The position numbers were made by a program, and so were the translations under genes. 64,000 nt of DNA from Ramlibacter terrae. GTDB lineage: Bacteria > Pseudomonadota > Gammaproteobacteria > Burkholderiales > Burkholderiaceae_C. The notes beneath the pieces are model-generated. The model saw nothing but the letters and a program-made list of their open reading frames with translations, did no database searches and was not told the origin of the DNA. The stretch's first letter is position 1; each line of letters starts with the position of its first letter. The stretch spans positions 1,860,001-1,924,000 of the forward strand of contig CP053418.1 of NCBI GenBank assembly GCA_013127575.1. The letters are read 5' to 3'. Shown piece after piece: positions 1 through 64,000 of this stretch.

Positions 1-128
1 AGGTCGGCCAGCAGCGTGATCGAAGCTTCGGTCTCGAACACGTCGACCGCTGGCACCACGTGCTGCTGTTGCTGTTGTGGCTGTTGCTGCTGTCGCGGCG
101 ACGCGGGCCGCGCGATGGCGTCGTCCAT
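1..128 (-). CDS. Hsp20 family small heat-shock protein (5' part only)
   Basis: Only the first 42 codons are in the window; the gene runs off the left edge. The start ATG (126-128) has a strong ribosome site, GGAG preceded by AGGAG, 8-17 bases upstream. The N-terminus is unusual: a glutamine/proline tract (residues 13-22, QQQQPQQQQQ) and then PAVDVFETEASITLLADL, which matches the first beta-strand of an alpha-crystallin domain. It starts 19 bases after the stop of the complete Hsp20 gene on the same strand, so the pair is probably one heat-shock operon. ATP-independent holdase in the cytoplasm is the family role. The Q-rich tail is seen directly; its role is unknown. Confidence 0.75.
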   Translation of the reverse strand, partial: MDDAIARPASPRQQQQPQQQQQHVVPAVDVFETEASITLLAD

Positions 129-147
129 GGCGTTCACTCCTTTCTCC

Positions 148-591
148 TCAATGCACTTCGATGCGGCGGGGCAGCGACGAGGCGCGCTTGGCGATGCTGA
201 TGCGCAGCACACCGTCGCGGTAGCTCGCTTCCACTTGCGCCGGGTCGGCGTCTTCGGGCAGGCTGACCACGCGGCGGAAGCGGCCCGCGTAGCGCTCGTT
301 GGCATACACGCTGGTGCGTTCGCCGGGCTGCGGCAGGTCGGCCTTGCGCTCGCCGGCGATGGCCAGCACGCCGCGGTCGATCGTGATGTCCAGGCTCGCG
401 GGGTCCAGCCCCGGCGCCAGCGCCATCACTTCGATCGAGCCGGCCGTCGTCCCGACGTTGAGCACCGGGAAGCCGCTGGCGGTGGAGCGGATGCTGGCGT
501 TGCCCGCGCCGCCGAACACCGGGTCGAGCAGGCCCTGCATGCGGTTGAGTTCGGTGAAAAGGTCCGTGGAGGACCGGAACATGGGAATCAT
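148..591 (-). CDS. Hsp20/alpha-crystallin small heat-shock protein
   Basis: 147-residue protein of normal Hsp20 length. The N-terminal arm (about residues 1-40, MIPMFRSSTDLFTELNRMQ) is followed by an alpha-crystallin domain with the family signatures LAPGLDPASLDI, VLAIAGERK and the A-x-x-x-x-G-V-L-like YRDGVLRISI near the end; the C-terminus RRIEVH resembles the IxI/V tail used in oligomer assembly. AGGAG lies 8 bases before the ATG. No frame breaks. Family role is binding of unfolding proteins in the cytoplasm. It is the first gene of a two-gene Hsp20 unit. No heat-shock (sigma-32) promoter could be recognised in the 39 bases upstream. Confidence 0.9.
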   Translation of the reverse strand: MIPMFRSSTDLFTELNRMQGLLDPVFGGAGNASIRSTASGFPVLNVGTTAGSIEVMALAPGLDPASLDITIDRGVLAIAGERKADLPQPGERTSVYANERYAGRFRRVVSLPEDADPAQVEASYRDGVLRISIAKRASSLPRRIEVH

Positions 592-630
592 GTGCGTTCT
601 CCTTGTCAGTTGCCCCCCGGCGTTCCCGAA

Positions 631-1420
631 TTAGGGTCGGCCGCGGGCGCTTTCAGGGGTGGCCCAACGGGCCAGCAGCACGGGAATGGAGGAGGCCAGC
701 AGGCCGGCGCCGGAGGCTGTCAGAAGCCCCAGCACCACCTTGCGGAAGGTGAGTTCGCTGATCCCGACGTACAGCCGCGCGCCGAGCACCGCCGGCACCA
801 GCATGGCCGGCGCCACCACCGCGAACAGCGGCAGCATCGAGCGTTCCACCAGGCCGGTGGCGAGATAACCCACGAAGGTGATGGAGAGCATCGCCAGGTT
901 GAAGTTCTGGATCACGGCGCGCTGGCGGTCCTTCTCGTAGCCGCGCAGCGTGCACCACAGCGTCGGCGCCACGCCGGTCGATCCGCCGAGCCCGCCCATC
1001 ACCCCGCCGACACTGCCGGCCACCGCGTCGGCGATGTGGCCGCCACGCGTGATGCGCGGCAACTGCGCCGCAAAGAACATCAGGGGGCACGCGATGACCA
1101 GCACCAGGCCGAGCACCGCCTTGAACATGGGTACGTCGAGCCGCGGCAGCAGGTACAGCCCGAGGGGCAGGCCTGCCAGCCCGCCGGCCGGGAACGGCAG
1201 CAAGGTCTGCGCGTGCCAGCCCCGGCGCACGGTGAAGGCCGACATCACCTGCCCGGTCAGCGCGCCGAACACGGCCAGCACCGCGGCGAGCTGCGGGTCG
1301 AGGACCCAGGCCCACATCGCGATCGCCGTCATGCTGAAGCCGAAGCCGGACAGCCCCCGGACGAAGCCGGCGACGGCGGCGCCGATGACGATGATGGCCG
1401 GGTGTTCCAGTTTCTGTCAT
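631..1420 (-). CDS. TauE/SafE-family membrane permease
   Basis: Polytopic membrane protein with the TauE/SafE pattern: a first helix PAIIVIGAAVAGFVRGLSGF, a mid-protein GSVGGVMGGLGGSTGVAPTL loop (the conserved GG-G-x-x-G segment) and about 8 hydrophobic segments, total near 260 residues. The family exports sulfite, sulfoacetate and other small sulfur or organic anions; the substrate here is unknown. The segment from 1332 downward is clean. The first helix lies upstream of the only in-frame ATG (1332), so the true start is further up; ATG at 1418-1420, MTE..LEHPA, fits if a small indel near 1411 is assumed. That ATG lies in the terminal ATGACA of a palindromic repeat. Confidence 0.75.
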
Positions 1421-1489
1421 CCCGGCTCGACCCGGGATCCGTGGTGGTGTGGCGGCAGTCGTGGATCGCGGCGCGAGGCCGCGATGACA
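1415..1489. repeat. Palindromic intergenic repeat, family A (copy 1)
   Basis: Composite element bounded by TGTCAT and ATGACA. It contains two back-to-back hairpins: CCCGGctcgaCCCGGG-like on the left and GCGGCGCGAGGCCGC-like on the right, separated by a short variable spacer. It fills the gap between the TauE-type gene and the 3' end of gcvP; its outer ATG may be the TauE start. Related copies occur at 4395, 8023, 22274 and 52360. Confidence 0.8.
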
Positions 1490-1492
1490 AGT

Positions 1493-4384
<2,892 letters not shown>

Positions 4385-4394
4385 GGGTTTCCTC

Positions 4395-4450
4395 TGTCAT
4401 TGCGGGCTTGACCCGCAATCCATGGATCCCGGGTCAAGCCCGGGATGACA
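4395..4450. repeat. Palindromic intergenic repeat, family A (copy 2)
   Basis: The cleanest copy: TGTCAT, then a hairpin TTGCGGGCTTGACCCGCAA, a CCATGG centre, then a hairpin CCCGGGTCAAGCCCGGG, and ATGACA. It sits inside the gcv operon between gcvH (stop 4460) and gcvP (start 4384), where a transcript hairpin could affect mRNA stability or the gcvH:gcvP ratio (inference). Confidence 0.85.
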
Positions 4451-4459
4451 CGATATCGA

Positions 4460-4837
4460 TCAGGTGTTGTCTTTCACGAACTGCGCGTAGGCGGCTTCGT
4501 CCATCAGCGCGTCGAATTCGGCCTGGTCGGCGATGCGGATCTTGAAGAACCAGCCGGCCTTCATCGGGTCCTTGTTGGCGACGGAGGGGTCGGCGCGCAG
4601 GTCTTCGTTGACGGCAGTCACTTCGCCGGCGATCGGCATGTACACGTCGGCGGCGGCCTTGACCGACTCGACCACGCCCGCCACTTCACCCTTGGCATAG
4701 CTGCGGCCCACCTCCGGCAGGTCGACGAACACCACGTCGCCGAGCGCGTCCTGCGCATGGGCCGTGATGCCGACGGTGGCGGTGCCCTGGTCCCCGGCCT
4801 GCAGCCATTCGTGTTCGGGCGTGTACTTGACGGTCAT
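4460..4837 (-). CDS. gcvH: Glycine cleavage system H protein
   Basis: 125 residues, the standard H-protein size. The lipoyl-lysine motif [15 protein letters not shown] is present with the lysine at residue 60. The N-terminus [12 protein letters not shown] is diagnostic. GAGAACG gives a ribosome site just upstream of ATG 4837. H protein shuttles the aminomethyl intermediate from GcvP to GcvT and the reduced lipoyl arm to dihydrolipoamide dehydrogenase. It lies 26 bases after gcvT on the same strand. No frame breaks. Confidence 0.97.
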
Positions 4838-4863
4838 TCTCGTTCTCCTTGGGGGTGCGGCCC

Positions 4864-5993
4864 TTAGCCGCGGTGATAGCGATTGGGGACGAAGGGCATG
4901 GCGGCCACTTCCATGGGCACGCGCTTGCCGCGCACGAGCGCGTGCACCCGCGTGCCGAGCGCCGCGTGCTCCGGCGCGACGTAGCCCATGGCCACGGGCT
5001 TGTCGATCGAGGGGCCGAGCAGGCCGCTGGTGACTTCGCCGATGCGCGCGCCTTGCGCGTCCTGCAGTTCGGTGTGTTCGCGCACCGGCACGCGCTCCAG
5101 CGCCACCAGGCCCACGCGCTTGCGCGGCAGCGGCTCGGCGCCTTGCAGCTGCGCCAGCACGCGTTCGGCGCCCGGAAAGCCGCCGGCGCGCTCGCCGCCG
5201 GTGCGCCGCACCTTCTGGATCGCCCAGTTCAGGGCGGCTTCCACCGGCGTGGTCGTGGTATCGATGTCGTTGCCGTACAGGCACAGGCCCGCTTCGAGCC
5301 GGAGCGAATTGCGGGCGCCGAGTCCGATGGGCTTCACCTCCGGCTGCGCGAGCAATTCGCGCGCCAGCGCTTCGGCCGATTCGCCCGGCACCGAGATCTC
5401 GAAACCGTCTTCGCCGGTGTAGCCGCTGCGCGTGATGTAGAGGTCGGCGCCTTGCCACGCGAAAGCCTTGCCGGTCATGAACACGAGCTGCTCGACGCCG
5501 GGCACCCGGGCGCTTCAACGCGTCCACCGCCTGCGGCCCCTGCAGCGCGAGCAGGCCGCGCTCCGGCATCGGGACGACCGGCAGCGGCCGCCGATCTTCG
5601 CCTGCATGTGCGCGATGTCGCCCGCCTTGCAGGCGCCGTTGACGATCACGAACAGGTGGTCGCCGCGATTGACGAACATCAGGTCGTCGATGATCGTGCC
5701 TTCGCCGGTGAGCAGCAGCCCGTAGCGTTGCCTGTCGACGCCGACGCCGATCACGTCCACCGGCACCAGCGACTCGAAGGCGGCGGCGGCATCCGGGCCC
5801 ACCAGCCGCAGCTGGCCCATGTGCGAGACGTCGAACAGGCCGGCGGCGCTTCGGGTGTGGAGGTGTTCGGCCATCAAGCCCGCCGGGTACTGCACGGGCA
5901 TGCTGTAGCCGGCAAACGGAACCATGCGCGCGCCGAGCTCCGGTGCAGGGCGTGCAGCGGCGTTTTCAGTAGCTCTTCTCGAGGTGCGGACAC
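4864..5993 (-). CDS. gcvT: Aminomethyltransferase, T-protein (frame broken by indels)
   Basis: The protein is recognisable across three frames: [10 protein letters not shown] / [19 protein letters not shown]...FDVSHMGQ...[10 protein letters not shown] / [18 protein letters not shown] / [11 protein letters not shown]...[12 protein letters not shown]...FVPNRYHRG. Summed length is about 377 residues, normal for GcvT. Breaks are at about 5942 (CACCGGAG for expected CACCTGGAG), 5575 (TGCCGGTC for TGCCAGGTC) and 5505-5515 (two CCGG sites). The GTG at 5993 is chosen as start because it gives [12 protein letters not shown] and has GGAG 5 bases upstream. T-protein transfers the one-carbon unit to tetrahydrofolate and releases ammonia. 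It is the first gene behind the glycine riboswitch. The breaks are probably sequencing errors. Confidence 0.9.
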
Positions 5994-6053
5994 GCGGACT
6001 CCAACAGGCTTTCGAACCATCGTACACACGATGGATGGGCCCGTGCTGTCCTC

Positions 6054-6228
6054 GTTACCTGAGAGATTCACCCGTTGCGCGGGCTTGCTCCTTCGGTGGA
6101 CGGCTGCTCATCCGCAGCCGCCTCTCTCCAGCAAGGTGACGCCGCGCGATGGCGGCGTTTGCCAGTCCCCGGTACCTGAGCGTTCGATTCGCCTTCGGTG
6201 GTTCTCGGAGAACTCTCTCTGGCGCGCG
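6054..6228 (-). promoter_or_regulatory. Tandem glycine riboswitch upstream of gcvT
   Basis: Read on the minus strand, two aptamer-like modules follow each other. Aptamer 1 (about 6228-6170) runs from CCAGAGAGAG through CCGAAGGCGAA to GCTCAGGTACC; aptamer 2 (about 6130-6054) runs from GGAGAGAGGCGG through CCGAAGGAGCAAGC to CTCTCAGGTAAC. The CCGAAGG core and the terminal CTCAGG are the conserved glycine-aptamer bases. The leader ends about 60 bases before the gcvT GTG, consistent with control of translation or early termination. Glycine binding activating gcv expression is established for the class; the ON direction here is inferred from the downstream genes. Confidence 0.9.
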
Positions 6229-6239
6229 GATTGTAGTCG

Positions 6240-7515
6240 CTACTTCGCGTACACCGGTCGCGCAGCGCCAGCGACAGCTGGGGCACGTAGGTGATCACCA
6301 TCAGGCAGGCCGGGATCACCAGCACGAAAGGCACCAGGTCCTTGATGATGCGGTCCAGCGATATTCGCGCCACCGTGCAGGCCGCGAACAGGTTCACGCC
6401 GAACGGCGGCGTGATCATGCCCAGCGCCGGGTTCACCACCATCACGAGCCCGAAGTGCACCGGATCGATGCCGAAGTGCATCGCCACCGGCGCCAGGATC
6501 GGCGCCAGCACGATGATGGCGGCGCTGGTCTCGATGAACATGCCGATGATGAAGAGCGCGGCATTCACGCCCAGCAGGAACATCGCCGGGCTTTGAAGCA
6601 CCGCCTCGAGCCAGCGTCCGATCGCGTCGGGCACGCCGGCGCGCGTGATCAGGAAGGCGAACAGGCCCGCGTTAGCGATGATGAACATGATCACCGCCGA
6701 CGAGATCACCGACTTCTTCAGCACGGCGTAGAGGTCGCGGACGCTGATCTCGCGGTAGATCACGACGCCGACCACCAGTGCATAGAACACGGCGACGGCG
6801 GAAGCTTCGGTCGGCGTGAAGACGCCTCCGTAGATGCCGCCCAGGATGATGACGGGCATCAGCAGCGCCCAGCCCGCCTGCCGGTGGCCTTGCCGAAGGG
6901 AAGGCGGCCGTCGCCGTCGTTCTTGCCCCAGCCCTTCCACTTGCACCAGATCCAGACGAACAGCATCAGCGCGCCGCTGATGAAGAGTCCCGGGCCGAAG
7001 CCGGCGATGAACAGTTCGCCGATCGAGACCTCGGCGCTCACGCCGTACAGGATCATGGGGATCGAAGGCGGGATGATCACGCCCAGTTCCGCGCTCGTGG
7101 CTTGCAGCGCCGCCGCGTACGAGGTCGGATAGCCGTGCTTGATCAGCGCCGGGATCAGGATCGCCCCGATGGCGAAGGTGGTGGCGACCGAGGAGCCCGA
7201 CACCGCGGCGAAGATCATGCAGGTCAGCACGCAGGTCATGGGCAGGCCGCCCTGCACGCCGCCGACGATGCTCTTGGCGAACTCCACCAGGCGGCGCGAG
7301 ATGCCGCCGGTTTCCATCAGGTTACCGGCCGGGATGAAGAACGGAATGGCCGCCAGCGGAAACTTGTTGATCGAGTTGAACATCTCCTTGACGGAGATCA
7401 GCATGTGCGCGTTGCTGGCACGGATGCCGAGGATGGAAGCCAAGCCGATGGACACCGCCACCGAGATGCTGAGCGCGAAGCACAGCACCATCGTTGAAAT
7501 CATGACAGTGGTCAT
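6240..7515 (-). CDS. dctM: TRAP transporter large permease DctM (two indels)
   Basis: Starting MTTVMISTMVLCFALSISV, about 12 hydrophobic segments and the DctM motifs IPFFIPAGNLMETGGISRR, SAELGVIIPPSIPMILYG and MITPPFGVNLF. Two breaks: near 6880 (ACCGGCAGG for ACCTGGCAGG) and near 6257 (GACCGGTG for GACCTGGTG). With both repaired, the protein ends LRDLVYAK at TAG 6240-6242 and is about 425 residues, the family length. Without the repair the frame runs through the riboswitch. The start overlaps the dctQ stop by 4 bases (ATGA), indicating translational coupling. It forms the sodium-driven pore that imports the DctP-bound carboxylate-type solute. Confidence 0.9.
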
Positions 7516-8005
7516 TGCGCGGTCTCCAGTTCGTGCCGCTGCGGATCGACCAGGTTGCCGATGATGCCGAAGATGCAGAACAGGGCGCCGACCGGCAGCG
7601 CCAGGTAGCCCCAGAACATCGAGATCGATTCCAGGCCGGACATCGTCTGCACCTTGCCGCGCACGGCGTAATCCCAGCCCCACCAGAGGATCACGCCGAT
7701 CAGCGCCAGCGACGCGATGGCGACCATCCAGTCGAGGCCGCGCCCAGCTTCGGCGGACTCCAGCGGTACAGCACGTCGACGCTCACCATCGCGCCCTGGC
7801 GAAACGCGATGGGGATGCCGAGGAACACCATCCAGATCAGAGAGAGGCGGATCAGGATCTCGCTCCACTCGGCTGGCTGCTCCAGGACGAAGCGGGTGAC
7901 GATCTGGAAGACGCCGAGCGCGCTGGCGATGACCAGCATGGCGCAGGCGCCGGCGAGGGCCAGGCCGCTGGTGAAGCGTTCGATGCGGAGGAAGGTTTGT
8001 TTCAC
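7512..8005 (-). CDS. dctQ: TRAP transporter small permease DctQ (one indel)
   Basis: About 165 residues with four hydrophobic segments: LALAGACAMLVIASALGVFQ, IRLSLIWMVFLGIPIAFR, VAIASLALIGVILWWGW and GYLALPVGALFCIFGIIGNL. The EWSEILIRLSLIWMVFLG segment is typical of DctQ. A break near 7750 separates LYRWSPPKL from GRGLDWMV; this site is GC-rich but is not an obvious CCWGG position. DctQ is the structural partner of DctM. It sits between dctP (with a repeat and hairpin in the gap) and dctM (4-base overlap). Confidence 0.88.
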
Positions 8006-8022
8006 GAGTGGTTCTTCTTCTT

Positions 8023-8103
8023 TGTCATTGCGGGCTTGACCCGCAATCCACGACGGCGTGTGAAAAGGCGCAGCTTGGATCCCGGGTCGAGCCCGGGATG
8101 ACA
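8023..8103. repeat. Palindromic intergenic repeat, family A (copy 3)
   Basis: TGTCAT, hairpin TTGCGGGCTTGACCCGCAA, a 25-base spacer, hairpin CCCGGGTCGAGCCCGGG and ATGACA. It lies in the 126-base dctP-dctQ gap next to a short GC hairpin, the place where TRAP operons often lower membrane-subunit expression relative to the binding protein. Confidence 0.8.
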
Positions 8104-8109
8104 GGGGTT

Positions 8110-8126
8110 GGGGGCAGAGTGCCCCC
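8110..8126 (-). terminator. Candidate hairpin between dctP and dctQ
   Basis: Perfect 7-bp inverted repeat GGGGGCA-GAG-TGCCCCC, beginning 5 bases after the dctP stop in the direction of transcription. There is no T-tract, so it is more likely a partial terminator or 3'-end stabiliser of dctP mRNA than a full terminator. Confidence 0.4.
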
Positions 8127-8131
8127 GGGCC

Positions 8132-9100
8132 TTATTTCACCGCGCGGATCTTCTCGATCTCGGCCTTGCCGAACTGCTTCTCGAACTCGGCGTTGACCGG
8201 GGCCAGCGCCTTAACGAACGCCGACTTGTCGAGCGTGTCGACCACCGTCATGCCCTTGGCACGCAGGTCGGCCACGCCCTTGGCGTCGTCCTCGTCCACG
8301 CGGGCGCGGTTGACCTTGGCCCCTTCCTTGGCGGCTTCGGGAAAGCCGTCTTGTCGGCGGCCGACAGCTTGTCGAAGGCGGCCTTGTTCATCACGAAGAT
8401 GCAGGGCGAGTACACGTGGCCGGTCAGCGACAGGTGCTTTTGCACTGGTCGAACTTGGCGGAGATGATCACCGACAGCGGGTTCTCCGGCCGTCGACCGT
8501 GCCCTGCTGCAGGGCGGTGAACACTTCGGGGAAAGCCATGGGCGTCGTGATGATGCCGAAGCCCTTGTAGGCGGCGATGTGCACCGGGTTCTCCATGGTG
8601 CGCATCTTCAGGCCCTTGAGGTCTTCCGGCTTCTGGACCGAGCGCTTGCTGTTGGTCATGTGGCGGAAGCCGTTCTCGGCCCGGAGCCAGCGCCTTGAAG
8701 CCCTTGCTGTCGAACTTGGTCAGCAGGTCTGGCCGATCGGGCCGTCGAGCACGGCGCGGGCATGGGCCTTGTCGCGGAACAGGAAGGGCACGTCGAGGAT
8801 CTTGGTCTCGGGCACGAAGTTGGGCACCGGGCCGCTGGACGAGAAGGCCAGTTCCGGGTGCCGAGCTGCACCGCCTCGATCGACTCGCGTTCGCCGCCGA
8901 GCGAACCGTTGTAGAAGGTCTGGACCTTGTAGCGGCCGGCGGTGCGCTTCTCGACTTCGCGGGCGAACACGTCGATCGCCACGCCCCTGGTGCGAGTTCT
9001 GCGCCGTGGAGATGCTGATCTTCATCGTGGTCTGCGCCTGCGCGACCGAGCTGGCGAGGAAGCCCGCGGCGAGCAGGGCGTAGAGAGGGCTGAACTTCAT
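8132..9100 (-). CDS. dctP: TRAP transporter substrate-binding protein DctP (many indels)
   Basis: Signal peptide MKFSPLYALLAAGFLASSVAQAQ at the start, then DctP segments scattered over the three frames: TTMKISISTAQNSH / VAIDVFAREVEKRTAGRYKVQTFYNGSLGGERE / FSSSGPVPNFVPETKILDVPFLF / MTNSKRSVQKPEDLKGLKMR / VHIAAYKGFGIITTPMAFPEVFTALQQGTVDG / HLSLTGHVYSPCIFVMNKAAFD / and a tail ending IRAVK. At least seven indels (about 8345, 8446, 8494, 8688, 8729, 8861, 9000), every one at an expected CCAGG or CCTGG. Corrected length is about 325 residues. Periplasmic, binds the solute and delivers it to DctQM. No ligand can be assigned. The densest break cluster in the window. Confidence 0.88.
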
Positions 9101-9214
9101 GGAATGGGTCTCCGGATGTTGGGGTAAGGCAAAGCCTGCCGGATGATGCGGCTGGGCCGGCACCGGCGCTACGGGAGTTCTACCGAGGGCGGCGGTCAGC
9201 CGCCCGCAAGCTTG

Positions 9215-10913
9215 CTACATGTTGGTGTAGTTGGGCCCGCCGCCGCCTTCGGGCGTGATCCAGACGATGTTCTGGGTCGGGTCCTTGATGTCGCAGGTCT
9301 TGCAGTGCACGCAGTTCTGCGCGTTGATCTGCAGCCGCTGGCCCTCGGGCGTGTCGGCCGGCACGAACTCGTAGACGCCCGCCGGGCAGTAGCGCGCCTC
9401 GGGGCCCGCGTACTTCGCCAGGTTGACCTGCACCGGCACGCTGGCGTCGCGCAGCGTCAGGTGCGACGGCTGGTGCTCTTCGTGGTTGGTGTTGGAGATG
9501 AACACCGAGGAGAGCCGGTCGAAGGTCAGCTTGCCATCGGGCTTCGGGTAGACGATCGGCTTGCACTCCGCCGCGGGCTTGAGGTAGCTGTGGTCCGGCT
9601 TGTCGCGGTGCAGCGTCCGGGGCACGTTGCCCTTCAGCAGGAACTGCTCGATGCCGTTCATGAAGGTCGCGGGCAGGAGGCCCTTCTTGAACCAGTCTTG
9701 AAGTTGCGCGACTTGTTCAGTTCGGCGTGCAGCCAGCTCTTCTCGAAGGCTTCCGGGTACGCGGTCAGTTCGTCGTGCTGGCGGCCGGCATGGATGGCGT
9801 CGAAGGCCGCGCGCGCTGCCAGCATGCCGGTCTTGATCGCGGCGTGGCTGCCCTTGATGCGGCTCACGTTCAGGTAGCCCGCGTCGCAGCCCACCAACGC
9901 GCCGCCGGGGAAGATCGTCTTGGGCAGGCTCAGCAGGCCGCCGGCCGTGATGGCGCGGGCGCCGTACGAAAGGCGCTTGCCCGGCTTGATGCCCTTGCTC
10001 TCGTCGCCTTCGAGGTACCAGCGGATGTTGCGGTGGGTCTTCCAGCGCTGCAGTTCCTCGAAGGGGCTCAGGTACGGGTTGGCATAGTCGAGCCCGGTGA
10101 TGAAGCCGAGCGAGACCGGGTTGCCTTCCATGTGGTACAGGAAGGCGCCGCCGTAGGTGTCGTTCTCCATCGGCCAGCCGGCCGTGTGCAGCACGAAGCC
10201 GGGCTCGTGCCGCTTGGGATCGATCTCCCACACTTCCTTCACGCCGATGCCGTAGGTCTGCGGGTCGCGGCCTTCGTCGAGCTTGAAGCGCGCGATGAGT
10301 TGCTTGCCCGGTGGCCGCGCGAGCCTTCGGCGAACACCGTGTACTTCGCGTGCAGCTCCATGCCGAGCTGGAAGTTCTCGGTGGGCTGGCCGTCCTTGCC
10401 CACGCCCATGTTGCCGGTGGCCACGCCCCGGACGGAGCCGTTCTCGTTGTAGAGCACTTCGGCCGCCGGGAAGCCCGGGAAGATCTCCACCCCGAGGCCT
10501 TCGGCCTGCTGCGCCAGCCAGCGCGTGACGTTGGCCAGGCTCACGATGTAGTTGCCGTGGTTCTGGAAGTTCTCGGGCAGGAAGAAATCCGGCACGCGCA
10601 TGCCGCCGTTCTCGCTCAGGAACACCATTGCGTCGCCGGTCACCGGCTGGTTCAGCGGCGCGCCCTTTTCCTTCCAGTCGGGGATCAGTTCGGACAGCGC
10701 CCGCGGGTCCATGATGGCGCCCGAGAGGATGTGCGCGCCGGGCTCCGAACCCTTCTCCAGCACCACCACCGACAGCTCGCGCCCTTCGGCCTGCGCGAGC
10801 TGTTTCAGGTGGATCGCGGTGGCAGGCCGGCGGGGCCGCCGCCCACCACCACCACGTCGTATTCCATCGCTTCGCGCGGTCCGAACTGGGCCGGGGATGT
10901 CTTCTTGCGTCAT
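9215..10913 (-). CDS. Electron transfer flavoprotein-ubiquinone oxidoreductase (indels)
   Basis: About 565 residues after joining frames. The FAD-binding N-terminus ([11 protein letters not shown] in the shifted frame, then [20 protein letters not shown]) leads to the central domain ([39 protein letters not shown]) and the C-terminal 4Fe-4S motif [19 protein letters not shown]. The enzyme takes electrons from ETF and reduces membrane ubiquinone, linking acyl-CoA and amino-acid dehydrogenases to respiration. Breaks near 10826 (CCTGCC for CCTGGCC), 10306 (CACCGGGC for CACCTGGGC) and 9702 (TTCAAGAC for TTCCAGGAC) all hit CCWGG; one more lies near 10890. It is divergent from the SDR gene, 86 bases away. 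Start ATG 10913. Confidence 0.92.
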
Positions 10914-10999
10914 GGGTGTCGTCGATAATGGTTGGCAACCGGTGGCACTGCGCGCCGCAGGCCGGTCTTGCATTCTATGCGGCGCATGAAAGGGATTCC

Positions 11000-11782
11000 G
11001 TGGCTTACAGCATCGACTTGTCCGGCCGTGTCGCGCTGATTACAGGCGCTTCCAGCGGCCTCGGCGCGCAGTTCGCGCGCGTGCTCGCCCGCGCCGGCGC
11101 GGCCGTGGTGCTGGCGGCGCGCCGCATCGAGAAGCTGAAGGACCTGCGGGCCCAGATCGAGGGCGAAGGCGGCGACGCCCACGTGGTCGGCCTCGACGTG
11201 ACCGACATCGCCAGCATCAAGGCGGCCGTGGCGCATGCGGAAACCGAAGTCGGCTCGATCGACATCCTCGTCAACAACTCCGGCGTCAGCACCACGCAGC
11301 GCATCCAGGACGTGACCGAGGAAGACTACGACTACGTCTTCGACACCAACGTCAAGGGCGCTTTCTTCGTGGCGCAGGAGGTCGGCAAGCGCATGCTGGC
11401 GCGCTCGCGCGGCGCCGCGCCCGGCACCTTCACCGGCGGCCGCATCATCAACGTGGCCTCGGCCGCGGGGCTGCGCGCGCTGCCGCAGATCGGCGCGTAC
11501 TCGATCAGCAAGGCGGCCGTCGTGCACATGACGGAGGCGATGGCGCTGGAATGGGGGCGCTTCGGCATCAACGTCAACGCGCTGTGCCCCGGCTACATCG
11601 AGACCGACATCAACCGCCACCACTGGTCCACCGAGCAGGGCCAGAAGCTGGTCTCCATGCTGCCGCGCAAGCGCGTGGGCAAGCCCGAAGACCTCGACGC
11701 GCTGATCGTGATGCTGGCCTCCGACCAGAGCCACTTCGTCAACGGCGCGGTCATCGCCGCCACCGACGGCTTCCACCTCTAG
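11000..11782 (+). CDS. Short-chain dehydrogenase/reductase (SDR)
   Basis: 260 residues from GTG at 11000, which gives VAYSIDLSGRVALITGASSGLG and has AAAGGGA upstream; an upstream in-frame extension to 10916 would add non-conserved residues and enter the divergent promoter region. Classical SDR features: TGASSGLG cofactor motif, NNSG at about residue 95, serine in NVASAAG and the catalytic YSISK. A C-terminal VNGAVIAATDGFHL matches the FabG-like group. NAD(P)H-dependent; substrate unknown. The next gene starts 8 bases downstream, so it may be the first gene of a three-gene unit. Confidence 0.92.
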   Translation: MAYSIDLSGRVALITGASSGLGAQFARVLARAGAAVVLAARRIEKLKDLRAQIEGEGGDAHVVGLDVTDIASIKAAVAHAETEVGSIDILVNNSGVSTTQRIQDVTEEDYDYVFDTNVKGAFFVAQEVGKRMLARSRGAAPGTFTGGRIINVASAAGLRALPQIGAYSISKAAVVHMTEAMALEWGRFGINVNALCPGYIETDINRHHWSTEQGQKLVSMLPRKRVGKPEDLDALIVMLASDQSHFVNGAVIAATDGFHL

Positions 11783-11790
11783 GCGAGCGC

Positions 11791-12675
11791 ATGCTGCGGG
11801 GCGTCCTCGCCGGGTTGCTGGCGGGTGCGCTGTGGGGCCTGGTGTTCGTCGCGCCCCGCATGGTGCCGGGCTTCTCGGGCGTCGATCTCGCGGCCGGCCG
11901 CTTCCTCGCGTACGGCCTGGTGGCGCTGCTGGTGGTCGGCCTCGGCCGGGGGCGGCGGCCCGATGCGCGCCAGGCGCTCGCGGCGATCGGCCTGAGCGTG
12001 CTCGGCTTCACGGGCTACTACCTGCTGCTGGTCTTCGCCATCCGCGACGCGGGCACCGAGGTGCCGACGCTGGTGATCGGCACCATTCCGCTGTGGGTGA
12101 TGCTGCTCGGCAAGCCCGGGCACCTGCGCTGGCGGGCGCTGGCCCCCGCGCTGCTGCTCACCGCCGGCGGGCTGGCTCTGATGATGGCGGTGCCCGATGC
12201 GGGCGAAGGCGGCGTCCGCCCGGACTACTGGCGCGGCGTGCTGCTGGCCACCTGCTCGCTGGCGTGCTGGACCGCTTTCGCGCTCCTGAACGCCGCGTGG
12301 CTGAAGCGGCACCCCGAGGTGAACGCGACCGACTGGGCCAACTGGCTCGGGCTGGCCACCGGCGCGGGCGCGCTGCTGCTGTGGGCGGTGGCCGGCTCCG
12401 GCATCGGCGCCTTGCGCGCGCAGCCGCAGGCCGGCCTGTTCCTCGTGCTGTGCGTCGCCACCGGCTTCGGCTCGGCGTGGCTCGCCACCATCTTGTGGAA
12501 CGTTGCCAGCCAGCGCCTGCCCGCCAGCTTGTGCGGGCAGTTGATCGTGAGCGAGACGCTGTTCGCGCTGGCCTATTCGTTCGCCTGGGACCGAAGCTGG
12601 CCGAGCGCCGCGCAGCTCGCGGCGGTGGCGATGTTCACCTTGGGTATCCTTGCCGCCATCAAGGCGCACCGATGA
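11791..12675 (+). CDS. EamA/DMT-family permease
   Basis: 294 residues, ten hydrophobic segments in two EamA repeats (LAGLLAGALWGLVFVAPRM at the start of the first; GVLLATCSLACWTAFALLNA at the start of the second). The ALWG motif of the first helix and the C-terminal half ending LAAVAMFTLGILAAIKAHR are typical. DMT proteins export metabolites or amino acids; no substrate can be named. The stop overlaps the next start (ATGA, 12672-12675). Uninterrupted. Confidence 0.88.
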   Translation: MLRGVLAGLLAGALWGLVFVAPRMVPGFSGVDLAAGRFLAYGLVALLVVGLGRGRRPDARQALAAIGLSVLGFTGYYLLLVFAIRDAGTEVPTLVIGTIPLWVMLLGKPGHLRWRALAPALLLTAGGLALMMAVPDAGEGGVRPDYWRGVLLATCSLACWTAFALLNAAWLKRHPEVNATDWANWLGLATGAGALLLWAVAGSGIGALRAQPQAGLFLVLCVATGFGSAWLATILWNVASQRLPASLCGQLIVSETLFALAYSFAWDRSWPSAAQLAAVAMFTLGILAAIKAHR

Positions 12676-13090
12676 AACTCGCACTCCCCACCCAGAAGAA
12701 GCTCGTCCACACCATGGTGGTCCCGATCCGCTGGGGCGACATGGACGCGATGGGCCACGTCAACAACGCGGTGTACTTCCGCTACCGGAGACGGCCCGCC
12801 TCGACTGGTTCGGCGTCATCGGCTGCCAGGTCAACCCGCAGGGCGAAGGCCCGCTGATCGTCAACGCGTTCTGCAACTTCCACAAGCAGCTCGAGTATCC
12901 AGGCGACGCGGTGGTGAAGATGTACGTGAGCGATCCCGGCCGCAGCAGCTTCGAGAGCTGGGCCACGATCAGCCGCGGCGACGATCCCGATACGGTGTAC
13001 GCGTCGGGCGGCGCGACGACGGTGTGGGTCGACTTCCCCAAGCAGAAATCGGCGCCGCTGCCGGACTGGTTCCGCGCGTTGCTGGAGTAA
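12672..13090 (+). CDS. Acyl-CoA thioesterase, 4HBT hot-dog family (one indel)
   Basis: About 139 residues. The 4-hydroxybenzoyl-CoA thioesterase signature RWGDMDAMGHVNNAVYFRY at residues 17-37 contains the catalytic aspartate (GDMD). The frame breaks at about 12787 (TACCGGAGACG for expected TACCTGGAGACG) and continues ETARLDWFGVIGCQV...VWVDFPKQKSAPLPDWFRALLE. Hydrolyses acyl-CoA; chain preference unknown. Translationally coupled to the EamA permease gene. Confidence 0.9.
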
Positions 13091-13146
13091 CACGCGGTCA
13101 CTGCGGGCGGCCCCTGCCGGCGCGTGCAGCGGCGTACGCTCGCTGC

Positions 13147-14334
13147 ATGAAGCACTTCCTGCTCTCGCTGTCGCTTGCAGCTGCCCTGTCGGCGTGTGGA
13201 GGTGGCGGCGGTGGCGGTGGCGATCCTGCGCCCGACCCGATCCAGCCCCCGTGACGGTCACGCTGAGCGAGCGCGTCACCGGGCTGGACAGCCCCCCGGG
13301 CATGGCCTTCCTGCCGGATGGCGGCATGCTGGTGACGGAGCGGCCCGGCCGCTTGCTGCTGCTCTCCGCCTCCGGCAGCGTCAGCGGCGCCATCGGCGGC
13401 GTGCCTGCGGTGTATGCCGAGGGGCAGGGCGGATTGCTCGACGTCGCGTTCGACCCGGCGTTCTCCAGCAACGGCCGCATCTATCTCAGCTTCGCCGAAC
13501 GCGACCCGGCGGAGCCGTCGCGCGCCGGCACCGCGGTGGCGCGTGGAGAACTCGATCTCGCGGCACGCACGCTTTCGAACGTGACCGTGATCTGGCGCCA
13601 GCAGCCCAAGGTCACCGCAAGCTCGCATTTCGGGTCGCGCACGGTCTTCGATCGCGAGGGCCACCTGTTCGTCACGACCGGCGACCGCCGCACGACCGCC
13701 CAGCGCGGCTTCGCGCAGGACCTGTCGCGCGGCAACGGGGCAAGGTCGTGCGCATCACCACCAGCGGCGCGCCGGCGCCGGGCAATCCCGTCTTCGGCGA
13801 TCCCGATGCACAGCCCGGCATCTGGAGCTACGGCCACCGCAACGTGCAGGGCGCGGCGCTGCATCCGGCACGGGCGAACTGTGGACGAGCGAACATGGCC
13901 CGCAGGGCGGCGACGAGGTCAACCGGACGCTGGCCGGCCGCAACTACGGCTGGCCGCTGGTGAGCCGCGGGCAGGAATACGGGACGACCACGCCGGTCGG
14001 CGTCGAAAGCATGCGCGGCTTGGAAGACCCGGCGTGGGTCTGGGAAACGCGCACCGGCGCGGCACCGAGCGGCGCCGGCGCCAAGTCGTCGGTCGCGCCG
14101 GCCGGCATGACCTTCTATGCGGACGACGCCGTGCCGCAATGGCGCGGCAACCTGTTCGTGGCCTCGCTCGCGGGCGAAGCGCTGTGGCGGCTCACGCTGG
14201 ACGGCAACCGCATCACGGCGCAGGAGCGCCTGCTGGCTGCGCGCAACGAACGCCTGCGCGACGTGGAGCAAGGCCCCGACGGCGCGCTCTACCTGCTCAC
14301 CGACAACGGCAAGCTGCTGCGGTACGGCCCCTGA
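13147..14334 (+). CDS. PQQ-dependent sugar dehydrogenase-like lipoprotein (indels)
   Basis: Soluble glucose dehydrogenase (GdhB/YliI) beta-propeller family. It starts with a lipoprotein signal, MKHFLLSLSLAAALSAC, then a glycine run. The propeller core reads VTGLDSPPGMAFLPDGGMLVTERPGRL, GGLLDVAFDPAFSSNGRIYLSF, SHFGSRTVFDREGHLFVTTGD, SYGHRNVQGAALHP, EHGPQGGDEVN and AGMTFYADDAVPQWRGNLF; the HRN and EHGPQGGDE segments are the PQQ/Ca-site motifs. Breaks near 13250 (a C run), 13737 (AACGGGGC for AACCTGGGC) and 13875. Probably periplasmic or outer-membrane anchored. Oxidises an aldose or a related substrate; the specific one is unknown. Confidence 0.85.
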
Positions 14335-14337
14335 GCC

Positions 14338-14912
14338 TCACTTCTTCTCGCGCGGCACCCGGCCCATCAGGTAGAACTCGGGGTTCGGCATCATGTCGGC
14401 GAAGCTCGCCATGCGGTTCGACAGGCCGAAGAACGCGGTGATCGCGGCGATGTCCCAGATGTCCTCGTCCGAGAAGCCATGCGGGCCCAGCGCCTCGAAG
14501 TCGGCCTCGCCGATCTCGTGCGAACGCAGGCACACCTTGAGCGCGAAGTCGAGCATCGCGCGCTGCCGCGGCGTGATGTCGGCCTTGCGGTAGTTCACCG
14601 CCACCGGTCCGCCACCAGCGGCTTCTTCTCGTAGATGCGCAGGATGGCGCCGTGCGCCACCACGCAGTACAGGCACTGGTTGGCCGCGCTGGTCGCGGTG
14701 ACGATCATCTCGCGCTCACCCTTGGTCAGCGAGCCGTCTTCCTTCAGCATCAGCGCGTCGTGGTACGCGAAGAAGGCCCGCCACTCCGCCGGCCGGCGCG
14801 CGAGCGCGAGGAACACGTTGGGCACGAAGCCGCTCTTCTCCTGCACCTCCGGGATGCGGGCGCGCATGTCTTCGGGCAGGTCCTTCAGTTCGGGGGCGGG
14901 GTAGCGGGTCAT
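14338..14912 (-). CDS. AhpD-like/peroxidase-related protein (one indel)
   Basis: About 191 residues: N-terminal half KSGFVPNVFLALARRPAEW...SLTKGEREMIVTATSAANQCLYCVVAHGA has the AhpD CxxC-x3-H redox motif (CLYCVVAH). The C-terminal half VNYRKADITPRQRAMLDFALKV...FFGLSNRMASFADMMPNPEFYLMGR is the peroxidase-related enzyme family tail. Frame break at about 14606: GACCGGTGG for expected GACCAGGTGG. Likely cytoplasmic disulfide reductase/peroxidase partner. It is convergent with the sugar dehydrogenase gene (3-base gap). Confidence 0.88.
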
Positions 14913-14982
14913 GGAGTCTCCTTGCTGGCAACAAGCATAGCCGGGGCGGCTACCATGCGGCGCTCAACCCAGGAGACACCGC

Positions 14983-15367
14983 ATGGAACTGCCCGGGACC
15001 CCGAACTGCAGGCCGGCGGCCACCCGCCGCGCCGTCCTCGGCGACGCCTACGTCGACGCCGCGCTGCAGCGGTCCACGCCCTTCACTGCGCCGCTGCAGG
15101 AACTGGTCACGCGGCACGCGTGGGGCAACACGGCAGCGGCCCGGCCTCGACCTGCGCACCCGCAGCATCGTCACGGTGGCGATGCTGGTCGGGCTGGGCA
15201 AGATGCACGAGCTGAAGATCCACGTCCGCGGCGCGTTGAACAACGGCGTGACGGTGGAGGAGCTGCAGGAGATCTTCCTGCACGCGAGCGTCTACTGCGG
15301 CTTCCCGGCGGCGCTGGACGCCTTCCGGACCGCCGCCGAAGTGATCGACGCGAAGCCTACGACTTGA
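14983..15367 (+). CDS. Carboxymuconolactone decarboxylase family protein (one indel)
   Basis: About 129 residues. [16 protein letters not shown] and [13 protein letters not shown] in the first frame, then [55 protein letters not shown], the C-terminal PcaC/CMD core. The frame breaks at about 15131 (AACACGGCAG for expected AACACCTGGCAG). PcaC-type 4-carboxymuconolactone decarboxylase is the closest named family, but no other pca genes are nearby, so a general CMD annotation is safer. It overlaps the convergent LicD/methyltransferase gene by 11 bases. Confidence 0.85.
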
Positions 15368-16958
15368 CGGCGAGGATGCGGCAGAGGAACGGGTCTTCGT
15401 CCTGGTAGGGCGAGAGGCCGCGGGACTCTTCCGCATGGCTGACCGCGAAGCCCTTGGCTTCGAGGATCTCCGTCATCTCCGCCATCGGGATGTAGCGGCG
15501 GTAGTGCGAGCCGAACACGTGCTTCTCGTCGGCGTCCTTCTCGGTGCGGAACTCCAGCGCCACCATCGTCTTCGGCGGCAGCGTGGCGTGCGCGGCGTCC
15601 AGGATCACGTCCTGGATGTCCTTGGTGACCGAGTGCAGGAAGAAGCGCATGTACAGCACCTTGTCGCCGGTCGCCTGCTGGTTGGCGAACGCCTTGGTGA
15701 AGAAGCCGCGCACCTGCTCGGCGTCCGCCGCATCGACCTTCTCGAAGGCGATGTTGGTCAGCGGCCCTGCGTTCTTGCGGCCTCGGGTCGAGCGCCTCGT
15801 CGGCGCGGTCGGAGGCAAAGACGGTGTGGTTGTGCTGGGCGAAGTAGACCGAATCGCGGCCCGAGCCGCAGCCGAGTTCCACCACCAGGCTGTCGCGGCG
15901 CAGCTTCTCGGCGATGAACATCGCGAAAGGCGAGCCGCCGGCGATCGGGTTGTCGCGGTAGAACTGCTTCCAGTACAGCGACGAGACCTCCGGCACCGTC
16001 AGGTGGTAGCGGCGGTCCCAGTGGCGGGTGCTCGCCTTGTGCTTGAAGCCCGCGTTGGGGATGCGCCAGGTCGTTCCGTAGATCTGCGCGAGCATCGCCT
16101 CGTTGTTCTTCGGGACCTTGATGGTCAGCTCGTTGAGCTTCTGGTCGACGAACACGTCGAAGTCGTCGCTGCGGGGCAGGGCGGGCCCGTGCGTGCCGTA
16201 GGAAAGTTCGTAGAAGCCGGACTGGTTGAAGTACGAGAAGAAGATGTCGAACTTGTGCGCCGTGCCGGGCACGCGGACCCGTGTGTGCGTCTTCTTCACC
16301 TTCAGGTCGTAGCCGCGCTCGATCAGGAAGGCGCAGATCTGCATGAACTCCCTGCGCACGGCCTCGGGCTCGGAATGCTTCGAGACGTAGGTCGTGTCGA
16401 AGTCGTTGTCGTGCCCGATGAAGTCGCCTTCGCGCACGGCGCCGAGCATGGTGCCGTAGGTGGGAAACAGGTTCAGCGAGAACTTTTCCCGCAGTTCCTG
16501 CGCGACCTGCTCGAAGAGGTTGAACAGGTTCTTGGTGAACAGGGTGTCGAGCTTGATCGACAGCTTGAACTTGCCGTACTTGTCGAAGACGAAGCCTTCC
16601 TCCATCTTCTGCAGCATCTCGGGCACTGGCTGGCCAGCGGCACCTTCGGGTTGCGCACGTACGCGTAGCCGTACTCGGCCACGGGCAGCGGCTTGCCCGC
16701 GTATTCGAAGGTGACGTGGTCCCCGGTGCCCCGGTACTTCCACAGGTGGCCGAGCTTGCGGCTGAAGCCGAAGTTCTCCCAGCGCGACTCGTAGCGGATC
16801 TTTTTGACCGGCGCGGTCGTGGCGATGACGTGGCCGTTGACCTTGATCACCACCTTCTCGGTTTCGTTGACCGGGATGACCCAGCCGGAAATTTCCTTGC
16901 GCGAAAGGCTGCTGACAACCCCGCTCCCCTCATGCACCTTCGCATCGAGCATATTCAT
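15357..16958 (-). CDS. LicD-like nucleotidyltransferase/SAM methyltransferase fusion (indels)
   Basis: About 534 codons from ATG 16958. Three parts are visible. Residues 1-100 are a beta-rich segment ([38 protein letters not shown]). Residues 130-320 are LicD/fukutin-like, with [20 protein letters not shown] and a DNDFD acidic motif. The last 190 residues are a class I methyltransferase, motif [21 protein letters not shown]. The protein ends [10 protein letters not shown]. Breaks at about 16637 (CCAGTGCCC for CCAGGTGCCC) and 15785. LicD proteins transfer phosphocholine-type groups to surface glycans, so a surface-polysaccharide role is inferred. The gene stands alone, with no glycan cluster beside it. 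Confidence 0.8.
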
Positions 16959-17202
16959 CGCTGACTGATCCCATCCTTGTGTGTAGTGCCGGCCGTGGCG
17001 CCGGCGCGCAACCGCGCATTGAAACCCGCTCGACCCCATGTTGCAACATGGCAGTTGCAGGAAGCCGACGGCTGCCTTCCCCGATTGACGCGCGTCCGCC
17101 AACCGGATTATGGCGGGCAGCCGCCCGGCAGCTCGGCTGGCCATGGCTCAGCACAAGGTTTAGGCCTACACGCCGGCGCCGCAAGCCGCGCTAAGGTGGG
17201 CC

Positions 17203-18170
17203 ATGGCTGAAGCATGGAAAAGGGGCGCACTGGCGGCCGCGGCACTGCTCGCGGGCGCCGGGCTGGCGTACTGGGGGTGGCAGGCGATGCATCCGCCCGT
17301 GCCCGCCGTGACGCCGGTCGCGACCGAGGCGGTGGTGGAGCCGGCGGCGCCGCAGGCGTCCGCCGCGCCTGCCGCCGATCCCGCCGCCATGGCCGCAGCC
17401 GCGGCGGCCTGCCCGGCCGAACCGCTGCTGGTGCGCACCGGCCCGCGCGACGGCCAGTTCTCGCTGCAGGCGGCGCAGTCCGTCGGCGGCGGCACCGACC
17501 CTTCCGCTTTCCTCACCGTGGCCGGCGAGATGGCCGCCGACGGCCGACCGCGCGACGCCGAGGTGGCGCTGATCATGGCCTGCCGCGTGGCGGCCCGGGC
17601 GTCGGGGGCGCCGTCGGCGCCCGTGGCCGACGTCAAGACGCAGCTGGCGCAGCACTACGCCGCGGTGGCGGCCCAGAGTCGGCGCGCGAGTTGCGGCCGC
17701 AACTGCTGCAGCGCGTCGAGGGCCTGCTCGCCGACACGGTCAATGCCTATACGGCCGCGCTGGGCGCCAACGCGTCGAAGACCCGGCTCGCCACGCAACG
17801 CCTCGCCGCGCTGCGCCAGCCGGTGGAGACCATCCTCTCGGGCAACGGCGAACCGACGAGCGATCCCACGCTGCTGGGCGCCGCCGCGGCATCGGCCACG
17901 CCCGAAGCCGCCGCCGAATGCGCCGCCGCCCGCTCGCCGTCCGAAAAGCTGATCTGCACCGATGCGGAGCTTGCCGAGATGGACCGGGACTGGACCGCTT
18001 GCGCGCCAGGCCCGCGCCGTCACGCGCGACCCGGGCGGTTTCGCGCAGCGGCAGGAGCAGGCTGGGCCCGCCGCGAGGCGCAGTGCCGCGGCGACAAGGC
18101 GTGCCTGCGCAACTGGTATGCGCAGCGCAAGAAGGAACTGTTCCGGGAGTTCGCCGCCAACGGCGGCTAA
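17203..18170 (+). CDS. Membrane-anchored protein with C-terminal LprI-like domain (indels)
   Basis: About 323 residues. One N-terminal membrane segment (GALAAAALLAGAGLAYWGW), an alanine/proline-rich linker, a helical middle (LQAAQSVGGGTDPSAFLTVAGEMA) and a C-terminal domain C-AAARSPSEKLICTDAELAEMDRDL...REAQCRGDKACLRNWYAQRKKEL. The four cysteines and the EKLIC-x-D-x-x-LA-x-x-D pattern match the LprI/DUF1311 lysozyme-inhibitor domain. Three breaks (about 17681, 17993, 18058) are CCAGG or CCTGG with one base missing. Probably periplasmic and inner-membrane anchored; lysozyme inhibition is a family-level suggestion only. The stop overlaps the convergent PAS-LuxR gene by 4 bases. Confidence 0.75.
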
Positions 18171-18715
18171 CCGCCGCCGGCCATCAGCTTGTGGACGAGG
18201 TCGGCCGTGGTGCTGGCCTTGTACTTGCGCATCAGCCGCGCCCGGTAGATCTCCACCGTGCGGTGGCTGATCTCCAGCGTCTTGCCGATCTCCTTGGACG
18301 TCATGCCGTCCAGCAGGCGCGCCGCGACCTCGCGTTCGCGTGCCGTCAGTTCCGCCTTGACCGGCCGCTGCGCGCTCAGGTCCTCGAACGACCAGATGCC
18401 GGACTCGTGGGGATCCTGCCGGTTCAGGGCGCGGCCGCTGACGTGGCACCAGAAGACGTCGCCGCTGGCGCGCTTCATGATGCGGTCGTCGGCGTAGTGG
18501 CCCTTGGCATTGAGGATGGGCGCCATCCGCGCGCCGAGCCGCTCGTACTCGTCGGCGCTCGGGTAGAGCACCGGGAAGGACTGGCCCACCAGCAGCTCGC
18601 GCGACCAGCCGAACATTTCGCACAGCTGCACGTTGCAGTCCACAATCGCCCGGTTGCGTGACACGCACAGCCCCACGGGGGCAAGCTCGAACGCGAGCCG
18701 GTAATCGACATCCAT
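18167..18715 (-). CDS. PAS-LuxR transcriptional regulator
   Basis: 182 residues, uninterrupted. An N-terminal PAS domain (residues 5-110: FELAPVGLCVSRNRAIVDCN, FGWSRELLVGQSFPVLYPS, GDVFWCHVSGRAL) is followed by a LuxR-type helix-turn-helix (residues 120-178: LTAREREVAARLLDGMTSKE, LEISHRTVEIYRARLMRKY). No phospho-acceptor receiver domain. It is divergent from scoAB with a 73-base gap that holds a clean inverted repeat, so it most likely senses a small molecule or redox cue through PAS and controls the CoA-transferase genes (inference). Confidence 0.9.
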   Translation of the reverse strand: MDVDYRLAFELAPVGLCVSRNRAIVDCNVQLCEMFGWSRELLVGQSFPVLYPSADEYERLGARMAPILNAKGHYADDRIMKRASGDVFWCHVSGRALNRQDPHESGIWSFEDLSAQRPVKAELTAREREVAARLLDGMTSKEIGKTLEISHRTVEIYRARLMRKYKASTTADLVHKLMAGGG

Positions 18716-18734
18716 CAGGGCTGGTCTCTAGGGA

Positions 18735-18760
18735 ATACTACGTAACAAGGTAGGTAGTAT
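18735..18760. promoter_or_regulatory. Inverted-repeat operator candidate in regulator/scoA intergenic gap
   Basis: Perfect 7-bp arms ATACTAC and GTAGTAT separated by 12 bases (18735-18741 and 18754-18760), in an AT-rich stretch that contrasts with the GC-rich surroundings. It is centred about 42 bases before the scoA GTG and about 32 bases before the regulator ATG. LuxR-type dimers bind such dyads; assignment to the adjacent PAS-LuxR protein is an inference. Confidence 0.55.
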
Positions 18761-18788
18761 CGTACCGCCCATTCTTGCAGGAGACAGT

Positions 18789-19483
18789 GTGAACAAGATC
18801 TATCCCAACGCGGCGGCGGCGCTGGAAGGCGCCGTGGCCGACGGCCAGCTGATGGCGGTCGGCGGCTTCGGCCTGTGCGGCATCCCCGAGGCGCTGATCG
18901 AGGCGCTGAAGGCCACCGGCGTGAAGGACCTGACGGTCATCTCCAACAACGCGGGCGTCGACGGCTTCGGCCTCGGCAAGCTGCTGGAGACGCGCCAGAT
19001 CAGGAAGATGATCTCCTCGTACGTGGGCGAGAACAAGGAGTTCGAGCGCCAGTACCGGCCGGCGAACTCGAGCTCGAATTCACGCCGCAGGGCACGCTGG
19101 CCGAGAAGCTGCGCGCCGGCGGCGCGGGCATTCCGGCCTTCTTCACCAAGACCGGTGTCGGCACCACGGTGGCCGAAGGCAAGGAACTGCGCGACTTCGA
19201 CGGCGAGACCTACGTCATGGAGCGCGCGCTGGTGCCGGACGTTTCGCTGGTCAAGGCGCACGTCGCCGACAAGAGCGGCAACCTGCGCTTCAACCTCACC
19301 GCGCGCAACTTCAACCCGGCGGCGGCGATGGCCGGCAAGCTGTGCATCGTCGAGGTCGAGCAGATCGTCGAAGTGGGCGAACTGCAGCCCGACGACATCC
19401 ACCTGCCGGGCATCTACGTGCACCGCATCGTGCACAACGCCAGCCCCGAGAAGCGCATCGAGAAGCGCACCGTCCGCAGCTAA
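18789..19483 (+). CDS. scoA: 3-oxoacid CoA-transferase subunit A (one indel)
   Basis: About 232 residues from GTG 18789, with AGGAGA 7 bases upstream. [37 protein letters not shown] and [16 protein letters not shown] are the subunit A N-terminus; the C-terminus [20 protein letters not shown] also matches. The frame breaks at about 19057: CAGTACCGGCC for expected CAGTACCTGGCC. With subunit B it moves CoA from succinyl-CoA to a 3-oxo acid such as acetoacetate. scoB starts 11 bases downstream. Confidence 0.94.
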
Positions 19484-19494
19484 GGAGTAGAGAC

Positions 19495-20131
19495 ATGCCC
19501 GGACCCAAGACCAGATGGCCGCGCGCGCGGCCCAGAACTCGAGGACGGTTTCTACGTCAACCTTGGCATCGGCATCCCGACGCTGGTGGCCAACTTCACC
19601 GGCGACAAGGAGGTGTGGCTGCAGTCCGAGAACGGCATGCTGGGCATCGGCCCCTTCCCGAAGGAAGACGAGGTCGACGCCGACCTGATCAACGCCGGCA
19701 AGCAGACCGTCACCACCATCAAGGGCAGCTCGATCTTCGGCAGCCACGACAGCTTCGCCATGATCCGCGGCGGCAAGATCAACCTCTCGATCCTCGGCGC
19801 GATGCAGGTCAGCGAGAAGGGCGACCTGGCCAACTGGATGATCCCCGGCAAGATGGTCAAGGGCATGGGCGGCGCGATGGACCTCGTGGCCGGCGTGCCG
19901 CGCGTGATCGTCCTGATGGAGCACGTCGCGAAGAAGAAGGACGGCACCGAGGACATGAAGATCCTGCCGCAGTGCACGCTGCCGCTCACGGGCGTGGGCG
20001 TGGTCGACCGCGTGATCACCGACCCGGGCGTGTTCGACGTGACGCCGCAGGGCCTGAAGGTGGTCGAACTGGCGCCCGAAGTCACCTTCGACTTCGTGCA
20101 GTCGAAGACGGGCGTCACGCTGCAGCGTTGA
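19495..20131 (+). CDS. scoB: 3-oxoacid CoA-transferase subunit B (two indels)
   Basis: About 212 residues. After repair it reads [31 protein letters not shown]. The catalytic glutamate motif [12 protein letters not shown] is present near residue 47, and the subunit ends [14 protein letters not shown]. Both breaks are close to the start: about 19500 (ATGCCCGGACC for ATGCCCTGGACC) and 19541 (GCCCAGAACTC for GCCCAGGAACTC). GGAG lies upstream of ATG 19495. Forms the active heteromer with ScoA. Confidence 0.94.
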
Positions 20132-21504
20132 ACGCCGCCGGCGCACTCCGCGAACTCTGGCAGCTGGCGCGGCTGCCGGGGAGGCGCTGGAGTGCGTCGC
20201 GCTCACCGGGCAGGACCCGGTCCATCCCTCCTCCTTTGCCGTCGGCGCCGCCGCGCAGGCCGGCATCGCCGCGGCGGCGCTGGCTGCGTGCGAGCTCGGG
20301 CATGCCCGCGGCGCCCCGCGCCAGCAGGTGGCCGTCGACATCGCGCATGCCGCCGCCGAGTGCCTCTGCTGGTTCTCCCTCGACGGCCGCGTGCCCGAAC
20401 TGTGGGACGCCTTCTCCGGCCTCTACCGCACCCGCGATGGGTGGGTGCGCGTGCACGCCAACTTCGCGCACCACCGCGAAGGGGCGTTGCGTCTGCTGGG
20501 CCTGGACCCGGTGACGGCCACGCGGCAGGACGCGGAGCAGGCGATGCTGCGGTGGGAGGCGGTGGCGTTCGAATCCGCGGCGGCCGAACGCGGACTCGTC
20601 GCCGCGGCGGTGCGCAGCTTCGCCGCGTGGGACGCGACGGAACAAGGCCGCGCGATCGCCGCGCAGCCGCTGCTGGCGATCGAGCGCATCGGCGACGCCG
20701 ACCCGCTGCCGCTGCCCGCGCTGGACGCCACGCAGCGACCGCTGGAGGGCGTGCGGGTGCTGGACCTCACGCGCATCCTCGCCGGACCGGTCGGCGGGCG
20801 CGCCCCGGCCGCTTACGGCGCCGACGTGATGCTGCTGAACGCGCCGCACCTGCCCAACATCGAAGCCATCGCCGAAACCAGCCGCGGCAAGCGTTCGGCG
20901 CTGCTGGACCTGCGCAGCGGCGAGGGCGGCGCCGCGATGGCGACGCTGCTGCAGGACAGCCATGTGTTCCTGCAGGGCTACCGGCCGGGCGGGTTGCAGG
21001 GCCGGGCTTCGGCCCGCAAGAGGTGGCTGCGCAACGCCCGGGCATCGTGTACGTCTCGCTCAGCGCCTATGGCACGCAAGGGCCGTGGCGCGAACGGCGC
21101 GGCTTCGATTCGCTGGTGCAATCCGCCACCGGCTTCAACCTCGCCGAAGCGGAAGCGGCCGGCACGCCCGGCAAGCCGCGTGCCCTGCCGATGCAGATCC
21201 TCGACCAAGGCACGGGTTACCTGATCGCCTTCGCGACGGCCGCCGCGCTGCGCCGCCAGCGGCTGGAAGGCGGCAGCTGGCACGTGCAGGTGTCGCTGGC
21301 GCAGACCGGCGCGTGGCTGCGCCACCGGGCCGCGTCGAAGGCGGATTCGGTGTCGCGGCGCCGCCGGTGGACCCTTGGCTCGAGACCACCGAAAGCGGCT
21401 TCGGCGCCTTGCGCGCCGTGCGCCACAGCGCGCAGCTCAGCCGCACCCCGGCCGCGTGGATACTGCCTTCCATGCCGCCGGGCAGTTCTCCGACACACTG
21501 GTAA
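20128..21504 (+). CDS. CaiB/BaiF-family CoA transferase with extra N-terminal half (indels)
   Basis: About 460 residues starting at TTG 20128, overlapping the scoB stop (TTGA). The canonical CaiB opening [40 protein letters not shown] appears only at about residue 200. The preceding 200 residues contain [20 protein letters not shown] and [20 protein letters not shown], segments that look like a later part of the CaiB fold. Breaks at about 20180, 21003 and 21328 are CCTGG sites with a base lost, and 20806 looks like CCTGG changed to CCCGG. Probably a CoA transferase; substrates unknown. Possibly co-transcribed with scoAB. Confidence 0.82.
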
Positions 21505-21633
21505 CGCGCTGTTCCGGGGCGGGAATCAGGCCGACAGTCGCTGCCACCCTTGGCCTGCTCGATCAACGGGCACCGCACCGCATGATCCAACCCAACGAAA
21601 TTGCCGCCGGCGTCCCCGGCCCAAGGGTCGATC

Positions 21634-22262
21634 ATGAAACTGAAACTCGCACTGCTCTGCGGCCTGGTGCTGGCCGGTACGAACGCCATGGCCTGCTACA
21701 CGGTCTTCGACAGCAACAACCGCGTCATCTACCGGGGCGTGACGACACGCCGGTGGACATGAGCCGCCCGCTGCACCAGACGCTGGGCGCGCGTTACCCC
21801 GGCGCCCACATGGTGTTCGACCAGTCGGCCACCTGCACGCCGGTGGCGCTGGCGCAGGTCGCGCGCCCCGTCTCTGTGGGTGACGTGCCCGCCGGCACCA
21901 TCCGCATGGAAGGCGGCCGCCGCGCCGCGCCCGGCGGCAGCTCGCCGTTGCTGACCGACAAGGACACGGCCGCGCGCCAGAACCTGCCGCACACCGTGGT
22001 GGCCGGCAACGTCGTGATGGTCCCCGCGTCGATCGCCGCGTCCCGCGCCAGCATCCCGTCGATGACGGTGATTCCGTCCGAAGTCGCCGTGGCTTCCGCC
22101 CGGCCGGCGCCGATGGACACCCGCACGATGGCCGGCACGCCGGACACGCGCTCGATGGGGGCCGGCCCCAGCGGCGCCGTGCGCCCGCCCACCGTGATCA
22201 CCGAGATGCGCGACGGGTCGACCGTCGTGCAGCGCGGGGGCAGCGTGGCGGTGGTGCGTTAA
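21634..22262 (+). CDS. Small secreted protein of unknown function (one indel)
   Basis: About 210 residues. A signal peptide MKLKLALLCGLVLAGTNAMA is followed by CYTVFDSNNRVIYQG in the repaired frame, then DTPVDMSRPLHQTLGARYPG, MVFDQSATCTPVA and a Pro/Thr/Ser-rich C-terminal half (VIPSEVAVASARPAP, MDTRTMAGTPDTRS). One break at about 21737: TACCGGGGCG for TACCAGGGGCG. Two cysteines could form a disulfide. I do not recognise the family beyond noting that short 'CYTVYD' secreted proteins occur in Burkholderiales. Periplasmic location inferred. Confidence 0.7.
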
Positions 22263-22273
22263 GACGAACACTG

Positions 22274-22345
22274 TGTCATCCCGGGCTCGACCCGGGATCC
22301 ATGCAGCGCCCGATCACAGGCCGCACTGGATTGCGGGTCAAGCCC
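22274..22345. repeat. Palindromic repeat, family A (copy 4, left part, cut by IS)
   Basis: TGTCAT, hairpin CCCGGGCTCGACCCGGG, spacer, then the first half of a second hairpin (TTGCGGGTCAAGCCC). The repeat resumes at 23664 after the insertion sequence and ends ATGACA at 23683. The interrupted palindrome dates the insertion as later than the repeat. Confidence 0.85.
22335..22345. repeat. Target-site duplication, left copy
   Basis: GGGTCAAGCCC, identical to 23664-23674 on the other side of the IS4-type element. Eleven bases is within the 9-13 base range typical of the IS4 family. Confidence 0.85.
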
Positions 22346-23663
22346 ATGCCTGTCCGGAGATTTCAGATCAGAGGCAGTTGGGCAGGGGCGTCGTCGCTTT
22401 CCTCGTAGGCGGCGGCGTCTCCGAGTAGTCGCTCCAAAGGCATCTTTTCAAACAGGTTCAGGCTAAGAACTTGCAGCATCGCGTGCAGCGACGCCTGTGC
22501 GTTGAGACGCTTTTTGATGAGCGCCACCAGGACGTAAGTAGCGATAGCTGTCCAGATCTGGATCTTGACGGCGTTGGCACTGGTGCCCAAGAAGGACTTG
22601 ATGCGAAGGTGCTGCTTGATCCACTTGAAGAACAGCTCCACCTGCCAGCGACTCTTGTACAACTGCGCGATCTGAAGCGCATGAAGCTCGAAATTGTTGG
22701 TCAGAAAGACCAGCGTGCGCTGACGCTCCCTGGTCGAGAAACTCAATGCGTCGAAGGTGTCCGGGATAGTCCACTCGCGTGTACCGGCCGGTCAGCAGAA
22801 TGCGCTCATCACTCAGCACGCCAGTGGCCGGATCGACAGCAGCGCAGTCCACCATCGTGTGCTGCGATTTGTTCTTCGAGCGAATGACGAAGAACGCGGC
22901 AGCATCGTTGAATCTGGCAAGCCGTTTGAAGTGCAGGTAGCCTCGATCCATGACGTAGAAGCTGCCCGCTTCCAAGCGAAGATGATCCAAAAGCTCATGT
23001 CCGAGACCAGAGTTGAAGTGATCCGGACGAAGCTGGGAATATTGCCGCGGAGATCCAGCACGGTATGCAGCTTGACGCCGGCGCGGTCGTTTGCAGCTGG
23101 CGCCCAGCTAAACAGACTCAGGCACAGGTCGATCGTGCTGGCATCAATGGCATACACGCTCTGCGTCAGCTGAATGCCAAGGCTCTCTCGGGCGTAGAGC
23201 GCGCGCGCCGTGCCGATCAAGTGGAGCGCAAAGTGCTCAAAGATGCGGCTGTCTCTCCGCTCGTTGGCATCTGCAAGCGTGGAGCGCGCAATGCTGCCTC
23301 GAAAGCCGGCGAAGTACAGCTTGTTGGACTGACTTCGAAGGCAGGTCGTGATGTCGCGAAGGCTGGTTCTTGAGGTCAGCTGCGCGAACAACATGCACAG
23401 CAACTGATCCCAATGCGAGAAGGTCAGGGTCGGATACGGACCGGCGAAAGCAGCAACGCAGTCGTTAAAGACGTCCCGACGCAAATGCGAGGTGACCTGC
23501 GCAAACACCAGTTGGCCCTTGAGCATCGGACACCTCGGCAAATACCGGCAAGTGTCCGGGTCCGCTCAAGCGAAGTCGATATAGATTTCTCCGGAGACCG
23601 TATGAATCCTGAGTTAAATCAACGACTTACGAAGCAAATGAGAATGCATCTCCGGACACTAGT
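22346..23663. mobile_element. IS4-family insertion sequence, complete (1318 bp)
   Basis: Bounded by 11-bp direct repeats GGGTCAAGCCC. Terminal inverted repeats share TGTCCGGAGAT: left end ATGCC-TGTCCGGAGAT, right end (reverse complement) ACTAG-TGTCCGGAGAT, so five outer bases differ. One transposase gene fills the element on the minus strand. The element landed exactly in the second hairpin of a family A palindrome. With the two frame breaks in the transposase explained as CCWGG errors, the element looks intact and recent. Confidence 0.9.
22363..23541 (-). CDS. IS4-family DDE transposase (two indels)
   Basis: About 392 residues. N-terminal part: VFAQVTSHLRRDVFNDCVAA, SHWDQLLCMLFAQLTSRTSLRDI. 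First DDE aspartate in VYAIDASTIDLCLSLF; second in FYVMDRGYLHFKRL. The YREK signature of IS4 is complete: Y-KS-R-WQV-E-LFFKWI-K. The three parts sit in three frames. Breaks at about 23020 (GTCCGGATC for GTCCWGGATC) and 22731 (GACCAGGGAGCG for GACCAGGAGCG) are both CCWGG-type, so the gene is probably functional. Catalyses cut-and-paste transposition at the inverted repeats. Confidence 0.9.
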
Positions 23664-23674
23664 GGGTCAAGCCC
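23664..23674. repeat. Target-site duplication, right copy
   Basis: GGGTCAAGCCC, identical to 22335-22345. It also contains the TGA (minus strand, 23667-23669) that ends the mpg coding sequence. Confidence 0.85.
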
Positions 23675-24246
23675 GCAATGACACGGGCTTGGGAAACGGC
23701 CGGCTGACGAACCGCGACCCCGCCAGCCCGAACCGCCACGGCACATCCGCGGCCTTGCTGATGCCGATGCGCGGGCCGACGACCACTTCGACATCCTCGC
23801 TCGCCGCGCGCACCTCGAACGGCGCCTGGTCGAGCCGCATGCCGTTGAACGCATGCGTCACGGCGAGCGCCTGCCCCACGCGTCCCGGCCCCGAGCACAG
23901 CAGCCGCACGTCCTCCAGCCCGCGCCGCGCGATCATCCGGTCGATCCCGTACAGCGGCTCGACCGCGCGGATCAGCACCCCGGCGCCGTGCCCGTCTTCG
24001 CGGCAGACGAAGTTCATGCACCAGTGGATGCCGTACGAGCGGTAGACATAGGCGCGCCCCGGCGGCCCGAACATCGCCTGGTTGCGCGGCGTCGGCCCCG
24101 AGTGGCTGTGCGAGGCGGGATCTTCGCGGTCGTACGCTTCCGTCTCCACGATGCGGCCGCCGACGCCGTCGATCAGCACGATCGCGCCGATCAACGCGCG
24201 CGCCACGACCGGCGCATCGCCCTCGAAATCCTTGGGCCGCAGCCGC

Positions 24247-24263
<17 letters not shown>
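23667..24263 (-). CDS. mpg: DNA-3-methyladenine glycosylase (Mpg/AAG type)
   Basis: 198 residues, uninterrupted. AAG-family motifs: [19 protein letters not shown] (catalytic glutamate in ETEAY), [20 protein letters not shown] and [21 protein letters not shown]. It excises alkylated purines for base excision repair. Start ATG 24263 overlaps the tail of the ABC exporter gene by 17 bases. The final residues PVSLRA and the stop are encoded by the palindromic repeat next to the IS, so the C-terminus has been altered by repeat insertion. Confidence 0.93.
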
Positions 24264-26131
<1,868 letters not shown>

Positions 26132-26203
26132 AACGAGGGAGTGTGACGGAATCGGGCACCGTGCAGGTGCGTGGGGTCTGGATGATTTCCGCGGACGGCG
26201 AAA

Positions 26204-26223
26204 TACTGTATAAAGAACCAGTA
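26204..26223. promoter_or_regulatory. LexA (SOS) box upstream of imuA
   Basis: TACTGTATAAAGAACCAGTA, an imperfect dyad of the CTG-N10-CAG type bound by LexA. It lies 15 bases before the imuA ATG, in the spot where this cassette carries its LexA box in other Proteobacteria. The ABC exporter gene begins 73 bases away on the other strand and could share control. Confidence 0.85.
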
Positions 26224-26238
26224 TATTCCGTCTCCCCC

Positions 26239-26972
26239 ATGACTTCCCCCGCCGCTTCCGCCCACCTGAACCTGCCCCACGTGTGGCGCGGGCGCGAGCT
26301 GGCGCAGGCGCAGGAACGCACGGTGCCCACCGGCCACGCGCCGCTCGACGCCGAGCTGCCCGGCGGCGGCTGGCCGCTCGGCTGCTGGTCGAAGTGCTGC
26401 AGCAGCAGCCGCACCAGTTCGCGTGGCAACTGATGGCGCCGGCCCTGCGCGAGCGCAGCCGGGTCGAGGCCGGCCCGATCGTGCTGGTGAATCCGCCTTA
26501 TTTGCCGTTCGGCCCGGGGCTGCGCGGGCTCGACCTGCGGCCCGAGCAGTTGCTGTGCGTGCAGTCCGAAAAGGTCGCCGCGCGGCTGTGGGCCACCGAG
26601 CAGGCGCTGCGCTGCGCCGACGTCGCCGCCGTGCTGGCCGGCTGCCGCAGGCGCGCAACGAAGACCTGCGCCGGCTGCACCTGTGCGCGCAGCAGCACGA
26701 CCGGTTCCCTGGTCGCCTTCCGCGGCGTCGATGCGCGCGACCATTCCTCGCCCGCGCGCGTGCGGCTGCTGGTCGAAGGCGCGCAGCAGATGGAGGTGCG
26801 CATCCTCAAGCGCCGCGGTCCGCCGCTGCTGCAGCCGCTCGTGCTGCGCGCGCAGCCGCCGCGGCTCGCGGCCCTGCTGGCGGCGCGCAAGCGGCGCCTG
26901 TTTCCCCAACCCTCGTCCGTCCCCACAGGCGCTTCGCATGTACTGGATCGCACTGCAACCTTCGCCGGATGA
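26239..26972 (+). CDS. imuA: Mutasome accessory protein ImuA (indels)
   Basis: About 245 residues, RecA/SulA-like. MTSPAASAHLNLPHVWRGREL and the LDAELPGGGWPLG motif open the protein; LVEVLQQQPHQFAWQLMAPA, IVLVNPPYLPFGPGLRGLDL, ARLWATEQALRCADVAAVLA and QMEVRILKRRGPPL follow in other frames. Breaks at about 26388, 26643 (GCCGGCTG for GCCTGGCTG) and 26717 (TTCCCTGG for TTCCTGG). ImuA works with ImuB and DnaE2 in damage-induced mutagenesis. It is the first gene under the LexA box and overlaps imuB by about 35 bases as read here. Confidence 0.9.
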
Positions 26973-28220
26973 ACTGCGCCGCGCCCGGGGCTGGCGGGCC
27001 TTGCAGTTCACGCCGCGCGTGGCGGAAGTGGACGAGGCGCTGCTGCTCGAGGCGTCGGCGTCCGAGCGGCTGTTCGGCGGCCGCCGCGCGCTGCTGCGCC
27101 GGTTGCTCAAGGGCAACGCGGATCTCGACGTGCCCGCGTGGGCCGACGGCCCGACGTCCTTGCAGGCGCTTTCGATGTTGCGGCTGAAGCGCGCGCGCCG
27201 CGACAAGCCGGCGGCATTACCCGACGACCTGCCACTCGACACGCTCACTGCCGTGCGGCCGCACCTGTCCACCCCGGAGCGCGTCGGCTGCACCACCTTC
27301 GGCAAGCTGCGCGGCCTGCCGCGCGCCGGCGTCAGCCGCCGTTTCGGCGCGGCGGTGCTGCAGGCGGTCGATGCCATGCAGGGGCAGCGGCCGGAGCGCT
27401 ATCCATGGATCACGCTGCCGGAAGACTTCGACGAAAAGCTGGAACTGCAGTCGCTCGCCACTTCCGCGCAGGAACTGCTGTTCACCGGCCAGCACCTTCT
27501 GACGCTGCTGCAGGCTGGCTGCAGGCGCGCAACCTCGGCGTGCTGGCGCTGGAACTCGAATGGACGCTCGACCTGCGGCGCCTCGACGGCAAGCCCTTGC
27601 CGTCCACCGAGAAGATGGAACTGCGCACCGCGCAGCCGACGCAGGACATGCACCACCTGCGGCGCCTCGCCGCGGAGCAGCTCGCCCGCAGCAGCATCGC
27701 CGCGCCGGCCAACCACCTGCGGCTGCGCACGCTGCAGACGGTGCCCGGGGGGCGGCGTCAGCACCAGCTTGCTGCCGGAGGACAACAAGCCGGGCGAGAA
27801 GCTGCACCAGTTGGTGGAGCGCTTGAGCGTGCGGCTGGGGGAGTCGAACGTGACGATGCTGGAAGCGCGCGCCGATCACCGGCCCGAGTGCATGCAGGCA
27901 TCCGTCCCCGTAGGGTGTGCGGCTCCGCCGCGCACCATCGACGGCACGCCGGCGGACCCGTTGTTCCCTCCCGGCTGCTGCGCGAACCCCTGCGCCTGCA
28001 AGTGAAGGCCGACAAGCCCCTCTACCGGGGCCCGCTGCAACTGCTCACGCGCGCCCGCCGCCTCGAAGCCGCGTGGTGGGACCCATCGCTGGAGCAGCCC
28101 GTGCTGCGCGACTACTTCATCGCCCGCAGCGAAGCGGTGGGCCTGCTCTGGATCTTTCGCGAGCGGCTGTCCGCGGACCGGGAACGCGCGCAGTGGTTCC
28201 TGCACGGCATCTACGCGTGA
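26938..28220 (+). CDS. imuB: Y-family polymerase-like protein ImuB (indels)
   Basis: About 430 residues. MYWIALQPSPDELRRARGWR, FTPRVAEVDEALLLEASASE, LFGGRRALLRRLL and GCTTFGKLRGLPRAGVSRRF match the ImuB/DinP-like fold. ImuB is catalytically inactive in studied systems and acts as a scaffold linking the beta clamp, ImuA and DnaE2. C-terminal part: LQVKADKPLYRGPLQLLTRA, WFLHGIYA. Breaks at about 27513 (GCTGGCTG for GCCTGGCTG), 27750 (a G6 run) and 27972. dnaE2 starts 7 bases downstream. Confidence 0.9.
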
Positions 28221-28227
28221 GCTCGCC

Positions 28228-31200
28228 ATGTCCTGGTTGCCCGATTACGCGGAGCTGCATTGCCTCTCCAACTTCAGTTTCCAGCGCGGCGCCTCGCACC
28301 CGCAGGAGCTGGTGCAGCGCGCGCACGAACTGGGTTATGCGGCGCTCGCCATCACCGACGAATGTTCGGTGGCCGGCGTCGTGCGCGCGCACACCGAGGC
28401 GACCAAGCTCGGGTTGAAGCTGCTGCTGGGCGCGGAGTTCGTGCTCGACGGCTTCCGCCTCGTCGCGCTGGCGCGCAACGCCAACGGCTGGGGCAATCTC
28501 TGCGAGTTCATCTCCAATGCGCGGCGCGAGGCGGAGAAGGGCAGCTACCACTGCACGCGCGAGGAAAGCGACTTCGCGCTGCTGCAGGACTGCGAGGTCC
28601 TGCTGGCCGCCGAGCGCGACCTCGGTTTCGAAGACCTGTGCGAACGCGTCGAATGGGCGCAGGCGTTCTTTCCGCGCCGCAACTGGCTGGCCGCCGAACT
28701 GCTGCTGCAAGGCGACGACGAGCTCTGGCTCGACACGCTGCAGCAGGTGGCCGAAGCCACGGGCATCCCGCTGGTGGCGGCCGGCGACGTGCGCATGCAC
28801 ACGCGCTCGCGCAAGCCGCTGCACGACGTGATGACGGCGGTGCGCATCGGCAAGCCGGTGCCCGAGTGCGGCTTCGCGCTGGAAGCCAACGCCGAACAGC
28901 ATTTGCGCCATCGGATGCGGCTGGCCGCGATCTATCCGGCCGAACTGCTCGAACGCACGCTGGAGGTGATGGACCGCTGCACCTTCAGCCTGGAGGAGAT
29001 CAAGTACCAGTACCCGCTGGAGACGGTGCCGGCCGGCCTGACGCCGCGGCAGGCGCTGCGCCGCTTCACCATCGAGGGCGCGCGCGAGCGCTATCCCGAG
29101 GGCGTGCCGTGGCGCGTGCGCAAGCAACTGGTGCGCGAGCTCGACCTGATCTCCGACTGCGCCTACGAGATGTTCTTCCTGACGGTGCACGACATCGTCG
29201 CCTTCGCCCGCAGCCAGAAGATCCTGTGCCGGGGCCGCGGCTCGGCGGCCAATTCGGCCGTCTGCTACTGCTGGGCGTGACGGCGGTGGACCCGGCAAGG
29301 TCCGACCTGCTGTTCGAGCGCTTCATCAGCCGCGAGCGCAAGGAGCCGCCCGACATCGACGTCGACTTCGAGCACGAGCGGCGCGAGGAGGTCATCCAGT
29401 ACATCTACCGCAAGTACGGCCGCGAGCGCGCGGCGATCACGGCGGTGGTGGCGAGCTACCGCACGCGCAGTTCGATCCGCGACGTCGGCAAGGCGCTGGG
29501 ACTGCCCGAGCAACTGGTGGACTCGTTCGCCAAGGACCACTTCTGGTTCGACGAGCGCGAGCTGCGCGTGGGCAAGCTGCACGAACTCGCCGCGTCCTTC
29601 GGCCACGACGTGCCGCCGCGCAAGCTGGCGCTGTGGCTGGAGCTGTCCGAGGAGCTGATGGGGTTTCCGCGGCACCTGAGCCAGCACGTGGGCGGCTTCG
29701 TGCTGACGCAGGGCAAGCTCACGCGGCTGGTGCCGGTGGAGAACGCCGCGATGAAGGACCGCTCGGTGATCCAGTGGGACAAGGACGATCTCGACGAGAT
29801 GGGCCTGCTGAAGGTGGACGTGCTGGCGCTGGGCATCCTGACCGCGATCCGCCGCTGCCTCGACCTCGTGAGCCTGCGGCGCGGCGTGCCGTTCGGGCTG
29901 CACGACATTCCGGACAAGGACAAGGCGACCTACGACATGATCTGCCGCGCCGACACGGTGGGCGTGTTCCAGATCGAGAGCCGCGCGCAGATGTCGATGC
30001 TGCCGCGCCTGAAGCCGCGCGAGTTCTACGACATCGTGATCGAGGTGGCGATCGTGCGGCCGGGGCCGATCATCGGCAAGATGATCCATCCGTACCTGAA
30101 GGCGCGCGAGCGGCGGCTGCGGGGCGAGGAGATCCGCTACGAGAGCGAGGCGCTCAAGCCCGCGCTGCAGCGCACGCTGGGCATCCCGATCTTCCGGGAG
30201 CAGGTGATGCAGATCTCGATGATCGCCGCCGGCTTCTCGGCCGACCAGGCGGACCAGTTGCGCAGGTCGATGGCCGCGTGGAAGCGCAGCGGCGGCGTCC
30301 ACAAGTTCGAGAAGCCGCTGATCGAAGGCATGCTCGCCAACGGCTACCGCGAGGAGTTCGCGCGCCAGATCTTCCAGCAGATCCCGGGCTTCGGCGAATA
30401 CGGCTTCCCCGAAAGCCACGCCTACAGCTTCGGCCTGCTGGCGTACGACAGCAGCTGGCTCAAGTGCCACGAACCGGCGTGCTTCCTCGCCGCGATGCTG
30501 AACTCGCAGCCCATGGGTTTTTATGCGCCTTCGCAGTTGATCCAGGACGCGAAGCGCCATGGCGTCGTCGTGCTGCCGGTGGATGTCACCTGCAGCGACT
30601 GGGACTCCAAATTGGGGTCAGATTCCAATTTCCCCGTGCGGCTCGGGCTGCGCCTCGTCGGCGGCCTCAGCGAAGCAGGCGGCCAGCGCATCGTCGCCGC
30701 GCGCGGGGAAGCGCCGTTCACCGGCGTCGAAGACATGGCCTTGCGCGCGCAACTCGATCTCAAGGACATCAACGCCCTGGCCGCTGCCGACGCCTTGCGG
30801 TCGCTCGCCGGACACCGGCGGCAGCAGGTGTGGGAGGCATCCGCGCAGCAGAAGGCGCCGGGCATGCTGCGCGAGGCGCCGATCGATGAAGAGGCCCCGG
30901 AGCTGCCGCCGGCGCACGAAGGCGAGGAGATCTTCTTCGACTACGCGTCCACCGGCTTCACGCTGCGCCGCCACCCGGTGGCCTTGCTGCGGCCGCGCCT
31001 CGCGCGCATGAAGCTGCTGAGCGCGGAGCAGCTGCACGACCTGCCGCACAACCGCCGCGTCGGCGCCTGCGGGATCGTCACCGTGCGCCAGCAGCCGCAG
31101 ACCGCCAACGGCACGATCTTCGTCACGCTCGAAGACGAGACAGGCCCCATCAACGTGATCGTGTGGAAGCACGTGCGCGAGCAGCAGCGCGACGCCTTGC

Positions 31201-31357
31201 TGCATTCGAAGCTGATGGCGGTGCGCGGCGTCTGGCAGCGCGACCAGGACACCGGCGGCCGGGTGCGGCACCTGATCGCGGAGACGCTGGAAGATTTGAC
31301 GCCGCTCCGGGAAGGCTGGGCCGGCACAAGCGGGCGGAGAGCCGGGACTTCCATTGA
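28228..31357 (+). CDS. dnaE2: Error-prone DNA polymerase DnaE2 (two indels)
   Basis: About 1043 residues. The PHP domain (YAELHCLSNFSFQRGASHPQ, ITDECSVAGVVRAH) leads to the C-family palm with catalytic acids in PPDIDVDFEHERRE, the finger region (QIESRAQMSMLPRLKPREFY, PGPIIGKMIHPYL) and a C-terminal OB fold (VTVRQQPQTANGTIF). Breaks: about 29270 (TGCTGGGC for TGCCTGGGC) and 31309 (CTCCGGGAAGG for CTCCTGGGAAGG). Repair of the second gives LGRLGRHKRAESRDFH and a stop at 31355-31357. Performs translesion synthesis with ImuA and ImuB after DNA damage. A small palindrome is embedded in frame at 30609-30631. Confidence 0.95.
30609..30631. repeat. REP-like mini-palindrome inside dnaE2
   Basis: AAATTGG-GGTCAGATT-CCAATTT: perfect 7-bp arms, 9-base loop, strikingly AT-rich in a GC-rich gene. 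TTGGGGTCAGA-type hairpins are common dispersed repeats in Proteobacteria that carry RAYT (tyrosine) transposases. Here it is read in frame as SKLGSDSNFP within DnaE2. Confidence 0.6.
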
Positions 31358-31364
31358 GGCGGCG

Positions 31365-31513
31365 GAGCGCCTGCGGCGGGCTTGTACGCAGAGGACGCAA
31401 AGGATTCGCAGAGGACGCAGAAAAGTCAAAGGAAACTTCCAAGGTTTTCGGTTTTCTTCCGCGACTTCTGCGTAACCTTTGCGTCCTCTGCGTACAGCCC
31501 GCCGCAGGCGCTC
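31365..31513. repeat. Large near-perfect inverted repeat after dnaE2
   Basis: The left arm begins GAGCGCCTGCGGCGGGCTTG at 31365 and continues TACGCAGAGGACGCAAAGG; the right arm ends at 31513 and is its complement except for one extra T on the left. The matched stem is about 38 bp and extends imperfectly for another 15-17 bp. The loop carries a second inner GCAGAGGACGCAG unit. It starts 8 bases after the repaired dnaE2 stop. Likely roles are bidirectional terminator or dispersed mobile repeat. Confidence 0.85.
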
Positions 31514-31590
31514 GGTCCCAGCAAATGGCACGGTGCGCAGCAAGCTGCATACCCTGCCAATACTTTCACTGGCGCTGACACAATCGCGCC

Positions 31591-32520
31591 ATGACCACGC
31601 CCCCGCTCGAACTCCTCCCCCGCGACCTCGCCGCCTACCGCGCCGGCAACACGGGCATCCCGTACGTCCATCGTTTCGATTCCGGCCAGCCCGGCCCGCA
31701 CGTGCTGGTCAACGCGCTGACGCACGGCAACGAGTTCTGCGGCATGGTCGCCGCCACGCACCTGCTCGACCGGGGCGTCCGCCCGAAGGTCGGCACGCTC
31801 ACCGTCAGCTTCGCCAACGTCGCGGCCTACGAAACCTTCGACGCGCAGCGGCCCTTCGAAAGCCGGCAGCTGGTGCACAACCTCAACCGCGTCTGGTCGG
31901 CCGAACTGCTCGATGGCAGCGACGACAGCCCCGAGCTGCGCCGTGCGCGCGAACTGCGCCCCGTCGTCGCGGCCGCCGACCACATCCTCGACCTGCACTC
32001 GACCTCGCAGGACGTCGAGCCGTTCTGGGTGTATCCGGCGTACTCGCGCAACGCCGAAGTCGCGCTGGCGATCGGCCAGCCCTCGGTGCACCTCGTGATG
32101 CCGAACGGCCTCGGTTCGGGCGTGCCCGTGATCCAGCACGGCCGCCACGGCATCGCCGACAGCGACGCGGGCGTGGCCGTCGTGGCCGAATGCGGGCAGC
32201 ACTTCCGGCAGGCGACGGCGCGGGTCGCCGTGAATGTGTCACGCTGGATTTCTGGCGCACTTCGGACTCGTCGCCCCGCGCGAGGACCGCGAACCCAAGC
32301 CGCCGCAGCGCCGCTACGAACTGCTGCAGACGTACGTGGTCGCCACGCCGCAGTTCCGCTTCGCGCGGCCCGTGATCGGCTTCGAGACCTTCGCCGAGGG
32401 CGAGCTGATCGCGACCGATGGCGACAAGGAACTCCGCGCACCGGAAGACTGCACCATCCTCATGCCGACGCGCGAGCCGATCGCCGGCCGCGAGGGCATG
32501 TACCGGCGCGCGCCATCTAA
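31591..32520 (+). CDS. Succinylglutamate desuccinylase/aspartoacylase-like hydrolase (indels)
   Basis: About 310 residues. Zinc carboxypeptidase-like fold with the first metal motif LVNALTHGNEFCG (H and E of HGNE), the arginine/asparagine segment LVHNLNRVW and the second histidine ILDLHSTSQDVEPF. The C-terminal part reads LAHFGLVAPRED, RYELLQTYVV, IGFETFAEGELIA. Breaks at about 32257 (TTTCTGGCG for TTTCCTGGCG) and 32505 (TACCGGCGC for TACCTGGCGC), with a further slip just before 32240. It removes an N-acyl group from an amino acid; the exact substrate is unknown. It overlaps the convergent permease gene by 4 bases. Confidence 0.85.
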   Translation: MTTPPLELLPRDLAAYRAGNTGIPYVHRFDSGQPGPHVLVNALTHGNEFCGMVAATHLLDRGVRPKVGTLTVSFANVAAYETFDAQRPFESRQLVHNLNRVWSAELLDGSDDSPELRRARELRPVVAAADHILDLHSTSQDVEPFWVYPAYSRNAEVALAIGQPSVHLVMPNGLGSGVPVIQHGRHGIADSDAGVAVVAECGQHFRQATARVAVNVSRWISGALRTRRPARGPRTQAAAAPLRTAADVRGRHAAVPLRAARDRLRDLRRGRADRDRWRQGTPRTGRLHHPHADARADRRPRGHVPARAI

Positions 32521-33249
32521 TTCGGAGCCCGGCGCAGCCCGCTGGCGATGCCCAGCGCGCACAGCGCCACCGCCACGCACGCGCCGCTGGGCCAGTCGAG
32601 CGCCCACGACGCGCCGAGGCCTGCGAGGCAGGCGGCAAGCCCGAGCAGCAGCGCGGCCAGCGGCGATGCGCCGCGCCGCGTCCACAGCGCCGGCCCGATC
32701 AGCAGCGCGAAGACCGGTACAGCCCCAGCACCGGCACGGCGGCGCTGAGCGCCAGCGCGAACAGCGGATAGAACCAGCGGTCGCGGGCCAGCACGCCGGT
32801 GCGCGCGAGCAGCAGCACGGCCACCGCCGCGGCGCCGAGCAGCAGCACGCCCGGCCACGGCGCCCACAGCACGTCGGCCGCGAGCAGCGCGGTGAGCCGT
32901 TCGCGCCCTTGCGTGTCGTGGGACGCGGCGATCACCGAAGCGCCGGCGCCGGCGACGTACACCAGGCCGATCAGCGCCTCGCGCTGCTGCGGCCAGCGTG
33001 CGGCCAGCCACCACACCACCGCTGAACCCACCGGGGCGGCCACGGCTGCCGCCAGCGCGACCACCCACGCGCGTGGCTCGTGCACCAGCATGCCCACCGC
33101 GAGCACGCCGCACGCGGCCACCTGCGCCACGGCCGGTCGATGAAGACCACGCCGCGCGCCAGCACCTGGCTGCCCAGCGGCACCAGCACCAGGCAGGCGG
33201 CGACCAGCGCGGCGACGGGCGCGGCCAGCCAGGCGAACTCGGCGTTCAT
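32517..33249 (-). CDS. Zinc/manganese-type ABC transporter permease (two indels)
   Basis: About 245 residues with 8-9 hydrophobic segments of the ABC-3 (ZnuB/TroC) family: FAWLAAPVAALVAACLVLVP, VAACGVLAVGMLVHEPRAW, REALIGLVYVAGAGASVIAA, LLLGAAAVAVLLLARTGVLA. Breaks at about 33134 (GACCGGCC for GACCTGGCC) and 32714 (TACCGGTC for TACCWGGTC). It overlaps the ZnuA-like gene end. The partner ATPase (ZnuC) is not in the window. Confidence 0.85.
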
Positions 33250-33250
33250 G

Positions 33251-34175
33251 TCAGCGCGCCGCCGCGAGCAGGCGATCGACCCGGTGGTCGTAAAGCCCGG
33301 CCAGCGTGTTGGCAGGCGCCTCGTCGGTCACCGTCCCCGGCAACTGCAGCAGCGTCACGCCGCCACCGAGCTGCTGCACCAGCCACTGCGCGCTGCGCGG
33401 GTCCCGGTAGGCGGCAACGACCACGGCGCGCGGGGGCGTGGCGCGCACCTGTTCCAGCACGCGCTGCAGGTGGCCCGGGGTCGGCGGGATGCCCGGCTTC
33501 GGCTCCAGGTCCGCCGACTGTTCGATGCCCAGCCAGTGCCACAGGTAGGCATAGGTCGTGTGCTGGCCGGCCACTTTCATGCCGCGCAGGGGCGCGGCCT
33601 TCTGCTCCCACTGCGCGATGCGGCGCTGCCAGTCGGCCTCCCACGCAGCGAGGCGCGCGCGCAAGGCGTCGCGCTTCGCCGGTTCGGCCGCCTGCATCCG
33701 TTCCGACAGCACGCGGGCCACGGCCAGCATGTGCCGCGGGTCCAGGCTCAGGTGCGGGTTGCCTTCCGTGTGCACGTCGCCGTCGAAGGGCGTGCCCGGC
33801 GCGCGCGGGTCGAGCAGCTTCACCTGCCTGCTCGCCAGCAGCAAGCCCGGCGCGCCTTCCTGCACCTTCGGGTTGCCCGAGCGCTGCTGCAGCATCGGCA
33901 GCCAGCCCGCTTCGAGCCCGGCGCCGGTGCACACGGCCACGTCGGCCTGCCGCATCGCGGCTATCAGGCTCGGGCGGGCCTCGATGTGGTGCGGGTCCCT
34001 GGCGCCAGTGCGTGGCGGTGCGGACGTCGGCATCGGGCGCGAGCTCCTTGGCGAGCGCGGCCCATTCGGGCTCGCAGGCGAAGACCGTCAGCGCGTGCGC
34101 GCCGCCGGCGATCCAGAAGGCGCAGGCCGCCAGCGCGGCGCGCCGGGGCAGGGGCTTAGAACGAATGGGCTGCAT
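33251..34175 (-). CDS. ZnuA-like metal ABC binding protein (one indel)
   Basis: About 308 residues. Signal peptide RAALAACAFWIAGGAHA, then LTVFACEPEWAALAKELAPD, the metal-site histidines in DPHHIEARPS, NPHLSLDPRHM and VAGQHTTYAYLWHWLGI, and the C-terminal VVAAYRDPRSAQWLVQQLGG. Break at about 33987 is one extra G after CCAGG (CGCCAGGGACC for CGCCAGGACC). ATG 34175 overlaps the preceding gene by 20 bases. Periplasmic capture of zinc (or manganese) for the downstream permease; zinc is favoured by the neighbouring His-rich outer-membrane protein. Confidence 0.88.
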
Positions 34176-35235
34176 GGCTTCCGAAGCTCAGGATGTATTG
34201 GAGTTGCACCGCGTGGCCCGCGGCATCGAAACCACGCTGGCGCGTGGCTTGCAGGCGCAGGGTCTGCGCATGCGTGGGCTTGTAGGCCAGCATCAGCGAG
34301 GCCTCGCGCAGGCGGCGCGCGTCGAAGTGGTCGTCGTGCGCTTCCCGCACCCGCAGCACGTCGATGCGCCCGCCCGCTTCCCACGAGGGCGCGAAGCGGT
34401 AGACCACGCCGAGGTAGCCGGCCTGGTGGCGGCCGGGCACCACCGCATGCTCGTAGGCGATGCGCAGTTGCCGCTCGCGGTTGTTGCCGTCGGGCGCCCA
34501 CTTCCACGCGAGCTCGCCCAGCCACAGGTTGCGGCCGCCGTATGCGGCGCCGTGCGCATGTTCGTGCTCGTGGTCGTGCTCTTCCTCCTCGTGGTCTTCC
34601 ACCGCCGCCTCGCGCCGGCTGTGCAGCAGCGACAGGCCCGCCTGCCAGCCCCGGCTGGCGCCGATGTCGCCGCCGACCTTGCCCGACAGCGCGATGGCGC
34701 CCGCGCGCTTCGAGCGCACGGCTTCGTGCACCAGCCGGCGGCCGCGGAACACCTCGGCGCCCAGGCGCAGGTACAGGTCGGTCGGCGCCGTCCAGTTGAG
34801 CCGGATGCCGTCGTCGTTCCAGTGGCCGCCGAGGAAGGCGCGGTAAAGCAGCGGCCGCTCGACGAAGTCGTCGGTGTGCGAATGCTGCTCGTTCAGGTAG
34901 CCGACCTGCGATGCGAAGCGGCCGGCGCGCAGCTGCAGGCCGGCGGGCAGGCTGCGCGTTTCGATCCGGGCTTCCTCGGGTTCGGCTTCGAGCGAGCCCT
35001 CGCCGCTGTGCACGGACAGCGTGCCGCCTGCCTGGAAGTGCCGGCCGACCGGCCCGCCCACGTTGAAGTCGCTGTGGCCCGGGGCCGGGCCCTTGTGCCG
35101 CTGGCCGCGCGCCAGCTCGCGCGAGGCCGCGGTGATGTCGAGCACGACACCGGCCTGCCACTCGCCGGGAGAAGGAGATTGCGCGGAGGCCGCGCCGCTG
35201 GCCGCAAGCAGGGCCGGGAAAGCAATGGGTTTCAA
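34156..35235 (-). CDS. Outer-membrane barrel-like protein with His-rich loop, zinc-cluster associated
   Basis: 359 residues, uninterrupted. N-terminal signal MKPIAFPALLAASGAASAQ, alternating beta-strand pattern throughout and a C-terminal phenylalanine (GSHAAHSF) typical of outer-membrane barrels. A loop at about residues 214-230 reads EDHEEEEHDHEHEHAHG, an obvious metal-binding stretch. It is upstream of znuA/znuB-like genes on the same strand. A role as a zinc-responsive outer-membrane channel or receptor is inferred from the loop and the context; no TonB plug domain is visible. Confidence 0.75.
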   Translation of the reverse strand: MKPIAFPALLAASGAASAQSPSPGEWQAGVVLDITAASRELARGQRHKGPAPGHSDFNVGGPVGRHFQAGGTLSVHSGEGSLEAEPEEARIETRSLPAGLQLRAGRFASQVGYLNEQHSHTDDFVERPLLYRAFLGGHWNDDGIRLNWTAPTDLYLRLGAEVFRGRRLVHEAVRSKRAGAIALSGKVGGDIGASRGWQAGLSLLHSRREAAVEDHEEEEHDHEHEHAHGAAYGGRNLWLGELAWKWAPDGNNRERQLRIAYEHAVVPGRHQAGYLGVVYRFAPSWEAGGRIDVLRVREAHDDHFDARRLREASLMLAYKPTHAQTLRLQATRQRGFDAAGHAVQLQYILSFGSHAAHSF

Positions 35236-35298
35236 GAAAAAAGTTCTCGCTGAAGGAAAGCGGGTTCCCCACGGCGGCGCCGGGGAGGGCTTGCGGGG

Positions 35299-35682
35299 TC
35301 AGCGAGAAACGGGCGGGCCGCGCGCGTCGAACAGCGCGGCCCAGCGGGCGACGTGGTCACCCCGGGCAATGGCGAGGAAGAAGGAGGTGAGGGCGAGCGG
35401 CAGCACCAGCGCGGGCACCGAAGGCGGGCCGTCGTGGTTGAGCGGGTCGTACAGCCGGCAATCGGTGTCGGAAGCGTGGCCCGCGAACAGCGCGGCCACC
35501 CAGTGCTTCGCCTCGCCCGGCTGCGCCTGGTGCATGGCGGCCGGCTGGCCGGCGGGCGCGAAGTGCGTCACGCGGTGCATCAGCCCGAGCGCCTGCGCCA
35601 GCACCGGGGCGAGCGCCAGCACCAGCACCAGCCGCGCGGCGATGCGCGGCAGGACGGGCTTGGGCGCGGTGCGGGCGTGCAT
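35299..35682 (-). CDS. Small DUF2946-like protein of zinc cluster
   Basis: 127 residues. One N-terminal membrane segment (RLVLVLALAPVLAQALGLMH), a middle part with histidines and two conserved-looking spots (KHWVAALFAGHASDTDCRLY; DPLNHDG), and a second hydrophobic stretch (VPALVLPLALTSFFLAIARG). This arrangement matches DUF2946-type proteins that travel with metal-uptake genes. Function unknown; first gene of the minus-strand zinc unit. No clear Zur box could be picked out in the 100 bases upstream. Confidence 0.65.
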   Translation of the reverse strand: MHARTAPKPVLPRIAARLVLVLALAPVLAQALGLMHRVTHFAPAGQPAAMHQAQPGEAKHWVAALFAGHASDTDCRLYDPLNHDGPPSVPALVLPLALTSFFLAIARGDHVARWAALFDARGPPVSR

Positions 35683-35782
35683 TGTTCTTTAGGCCGGGGA
35701 GCGGTGCGAGCTTAGCAGCTTGCGCGAGCGCATCGGGGGCTCCGCTTCACGTATGCTGCCACCCTTTTTGCCCGCTCCCACG

Positions 35783-37101
35783 ATGTCCCTTTCCCGCACC
35801 CTCGGCATCGACTTCGGCACGTCCAACTGCACCGCCTACGCGCAGGACGCGCAAGGCCGCGTCGTGCCGGTCCCGCTCGAAGGCGACGAAACCCTGCTGC
35901 CCACCGTGGCGTTCGCCAGCTGGGGCGAAGACGCGGACCACCGCCCCACCGCCGACCAGACCTTCCTGACCGCCGCGCGCCGCGGCACGGTGCTGTTCGG
36001 CACGCCGGCCCTGCAGGCCTACATCGCCGACCCGCTGGCGGGCACGCTGGTGCGCTCGCCCAAGGCCTTCCTCGGCAGCGACCTGCCCAGCGGCTACGTG
36101 CCCGTGTTCACCGACGTGATCGCGCGCATCCTGGTGCACATCAAGCAGCGCGCCGAAGACTTCACCGGCGGCGCGTTCACGCGCGCCGTCGTCGGCCGCC
36201 CGGTGCACTACAACGGCGTGCTCGGCGCGCGCGGCGACGACCAGGCCATCGCGATGATGGAAGCGGCGCTGCAGGCCGCCGGCTTCGCCGAGTGGTCGTT
36301 CGTCGCCGAACCCGTCGCGGCCTGCCTGAAGTTCGAGCAGACGCTGGAGAAGGAGACGGTGGTGCTGGTCGTCGACGTCGGCGGCGGCACGACCGACTGC
36401 GCCGTCGTGCGCGCCCGTCCCGCCGGCAGCACGAAGCGCTCGCGCGCCGGGGACGTCCTGGGCTTCAGCGGCGACCGCGTCGGCGGCACCGACTTCGACC
36501 AGTCGCTGGCGTGGAGCGCCTTCATGCCGCTGTTCGGGCGCGGCATGGCGACCAAGGACGGCCGGCCGCTGCCGCACGGCGTGCTGGCCGACGCGGTCTC
36601 CACGCGCAGCGTTCCCGCGCAACTGCGCTTTCGCGCCGCCGGCCGCGAGATCGCGGGCTGCTGCGCAGCGTGGCCGATCCCGTGCCGCTGCAGCGGCTGG
36701 CGAGCCTGCATCGCGAGCAGAACCAGCACCGGCTGGTGCGCAGCGCGGAACTCGCCAAGATCGCGCTGTCGGACGCCGAGGCCTGCACGGCGGACCTGCA
36801 CTACGTCGAAGAGGGGCTGGCGGTGCAAGTGGAGCGCGCGCTCTACGAAGAGGCCTGCCGGCCTTCGCTCGACAAGATCGAGCAGCTGGTGGCGGAGGCG
36901 AAGCAGGCGGCGGGCGTGGCGCCGAAGCTGGTGTTCGTCACCGGCGGCATGGGCATGTCGCCGCCCGTGCAGGCGCGGCTGCGGCGGGTGCTGGGCGACG
37001 CGGTGCCGGTGGAAAAGACGGGCGCGCTGACCTCGGTCGGCGCCGGCCTCGGGATCGTGGCCGCGCAACTGGACGCGGGCCGGGACTGGTTCGGCAGTTA
37101 G
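35783..37101 (+). CDS. YegD-like Hsp70-family chaperone (one indel)
   Basis: About 440 residues. The actin/Hsp70 ATPase signatures are present: LGIDFGTSNCTAYA (phosphate 1), VVLVVDVGGGTTDCAVV (phosphate 2), VGGTDFDQSL and VFVTGGMGMSPPVQ (adenosine). The length and lack of a substrate-binding domain point to the YegD group of short Hsp70 relatives rather than DnaK. The frame breaks at about 36657, between AGREIAG and LLRSVADPVPLQRL. Partner proteins are unknown. Start ATG 35783. Confidence 0.85.
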
Positions 37102-37126
37102 CATCGCAGCTACGAAGGAGACACGC

Positions 37127-38000
37127 ATGAAGAAGATCGGCATGGTGGGCATCGGCATGATGGGCCACGGCATCGCGAGCAACGTCCTCAAGCACGGCCA
37201 CGCGCTGGCCGTGTTCGAGCACCCCGGCAACCAGCCGCTCGACGCGCTCAAGGCCGCCGGCGCGGTCGGCTACCGGAGCACGAAGGAACTCGCCGCGCAG
37301 TCCGACGTGGTGATCCTGGTGCTGACCGGCTCGCCCCAGTGGAGGCCGTGCTCACCGGCGCCGGCGGCGTGCTGGAAGGCCTGCGCCCCGGCAGCGTCGT
37401 GATCGACTGCTCCACGGCGATCCCGTCGTCGAGCATCCGCATGGCGCAGGCCGTGGAAAAGGCGGGCAGCCGCTTCCTCGACGCGCCCATGACGCGCACG
37501 CCCAAGGAAGCCGCCGAAGGCCGCCTGAACCTGCTGGTGGGCGGCGACGCCGCGGTGCTGGAAGAATGCCGCCCGCTGCTGCGCTGCTTCGCCGAGAACA
37601 TCACGCACATGGGGCCGGTGGGCGCGGGCCACAGCATGAAGCTGCTGCACAACTACGTGTCGCTCGGCATGGTCACGCTGCTGTCCGAAGCGGCCGCCTG
37701 CGCCGAGCGCAACGGCGTGGCGGCCGACGCCTTCGTCGACGTGCTGGCCAAGGGCGGCGGCGGCGGCATCGCGCTGGAGCGCATCAAGCCGTACGTGCTG
37801 GCGCGCGAGACCTCGGGGCTGCGCTTCTCGATCGCCAATGCGCGCAAGGACTGGACTACTACAACGCCATGGCCACCGACGCCGGCGCCGCGCGCGACGT
37901 CGCGGCGGCCGTGCTGGCCACGCTCGAAGGCGCGCTGGCCAAGGGCGGCAACGACGCGCTGGTGCCGGAACTGGTGACGCTGCTCGGCAGCGGAAAGTAG
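37127..38000 (+). CDS. 3-hydroxyisobutyrate dehydrogenase-family oxidoreductase (two indels)
   Basis: About 291 residues. The Rossmann motif IGMVGIGMMGHGIASNVLKH opens the protein, the substrate-binding motif FLDAPMTRTPKEAAEGRLNL comes mid-protein and the catalytic lysine sits in GAGHSMKLLHNYVSLG. Beta-hydroxyacid dehydrogenase family, NAD(P)-dependent; possible substrates are hydroxyisobutyrate, tartronate semialdehyde or an aromatic-degradation intermediate. Breaks at about 37338 (CCAGTGG for CCAGGTGG) and 37851 (GACTGGAC for GACCTGGAC). GGAG upstream of ATG 37127. Convergent with the MarR gene. Confidence 0.9.
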
Positions 38001-38006
38001 CCGGCT

Positions 38007-38495
38007 TCAGCGCGCCGGGCGCGCGCAAGCGACCTTGTGCAGCAGCTCGAGCAGCATCGCGTGCTCGCCGGCGGTGAGCGGCAGCGATGATTTCTCCGCA
38101 TCGACGATCCGCTCCGTCGCCTTGCGCACCAGCTCCGCGCCCTTCGCCGTCGTGTGCAGCACCTGCGTGCGGCGGTCCTGCGCGCTCTGTTCCCGCGCGA
38201 CGAGGCCGCGTCCTTCCAGCCGGTCGATCATCACCGTGATGTTGGGCGCCGTCACGGCCAGCGCCCGCGCCAGCCGCGTGAGCGAGCCGCCGGGGTTCTC
38301 GGCGATCAGCGTCAGCACCGTGTACTCCACCGGGCGCAGCTCGAACGGGCTGCCGGCATGCTCGCCGAAGATGGCGTTGGTGACGATCGCCGCCTGCGCC
38401 AGCTGGTAGCCGAGCACCATCTGCAGCCGCGCTTCGGCGAGGTGGCCGGCGGGTGTCTGTTCGGTGCGGGTGGGACTCTTGGCCATGGACGGCAT
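38007..38495 (-). CDS. MarR-family transcriptional regulator
   Basis: 162 residues from ATG 38495 (or 159 from 38486), uninterrupted. Winged-helix core: ELRPVEYTVLTLIAENPGGS, LTRLARALAVTAPNITVMID, RLEGRGLVAREQSAQDRRTQ, HTTAKGAELVRKATERI. Divergent from the tannase/feruloyl-esterase gene, with a dyad between them; such MarR proteins commonly respond to phenolic acids or their CoA esters. The target is inferred to be the esterase gene and its own promoter. Confidence 0.9.
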   Translation of the reverse strand: MPSMAKSPTRTEQTPAGHLAEARLQMVLGYQLAQAAIVTNAIFGEHAGSPFELRPVEYTVLTLIAENPGGSLTRLARALAVTAPNITVMIDRLEGRGLVAREQSAQDRRTQVLHTTAKGAELVRKATERIVDAEKSSLPLTAGEHAMLLELLHKVACARPAR

Positions 38496-38577
38496 TGTGC
38501 GTTGCGCCGGATAGTTAGATGCCTTCACGAACTGCCGAGTTGGCGTCAAGGGCAAACACCTAAGTTGCGCCGCCGAT

Positions 38578-38596
38578 TGGTTTAGTAACCTAACCA
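38578..38596. promoter_or_regulatory. Candidate MarR operator
   Basis: TGGTTTAGTAACCTAACCA: arms TGGTT and AACCA with a partly matching interior, AT-rich relative to its surroundings. It is about 45 bases before the esterase ATG and 82 bases before the MarR ATG. Confidence 0.45.
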
Positions 38597-38640
38597 TTCC
38601 CACCCACATCGGCGGCGCTGCGGGCCGCGGAGGAGACATC

Positions 38641-40324
38641 ATGATGAGCGAAGGCAAGCGCCCCGGCGCCTGGTTCCGGTCTGGCGGCGATCGCGGTCCT
38701 GTCCGCGTGCGGAGGCGGCGGCGACGAAGGGCCGCCGCAGTTGTCGGCGGCGCAGGGCGCCGCGCTCAAGGGCGACTGCACGGCGCTCGCCGGGCGGCTC
38801 TCGGGCATCGCCGACACCACCATCACGTCCAGCACCACGGTGGCCGGCGGCACGCTGGCTTCGGGCCAGCAGGCGCCCGCCCACTGCCTGGTGGAAGGCA
38901 GCATGCACCAGCGCGTGAGCCCGGTCGACGGCGCCACCTATGCGATCGGTTTCCAGATGCGGCTGCCGCTGGACTGGAACGGCCGTTTCCTGCACCAGGG
39001 CAACGGCGGCATCGATGGCGCGGTGGTCGAAGCCACCGGCGACTTCGGCGCCGGCGGCAGCAACGCCCTGCGCAAGGGCTTCGCGGTGCTCAGCTCCAAC
39101 GCGGGCCACGACGGCACGCGCGGCCCCTTCTTCGGCATCGATCCGCAGGCGCGCCTCGACTACGGCTACCAGGCGGTCGGCAAGCTGACGCCGGTCGCCA
39201 AGAAGGTGATCGCCACCGCCTACGACAAGGGCCCCGACCGTTCCTACTTCACCGGCTGCTCCAACGGCGGCCGCCACGCGATGGTCGCGGCCAGCCGCTA
39301 CGCCGCCGACTACGACGGCATCCTCGCCGGCGCGCCGGGCTACAACCTGCCGAAGGCCGCGCTGGCCAACATCGCGGGCGGCCAGTTGTATGCGAGCGTG
39401 GCCACCAATCCCGCCGACATCAGCACCGGCTTCACCGCGGACGAGCGCAGGACGGTGGCCGCCGCGGTGGCCGCGAAGTGCGATGCGCTCGATGGCGCCA
39501 AGGACGGCATCGTGCAGGACATCGCCGCCTGCCGCACCACCTTCAGCCTGCAGCGCGACGTGCCGACCTGCGGCGGCGCGCGCACCGGCAGCTGCCTCAC
39601 CACCGACCAGAAGACGGCCATCGGCAAGATCTTCAGCGGCCCGACGACGAGCAAGGGCGACCGCATCTATGCGTCGTTCCCGTACGACGCCGGCATCGCG
39701 CAGCCGGGCAACGCGTTCTGGGAGTACTTCGCGCCGCTGGTGCTCGACTCCGGCGCCGTCGGCATCATCTTCAAGGTGCCGCCGGAGAACCCCGCCACCT
39801 TCAACGGCCCGGCCTTCGCGCTCGGCGCCGACCTCGACGCGCTGGCCGTGGCGATCACCGCCAGCAACAAGCTCTACACCGAGTCGGCCATGGAGTTCAT
39901 GACGCCGCCGCGGCCGACCCGCCTGGACACGCTGCGCGACCGCGGCGGCAAGATCATGGTGGTGCACGGCGTCAGCGACCCGATCTTCTCGTACGACGAC
40001 AGCGAGAGCTGGTTCCGCGGCCTCGACGCCGCCAACGAGGGCAAGGGCAGCCGCTTCGCGCGCCTGTTCCCGGTGCCGGGCATGGGCCACTGCGCCGGCG
40101 GCCCGGCGACCGACCAGTACGACGCGCTGGAAGCGCTGGTGAAGTGGGTGGAGCAGGGCGACGACCCCGACCGCATCGTCGCCTCGGCCCGCGCGGCCAA
40201 TCCGGACCTGCCGGCGGACTGGTCGCCGAAGCGCACGCGTCCGCTGTGCCCCTTCCCGCTGGTCGCCCGCTACAAGGGCAGCGGCAGCCTGGAATCCGCG
40301 GCCAGCTTCGAGTGCCGTCCCTGA
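38641..40324 (+). CDS. Tannase/feruloyl esterase-family lipoprotein (indels at signal peptide)
   Basis: About 560 residues. The signal is broken across two frames (MMSEGKRPGAWF / LAAIAVLSACGGGG), giving a lipobox LSAC. Both breaks, near 38677 and 38685, are explained by TTCCAGGTCCTGGCG reading as TTCCGGTCTGGCG. The catalytic serine is in YFTGCSNGGRHAMVAASRY; later parts include DGILAGAPGYNLPKAAL, the Ca-site-like DALDGAKDGIVQD, the acid/base segment HGVSDPIFSYDDSESW and the histidine PVPGMGHCAGGPATD. It hydrolyses esters of phenolic acids. Predicted periplasm or outer membrane. Paired with a divergent MarR regulator. Confidence 0.9.
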
Positions 40325-40413
40325 ACGGCCGACGCATGTAGGCCTTTGGCCGACGCCGATCCGCACTGCCGGACGGCGGCCGGCCGGCCCGGGCTGGGCC
40401 ACCATCCCCCTCC

Positions 40414-40991
40414 ATGACGTACCGGATGAACAAGGCCCCTGGTGGGGCTGGCGGCCATGTTTTGCCTGGCCGGATTGAGCCACGCCGACGCCAGCGACGA
40501 TCCGCTGCCCGAAGTGCAGTACAAGGCCGCCGGCGATGCGATCGACGCGCAGCTGAAGGCGGCCCGGCAGAAATGCCGCGCGCTCGGGGGACCGCGAAGA
40601 CCTTTGCCTGCTGCAGGCCAAGGGCGAGGCCCGCGTGGCGCGCGCCCAGCTCGAAGCACGGCGCGAGCCGACGCCGGACCGCGAGCAGGCCGCCAAGGAA
40701 GCCGAGGCGGAAGCCGAATTCGCCCCGGCCAAGGCGGCCTGTCGCCAGCCCGCCGACAAGGCGCGCAAGGCCTGCATCCGGCAGGCGCAAGGCAAGCGCG
40801 AAGCGGCGCTGCGGCAGGCGAAGGTCGAGAAGGTGCTCGCCCAGCGCGCGCAGCAGCGCGAGAGCGCCGAACCGCGCAAGGAAATGACGGACAAGGAGAA
40901 GTTCGCCGCCGCCAAGGCGCGCTGCGACATGAGCGGCGCCGAGCGCGACCGCTGCCTGACCGAGGCCAAGCGCCGCTTCGGCAAGACCTAG
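40414..40991 (+). CDS. Secreted Lys/Ala/Glu-rich helical protein (two indels)
   Basis: About 193 residues. Repaired start MTYRMNKALVGLAAMFCLAGLSHADA is a signal peptide. The mature part is highly charged and helical (EARREPTPDREQAAKEAEAE, REAALRQAKVEKVLAQRAQQ) with four regularly placed cysteine-containing segments (RQKCRALG, KAACRQPADKARKACIRQAQ, KARCDMSGAERDRCLTEAK). Breaks at about 40440 (GCCCCTGG for GCCCTGG) and 40588 (one extra G in a G run). No recognised family; periplasmic coiled-coil is the best description. Confidence 0.65.
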
Positions 40992-41088
40992 GAGCGTGCT
41001 GTTGTTCGGATGCCGCAGCGAGCGGGCATCCTGCGCGAAGGCGTGCAAGGTAGTTCTCCGGGCTTAAGCCTTCTGCTTATGCTCACGC

Positions 41089-44000
41089 ATGAGCTTCCCG
41101 GGACTGGCCGGGCGGTGCGCGTTGGCGGTGTGGATCGCCCTGCTGGCCGGCTGCGGACAGGCGCGCGTGGATGCGCCGCGCGCCGCCGCCGGGACCATCG
41201 ACCTGCGCAACTGGGATTTCGGCCGCGACGGCATCGCCACGCTCGACGGCCAGTGGCAGCTGCAGTGGGACGCGTTCGATGATCCGCGCCGCGCAGCGCC
41301 CGCCGATGCCATCCCGATCGCGGTGCCGTCGCCCCGGGGCGCGGCAACAGGCTCCCAGTTCGGGCGCGGCACCTACCGCCTGACGGTCGAATGCCAGCGC
41401 GGCACCGGGCTGGCGCTCAGCCTGCCGGTGCAGCACAGCGCCGCGCAGTGGTTCGTCAACGGCGCGCTGGTGGCGCGGCAGGGCGAACCCGGCGCCAGCG
41501 CCCGCGGCGCCAAGGCGGCGCCGGTGCAACAGACCATCGTCTGGGCGGCACGGCGTGCCCGCTCCACATCGCCGCCCACGTCTCCAACTTCGACATGCGC
41601 CTGGGCGGCCTGCTGCGCAGCGTGGAACTGGGCGAAGTGGGTCAGCTCGCCGAACGCCGCGAGATGGCGCTGGTGCGCGACCTGCTCGCCATCGGCGGCC
41701 TGCTCGTGCTGGGCGTGCTGCCGCTGGTCTTCTTCCTGGGCCGGCCGCGGGACCGCAGCCCGCTGTATTTCGGCCTGTTCTGCCTGCTGTTCGCGCTGGT
41801 CATGAGCCTGACCGGCACGCGGGTGCTGCAGCCCTTGTTCGCGCCGCTCGGGTGGGACCGCTACCTGCAGGTCGTGTTCTTCTGCTGGTATGGCGTGAAC
41901 GTGCTGTTCACGCTGTTCGTGCGCTCGCTCTATCCGCAGCAGGTCGGCGAGCGCGCGGTGCAGGCGATCGTCGGCTGGGGCGCGTTGTCGCTGCTGGCGG
42001 TGCTGGTGACCAGCTACCGCATCTTCACCCAGCTGCTGCCGACGCTGGCGGCCGGCGCGGCCGTCACCGGGCTCTACGGGCTGGCGCCTGCTCGTGGCCG
42101 CGCGCGCGGGACGGCGCACCGCGCCGCTGCTGCTGGCCGGACTGGTGGCCCCGGTGGCCGCGGTGACGCACGACGCGCTGCGCTACGAACAGCTCACCCG
42201 CCTGACGCTGCTGCCGTACGGCGTGCTGCTGTTCGTCGCCGCGCCGGCCTACCTCATGGCGCGCCGCTTCACCCGGTCGGTGCGGGTGGAAGAGCGGATG
42301 GCCATCGAGCAGCGCGAGCGCGCCGACCTGCTGGTGCGTTCGACCAAGGCCGGGCTGCTCGACTGGGACGCGATCAGCGGCCGCGTCGACTGGTCGGAGC
42401 GCCTGCGCGAGATGCTCGGCTTCCCGCCGGCGGCGGAGCAGGCGGAGATGCCGGCCTTCCGCGAATTGCTGCATCCCGACGACCACGACGCGGTGCAGGA
42501 AAGCTTCCATCGCCAGCTGCGCGACCGGTCGGTGCGCAGCGGCGTGCGCGCCAACGAGCCGATGGACTACCGGCTGCGCCGCACCGACGGCGACTACCTG
42601 TGGATCCATGCCGAGGCGGTGTCCGTGTGCGACGCCGCCGGGGGCCGAACGCTGCGCTTCATCTGTTCGTTCATCGACATCTCCGACCGCGTGCGGCACG
42701 AGGCGCAGATGCGCGCCAGGTGGAGCTGACGCGCACCGAGCAGCGCCGGCTCGACTGGTCGTGCGCGGCGCGCGGGTCGGCATGGTGGACTGGGACGGTG
42801 TGACCCACGAGACCTACTACTCGCCGCGCTTCCGCGAGATCCGCGGCTACGCGCCGGACGCGGACACGTCCGGCTGGCCCGACTACTTCCGCGTGATGAT
42901 CCACCCGGACGACCGCGAGCGCATCACGCGTCGCTGGATCGCGTTCATCCGCGGCCATGGCCCGGAAGGCATGCACGGCGAGTTCTACGCGCCCGAGGAA
43001 TACCGGCTGCTGCGCGCCGACGGCGGCTACGTGTGGGTGCAGGTCAGCGGCATGGCGGTGCGCGACGCCAACGGCTTCGTCACGCGCTGGATCGCCGCCA
43101 CCATCGACGTGACCGAGCGGCGCAACCAGCAGGCGCTGCTGGAGCAGCAGAACGAGACGCTGCGCGAGAACGTGCGGCTGCGCGAAGAGGTCGAGCGCAT
43201 CGGGCGCCACGACATCAAGACGCCGCTGAACAGCATCGTGTCCGTGCCGCGCCTGCTGCGCGAGGAAAGGCGGCTCGGCCCCGAGGCCGACGAACTGCTC
43301 GGCATCGTGGAGCGCGCGGGCTACCGCATCCTGTCCATGGTCAACCTGTCGCTGGACCTCTACAAGATGGAGCAGGGCAGCTACATCTTCCGGCCCGATG
43401 CGGTGGACCTGGCCGACCTGGTCGAGAAGGTGCTGGCCGACGTGCGGCTGCACGCCGCTTCCAAGGGCATCCGTTTCGAGGTCGACCTCGCCGGCGCCGC
43501 CTATGCGTGGGCCGAGGAACTGCTTTGCTACTCGCTGCTGGCCAACCTGGTGAAGAACGCCGTGGAGGCGTCGCCCGAAGGCCTGGCGGTCTCCATCCGC
43601 GCGGGTGCGGCCGTGGACGGCACCGTCACGCTCCACATCCACAACCGCGGCGAAGTGCCCGAAGCCATCCGCGGCAGCTTCTTCCAGAAGTACGCGACGC
43701 TCGGCAAGGCGAGCGGCACCGGGCTGGGCACGTACTCGGCGCGCCTGATGGCCCGGGTGCAGGACGGCGACATCGCCATGCGGACGTCGGCCGAGGGCAC
43801 CACGCTGTCGGTGACGCTGCGCGCCGCGGCGGAGGGCGTCACGCCTGCCACCGTGCGGCATGCAAGCGAGCGCGCCCGCGGCGGCCGGCTGCAGGTGACG
43901 TCGCTGCCGCCGCGCCGCGTGCTGCTGGTCGACGACGACGAATACAACCTGCTCATCGTGCGCCGCTTCCTGCCGACGCCGCCCTTCACAGTCGACACCG

Positions 44001-44640
44001 CGATCAACGGACGCGTCGCGCTGGCGGCTGCGCAACGCCATTGGCCCGACGTGCTGTTCATGGACCTCGACATGCCCGTGATGGGCGGCATGGAAGCGGT
44101 GCGCGAACTGCGCGCGATGGAGCAGGCGACGCAGGCCAAACGATGCACCATGATCGCGCTGTCGTCGCACGAGGACGCCCAGACGCAGGCGGCGGCGCTG
44201 CAGGCCGGCTTCGACCGCTACCTGTCCAAGCCGGTCACGCGCGACCGCATCCACGAGGCGCTGCTGGGGCTCGGTGGCGCGCAGGCCGGCGCATCGGTCG
44301 CCATGCCCGCGAGCGCCACGGACCCGGTGCTGGTCGATGCCGACATGGAGCCGGGCTTCGATACCTATCTCGCCTCGCGCCGCGCGCTCGTCGCGGCCCG
44401 GCGCCCGCGCTGCGCGACGGTGACCGGCCGGAGCTGCGCCGGCTCGCCCACCAGCTCGCCGGCAGCCTGTCGCTGTACGGCTTCCACTGGGCCGGCGAGC
44501 AGTGCCGCTGGATCGAGCACCACCACGATGCCGTCGACCTGCCGCGGCTCGCCGGCCTGGCCGAAGCGATCGACGCGCACCTCGACACGGCGGAGATCCG
44601 CTTCGTGACCACCGACGACGGCATTCCCGCGCCGACCTGA
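41089..44640 (+). CDS. Hybrid sensor histidine kinase, 7TMR-DISM/PAS/PAS/HK/REC (indels)
   Basis: About 1185 residues. Lipobox-like start (VWIALLAGCGQ), a periplasmic 7TMR-DISM extracellular domain (DLRNWDFGRDGIATLDGQWQ, LPVQHSAAQWFVNGALVA), seven hydrophobic helices, two PAS/PAC domains (DWDAISGRVDWSERLREMLG; MVDWDGVTHETYYSPRFREI), an H-box IGRHDIKTPLNSIVSVPRLL, N-box NLVKNAVEASPEG, G-box GTGLGTYSARLM, a receiver VLLVDDDEYNLLIVRRFLPT with phospho-aspartate in FMDLDMPVMGG, and a helical tail (LRRLAHQLAGSLSLYGFHWA). Breaks at about 41557, 42717, 42760 and 44397 fit CCWGG; one near 42090 is unclear. The signal may be a carbohydrate-like ligand. Followed 21 bases later by a response regulator. 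Confidence 0.88.
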
Positions 44641-44661
44641 CACCCACCACCGGAGAAGATC

Positions 44662-45035
44662 TTGAGCCCCACCCGCAAACGCGTGCTGCTGGTCGACGAC
44701 GACCAGACCGTGCTGGACTACCTCGCCACCAAGCTCGGCAAGCTGTACGACGTGGTCTCCACGTCCGACCCGCGCAAGGTCGTGGCGCTGGCGCGCACCG
44801 AGCTTCCCGACGTGATCCTGTGCGACATCGACATGCCGCACATGGGCGGCGGCGAAGTGGCCGCCGCGCTGGCCGAAGACTCGGTCACGGCGCGCATCCC
44901 GCTGATCTACCTGACCGACTGGTCTCGCCGCAGGAAGCGCGCGAGATGGACGGCTTCGTGGGCGGCAAGCCGGGCGTGGCCAAGCGCGCGCCGCTCGGTG
45001 AGCTGGTGGCGACGATCGACGCTTTCGCGGTGTGA
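44662..45035 (+). CDS. Single-domain response regulator (one indel)
   Basis: About 125 residues from TTG 44662, with GGAG upstream. Receiver features: RVLLVDDDQTVLDYLATKLG (acidic pocket), VILCDIDMPHMGGGEVAAAL (phospho-aspartate), LIYLTDLVS (Thr) and KPGVAKRAPLGELVATIDAF (Lys) after repair. The frame breaks at about 44921 (GACTGGTC for GACCTGGTC). No output domain; it probably relays phosphate from, or competes with, the hybrid kinase encoded 21 bases upstream. Confidence 0.9.
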
Positions 45036-45047
45036 GCGCGGCGGGGC

Positions 45048-46378
45048 TCAGCCTCCCGGCGCCACGCGCCACACCGTGTTGCCGACGTCGTCGGCCACCA
45101 GCAGCGCGCCCTTGCCGTCGAGCGCCACGCCGACCGGGCGCCCTTGCGCCTTTCCGCCCGCGCTGAGGAAGCCGCCGAGGAACTCCACCGGCGGACCCGA
45201 GGGCTTGCCGTTGGCGAACGGCACGTAGACCACGTTGTAGCCCGAGAGGTCCTTGCGGTTCCACGAGCCGTGCTGGCCGATGAAGGCGCCGGCGGCGTAG
45301 TTGGCCGGCATGCGCGCATCCGAGAACACCAGCCCCAGCGGCGCGACGTGCGCGCCGAGCCCGAAGTCGGGCGCGATCGCCTTGGCGACCATCTGCGGAT
45401 TGGCCGGCTTCACGCGCGCGTCGACGTTCTTGCCCCAGTAGCTCGGGGCCAGCCGTAGAACGCGCCGTCCTTCACAGAGGTGAGGTAGTCCGGGACAGGT
45501 CGTTGCCCAGCTCGTCGCGCTCGTTCACCACGGTCCACAGCGTCTTGCTCTGCGGCTCCCAGCCCGGGCCGTTCGGGTTGCGCAGTCCGCTCGCGAACAG
45601 GCGCTTGTTGCCGGTGGCCCGGTCCACTTCCCAGATCGCCGCGCGGCCTTCCTCGGCCGCCATGCCGTTGTCGCCGATGTTGCTGTTGGAGCCGACCGTG
45701 GCGTACAGCTTGCTGCCGTCGGCGCTGGCGATGATGTTCTTGGTCCAGTGGTGGTTGGCGCCCGAGGGCAGGTCGGTCACCTTCACCGGCGCGGCGGAGA
45801 TGCTGGTCTGGCCCGCCACGGTAGGGCACCTTCACGATGGCGTCGGCATTGGCGATGAACAGCTCGTTGCCGACCAGCGCCATGCCGAACGGCGAGGTCA
45901 GGCCGCTCATGAACACCTGCTTGACCTCGGCGACGCCATCGCCGTCGGCGTCGCGCAGCAGCGTGATGCGGTCGGCGCTCGGCACGCCCGCGCCGGCGCG
46001 CTTCATCACCACCTCCATCGCCTTGCCCTTCACGCCCTCGCTGTGCACGTTCTTCGAGCCCTCCTTGGGCTTCGGCGCGTTGCTCTCGGCGACCAGCACG
46101 TCGCCATTGGGGAGCGTGTAGACCCAGCGCGGATGCTCCGGGCCGTTCGCCAGCGCGGTCACCTTGAAGCCCGCCGGCGCGCGCGGCATGGCGCCCTGCG
46201 GCCAGCCTTCGGCGGGCGCGATGTTCACGGTGGGCAGCAGGCGCTTGGCGGGCGGGGGCAACTGCGGGCTGGGGCCGACGCCGGGCAGGGCGCCCCGGGC
46301 GATGGCGGAGCCGATGGAGGCCGCGAGCACCGTGACGGCGAGGCAGGCGGGGAGAAGGGGACGCTGGCGTTGGTTCAT
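45048..46378 (-). CDS. PQQ-dependent sorbosone-type sugar dehydrogenase (indels)
   Basis: About 445 residues with a signal peptide ([19 protein letters not shown]). Beta-propeller motifs: [139 protein letters not shown]. The [11 protein letters not shown] and QHGSWNR segments match sorbosone dehydrogenases. Breaks at about 45489 (CCTGTCCC for CCTGGTCCC), 45826 and 45450. Periplasmic oxidation of a sugar or aldonolactone is inferred. Convergent with the response regulator gene. Confidence 0.87.
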
Positions 46379-46442
46379 CCCGGCAGTTTGGTGGGCGCGC
46401 CGCGTCGCCACTTGTAGGCGGACGCCGCTTCTGCGAGCCTGC

Positions 46443-48982
46443 TCAGCCACCCATCCACTGCGGCAGCAGCCGCACCAGCGCCATGCCTGCGATGCCCTGC
46501 AGGGTGACGTAGTGCCACATCACCGCCGTATTGTCGAGCGTGGCGCGCGCGTCCTCGCGCAGCGCCCCGCTCCAGGACCGCGCCAGCAGGTAGAGCCCCA
46601 TCGCCACCGGGATCAGCGCGTGGAAGCCTTGCCAGGCGAGCATCGCCGCCACGGTGGCGCCCCCGGGCGTTGTCGGTCGGCGCGAGGCCGGCCCGTGACT
46701 GTGCGATGAAATCCAGAACGGTTGCGCCCAGCATGCAGCCCAGCGCCAGCACCACCGCCAGGCGCAGCAGGCGCTGCCCGCCACGGCCGAGCCGCCACGT
46801 GGCGAAGGCCAGCAGCACGGACCCGGCGAGGAGCAGCGCGCCGGCCGCCCAGCCGCCGCCCGCCAGCGCCGTGCCCGGCGGCGGGCAGACGTCGAGCTTC
46901 ATCGAGACGTGCACGTGCGCGAAGCCGAGCGAAGCGAAGATGGTGGCGTCCACGGCCGCCGGGACGATCATGGCCCACCACGAATGCGAGCGGATCCCCG
47001 GGAGAGCGCGGGCACGTCGACGCCGTCGCCAATGGTTGCGGTGGGGCGCGGCGGCGGCTGGTCGGAGCGCCACAGCCAATGCATGATCGCCGCGATCGAG
47101 ATCGCGCCGGCGACGAAGGCGGGCACCACCAGGGCCACCGTCAGCAAGAGGAAGAAGCCCGCCGTGCCGGCGGCGGCCACGAACGGCGACCAGCCGTCGC
47201 CCGGCAGCCGCAGCAGGTGGCGGATGTCGCCGCGCACCGGGCTCGTCACGAGCGTCTCGCGCCCGCCGAACACGGTGCCGGGCAGCCAGTGCTGTCCGGC
47301 CTCGACTTCGGCGGCGAGCGTCGGCCGGTCCCACAGCGGCGTGCGCGACGCCACCTGCGGGATGCTGCGGGTGGCGTACTCGCCCTGCGGCAGCCACTCC
47401 AGCGAGTCCGCGTTCCGGGGTTGTCCTGCGGCCGCTTGGCGCGCAGCATCGTGCGCACCAGGTCCACGAAGCACAGCGCGACGCCCGCGGCGAACACGAA
47501 CGCACCGGCGGTGGAGAGCGCGTTCAAGGCGTTCCAGCCCAGGTCGCCGGCATAGGTCACCACGCGCCGCGGCATGCCCAGCAGGCCGGTGATGTGCATC
47601 GGGAAGAAGGCGAGGTTGAAGCCCGCGAACATCAGCCCGAAGCTCCAGCGGCCCGCGCGCTCCGGGAGCCGGTGGCCGTTGAAGACCGGCGTCCAGTGGT
47701 AGATGCCGGCGAACAGCGGGAACACCATGCCGCCGATCAGCACGTAGTGCAGGTGGGCGACGATGAAGTAGCTGTCGTGCACCTGCCAGTCGAAGGGCAG
47801 CACGGCCACCATCACGCCGGTGAGCCCGCCCAGCACGAAGATGAAGTGGAAGCCCAGCAGGAACAGCGACGGCGTGGTCAGGCGCACCTTGCCTTTCCAG
47901 AACGTGGCGATCCACGAGAACACCTGCACGCCGCTCGGGATGGCGACGGCGAAGCTGGCGGCGGACGTGACGTGCAACGCCAGCGGGCCCAGGCCGGCGG
48001 TGAACATGTGGTGCATCCACAGCAGGAAGCTGATCGCGCCGACGCCCACCAGCGCCCACACGATCGCGCGGTAGCCGACCAGTTTCGTCTGCGCCGCGAC
48101 GGGCACCATCATCGACACCATGCCGGCGGCGGGCAGGAAGATGATGTAGACCTCGGGGTGGCCGAAGAACCAGAACAGGTGCTGCCACAGCAGCGGGTCG
48201 CCGCCGCGCGCCGGGATGAAGAACGGCCAGTCGAACGCGCGCTCCAGCTCCAGCAGGATGGTGCCGGCGATGATCGCGGGGAAGGCGAACACGATCATCA
48301 GCGCGGTGACGAGCATCGCCCACGCGAACAGCGGCATCTTCATCAGGCTCATGCCCGGCGCCCGGGTGAAGAGGATGCCGATGATCAGCTCGATGGCGCC
48401 CGCGATCGCCGAGATCTCGATGAAGCCGATGCCCAGCAGCCACCAGTCGGCGCCGATGCCGGGCGAGTGTTCCTTGCCCGTGAGCGGCGGGTACATGAAC
48501 CAGCCGCCGTCGGGCGAAGCGCCGAAGAACACGGTGCAGAAGAAGGCGAGCCCGCCGATCGCATAGGCCCAGAACGCGTAGGCCGACAGGCGCGGGAAGG
48601 GCAGGTCGCGCGCGCCCAGCATGCCCGGCAGCAGCCACACGGCCACCGCTTCGACCACCGGCACGGCGAACAGGAACATCATCACCGTGCCGTGCATGGT
48701 GAAGAGCTGGTTGTACGTGGCCGCGCTCACCAGGTTGGCGTCGGGCACCGCCAGCTGCGCGCGCATGATCAGCGCCAGCACGCCGGCCAGCACGAAGAAC
48801 AGCAGCGCGGTGGCGGGGTAGTAGATGCCGATGCGGCTGTTGTTGACCGCGGTGAGCGCGCGCCAGCCGGTCGGCGCTTCCCGTGCGCGCTGGAGGGCTT
48901 CGAACTCGCCTTCCGGTCGGGGGAGGGAGTTGGGAAGGCGCACTTCGTCGTCCCCGCGAAGGCGGGGGCCCACTGCGCCCAT
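46443..48982 (-). CDS. Cytochrome c oxidase subunit I-III fusion (indels)
   Basis: About 845 residues. Subunit I core: MHGTVMMFLFAVPVVEAVAV, WFFGHPEVYIIFLPAAGMVS (Cu-B histidine and Glu), LWMHHMFTAGLG, SYFIVAHLHYVLIGG (heme a histidines). After about residue 540 it continues as a subunit III-like part: WSPFVAAAGTAGFFLLLTVA, SHSWWAMIVPAAVDATIFAS, NTAVMWHYVTLQGIAGMALV. The fused CtaDE form is known in some Proteobacteria. Breaks at about 47420 (CCCCGGAAC for CCCCTGGAAC), 46999 and 46667. Start ATG 48982 lies in a small palindrome, so the true start may be downstream (before RLPNSLPRPEGEF). Couples O2 reduction to proton pumping. Confidence 0.9.
48946..48972. repeat. Small palindrome, family B (copy 1)
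   Basis: CGTCGTCCCCGCGAAGGCGGGGG-type hairpin overlapping the 5' end of the oxidase subunit I reading frame, where it would encode VGPRLRGDDE. Related copies at 56118 and 60952. Confidence 0.6.
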
Positions 48983-48990
48983 CTGCTTCC

Positions 48991-49911
48991 TCACTTCAGC
49001 GCCCCCAGCCAGTCCGCCATCGCGCCCAGCGTCTGCGCATCCAGCCGGTCGTACGAAGGCATGCGCGCGCCCGTCTTCACTTCCTGCACGTGCGCGATCC
49101 AGCGCTCGCGCGATGCCTGCGTGTTCTCCAGCGTCCCCGTCGCCAGTTGCAGCCGGCTGCCGACATGCGTGAGGTCGGGCCCGAGCCGGCTTTCGCCCCC
49201 GACGCCGCGCACCGTGTGGCAGGCGTCGCAGCGGTTCGCCGGGAAGGCCTGCCGGCCGGCCGCCTGCCGTTGTGTCACCTGCATGTTCGCGGGCGCCGCC
49301 TGCGCGGCCAGCCGGGCATCGAACGCAGTCGGCTCCAGCGCCACCACGTGCAGCGCCATCCGCGCGTGCTGCTCGCCGCAGAACTCGGCGCATTGCCCGC
49401 GGTAGGTTCCGGCCCGGTCGGCGGTCAGCAGCAGGTGCTGCACCTTGCCCGGCACCATGTCGAGCTTGCCGGCGAGCTGCGGCACCCAGAAGCTGTGGAT
49501 CACGTCGGTGCTGGCCAGCGCCGGGTAGACCGGCCGGCCGACCGGCACGCGGATCTCGTTGGCGGTGAAGACGTCCGCCCCCGTCGCCGGGTCGTGGTAA
49601 CGCACGTCCCACCACCACATGCGGCCGGTGACGGTGACCACCAGCGCGTCCGGCGGCGGCACCGGCTTCCACGCAGGCGTCATCGGCAGCTGCCACGCGT
49701 ACAGCGCCGCCAGCACCACGCCGGGAAACACCAGCCCTCCGCCGATGACCCACGCCCGTCCGCGCACCTTGCCGGCGGGCCGCCGCAGGGCGAAGGCCAG
49801 CAGCAGCATCACGCCCGCGAAGATGACGGCGCCGCCGATGAACAGCACCCAGCTCACGGTGGCGATCTGGCGCGCCGCCTCGCCCGCGGCCTGCAGCACG
49901 CTGGGCGTCAT
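48991..49911 (-). CDS. coxB: Cytochrome c oxidase subunit II with fused cytochrome c domain
   Basis: 306 residues, uninterrupted. Two N-terminal helices (VSWVLFIGGAVIFAGVMLLL; AWVIGGGLVFPGVVLAALYA), a Cu-A domain (IRVPVGRPVYPALASTDVIH, HSFWVPQLAGKLDMVPG, CAEFCGEQHARM) and a C-terminal c-type cytochrome with CDACH heme motif and a Met in GARMPSYD. Starts ATG 49911, overlapping the stop of the small cytochrome gene (ATGA). It receives electrons from cytochrome c and passes them to subunit I. The subunit I-III fusion gene follows 9 bases later. Confidence 0.95.
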   Translation of the reverse strand: MTPSVLQAAGEAARQIATVSWVLFIGGAVIFAGVMLLLAFALRRPAGKVRGRAWVIGGGLVFPGVVLAALYAWQLPMTPAWKPVPPPDALVVTVTGRMWWWDVRYHDPATGADVFTANEIRVPVGRPVYPALASTDVIHSFWVPQLAGKLDMVPGKVQHLLLTADRAGTYRGQCAEFCGEQHARMALHVVALEPTAFDARLAAQAAPANMQVTQRQAAGRQAFPANRCDACHTVRGVGGESRLGPDLTHVGSRLQLATGTLENTQASRERWIAHVQEVKTGARMPSYDRLDAQTLGAMADWLGALK

Positions 49912-50246
49912 TCGAGCGAGAACAGGTAGGCGGCCATCGCCTGCGCGTCCGCCGGCGAGACCCCCATGGCCGGCATGGTGGTGCCGGGCACCAGCGACTG
50001 CGGCGCGACGATCCAGCGCGCAAGCGACTCGATGCGATTCGGCACGCGGCCCGCGATGTAGCTGCGCTGGCTCCAGGCCGCGAGCGGCTGCGCCACTTCG
50101 CCGCGCGAAGCGGGCACGCCCGGGATCGCGTGGCAGGTACCACATTGGTATTGCGCCAGCAGCGCGCGGCCGCGGTCCACGTCGGCCTCCGCGGTGCCAC
50201 AGCACAGCAGGGCGAACAGCGGGACGGCGGCGCGGGACGAAAGCAT
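49908..50246 (-). CDS. Small c-type cytochrome of the oxidase operon
   Basis: 112 residues. Signal AAVPLFALLCCGTAEA, heme motif CGTCHAIPG at about residue 35, axial methionine region PGTTMPAMGVSPADAQAMAA. It is the first gene of the oxidase operon, 4-base overlap with coxB. Probably periplasmic electron donor to subunit II. Its sequence resembles the second half of the diheme cytochrome encoded in the divergent orientation 51 bases away. Confidence 0.88.
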   Translation of the reverse strand: MLSSRAAVPLFALLCCGTAEADVDRGRALLAQYQCGTCHAIPGVPASRGEVAQPLAAWSQRSYIAGRVPNRIESLARWIVAPQSLVPGTTMPAMGVSPADAQAMAAYLFSLE

Positions 50247-50297
50247 TGCGCCATTCTGGCCCGCAGGAGCGCCGCCGTGGGCCAGAATCGCCCTTCG

Positions 50298-51140
50298 ATG
50301 CAGAAACGTCCGGTGCTCCTCGTCGCCGCGGCCACCGCCGCCGGCCTTGGCGTCGCCGGCGCGCTGGTCGCGGCCGCCGTCGTCTACAGCGGCGTGTACG
50401 ACGTCTCCGCCACGGGCCAGCACGTCCAGGCCACGCACACCTTGCTGGAAACCGCGATGCGGCAGGCGGTGCGGCTGCGCGCGCGCGACATCACCGAACC
50501 ACCATTGGCCGACGAGCGCATCGCCCTGCGCGGCGCCGGGTGCTTTCGCGACAAGTGCGTGCAATGCCACGGCGCACCCGGCGTGGCGCAGGGCGAATTC
50601 GGCTTGAGCATGCAGCCGGTGCCGGGGCCGCTGGTGGATGCGCGCCGCCACTGGCGCCCGCGCGAGCTGTACTGGGTGACGCGCCACGGCATCAAGATGA
50701 GCGGCATGCCGGCGTGGGAGTTCCGCCTGAGCGATGCGCAGATCTGGGACGTGGTGGCCTTCATGCAGCGCCTGCCGGACCTGAACGCGCCGGCCTATGC
50801 CGACTGGGCACGCCGCGCGCCGATGTGCACGCGCCCCGACGAAACGCCGCAGGCAGCGCCGGTGGACGTCGACCGCGGCCGGCTGGCGCTGGCGCAGCAC
50901 GCCTGCCATGCGTGCCACACCATTCCGGGCGTGACAGGGCCGCAGGCGCATGTCGGTCCGCCGCTGGCGGGCATCGCGTCGCGCCGGCTGATCGCCGGCA
51001 CGCTGGCCAATGAACCCGACAACATGGTGCGCTGGCTGGTCGCGACGCAGCAGGTGAAGCCGGGCACGGCGATGCCGCAACTCGGCGTGTCGCCGCGCGA
51101 CGCACGCGACATGGCGGCCTACACGGGGACGCTGCGTTAA
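50298..51140 (+). CDS. Diheme c-type cytochrome
   Basis: 280 residues, uninterrupted. N-terminal anchor (LLVAAATAAGLGVAGALVAA), first heme CVQCHGAPG with downstream HGIKMSGMPAWEF, second heme CHACHTIPG with downstream VKPGTAMPQLGVSPRDARDM. Divergent from the oxidase operon with a 51-base gap that must contain both promoters. A periplasmic electron carrier, possibly feeding this oxidase. Its 3' end overlaps the convergent MFS gene by 4 bases. Confidence 0.9.
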   Translation: MQKRPVLLVAAATAAGLGVAGALVAAAVVYSGVYDVSATGQHVQATHTLLETAMRQAVRLRARDITEPPLADERIALRGAGCFRDKCVQCHGAPGVAQGEFGLSMQPVPGPLVDARRHWRPRELYWVTRHGIKMSGMPAWEFRLSDAQIWDVVAFMQRLPDLNAPAYADWARRAPMCTRPDETPQAAPVDVDRGRLALAQHACHACHTIPGVTGPQAHVGPPLAGIASRRLIAGTLANEPDNMVRWLVATQQVKPGTAMPQLGVSPRDARDMAAYTGTLR

Positions 51141-52342
51141 GCGGGCGCGCGCACCGCCACGCGGAAGCTGAAGAACGACAGCAGCGAAGCGCCCACCAGC
51201 ACCGACACCGCCGACATCGCGGGGTCCGATCCCATCGCCGCGACCGTGGTGCACACAGCCCCCACCGCCATCTGGATGAAGCCGTACAGGCCCGCCGCCG
51301 CGCCGATCAGCGGCCGGTCGACTTCGATGGCCTTGGCCATGGCCGCCGGACTCGTCATGCCGGCGCCCGCCGTGTAGCCCAACATCGCCAGCAGCGTCGC
51401 CGGCACGCTCAGCTGCCCGAGCGCGATGACCGCCAGCAGCGTCGCGGCGGAGCCGAGGCTGATGAGGTTGCCGGTGCGCAGCAGCCGCTCCGCCGACACG
51501 CTGCGGATCAGGCGGCTGGTGAGGTAGTTGCCGGTCGCCATGCCGAACGCCATCAGCCCCATGTAGACGCCGACCAGCGCGGGCGGCTGGTGCAGTTCCG
51601 TGGTGTAGATGAAGGGCGCGGCGGCGACGAAGGCGAAGAACGACGTCGTCGCACCGGCGCCGCCGAGCGAATAGCCCATGAAGCGGCGCATGCGGAACAG
51701 GGCGCCGTAGTCGCGCCGGAGGGTGGCGATGCCGAACTTGCCGCTCGGCTGCGCCGTCTCGGGCAAGCGCCGCCGGGCGAACCAGAGCGTGACGGCGCCG
51801 ATCGCGGCGAGCATCACGAACACCGCGCGCCATCCCCAGGCCCCGGCGAGCGCGCCGCCGACCACGGGCGCGAGCCCCGGGCTCACCAGCACCATCAGGT
51901 TCATCAGCGCCATCTGGCGCACCGCGTTCGACGGCGGCTGCGTGTCGCGCACGATGGCGCGGCCGAGCGCCACGCCGGCGCAGCCGCCCGGGGCCTGCAG
52001 CAGGCGCGCGCCGAGCAGCGTGGCGAGGTTGGGCGCCAGCGCCGCCACCAGCCCGCCGAGCGCATAGAGGCCGAGGCCGGTCATCAACAACGGACGGCGG
52101 CCATAGGCGTCCGACAGCGGGCCGTAGAACAGCTGCCCGACGCCGAGGCCGATCACGTAGATGCCGATGGTCATCTGCATCGGCCCGGCGCCGGTGCCGA
52201 GGCTGGCGGCCGCGTCCGGCAGCGCAGGCACGAACATGTGCATGGCCATGGTGCCGGTGAGCGTGACCAGCACGAGCAGCCAGAGGGCGGGAGTGGGGGG
52301 AGGGGAGGCGGGGACCGGCGGGACGCTCATCGACGTTGCCAT
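51137..52342 (-). CDS. Bcr/CflA-family multidrug MFS exporter
   Basis: 401 residues, twelve hydrophobic segments, uninterrupted. The MFS A-motif GPLSDAYGRRPLLMTG lies between helices 2 and 3, and the Bcr/CflA opening LWLLVLVTLTGTMAMHMFVP with PALPDAAASLG follows the N-terminus. LMALMNLMVLVSPGLAPVVGG-like helix 5 is also typical. Proton-driven efflux of drugs or metabolites; substrate unknown. ATG 52342, 18 bases from a palindromic repeat. Confidence 0.92.
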   Translation of the reverse strand: MATSMSVPPVPASPPPTPALWLLVLVTLTGTMAMHMFVPALPDAAASLGTGAGPMQMTIGIYVIGLGVGQLFYGPLSDAYGRRPLLMTGLGLYALGGLVAALAPNLATLLGARLLQAPGGCAGVALGRAIVRDTQPPSNAVRQMALMNLMVLVSPGLAPVVGGALAGAWGWRAVFVMLAAIGAVTLWFARRRLPETAQPSGKFGIATLRRDYGALFRMRRFMGYSLGGAGATTSFFAFVAAAPFIYTTELHQPPALVGVYMGLMAFGMATGNYLTSRLIRSVSAERLLRTGNLISLGSAATLLAVIALGQLSVPATLLAMLGYTAGAGMTSPAAMAKAIEVDRPLIGAAAGLYGFIQMAVGAVCTTVAAMGSDPAMSAVSVLVGASLLSFFSFRVAVRAPA

Positions 52343-52359
52343 TATCCGGCCGCAAGCGC

Positions 52360-52428
52360 TGTCATCCCGGGGTCGACCGGGGATCCGTCCCTCGAATTCA
52401 TGGAGTGCGGCTCAAGGCCGCAACGACA
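52360..52428. repeat. Palindromic intergenic repeat, family A (copy 5)
   Basis: TGTCAT, CCCGGGGTCGACCGGGG, spacer with GGAGTGCGGCTCAAGGCCGCA hairpin, and CGACA end. The last residues (TLSLRP) and stop of the permease gene on the minus strand are inside this repeat. Confidence 0.75.
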
Positions 52429-53892
52429 GGGTCTTGGCGTCCATCGCGAACTCTTCCTCGGGGAGAGGATGAGGTGCTTGCGTCCCACCACCGCGAAGTA
52501 GCCGACGGCGATGACGAACCAAAGCGCTACCCAGAGAACGCCGGTGCGGTACACCGGATCGCTGAGCTGGAAGTACAGCGTGACCACCGCGATCGCGATC
52601 GTCAGCGCGGCGCCGGGCACGCCGAGCGGGCTGCGGTACGGCCGCTCGATGCCGGGCATGCGCTTGCGCAGCAGGATGAACGCGAGCGCCTGCATCACGT
52701 ACGAGAACATCGCGCCGAACACCGCCATGTTCAGCAGCGTGCCGCCGATCACGGCGGCGCCGCGTTCGGCGCCCAGCGAGAACCACAGCGCCAGCATCAC
52801 CGCCAGCGCGACGGCCGCGCCCACCGTCATCGCCACGTGCGGGGTCTTGCGCGTGCCGTGCGTGACCGACAGCATCGCCGGGAAGTAGCCCGCGCGGCTG
52901 AGCGAATAGATCTGCCGCCCCTTGGCGAAGATGATGGTGTGGAAGCTGGCGACCGGGCCCACCACCGCCACCAGCGCCAGCGCCTTGGCGATGCCGTCGC
53001 CGTAGATCGCCTTGAAGCCGTCCAGCAGCGGCTCGCCCGACTTGGCGAGCGCGTGCGAGCCGATGCCGGCGATCGACGGATTGAGCCACAGCACCGGGAA
53101 GGCCGAGACGATGAGCGTGAGGATGCCGGCCAGGATGCCGCGCGGCATGTCGTGTTTCGGGTCCATCGATTCCTCCGCCGCCAGCGGCAACTGCTCGATG
53201 GCGAGGAACAGCCACACCGCGAACGGCATCGCCGCCAGCACGCCGCCGAAGCCGAGCGGCAGGAACGGTCCGTTGCCGTTCTCCAGCAAAGCGCCGCCGG
53301 GGCCGACGTTCATCGCCCAGCGCGAGAAGTCGATGGCGGGCAGCGCACTGACCCAGAACACGCCCGGGCACGCCAGCGCCAGCAGCGTGACGACCAGCGT
53401 CACCTTGAACGACAGTTCCACGCCGACGACGTTGACGCCGACGAACACGATGTAGAAGGCGATCCACCACAGCGGCAGCAAGGACGCCGGCGTGCCGAAG
53501 ATGCCCGCCATGTAGCTGCTGATGAAGTAGACGATGACGGCGGGCGTCAGCACGTATTCCACGTTCTCCGCCACGCCGGTGAGGAAGCCGCCCCACGGAC
53601 CCATGGCGGTGCGCGCGAACGAATAGGCGCCGCCGGTGTGCGGCAGCGCGGGCGACATCTCGGCGAGCGAGAAGGTGAGCCCGAGGTACATGACCGCGAT
53701 GACGATCGTCGCCAGCAGCATGCTGCCCCAGCCGTTGGCCAGGCCGAGGTTCCAGCCGGAGAAGTGGCCCGAGATCACGGCGCCGACGCCGAGCGCCCAG
53801 AGCGACCAGACGCCCGCATAGCGCCGCAACCCGCGGCGGGCGAAGTAGCTGGCGTCGACCCGGGCGTACTGGACGCCGGGGGTGCTGGGCAT
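52412..53892 (-). CDS. APC-family permease, ethanolamine permease-like (one indel)
   Basis: About 494 residues, twelve hydrophobic segments. [59 protein letters not shown] and [17 protein letters not shown] match the ethanolamine/amino-acid permease branch of the APC superfamily. A C-run slip at about 52466 shifts the frame near the end; repaired, the tail is [15 protein letters not shown] with stop at 52412-52414 inside a palindromic repeat. Imports ethanolamine or a related amine; no eut genes are nearby, so the substrate is tentative. Start ATG 53892. Confidence 0.88.
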
Positions 53893-53920
53893 GCGGGCCT
53901 CCCCGAGTGGCCCGTGCAGT

Positions 53921-55090
53921 TTAGGGTCTGCCGCGCACCGGCGTCCACTTGGTTTCGCTGCGGGCGGAGGCGAGCACCGATTCGATGAAGCGCACGCCGC
54001 GCGCGCCGGCTTCGACGCCGGGATAGTCCGCTTCCAGCGGATCGGCCTGCGTCCCGCTCGCGTGGGCGCGGATCGCGGCGGCCACGCCCGGTACACGTTG
54101 GCGAAAGCCTCGATGAAGCCCTCGGGATGCCCGGGCGGCACGCGCCCCGCGCGTTGCGCCGCCGGGTGCAGCCAGGGCGCGCCGCGCGTCAGCAGCCGCG
54201 GCGGTCCGTCCAGCGGGAAGTGCGTCATGCGGTTCGGCTCCTCCTGCCACCACTCCAGCGTGCCGAGCGTGCCGGACACGCGCAGCCGGAACCCGTTCTC
54301 CAAGCCGGTGGCGATCTGCGACGCGACCAGCACGCCGCGCGCGCCGCCTTCGAAGCGCAGCAGCATGCTGGCGTCGTCGTCGAGCGTACGGCCCGGCACG
54401 AAGGCGCTCAGGTCCGCGCAGAGGCTCTCCAGTTCCAGGCCCGTGACGGTGGCGACCAGGTTCTCGGCGTGCGAGCCGATGTCGCCGACCGCGCCGGCGC
54501 CGCCGCTTTGCGCCGGGTCGTTGCGCCACGCGGCCTGCTTGTTGCCTTCGGCCTCGAGCCGCGTCGCCAGCCAGCCCCGGTTGTATTCCACGACCACCTT
54601 GCGGATGGTGCCGAGCTCGCCGGCGCGGACCATTTCGCGGGCCTGCCGCACCATCGGGTAGCCGCTGTAGTTGTAGGTGACCCCGAAGACCGTGCCGCGC
54701 GCCCGAACGGCGTCCACCAGCGCGCGCCTGCGTGCCCGTGTGCACCAGGGGCTTGTCGCACACGACGTGGAAGCCGGCTTCCACGAAAGCACGGGCGACC
54801 GGAAAGTGCACGTGGTTGGGCGTGACGATGCAGACCACGTCGATGCGGTCCTTCGCGTCGCGCCGCAGTTCGTCGGCCAGCAAGGCCTGCCAGTCGCCAT
54901 GGTTGCGGTCGCTGGCCAATCCGAGTTCGCGCCCGGAAGCGCGTGCCTTGTCAGGCGATGCGGAGAGGGCGCCGGCCACCAGTTCGTACTGCCCGTCGAG
55001 CGCCATCGCCTTGCGGTGCACTGCGCCGATGAAGGGCGCCCGGCCGCCGCCGACCATGGCATAGCGCAGCTTGCGGGGCGCCTCGCTCAT
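53921..55090 (-). CDS. Gfo/Idh/MocA-family oxidoreductase (two indels)
   Basis: About 390 residues. NAD-binding start [40 protein letters not shown] and the CDKPLVHT catalytic-lysine motif, then [20 protein letters not shown] and the C-terminal barrel ([20 protein letters not shown]). Breaks at about 54091 (TACCGGGCG for TACCAGGGCG) and 54735. Oxidises a sugar or polyol C-OH. Overlaps the isomerase gene (ATGA); last gene of the sugar operon. Confidence 0.9.
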
Positions 55091-56097
55091 CGGGCGTCCC
55101 GCGCGAACGCGCTGTCGAACGCGCCGCCGCTCGCCGGCTTGAAGTCGAGGCGGCGGCAGAAGGCCGCGCTTTCGGCGGCGCCGTGCTCGCGGTCCATCCG
55201 GCTGTCTTCCCATTCGACCGACAGCGGGCCGGCGTAGCCGATGTCGTTGAGCGCGACGATGATCGATTCGAAGTCGACCATGCCGCGGCCCACGCTGCGG
55301 AAGTCCCAGTTGCGGCGCGCATCGCCGAAGCTGGTGTGGCCGCCGAAGACGCCGACGGTGCCGTCGCCCTTGCCCCACCACACGTCCTTCATGTGGGCGT
55401 TGTAGATGCGTTCCGGGAAGGTGCGGATGAACTTGACGTAGTCGACGCCCCTGGTAGGCCGGTGGCTGGGGTCGAAGTTGAAGCCGAAGCGCTTGTGACC
55501 GCGCACGGCGCGGATGGCGCGCTGCGTCGAAGCGATGTCGAAGGCGATCTCGGTCGGGTGCACCTCGAGCGCGAAGTTGATGTCGTTCTGCTCGAACGTG
55601 TCGAGGATGGGCGTGAAGCGGCGGCCGAAGTCGGCGAAACCCGCGTCCCAGAACTCCTGCGTCGTCGGCGGGAAGGCGTAGGTGGCGTGCCAGATCGACG
55701 AGCCCGTGAAGCCGGTCACCGTCTTCACCCCGAACTTCTTCGCGGCGATGGCGGTGTCGGCCAACTCCTTGGCCGCGCGTTGCCGCACGCCTTCGGGGTC
55801 GCCGTCGCCCCACACGTGCGCAGGCAGGATGGATTTGTGGCGGGCGTCGATCAGGTCGCACACGGCCCGGCCGACGAGGTGGTTGCCGATGGCGAACGAG
55901 GTGAGGCCGTGCTCCTTCAGCAGCGCCCACTTGTCGCGCACGTAGGTTTCGCTCGCCAGCGCTTCCTGCACGTCGAAGTGGTCGCCCCAGCAGGCCAGCT
56001 CCAGGCCGTCGTAGCCCATGCGCTTGGCCAGCGGCGCCAGTTCGGCCAGCGGCAGGTCGGCCCATTGGCCGGTGAAGAGGGTGATGGGACGGGGCAT
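55087..56097 (-). CDS. Sugar phosphate isomerase/epimerase (TIM barrel)
   Basis: 336 residues read as one frame. Xylose-isomerase-like barrel: [56 protein letters not shown] (metal Glu), [20 protein letters not shown] and [20 protein letters not shown] (metal Glu). Around 55440-55460 the frame reads [11 protein letters not shown] where SHLAYQGVDYV is expected: one base lost at an expected CCTGG and one gained after CCAGG cancel, so an error pair is hidden inside an apparently intact gene. Probable keto-sugar or polyol isomerisation with the adjacent dehydrogenase. Confidence 0.9.
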
Positions 56098-56117
56098 GGG
56101 GACTCCTTCAAGTGCAT

Positions 56118-56146
56118 CGTCATCCCCGCCTGCGCGGGAATGACGA
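56118..56146. repeat. Small palindrome, family B (copy 2)
   Basis: CGTCATCCCCGCCTGCGCGG, then GAATGACGA: a hairpin in the 55-base gap between the binding-protein gene and the isomerase gene. It may act as a 3' stabiliser of the binding-protein part of the transcript. Confidence 0.65.
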
Positions 56147-56152
56147 TGGTTC

Positions 56153-57119
56153 TTAGAACGGCGAGTTCGGGAAGTAGAAGTCCTTCGCGTTCGCCTTCGT
56201 GATCAGCACCGACGGGACGATGTTGTTCGCGGGCAGCTTCTGGCCCTTCAGGCGCGCCTCGCCGGTCATCTTGATCGCGTCGTACATGAACTTGGGCGAG
56301 TACGAGACGTTGGCTGGATCAGCGGGTCGCTGCCGTCCATCAGCGTCTTGATCGCGCCCTTGGCGCCGGCGCCGCCGAACACCAGCTTGATGTCCTTGCG
56401 CTTGGCCTGCTCGATGGCCTTGAGCACGCCCACCGCCATGTCGTCGTCGGCCGCCCAGATCGCGTCGATCTCCTTGAAGCGCGTCAGGTAGTCCTGCGTC
56501 ACCTTGAAGGCGTCGTCGCGGTTCCAGTTGCCGTGCTTGGCGTCCAGCAGCTTGATGTTGGGGTGGTTCTTCATCACCCCGTTGAACGCGTCCATGCGCT
56601 CGTTGTCGATGGTGGTCGGGATGCCGCGCAGCGCCACGATGTTGCCCTTGCCGTTCAGCGCCTTGGCGATGTACTCCGCGGGGATCCTGCCGAAGGCGGT
56701 GTTGTCGCCGGACACGTACGCGTCCTGCGCGCTGGTGTCGGTCAGGCCGCGGTCGACCACCGTCACGTAGATGCCCTTGGCCTTCACCTGCGCGACCGGC
56801 TTGGTGAGCGCGGCCGATTCGAACGGGAACACGACCAGCGAAGTGATCTTGTTGACCGTCACCAGGTCCTGCAGCTGGTTGGCCTGCTCCGAAGCGTTGG
56901 CGGCCGTCTTGACGATCACCGGATGTTCGGGTTGGCCTTCTCCAGGTCCTTTTTGGCCTCGTTGGCCCAGTACACGGCGCCGGCCATGAAGCTGTGGGTG
57001 GCGGCGGGCATGGCCACGCCCAGCACCTCCTTCTTGGCCTGTGCCATCGCGGGCACGGCGGCCAGCATCGCTGCCGTCGCCGCGGCGCCCAGTACCAGCC
57101 GGCGGGGGAATTTCGTCAT
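56153..57119 (-). CDS. Sugar ABC transporter substrate-binding protein (two indels)
   Basis: About 322 residues, RbsB-like. Signal [21 protein letters not shown], then [60 protein letters not shown] and [20 protein letters not shown], ending FYFPNSPF. Breaks at about 56929 (ATCCGGTG for ATCCAGGTG) and 56310 (ATCCAGCC for ATCCAGGCC). Periplasmic capture of a monosaccharide or polyol for the downstream permease and ATPase. Start ATG 57119. Confidence 0.92.
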
Positions 57120-57181
57120 GGTTGTCTCCTTGGAGTTGCGAAAGAAGCGGCCTCGCGGCTGCGGTGGGGAAAGCGGTGGGT

Positions 57182-58160
57182 TCATCGCCGGCTGCGCTGC
57201 AGGAAGGCGACGACGATGATCACGAAGCCCTGCACCGCCGCGTTCAGGTGCACGCTGATGATGCTGGTCAGGTTGAGGATGTTGCTGATGACGGAGAGCA
57301 GGATCGCGCCGACCACGGTGCCGGCCACGCTGCCCGCGCCGCCGCGCAACGCGGTGCCGCCGACGATGACGGCGGCGATCGCTTCCAGTTCCCAGAGCAG
57401 GCCGGTGGTGGGCGAGGCCGAGCCCAGGCGCGGCACGTAGAGCAGGGTGGCGATGCCCACGCACAGCCCGAGCAGCATGTACGTCAGGATCTTCACGCGG
57501 TCGACGTCGACGGCGGCGTAGCGCGCCACCTGCTCGTTGGAACCGATCGCCTGCACGTAGCGGCCGAAGGCGGTGCGGTTGAGGACGAAGCCGCCGGCGA
57601 TGGCCACCAGCGCGAACACCCACACCGGCCACGGCACGCCGAGCATGCCGCTGTAGTACACCGGGGCGTAGAGGTCGGCCAGCGCGTTGTCGAGCGTGAT
57701 CGCGCCGCCGTCGGCGAAGTAGGTCAGGTAGGCGCGGAAGATGCCCAGCGTGCCGAGCGTGACGATGAAGGGTTCGATGCGGCCCTTGGTGATCAGCAGG
57801 CCGTGGATGAGGCCGAACAGCGCGCCGAGCACGACGGACAGCAGCATGCCGAGTACGATCACGAGAACCGGCGAGCCGAGCGACGCCGCGGCCTTGTTCA
57901 TCACCAGGATCACGATCCCCGCGATCAGCGCCGCCATCGAGCCCACCGACAGGTCGATGCCCCCGCTGATGATGACGAAGCACATGCCGATGGCGATGAT
58001 GCCGATGAAGGCCGTGCGGGTCAGGACGTTGAGGCCGTTGTCGATGGTGGCGAAGTCGCCGTTGAGCAGCGTGCCGGCGATGCACAGCAGCACCGGGCCC
58101 ACCACCGGGCCGAAGCCGTGCAGCTTGCCCCACGCGGCCGCGGCGCGCGCGCCGTGCGAT

Positions 58161-58180
<20 letters not shown>
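57182..58180 (-). CDS. Sugar ABC transporter permease (RbsC type)
   Basis: 332 residues, uninterrupted, about nine hydrophobic segments. [20 protein letters not shown] and [19 protein letters not shown] form the RbsC core, and [20 protein letters not shown] is the conserved cytoplasmic coupling loop. ATG 58180 overlaps the ATPase gene end by 20 bases. Confidence 0.94.
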
Positions 58181-59639
<1,459 letters not shown>

Positions 59640-59643
<4 letters not shown>

Positions 59644-60840
59644 GGCCGCGCCCCCTGCAGCCGCAGCGACTCCTGCATGGCCAGCGCGCCCGCGCCGACC
59701 AGCCCGGCCTGCGCGCCCAGCGGCGTGTACTGGATCTCCGGTGCCGCGTGGAAAGCGCCAGCGAGCGGTGGTACACGCTCTGGCGGACCGAGGCGAGGAA
59801 CAGCGGCCCGATCTGCGTCACCCCGCCGCCGATGAACACGTGCGACGGGTTGAAGAAGTTGACCACCGAGGCCAGCATCTGTCCGATCAGGCTGCCGGCG
59901 CGCTGGATGATCGCGTTGGCCGCGGCGTCGCCGTTGCGGCTGGCCGGCCGACGTCCACTGCGCTGAGGCGGCCGTTGGCCTTGAGGAGTTCGGCCAGCGC
60001 GCGGCTCTCGCCGGCCTCGGCCGCTTCGGTCGCCAGGCGCGTGATCGCGGGCGCCGCCGCCATCGCCTCGACGCAGCCGAAGTTGCCGCAGTGGCAGCGC
60101 GGCCCGGCCTGGTCGACGCAGATGTGGCCGACGTCGCCGGCCGAGCCGTTGGCGCCGCGGTACACCTCGCCATGGCAGACGATGCCGCAGCCGATGCCGG
60201 TGCCGACCTTGATCACCATGAAGTTCTGCAGGCTGCGCTGCAGGCGCCAGAGCTCGCCCAGCGCCATCAGGTTGACGTCGTTGTCGACGAACACCGGCGC
60301 GGTGAACGCTTCGCCGAGGTAGTCGCGGATCGAGAAGCTGTCCCACTCGGGCATCAGCGGCGGGTTCACCAGTTGCGCGCTGGCGAAGTCCACCGGGCCG
60401 GGGACGCCCATGCCGATGCCGATCACCTTCTTCGGCGAAATGCCGTTGGCCGCCAGCAGTTCGCGCATGACGTCGCGCACCCGCGCCAGCACCACGCCGG
60501 GGCCGGCGCGCACGTCCGCGTCTTCGGCATGGCGCGCGACCGGGCCGAGGTCGGGCCGCAGAACGGCGACCTCGAGGCTGGTGGCGCCGAGGTCCACGCC
60601 GATGACGACGCCGAGGCCTTGCGCGAGCTGGAGGGTTTCGGGGCGGCGGCCGCCGGAAGAGGCTTGCAGGCCGGTCTCTTCGAGCAGGCCTTGTTCGATC
60701 AAGCCGGCGGCGAGCGCGTTGGCCTTGCTGCGGGAACAGTCGAGCCGGCCGGCCAGCGCATGGCGCGACGTGCCCGCGGACCAGAAGATGGTCCGGAGCA
60801 TGTCCATTTCGGCGGCCGAAAGCTGGTCCCAGCGCTGCAC
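59640..60840 (-). CDS. ROK-family transcriptional regulator (two indels)
   Basis: About 401 residues from GTG 60840. N-terminal winged helix ([40 protein letters not shown]) followed by a ROK sugar-kinase-like domain: [59 protein letters not shown], and the zinc motif [15 protein letters not shown]. Breaks at about 59947 and 59755, both CCGG for an expected CCWGG. It is the first gene of the sugar operon, so probably autoregulatory and derepressed by the transported sugar. A dyad lies about 90 bases upstream. Confidence 0.9.
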
Positions 60841-60919
60841 GCTGTCGTCTCCTGCCCCGGCTTCTTGGCGCCGGGTTCTTTGAATCGTAGAGCGCGCACT
60901 TTAGCCGGGCAAGGCTGAT

Positions 60920-60942
60920 CTTCGGCCAAATGATGGCCGAAG
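60920..60942. promoter_or_regulatory. Perfect 9-bp dyad upstream of the ROK gene
   Basis: CTTCGGCCA-AATGA-TGGCCGAAG. It sits 80-102 bases before the ROK start and 12 bases after the stop of the deoxyribosyltransferase-like gene on the same strand. It could be the ROK operator or a hairpin ending the upstream transcript; no T-tract follows, so the operator reading is slightly favoured. Confidence 0.55.
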
Positions 60943-60953
60943 TAATCTCCCCG

Positions 60954-61454
60954 TCATTCCCGCGCGAGGTGCTGGAGCGCTTCCCGCAAACCGCCCACCA
61001 CGATCCGGCACGGCACCGCCAGCATCAGGTTCAGCGGCAGGCCGAACTCCTCCAGCTCCCAGCCGGCTGCGTCCTTCAGCCCGTCGCCGACGGCTTGCGG
61101 ATGCCGCGCCCGCATCCGCTGCGCGAAGCTCCCGTCCTCCGGCACGTAGCCCACCACCGGCTTGCCGCGCGCCACGGCATAGCCCACCTCGAAGCAGGTG
61201 CCGCTGTCGGGCTCCGGCCCGCGGAAGAAATCCGGGTTGGCGACGACCGCGTCGCAGCGGTCGATGTGCGCGACGTTGGCGTGGTAGATGTGCGCGGCGA
61301 GTTCGCGGGGCGGCAGGTCCGGCAGCGTTTCCGCGAGCGGGAAAACGCCGGTGAAGCCGAGCTCGGCGCACAGCGCCACGAGCCGGCGGCCGTGTTCGGC
61401 GGCGTCGGGCCGGAACACGTCCGGCCCGGCGAGGTAGATGCGTTGAAGGGTCAC
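60954..61454 (-). CDS. Nucleoside 2-deoxyribosyltransferase-family protein
   Basis: 166 residues, uninterrupted. IYLAGPDVFRPDAAEHGRR opens the fold, HIDRCDAVVANPDFFRGPEP carries the acidic site, and SGTCFEVGYAVARGKPVVGY contains the nucleophilic glutamate of the family. Transfers deoxyribose between bases or cleaves N-glycosides of modified nucleotides; the exact substrate is unknown. The stop codon lies in a family B-like palindrome (CGTCATTCCCGCGCG). Confidence 0.88.
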   Translation of the reverse strand: MTLQRIYLAGPDVFRPDAAEHGRRLVALCAELGFTGVFPLAETLPDLPPRELAAHIYHANVAHIDRCDAVVANPDFFRGPEPDSGTCFEVGYAVARGKPVVGYVPEDGSFAQRMRARHPQAVGDGLKDAAGWELEEFGLPLNLMLAVPCRIVVGGLREALQHLARE

Positions 61455-61476
61455 CCGTCGATTGTGACCAACCCCG

Positions 61477-63224
61477 TCACGCGTCCACGATCTCCGGCTT
61501 GCCGGCGCGCGTGCGCAGGCTCATGGCCACGTCGGCGCTGTAGTCGCGCGACAGCACGGTGCTCACCTGCACCCAGTCGCCGCGCGCCTCCGAGGGCGTG
61601 AGCGTCAGCAGCATGTAGCCGCGCTGGCTGGTTTCGGCGTAGCGCAGGTCGGGCACCATCTTCGGGAAGGCGTCCTCCAGCACCGCCGAGGAGATCAGCG
61701 GGAAGAAGCGCTCGAAGCCCGGCGAGCTGACGGACGCGGTGGCGAATTCCACGCCGACGATCTCGCCCGAGGCCACCGTCAGGTCGCTGGCCCAGGCGTT
61801 GTGGGTGTCGCCGGCCGGGGACACCAGGTTCCTGTTCAGCGACTTCGCCGTCGCCAGCACCGATTCGCGCGCGGCCGGGTAGCCATCCCACGCGTCGAGG
61901 TTGTACGGCACGCGCTCCTGCTGCAGCAGTTCGACTGGCTCTCGCTGCGCAGGTCCTCCGGCGTCGCCTGTGCCAGCAGGAACTCGCTCAGGGACTTCAG
62001 GGTGAAGGCCGCCGCGATGCTCAGCGGGATCAGCATGCGCGCCATCAGCACCTGCTGGCCCAGCACCTGCCACGTGGCCTTGGACCGGGTGAGCTGGTCG
62101 GTCAGCCGGGCGGACTGCTCCACGCCGAGCAGCTGGCGGTCGGTGCCCGGCTCTGGCCATCCGGTACTGGTCCATCGTTTGCTGCTGGTCGCGGCCGATG
62201 ATGCGCGTGTCCAGCACGTGCAGCGACGCGAGCTTGCCGAAGTCGAAGCTGCGGTAGATCTTCAGCGGGTTCGCCGGGTCCGGCACGCGGATCGGCAGCC
62301 ACTCCTGGTAGGCTGGACCGCGGCCGCACGCCGGGCCGCGAAGCTGCCGTCGTCCTCGGGATCGTGCTCGAGCGCGCCTTCGCGCCGGTGTTGTCGGCCG
62401 GTCGTGGTCGTCCCACACCGCGATCATCGGCACGGTCGCATGCAGCGCCCGCAGGTCGGGGTCGGTCTTGTACTGCGCGTGGCGCTTGCGGTAGTCGTCC
62501 AGCGTCTTGATCACGTGGTCGGGCTTGGAGACGCGGTCGATCGCGATCGCCAGCTGCGAGGCGTAGCCGAGCACGCCGAACTCGTAGATGTAGTCGCCCG
62601 GTGCAGCGCGAAGTCGACGTCGTCGCGCCGCGCGGCGTGCGCGTACGCGTTGAAGTAGCCGGCCGGGAAGTTGGCGCACGAGAAGACCGCGAAGCGCAGC
62701 TTCTGCACGTCGTTGGCGGGCAGGGTGCGCGTGCGGCCGACGTTGGACACCTCGCCGGCGAAACGAAACCGGTAGTAGTACGTCGTGCCGGGCTTCAGGT
62801 CGGGCACGTCGACCTTGACGGTGTAGTCCTGGTCGGGGCCGGTGCTCACCGTGCCGTTGGCCACGGGCACGCCGAAGTTCTGGTCGAGCGCCATCTCCCA
62901 TTGCAGGGAGAGCACGCCCGGTGCCGATGCCGTGACATGGGTCCACAGCATCACGCGGTCCTGCAGCGGGTCGCCGCTGGCCACGCCCATGCGGAACGCG
63001 CCGTCCGCGTTCTCGGCCGCCGTGACGAGGTCGTTGTCGCCGCCCGCGCCGGCCTCTTCGTCGCCGCCCCCACCGCCGCCGCACGCCGTGAGGCTGACGC
63101 CGGAGCCGATGCCCATCGCCATCAGGATGGCGCCGCGGATCAGGGATCGGCGCGAAACGTTCGCGTGCCGCTGCGCGGTGGCGTTGGCGATCTGGGCGAG
63201 GGAATCGGGCGGGGAAAGGGACAT
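61477..63224 (-). CDS. PhoD-family alkaline phosphatase/phosphodiesterase, Tat lipoprotein (indels)
   Basis: About 585 residues. A Tat-type signal SRRSLIRGAILMAMGIGSGV ends in LTACGGGG, so it may be a lipoprotein. PhoD domains: MGVASGDPLQDRVMLWTHVT, LRFAVFSCANFPAGYFNAYA, HLGDYIYEFG (repaired; metal Asp), MIAVWDDHDLADN (metal site), ILDTRIIGRDQQQ-like HVLDTRIIGRDQQQTMDQ and NLVSPAGDTHNAWASDLTVA (metal histidine). Breaks at about 62597, 62405, 62310, 62155 and 61930 are CCWGG-type; others near 62375 and 62160 are not. Releases phosphate in the periplasm. Start ATG 63224, alternative 63260. Confidence 0.9.
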
Positions 63225-63368
63225 GCGGGCTTTCGGGTACTGCGGCGCCGGCGACGCCAAGGCTCAGCGATTGAACGGCAGAGGCTTGCGCCGCACGGTC
63301 AGCGCCGTGTCTGACACGTTGTGGGAGGCGACCTACACGCGTGGCGGGGCGGGATAATCCGCCCAACC

Positions 63369-64000
63369 ATGAAGCCGAACCTCGAAGCGCTGAAGAAGAC
63401 TTTCCGCGAAGGCCGCCGCGCCGAAGCCATCACCGCGTGCGAAGCCGCGCTGGCCGACCATCCGGCCGATCGCGAGCTCCAGCGCCTGTGCGCCAACATG
63501 CAGGCCATGGTGCGCAACCACGCCCGCGCGCTCGAACTCCTGCTGCAACTGCGCGACCCGGCGCGTGAAGATCCGGAGATCCTGTTCAACATCGCCACCT
63601 GCGAGCGCGAGCTGAACGATTTTCGTGCGGCGGCCGGCCACTTCAAGATCCTCACGGAGCGCCATCCGCAGGACGTCGGCGCCGGGCGGGCTGGGCCGAG
63701 AGCAGCTTCCAGCTCGGCGCTTTCGAGGACGCGCTCACCGGTTTCGGCCGCGCGATCCAGCTGGCGCCCGAACTCGCCCGCTTGCGCGTGCTGCGCGGCG
63801 ACGCGCTGCAGGCGGTGGGCAGGCTGCCGGACGCCGCGGCCGACTACCAGGCCGCGCTGAAGCTCGCGCCCAACGACGACGCCACGCTGAAGAAGGCCAC
63901 GCTGTGCATGCTGGAAGCGGGGCAGGGCGAGCAGGCGATCGCGTTGTGCAGGGAGATCCTGAAGGTCCGCCCCGACAGCCTGACGGCCAAGCTCGGCGCC
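63369..64000 (+). CDS. TPR-repeat protein (3' part outside window; one indel)
   Basis: At least 210 residues to the right edge. Tandem tetratricopeptide units: MKPNLEALKKTFREGRRAEA, RELQRLCANMQAMVRNHARA, EILFNIATCERELNDFRAAA, SSFQLGAFEDALTGFGRAIQ, VGRLPDAAADYQAALKLAPN and GEQAIALCREILKVRPDSLT. Frame break at about 63688 (GCCGGGCG for GCCTGGGCG). TPR proteins of this type often carry a C-terminal sulfotransferase or glycosyltransferase domain, which would lie outside. Function unknown. It is divergent from the PhoD gene with a 144-base gap. Confidence 0.8.

Follow-up and report, generated by a model that had tools for sequence, protein, structure and literature searches.

The 64,000-nucleotide stretch of the Ramlibacter terrae H242T genome analyzed here (the window; contig CP053418.1, positions 1,860,001 to 1,924,000) contains scattered interrupted reading frames, which raises the question of whether these breaks are mutations or errors in the published sequence. 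Our analysis indicates that they are almost certainly nanopore consensus errors at methylated CCWGG (that is, CCAGG or CCTGG), not mutations. The same explanation, an unpolished long-read assembly of a genome methylated at CCWGG, had been proposed in a first-pass annotation and is now supported by the MinION source of the reads, the enrichment of the motif at the breaks, its genome-wide loss, the presence of a Dcm-like methyltransferase with Vsr, an unaffected sister genome, and a substitution pattern that shows no relaxed selection.

The methods of the source paper describe a nanopore assembly of native DNA: the genome, published as a single contig of 5,277,406 bases, was assembled with Unicycler 0.4.7 from MinION reads (306x). 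No further platform is mentioned there, and the word "polish" is absent from the main text of that paper. Protein-coding genes make up 2,807 of the 5,653 genes that the paper reports, and it gives a CheckM completeness of 95.6%, versus 63.7% in the genome catalogue used here, a gap that we assume to stem from different methods. For the sister species R. montanisoli, described in the same paper and sequenced on the same platform, 3,639 coding sequences are given versus 4,741 genes; thus, the false breaks in these assemblies do not all depend on CCWGG.

Frame-shifting indels and the CCWGG motif

Indels were counted in MAFFT alignments of 300-base chunks of the window, with at least three relatives of the same genus required per chunk. 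This left 105 of the 213 chunks alignable (31.5 kb; 81 chunks to the left of 31.4 kb and 24 to the right), whereas the other 108 had too few relatives and were left out. The count included window-only indels, coding or not, of at most 5 bases and of a length not divisible by 3. There are 55 of these, or 1.75 per kb, compared with 0 to 0.68 per kb when the relatives were treated as focal genomes in the same way (15 relatives with at least 3 kb aligned; two with less than 3 kb are outside this range). This confirms the scattered frame breaks noticed in the first-pass annotation as a feature of the deposited sequence.

An indel was considered to lie at CCWGG if CCAGG or CCTGG occurred within 4 bases of it in at least one relative. 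This holds for 38 of the 55 indels (69%), against 10.1% of random columns from the same chunks (binomial p = 1.6e-25), and CCWGG ranks first among all strand-collapsed pentamers, in agreement with the enrichment that had been proposed. The counts are 31/46 on the left and 7/9 on the right, and 33/46 for deletions and 5/9 for insertions; an earlier, overlapping run gave 31/49 indels at CCWGG against a background of 11%. Among the 17 indels that lack CCWGG within 4 bases, 6 have it within 9 bases, 3 are in homopolymers, and 8 are unexplained, indicating some other sources of error or a few true indels. Widening the distance to 9 bases places 44 of the 55 indels (80%) at CCWGG, and the share of about 70 in 85 obtained previously by hand comparison agrees with either value.

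The example strings from that comparison were located at 12783, 37336, and 44917, and, on the opposite strand, at 6252. Three of the example sites, 12787 (a gap; example string at 12783..12793, plus strand), 37338, and 59388, fall within aligned chunks, and all three are window-only indels, with CCWGG nearby in 3/3, 1/5, and 9/9 relatives, respectively. The sites at 6257, 44921, and 33987 are in chunks with too few relatives; the coordinate 33987 appears to be imprecise because the closest CCWGG sits at 33998.

The motif test refutes, as the main cause, ordinary nanopore indels, arising in homopolymers or at random and landing in G+C-rich motifs by chance: CCWGG is enriched at the indels, whereas CCSGG, GGWCC, GCWGC, and CGSCG are near background. 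The R. montanisoli genome also argues against this explanation, having retained its CCWGG sites (5.91 per kb, not depleted), and we consider it very improbable as an account of the breaks as a whole. Such indels may nevertheless act beside the CCWGG miscalls, as suggested by the 3 homopolymer and 8 other cases among the 55, and by the deficit of coding sequences relative to genes in the same-platform sister genome.

Loss of CCWGG sites in the window and across the genome

The entire window (1..64000) contains 127 CCWGG sites (1.98 per kb), compared with 169.75 expected from shuffles. In 400 kb sampled genome-wide, the density is 2.10 per kb, versus 3.5 to 9.4 per kb in 11 relatives, and CCAGG/CCTGG is the most depleted pentamer, with 839 occurrences observed and about 2,263 expected. 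The depletion was detected in all 20 sampled contig regions (1.5 to 3.3 CCWGG per kb). After Markov correction, CCAGG keeps the lowest value of all pentamers, but only narrowly (0.56, with the next at 0.59).

Among the 67 CCWGG sites in the window that are conserved in relatives, 24 are intact, 16 carry an indel, and 27 are substituted; the middle base alone is absent at 9. With relatives as focal genomes, the intact sites number 52/73 (G028), 45/55 (G014), 40/52 (G026), and 41/51 (G023). Each of these four controls has 2 CCWGG indels; where outcomes are recorded, such cases read CC-AGG or CC-TGG because an inserted base in the window created the alignment column, and they look, hence, like alignment artefacts. 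The CCSGG motif is spared, with 36 of its 45 conserved sites in the window intact.

Substitutions, too, are found at CCWGG in the window, and replacement by CCSGG is among the commonest outcomes.

Real evolution against CCWGG, through restriction or through deamination of 5-methylcytosine, would be expected to leave a different record. Avoidance should proceed via substitutions that keep the frame, but the observed changes include frame-breaking indels, with the 9 losses of the middle base alone among them, and deamination of the inner 5-methylcytosine should yield CTWGG or CCWAG, neither of which occurs at any of the 43 altered sites. As the main cause, this process appears highly unlikely. 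It may operate alongside miscalling, given that the genome carries a cognate-looking restriction-modification locus (see below) and that the relative G016, which encodes a Dcm-like enzyme with 63% identity, has the fewest CCWGG of the relatives sampled (3.52 per kb in 80 kb, below the other 10), so that some natural avoidance may exist. No avoidance is apparent in G007, with 6.02 CCWGG per kb and two Dcm-like enzymes; natural avoidance was, accordingly, rejected as the main cause only.

Genes affected by the breaks

Thirty open reading frames of relatives, some of them possibly spurious antisense frames, were placed on the window (25.5 kb). Gaps not divisible by 3 were found in 18 of the 30 in the window (43 gaps) and in 6 in a control relative (9 gaps). 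The gcvP gene for glycine dehydrogenase (1497..4384, minus strand) has an intact frame, with 0 gaps and 2 in the control. The gcvT gene (4867..6027, minus strand; 4 gaps, 0 in the control) is split over two frames, with the N-terminal part at 5515-6027 and the C-terminal part at 4864-5505. Also broken on the minus strand are a gene encoding 349 amino acids in G028 (8144..9125; 7 gaps, 0 in the control), an ETF-ubiquinone oxidoreductase-like gene (9218..10913; 4 and 0), a gene encoding 483 amino acids in G022 (45052..46485; 3 and 1), a periplasmic binding protein gene (Peripla_BP_4; 56156..57167; 3 and 1), and a ROK-family gene (59652..60840; 2 and 0). On the plus strand, the breaks affect a CoA-transferase family III gene (20129..21488; 3 and 0) and the gene that holds the example site 37338 (37089..37989; 2 and 0). 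The share of substitutions in the third codon position is 0.578 in the broken genes, 0.572 in the intact ones, and 0.596 in the controls, and by this measure, there is no relaxation of selection in the broken genes.

Genuine mass gene decay, which would amount to hundreds to thousands of real pseudogenes in the strain, is compatible with the presence of the indels in the deposited sequence and with the 18 broken frames, but is extremely improbable considering that the breaks cluster at one pentamer while CCSGG is spared, that the substitution pattern lacks relaxed selection, and that genes of core metabolism, gcvT and the ETF-ubiquinone oxidoreductase gene, are hit in an aerobe grown in culture. 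If the breaks are reading errors at CCWGG, the genes themselves are probably intact. The type-strain genome appears to hold very many false gene breaks, and gene counts, metabolic reconstructions, and comparisons between species based on this sequence are misleading. The cause, ordinary as biology, is visible by a simple pentamer test that is useful for curation, and pentamer depletion could be employed to infer methylation motifs from other public nanopore-only assemblies.

A predicted methylation locus and the probable origin of the miscalls

A locus outside the window (G000:C1:5312-8188) encodes a Dcm-like C5-methyltransferase, with Vsr directly downstream, and an adjoining nuclease of the MvaI/BcnI family. 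By homology, the methyltransferase is the putative C5-methyltransferase for CCWGG: it aligns over its full length to the solved cytosine methyltransferases 3lx6 and 3me5 (E about 1e-104) and passes the cut-off of the NCBIfam dcm superfamily. Its score against the narrower PRK10458 is below the cut-off (418.9 bits versus 710), so the label "Dcm-like" rests on the alignment. The PF00145 search of the genome produced one match, this enzyme, and the search for the N6/N4 methylase family PF01555 produced none, with the proviso that genes broken by errors may escape both searches. The R. montanisoli genome has no match to the methyltransferase at E<=0.001. The nuclease scores 129.5 bits against PF15515 (MvaI_BcnI; cut-off 25), but differs from the known family in its longer open frame (444 amino acids versus 227 for the Pfam domain) and in that a 315-residue part of the frame has no sequence match among solved structures at E=0.001 or E=10. 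A Dcm-kind C5-methyltransferase thus adjoins a predicted restriction nuclease, as in type II restriction-modification systems.

Taken with the loss of the motif, this gene content suggests that CCWGG sites in R. terrae are very probably methylated at cytosine C5, with the Dcm-like enzyme as the putative agent. The enzyme would supply the modification activity in a restriction-modification system, alongside the Vsr repair nuclease and the MvaI/BcnI-family restriction nuclease. The 5-methylcytosine in CCWGG would shift the nanopore current away from what basecallers of the time were trained on, and a similar miscall would arise in read after read, in which the middle base is skipped or called as C or G, or an adjacent base is lost. 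High coverage would be unable to outvote such a recurrent error, and assembly from MinION reads would cost the genome thousands of CCWGG sites and put the genes holding them out of frame.

Artefacts of this type are already known. Wick et al. 2019 (PMC6591954) report that, with default ONT basecallers, about 70% of consensus errors are in Dcm motifs, similar to the 38/55 in CCAGG/CCTGG here; in both cases, native DNA was read with basecaller models untrained on the methylated motif. Their analysis involved Klebsiella, in which Dcm methylation was already established and a reference could be used, whereas here the effect was detected from the assembly alone of a soil betaproteobacterium, and, unlike in Klebsiella, the Dcm-like enzyme belongs to what looks like a restriction-modification locus. 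Chiou et al. 2023 (PMC10687267) likewise describe low-quality nanopore genomes caused by modifications outside the basecaller training, but for novel modification types and with a correction method, of which no counterpart was applied here.

The error footprint fits a methylase specificity for CCWGG, not CCSGG. We lean slightly toward assigning this specificity, on the strength of the footprint, to the uncharacterised locus of the Dcm-like methyltransferase, Vsr, and the long-form MvaI/BcnI-type nuclease. MvaI has an N4-cytosine methylase as its partner and is not known to be blocked by Dcm methylation; if the assignment is correct, the long-form nuclease must, unlike its namesake, be blocked by 5-methylcytosine. 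Annotations of a C5-methyltransferase, Vsr, and an MvaI/BcnI nuclease also occur together on a plasmid of Thauera humireducens.

Window-only indels and the CCWGG motif

Chunks of 300 bases from the window were aligned with relatives of the same genus, and those with at least three relatives were retained (105 of 213 chunks, 31.5 kb). Scoring indels found in the window sequence alone, at most 5 bases long and not a multiple of 3, yielded 55 (1.75/kb), compared with 0 to 0.68/kb when each of 15 relatives was taken as the focal sequence. The first-pass annotation held that frame breaks coincide with CCWGG, and this was borne out: in 38 of the 55 cases, CCAGG or CCTGG lay within 4 bases of the indel in a relative, against 10.1% of random columns of the same chunks (binomial p=1.6e-25). 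The enrichment over other pentamers also stands, with CCWGG ranking first near indels and each of the next four, ACCTG, CTGGC, AGGTG, and CAGGA (p from 4e-10 to 2e-5), capable of overlapping it. A first run, partly overlapping the main one (23 kb in 500-base chunks, 46 of 49 with enough relatives), placed CCWGG at 31 of 49 indels against a background of 11%; CCSGG, GGWCC, GGSCC, GCWGC, GCSGC, CGWCG, and CGSCG remained near background, the highest being GCSGC (12 of 49 vs 17%). Among the other 17 indels of the main run, six had CCWGG within 9 bases, three fell at homopolymers, and eight were left without explanation. Ordinary nanopore errors are very unlikely to be the main cause, given the concentration of indels at CCWGG, but may contribute an additional share.

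Relatives conserve 67 CCWGG sites, of which 24 were intact in the window, 16 carried an indel, and 27 were substituted; the 43 altered sites included lone loss of the middle base (9), CCSGG (8), and CGAGG (7). CGAGG is also seen in relatives, and this replacement may be natural in origin. With relatives as the focal sequence, intact sites numbered 45 of 55 for the sister strain Ramlibacter montanisoli B156 (G014), and 52 of 73, 40 of 52, and 41 of 51 for the relatives G028, G026, and G023, with two indels at CCWGG in each of the four. CCSGG was intact in the window in 36 of 45 cases.

From 498 candidate ORFs of relatives, 49 passed a codon-position filter and 30, some of them perhaps spurious, were placed on the window without overlap. 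Gaps not divisible by 3 occurred in 18 of these in the window vs 6 in a control relative, with totals of 43 and 9, respectively. As for mass gene decay, the third-position share of substitutions is alike in broken genes (0.578), intact genes (0.572), and controls (0.596), and selection on the broken genes is therefore not relaxed.

CCWGG density and the published assembly

The density of CCWGG is 1.98/kb in the window vs 5.4-7.6/kb in stretches of six relatives, and the count of 127 is below the mean of the window's own shuffles (169.75). Across 20 contig regions of 20 kb, the density is 2.10/kb (1.5-3.3), and CCAGG/CCTGG is the pentamer most strongly depleted relative to the six pooled relatives. 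Against 11 relatives, with densities from 3.52 (G016) to 9.38/kb (G064), it is still clearly the lowest by raw ratio (0.37, next 0.55 among the pentamers listed), and narrowly so after Markov correction (0.56, next 0.59). By extrapolation, about 19,000 sites would be missing genome-wide if the true density were about 5.8/kb.

The window comprises bases 1,860,001-1,924,000 of a single 5,277,406-base contig, and the closest loci by protein search mostly bear Ramlibacter titles. PMC9705899 describes R. terrae H242T, with a complete genome of 5,277,406 bases, and R. montanisoli B156T, with a large contig of 4,459,501 bases; both assemblies were built from MinION reads using Unicycler 0.4.7, and its main text nowhere contains the word 'polish'. 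For H242T, it gives 5,653 genes, 2,807 of them protein-coding, and a CheckM completeness of 95.6%, vs 63.7% in the genome catalogue used here.

According to Wick et al. 2019 (PMC6591954), about 70% of the consensus errors of then-default ONT basecallers fell in Dcm motifs, comparable to the 38 of 55 window indels at CCWGG; these authors blame models trained without Dcm methylation and report that methylation-aware Nanopolish often fixed only about 70-80% of Dcm-motif errors. The same error type arises from other modifications, as described by Chiou et al. 2023 (PMC10687267). Given the Dcm-motif precedent, the R. terrae frame breaks clearly add one more case to an artefact already described. 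Among the titles and opening abstract lines listed by literature searches, none describes such errors in R. terrae, although an earlier report may exist.

A methyltransferase, Vsr and nuclease locus

A PF00145 search detected one C5-cytosine methyltransferase in the genome, although an error-broken copy could escape it. The protein aligns from end to end (E ~1e-104) with two cytosine methyltransferases of solved structure, 3lx6 and 3me5, both Dcm of Shigella. It passes the cut-off of the NCBIfam dcm superfamily; for PRK10458, a narrower model, its 418.9 bits fall short of the required 710. The gene lies outside the window, in a locus close to the contig start (L076 5312-8188 of G000:C1), together with a Vsr gene (frame 6670-7095, minus strand) that overlaps its end and an MvaI/BcnI-family nuclease (PF15515; frame 5312-6646) that faces both. 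Since Vsr repairs mismatches left by 5mC deamination in CCWGG, its presence independently points to 5mC at this motif. The locus contains no CCWGG in the R. terrae assembly, perhaps the reason that its genes are unbroken there.

PF15515 matches were obtained in 26 of 369 genomes of the class, above the cut-off in 19. A tblastn comparison with 18 further PF15515 loci recovered the trio in four (L219-L222), with nucleases 39-41% identical to that of R. terrae; in one more (L227), a methyltransferase fragment extends into the stretch compared. Annotations of all three genes are present on a Thauera plasmid, and Vsr also adjoins the methyltransferases of G016 and G007 (L052, L053).

At E<=0.001, the R. 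terrae methyltransferase found no match in R. montanisoli B156T, a genome of the same paper and platform with a CCWGG density of 5.91/kb; ranking of its pentamers and hexamers (L028-L031, L077-L083) gave none that was prominent. Separately, PMC9705899 lists 3,639 protein-coding genes (CDS) vs 4,741 genes for B156T, despite its normal CCWGG. G007 encodes two Dcm-like enzymes at 6.02/kb, and G016 (L207-L210), the minimum of the 11 relatives, encodes one at 3.52/kb. The latter density possibly reflects natural avoidance or a milder form of the same artefact. Natural avoidance of CCWGG is thus possible to a degree, but it would leave frames unbroken; very unlikely as the main cause, it may add a share beside the basecalling artefact.

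Other elements in the window

A near-perfect palindromic repeat at 31365-31500 (fold z-score -13.8) recurs across the genome in dozens of diverged forms (70 matches listed on both strands, itself included) and has further copies in relatives; it had no Rfam match at gathering scores. A tandem pair of glycine riboswitch aptamers (6036-6228) lies on the minus strand upstream of gcvT, which that strand also encodes. A segment of a periplasmic binding protein gene (56153-57000) shares 89-95% identity with its counterparts in G011, G028, G007, G017, G020, and G004, and the neighbouring stretch 80-85% with the same six relatives, reflecting either strong conservation or recent exchange.
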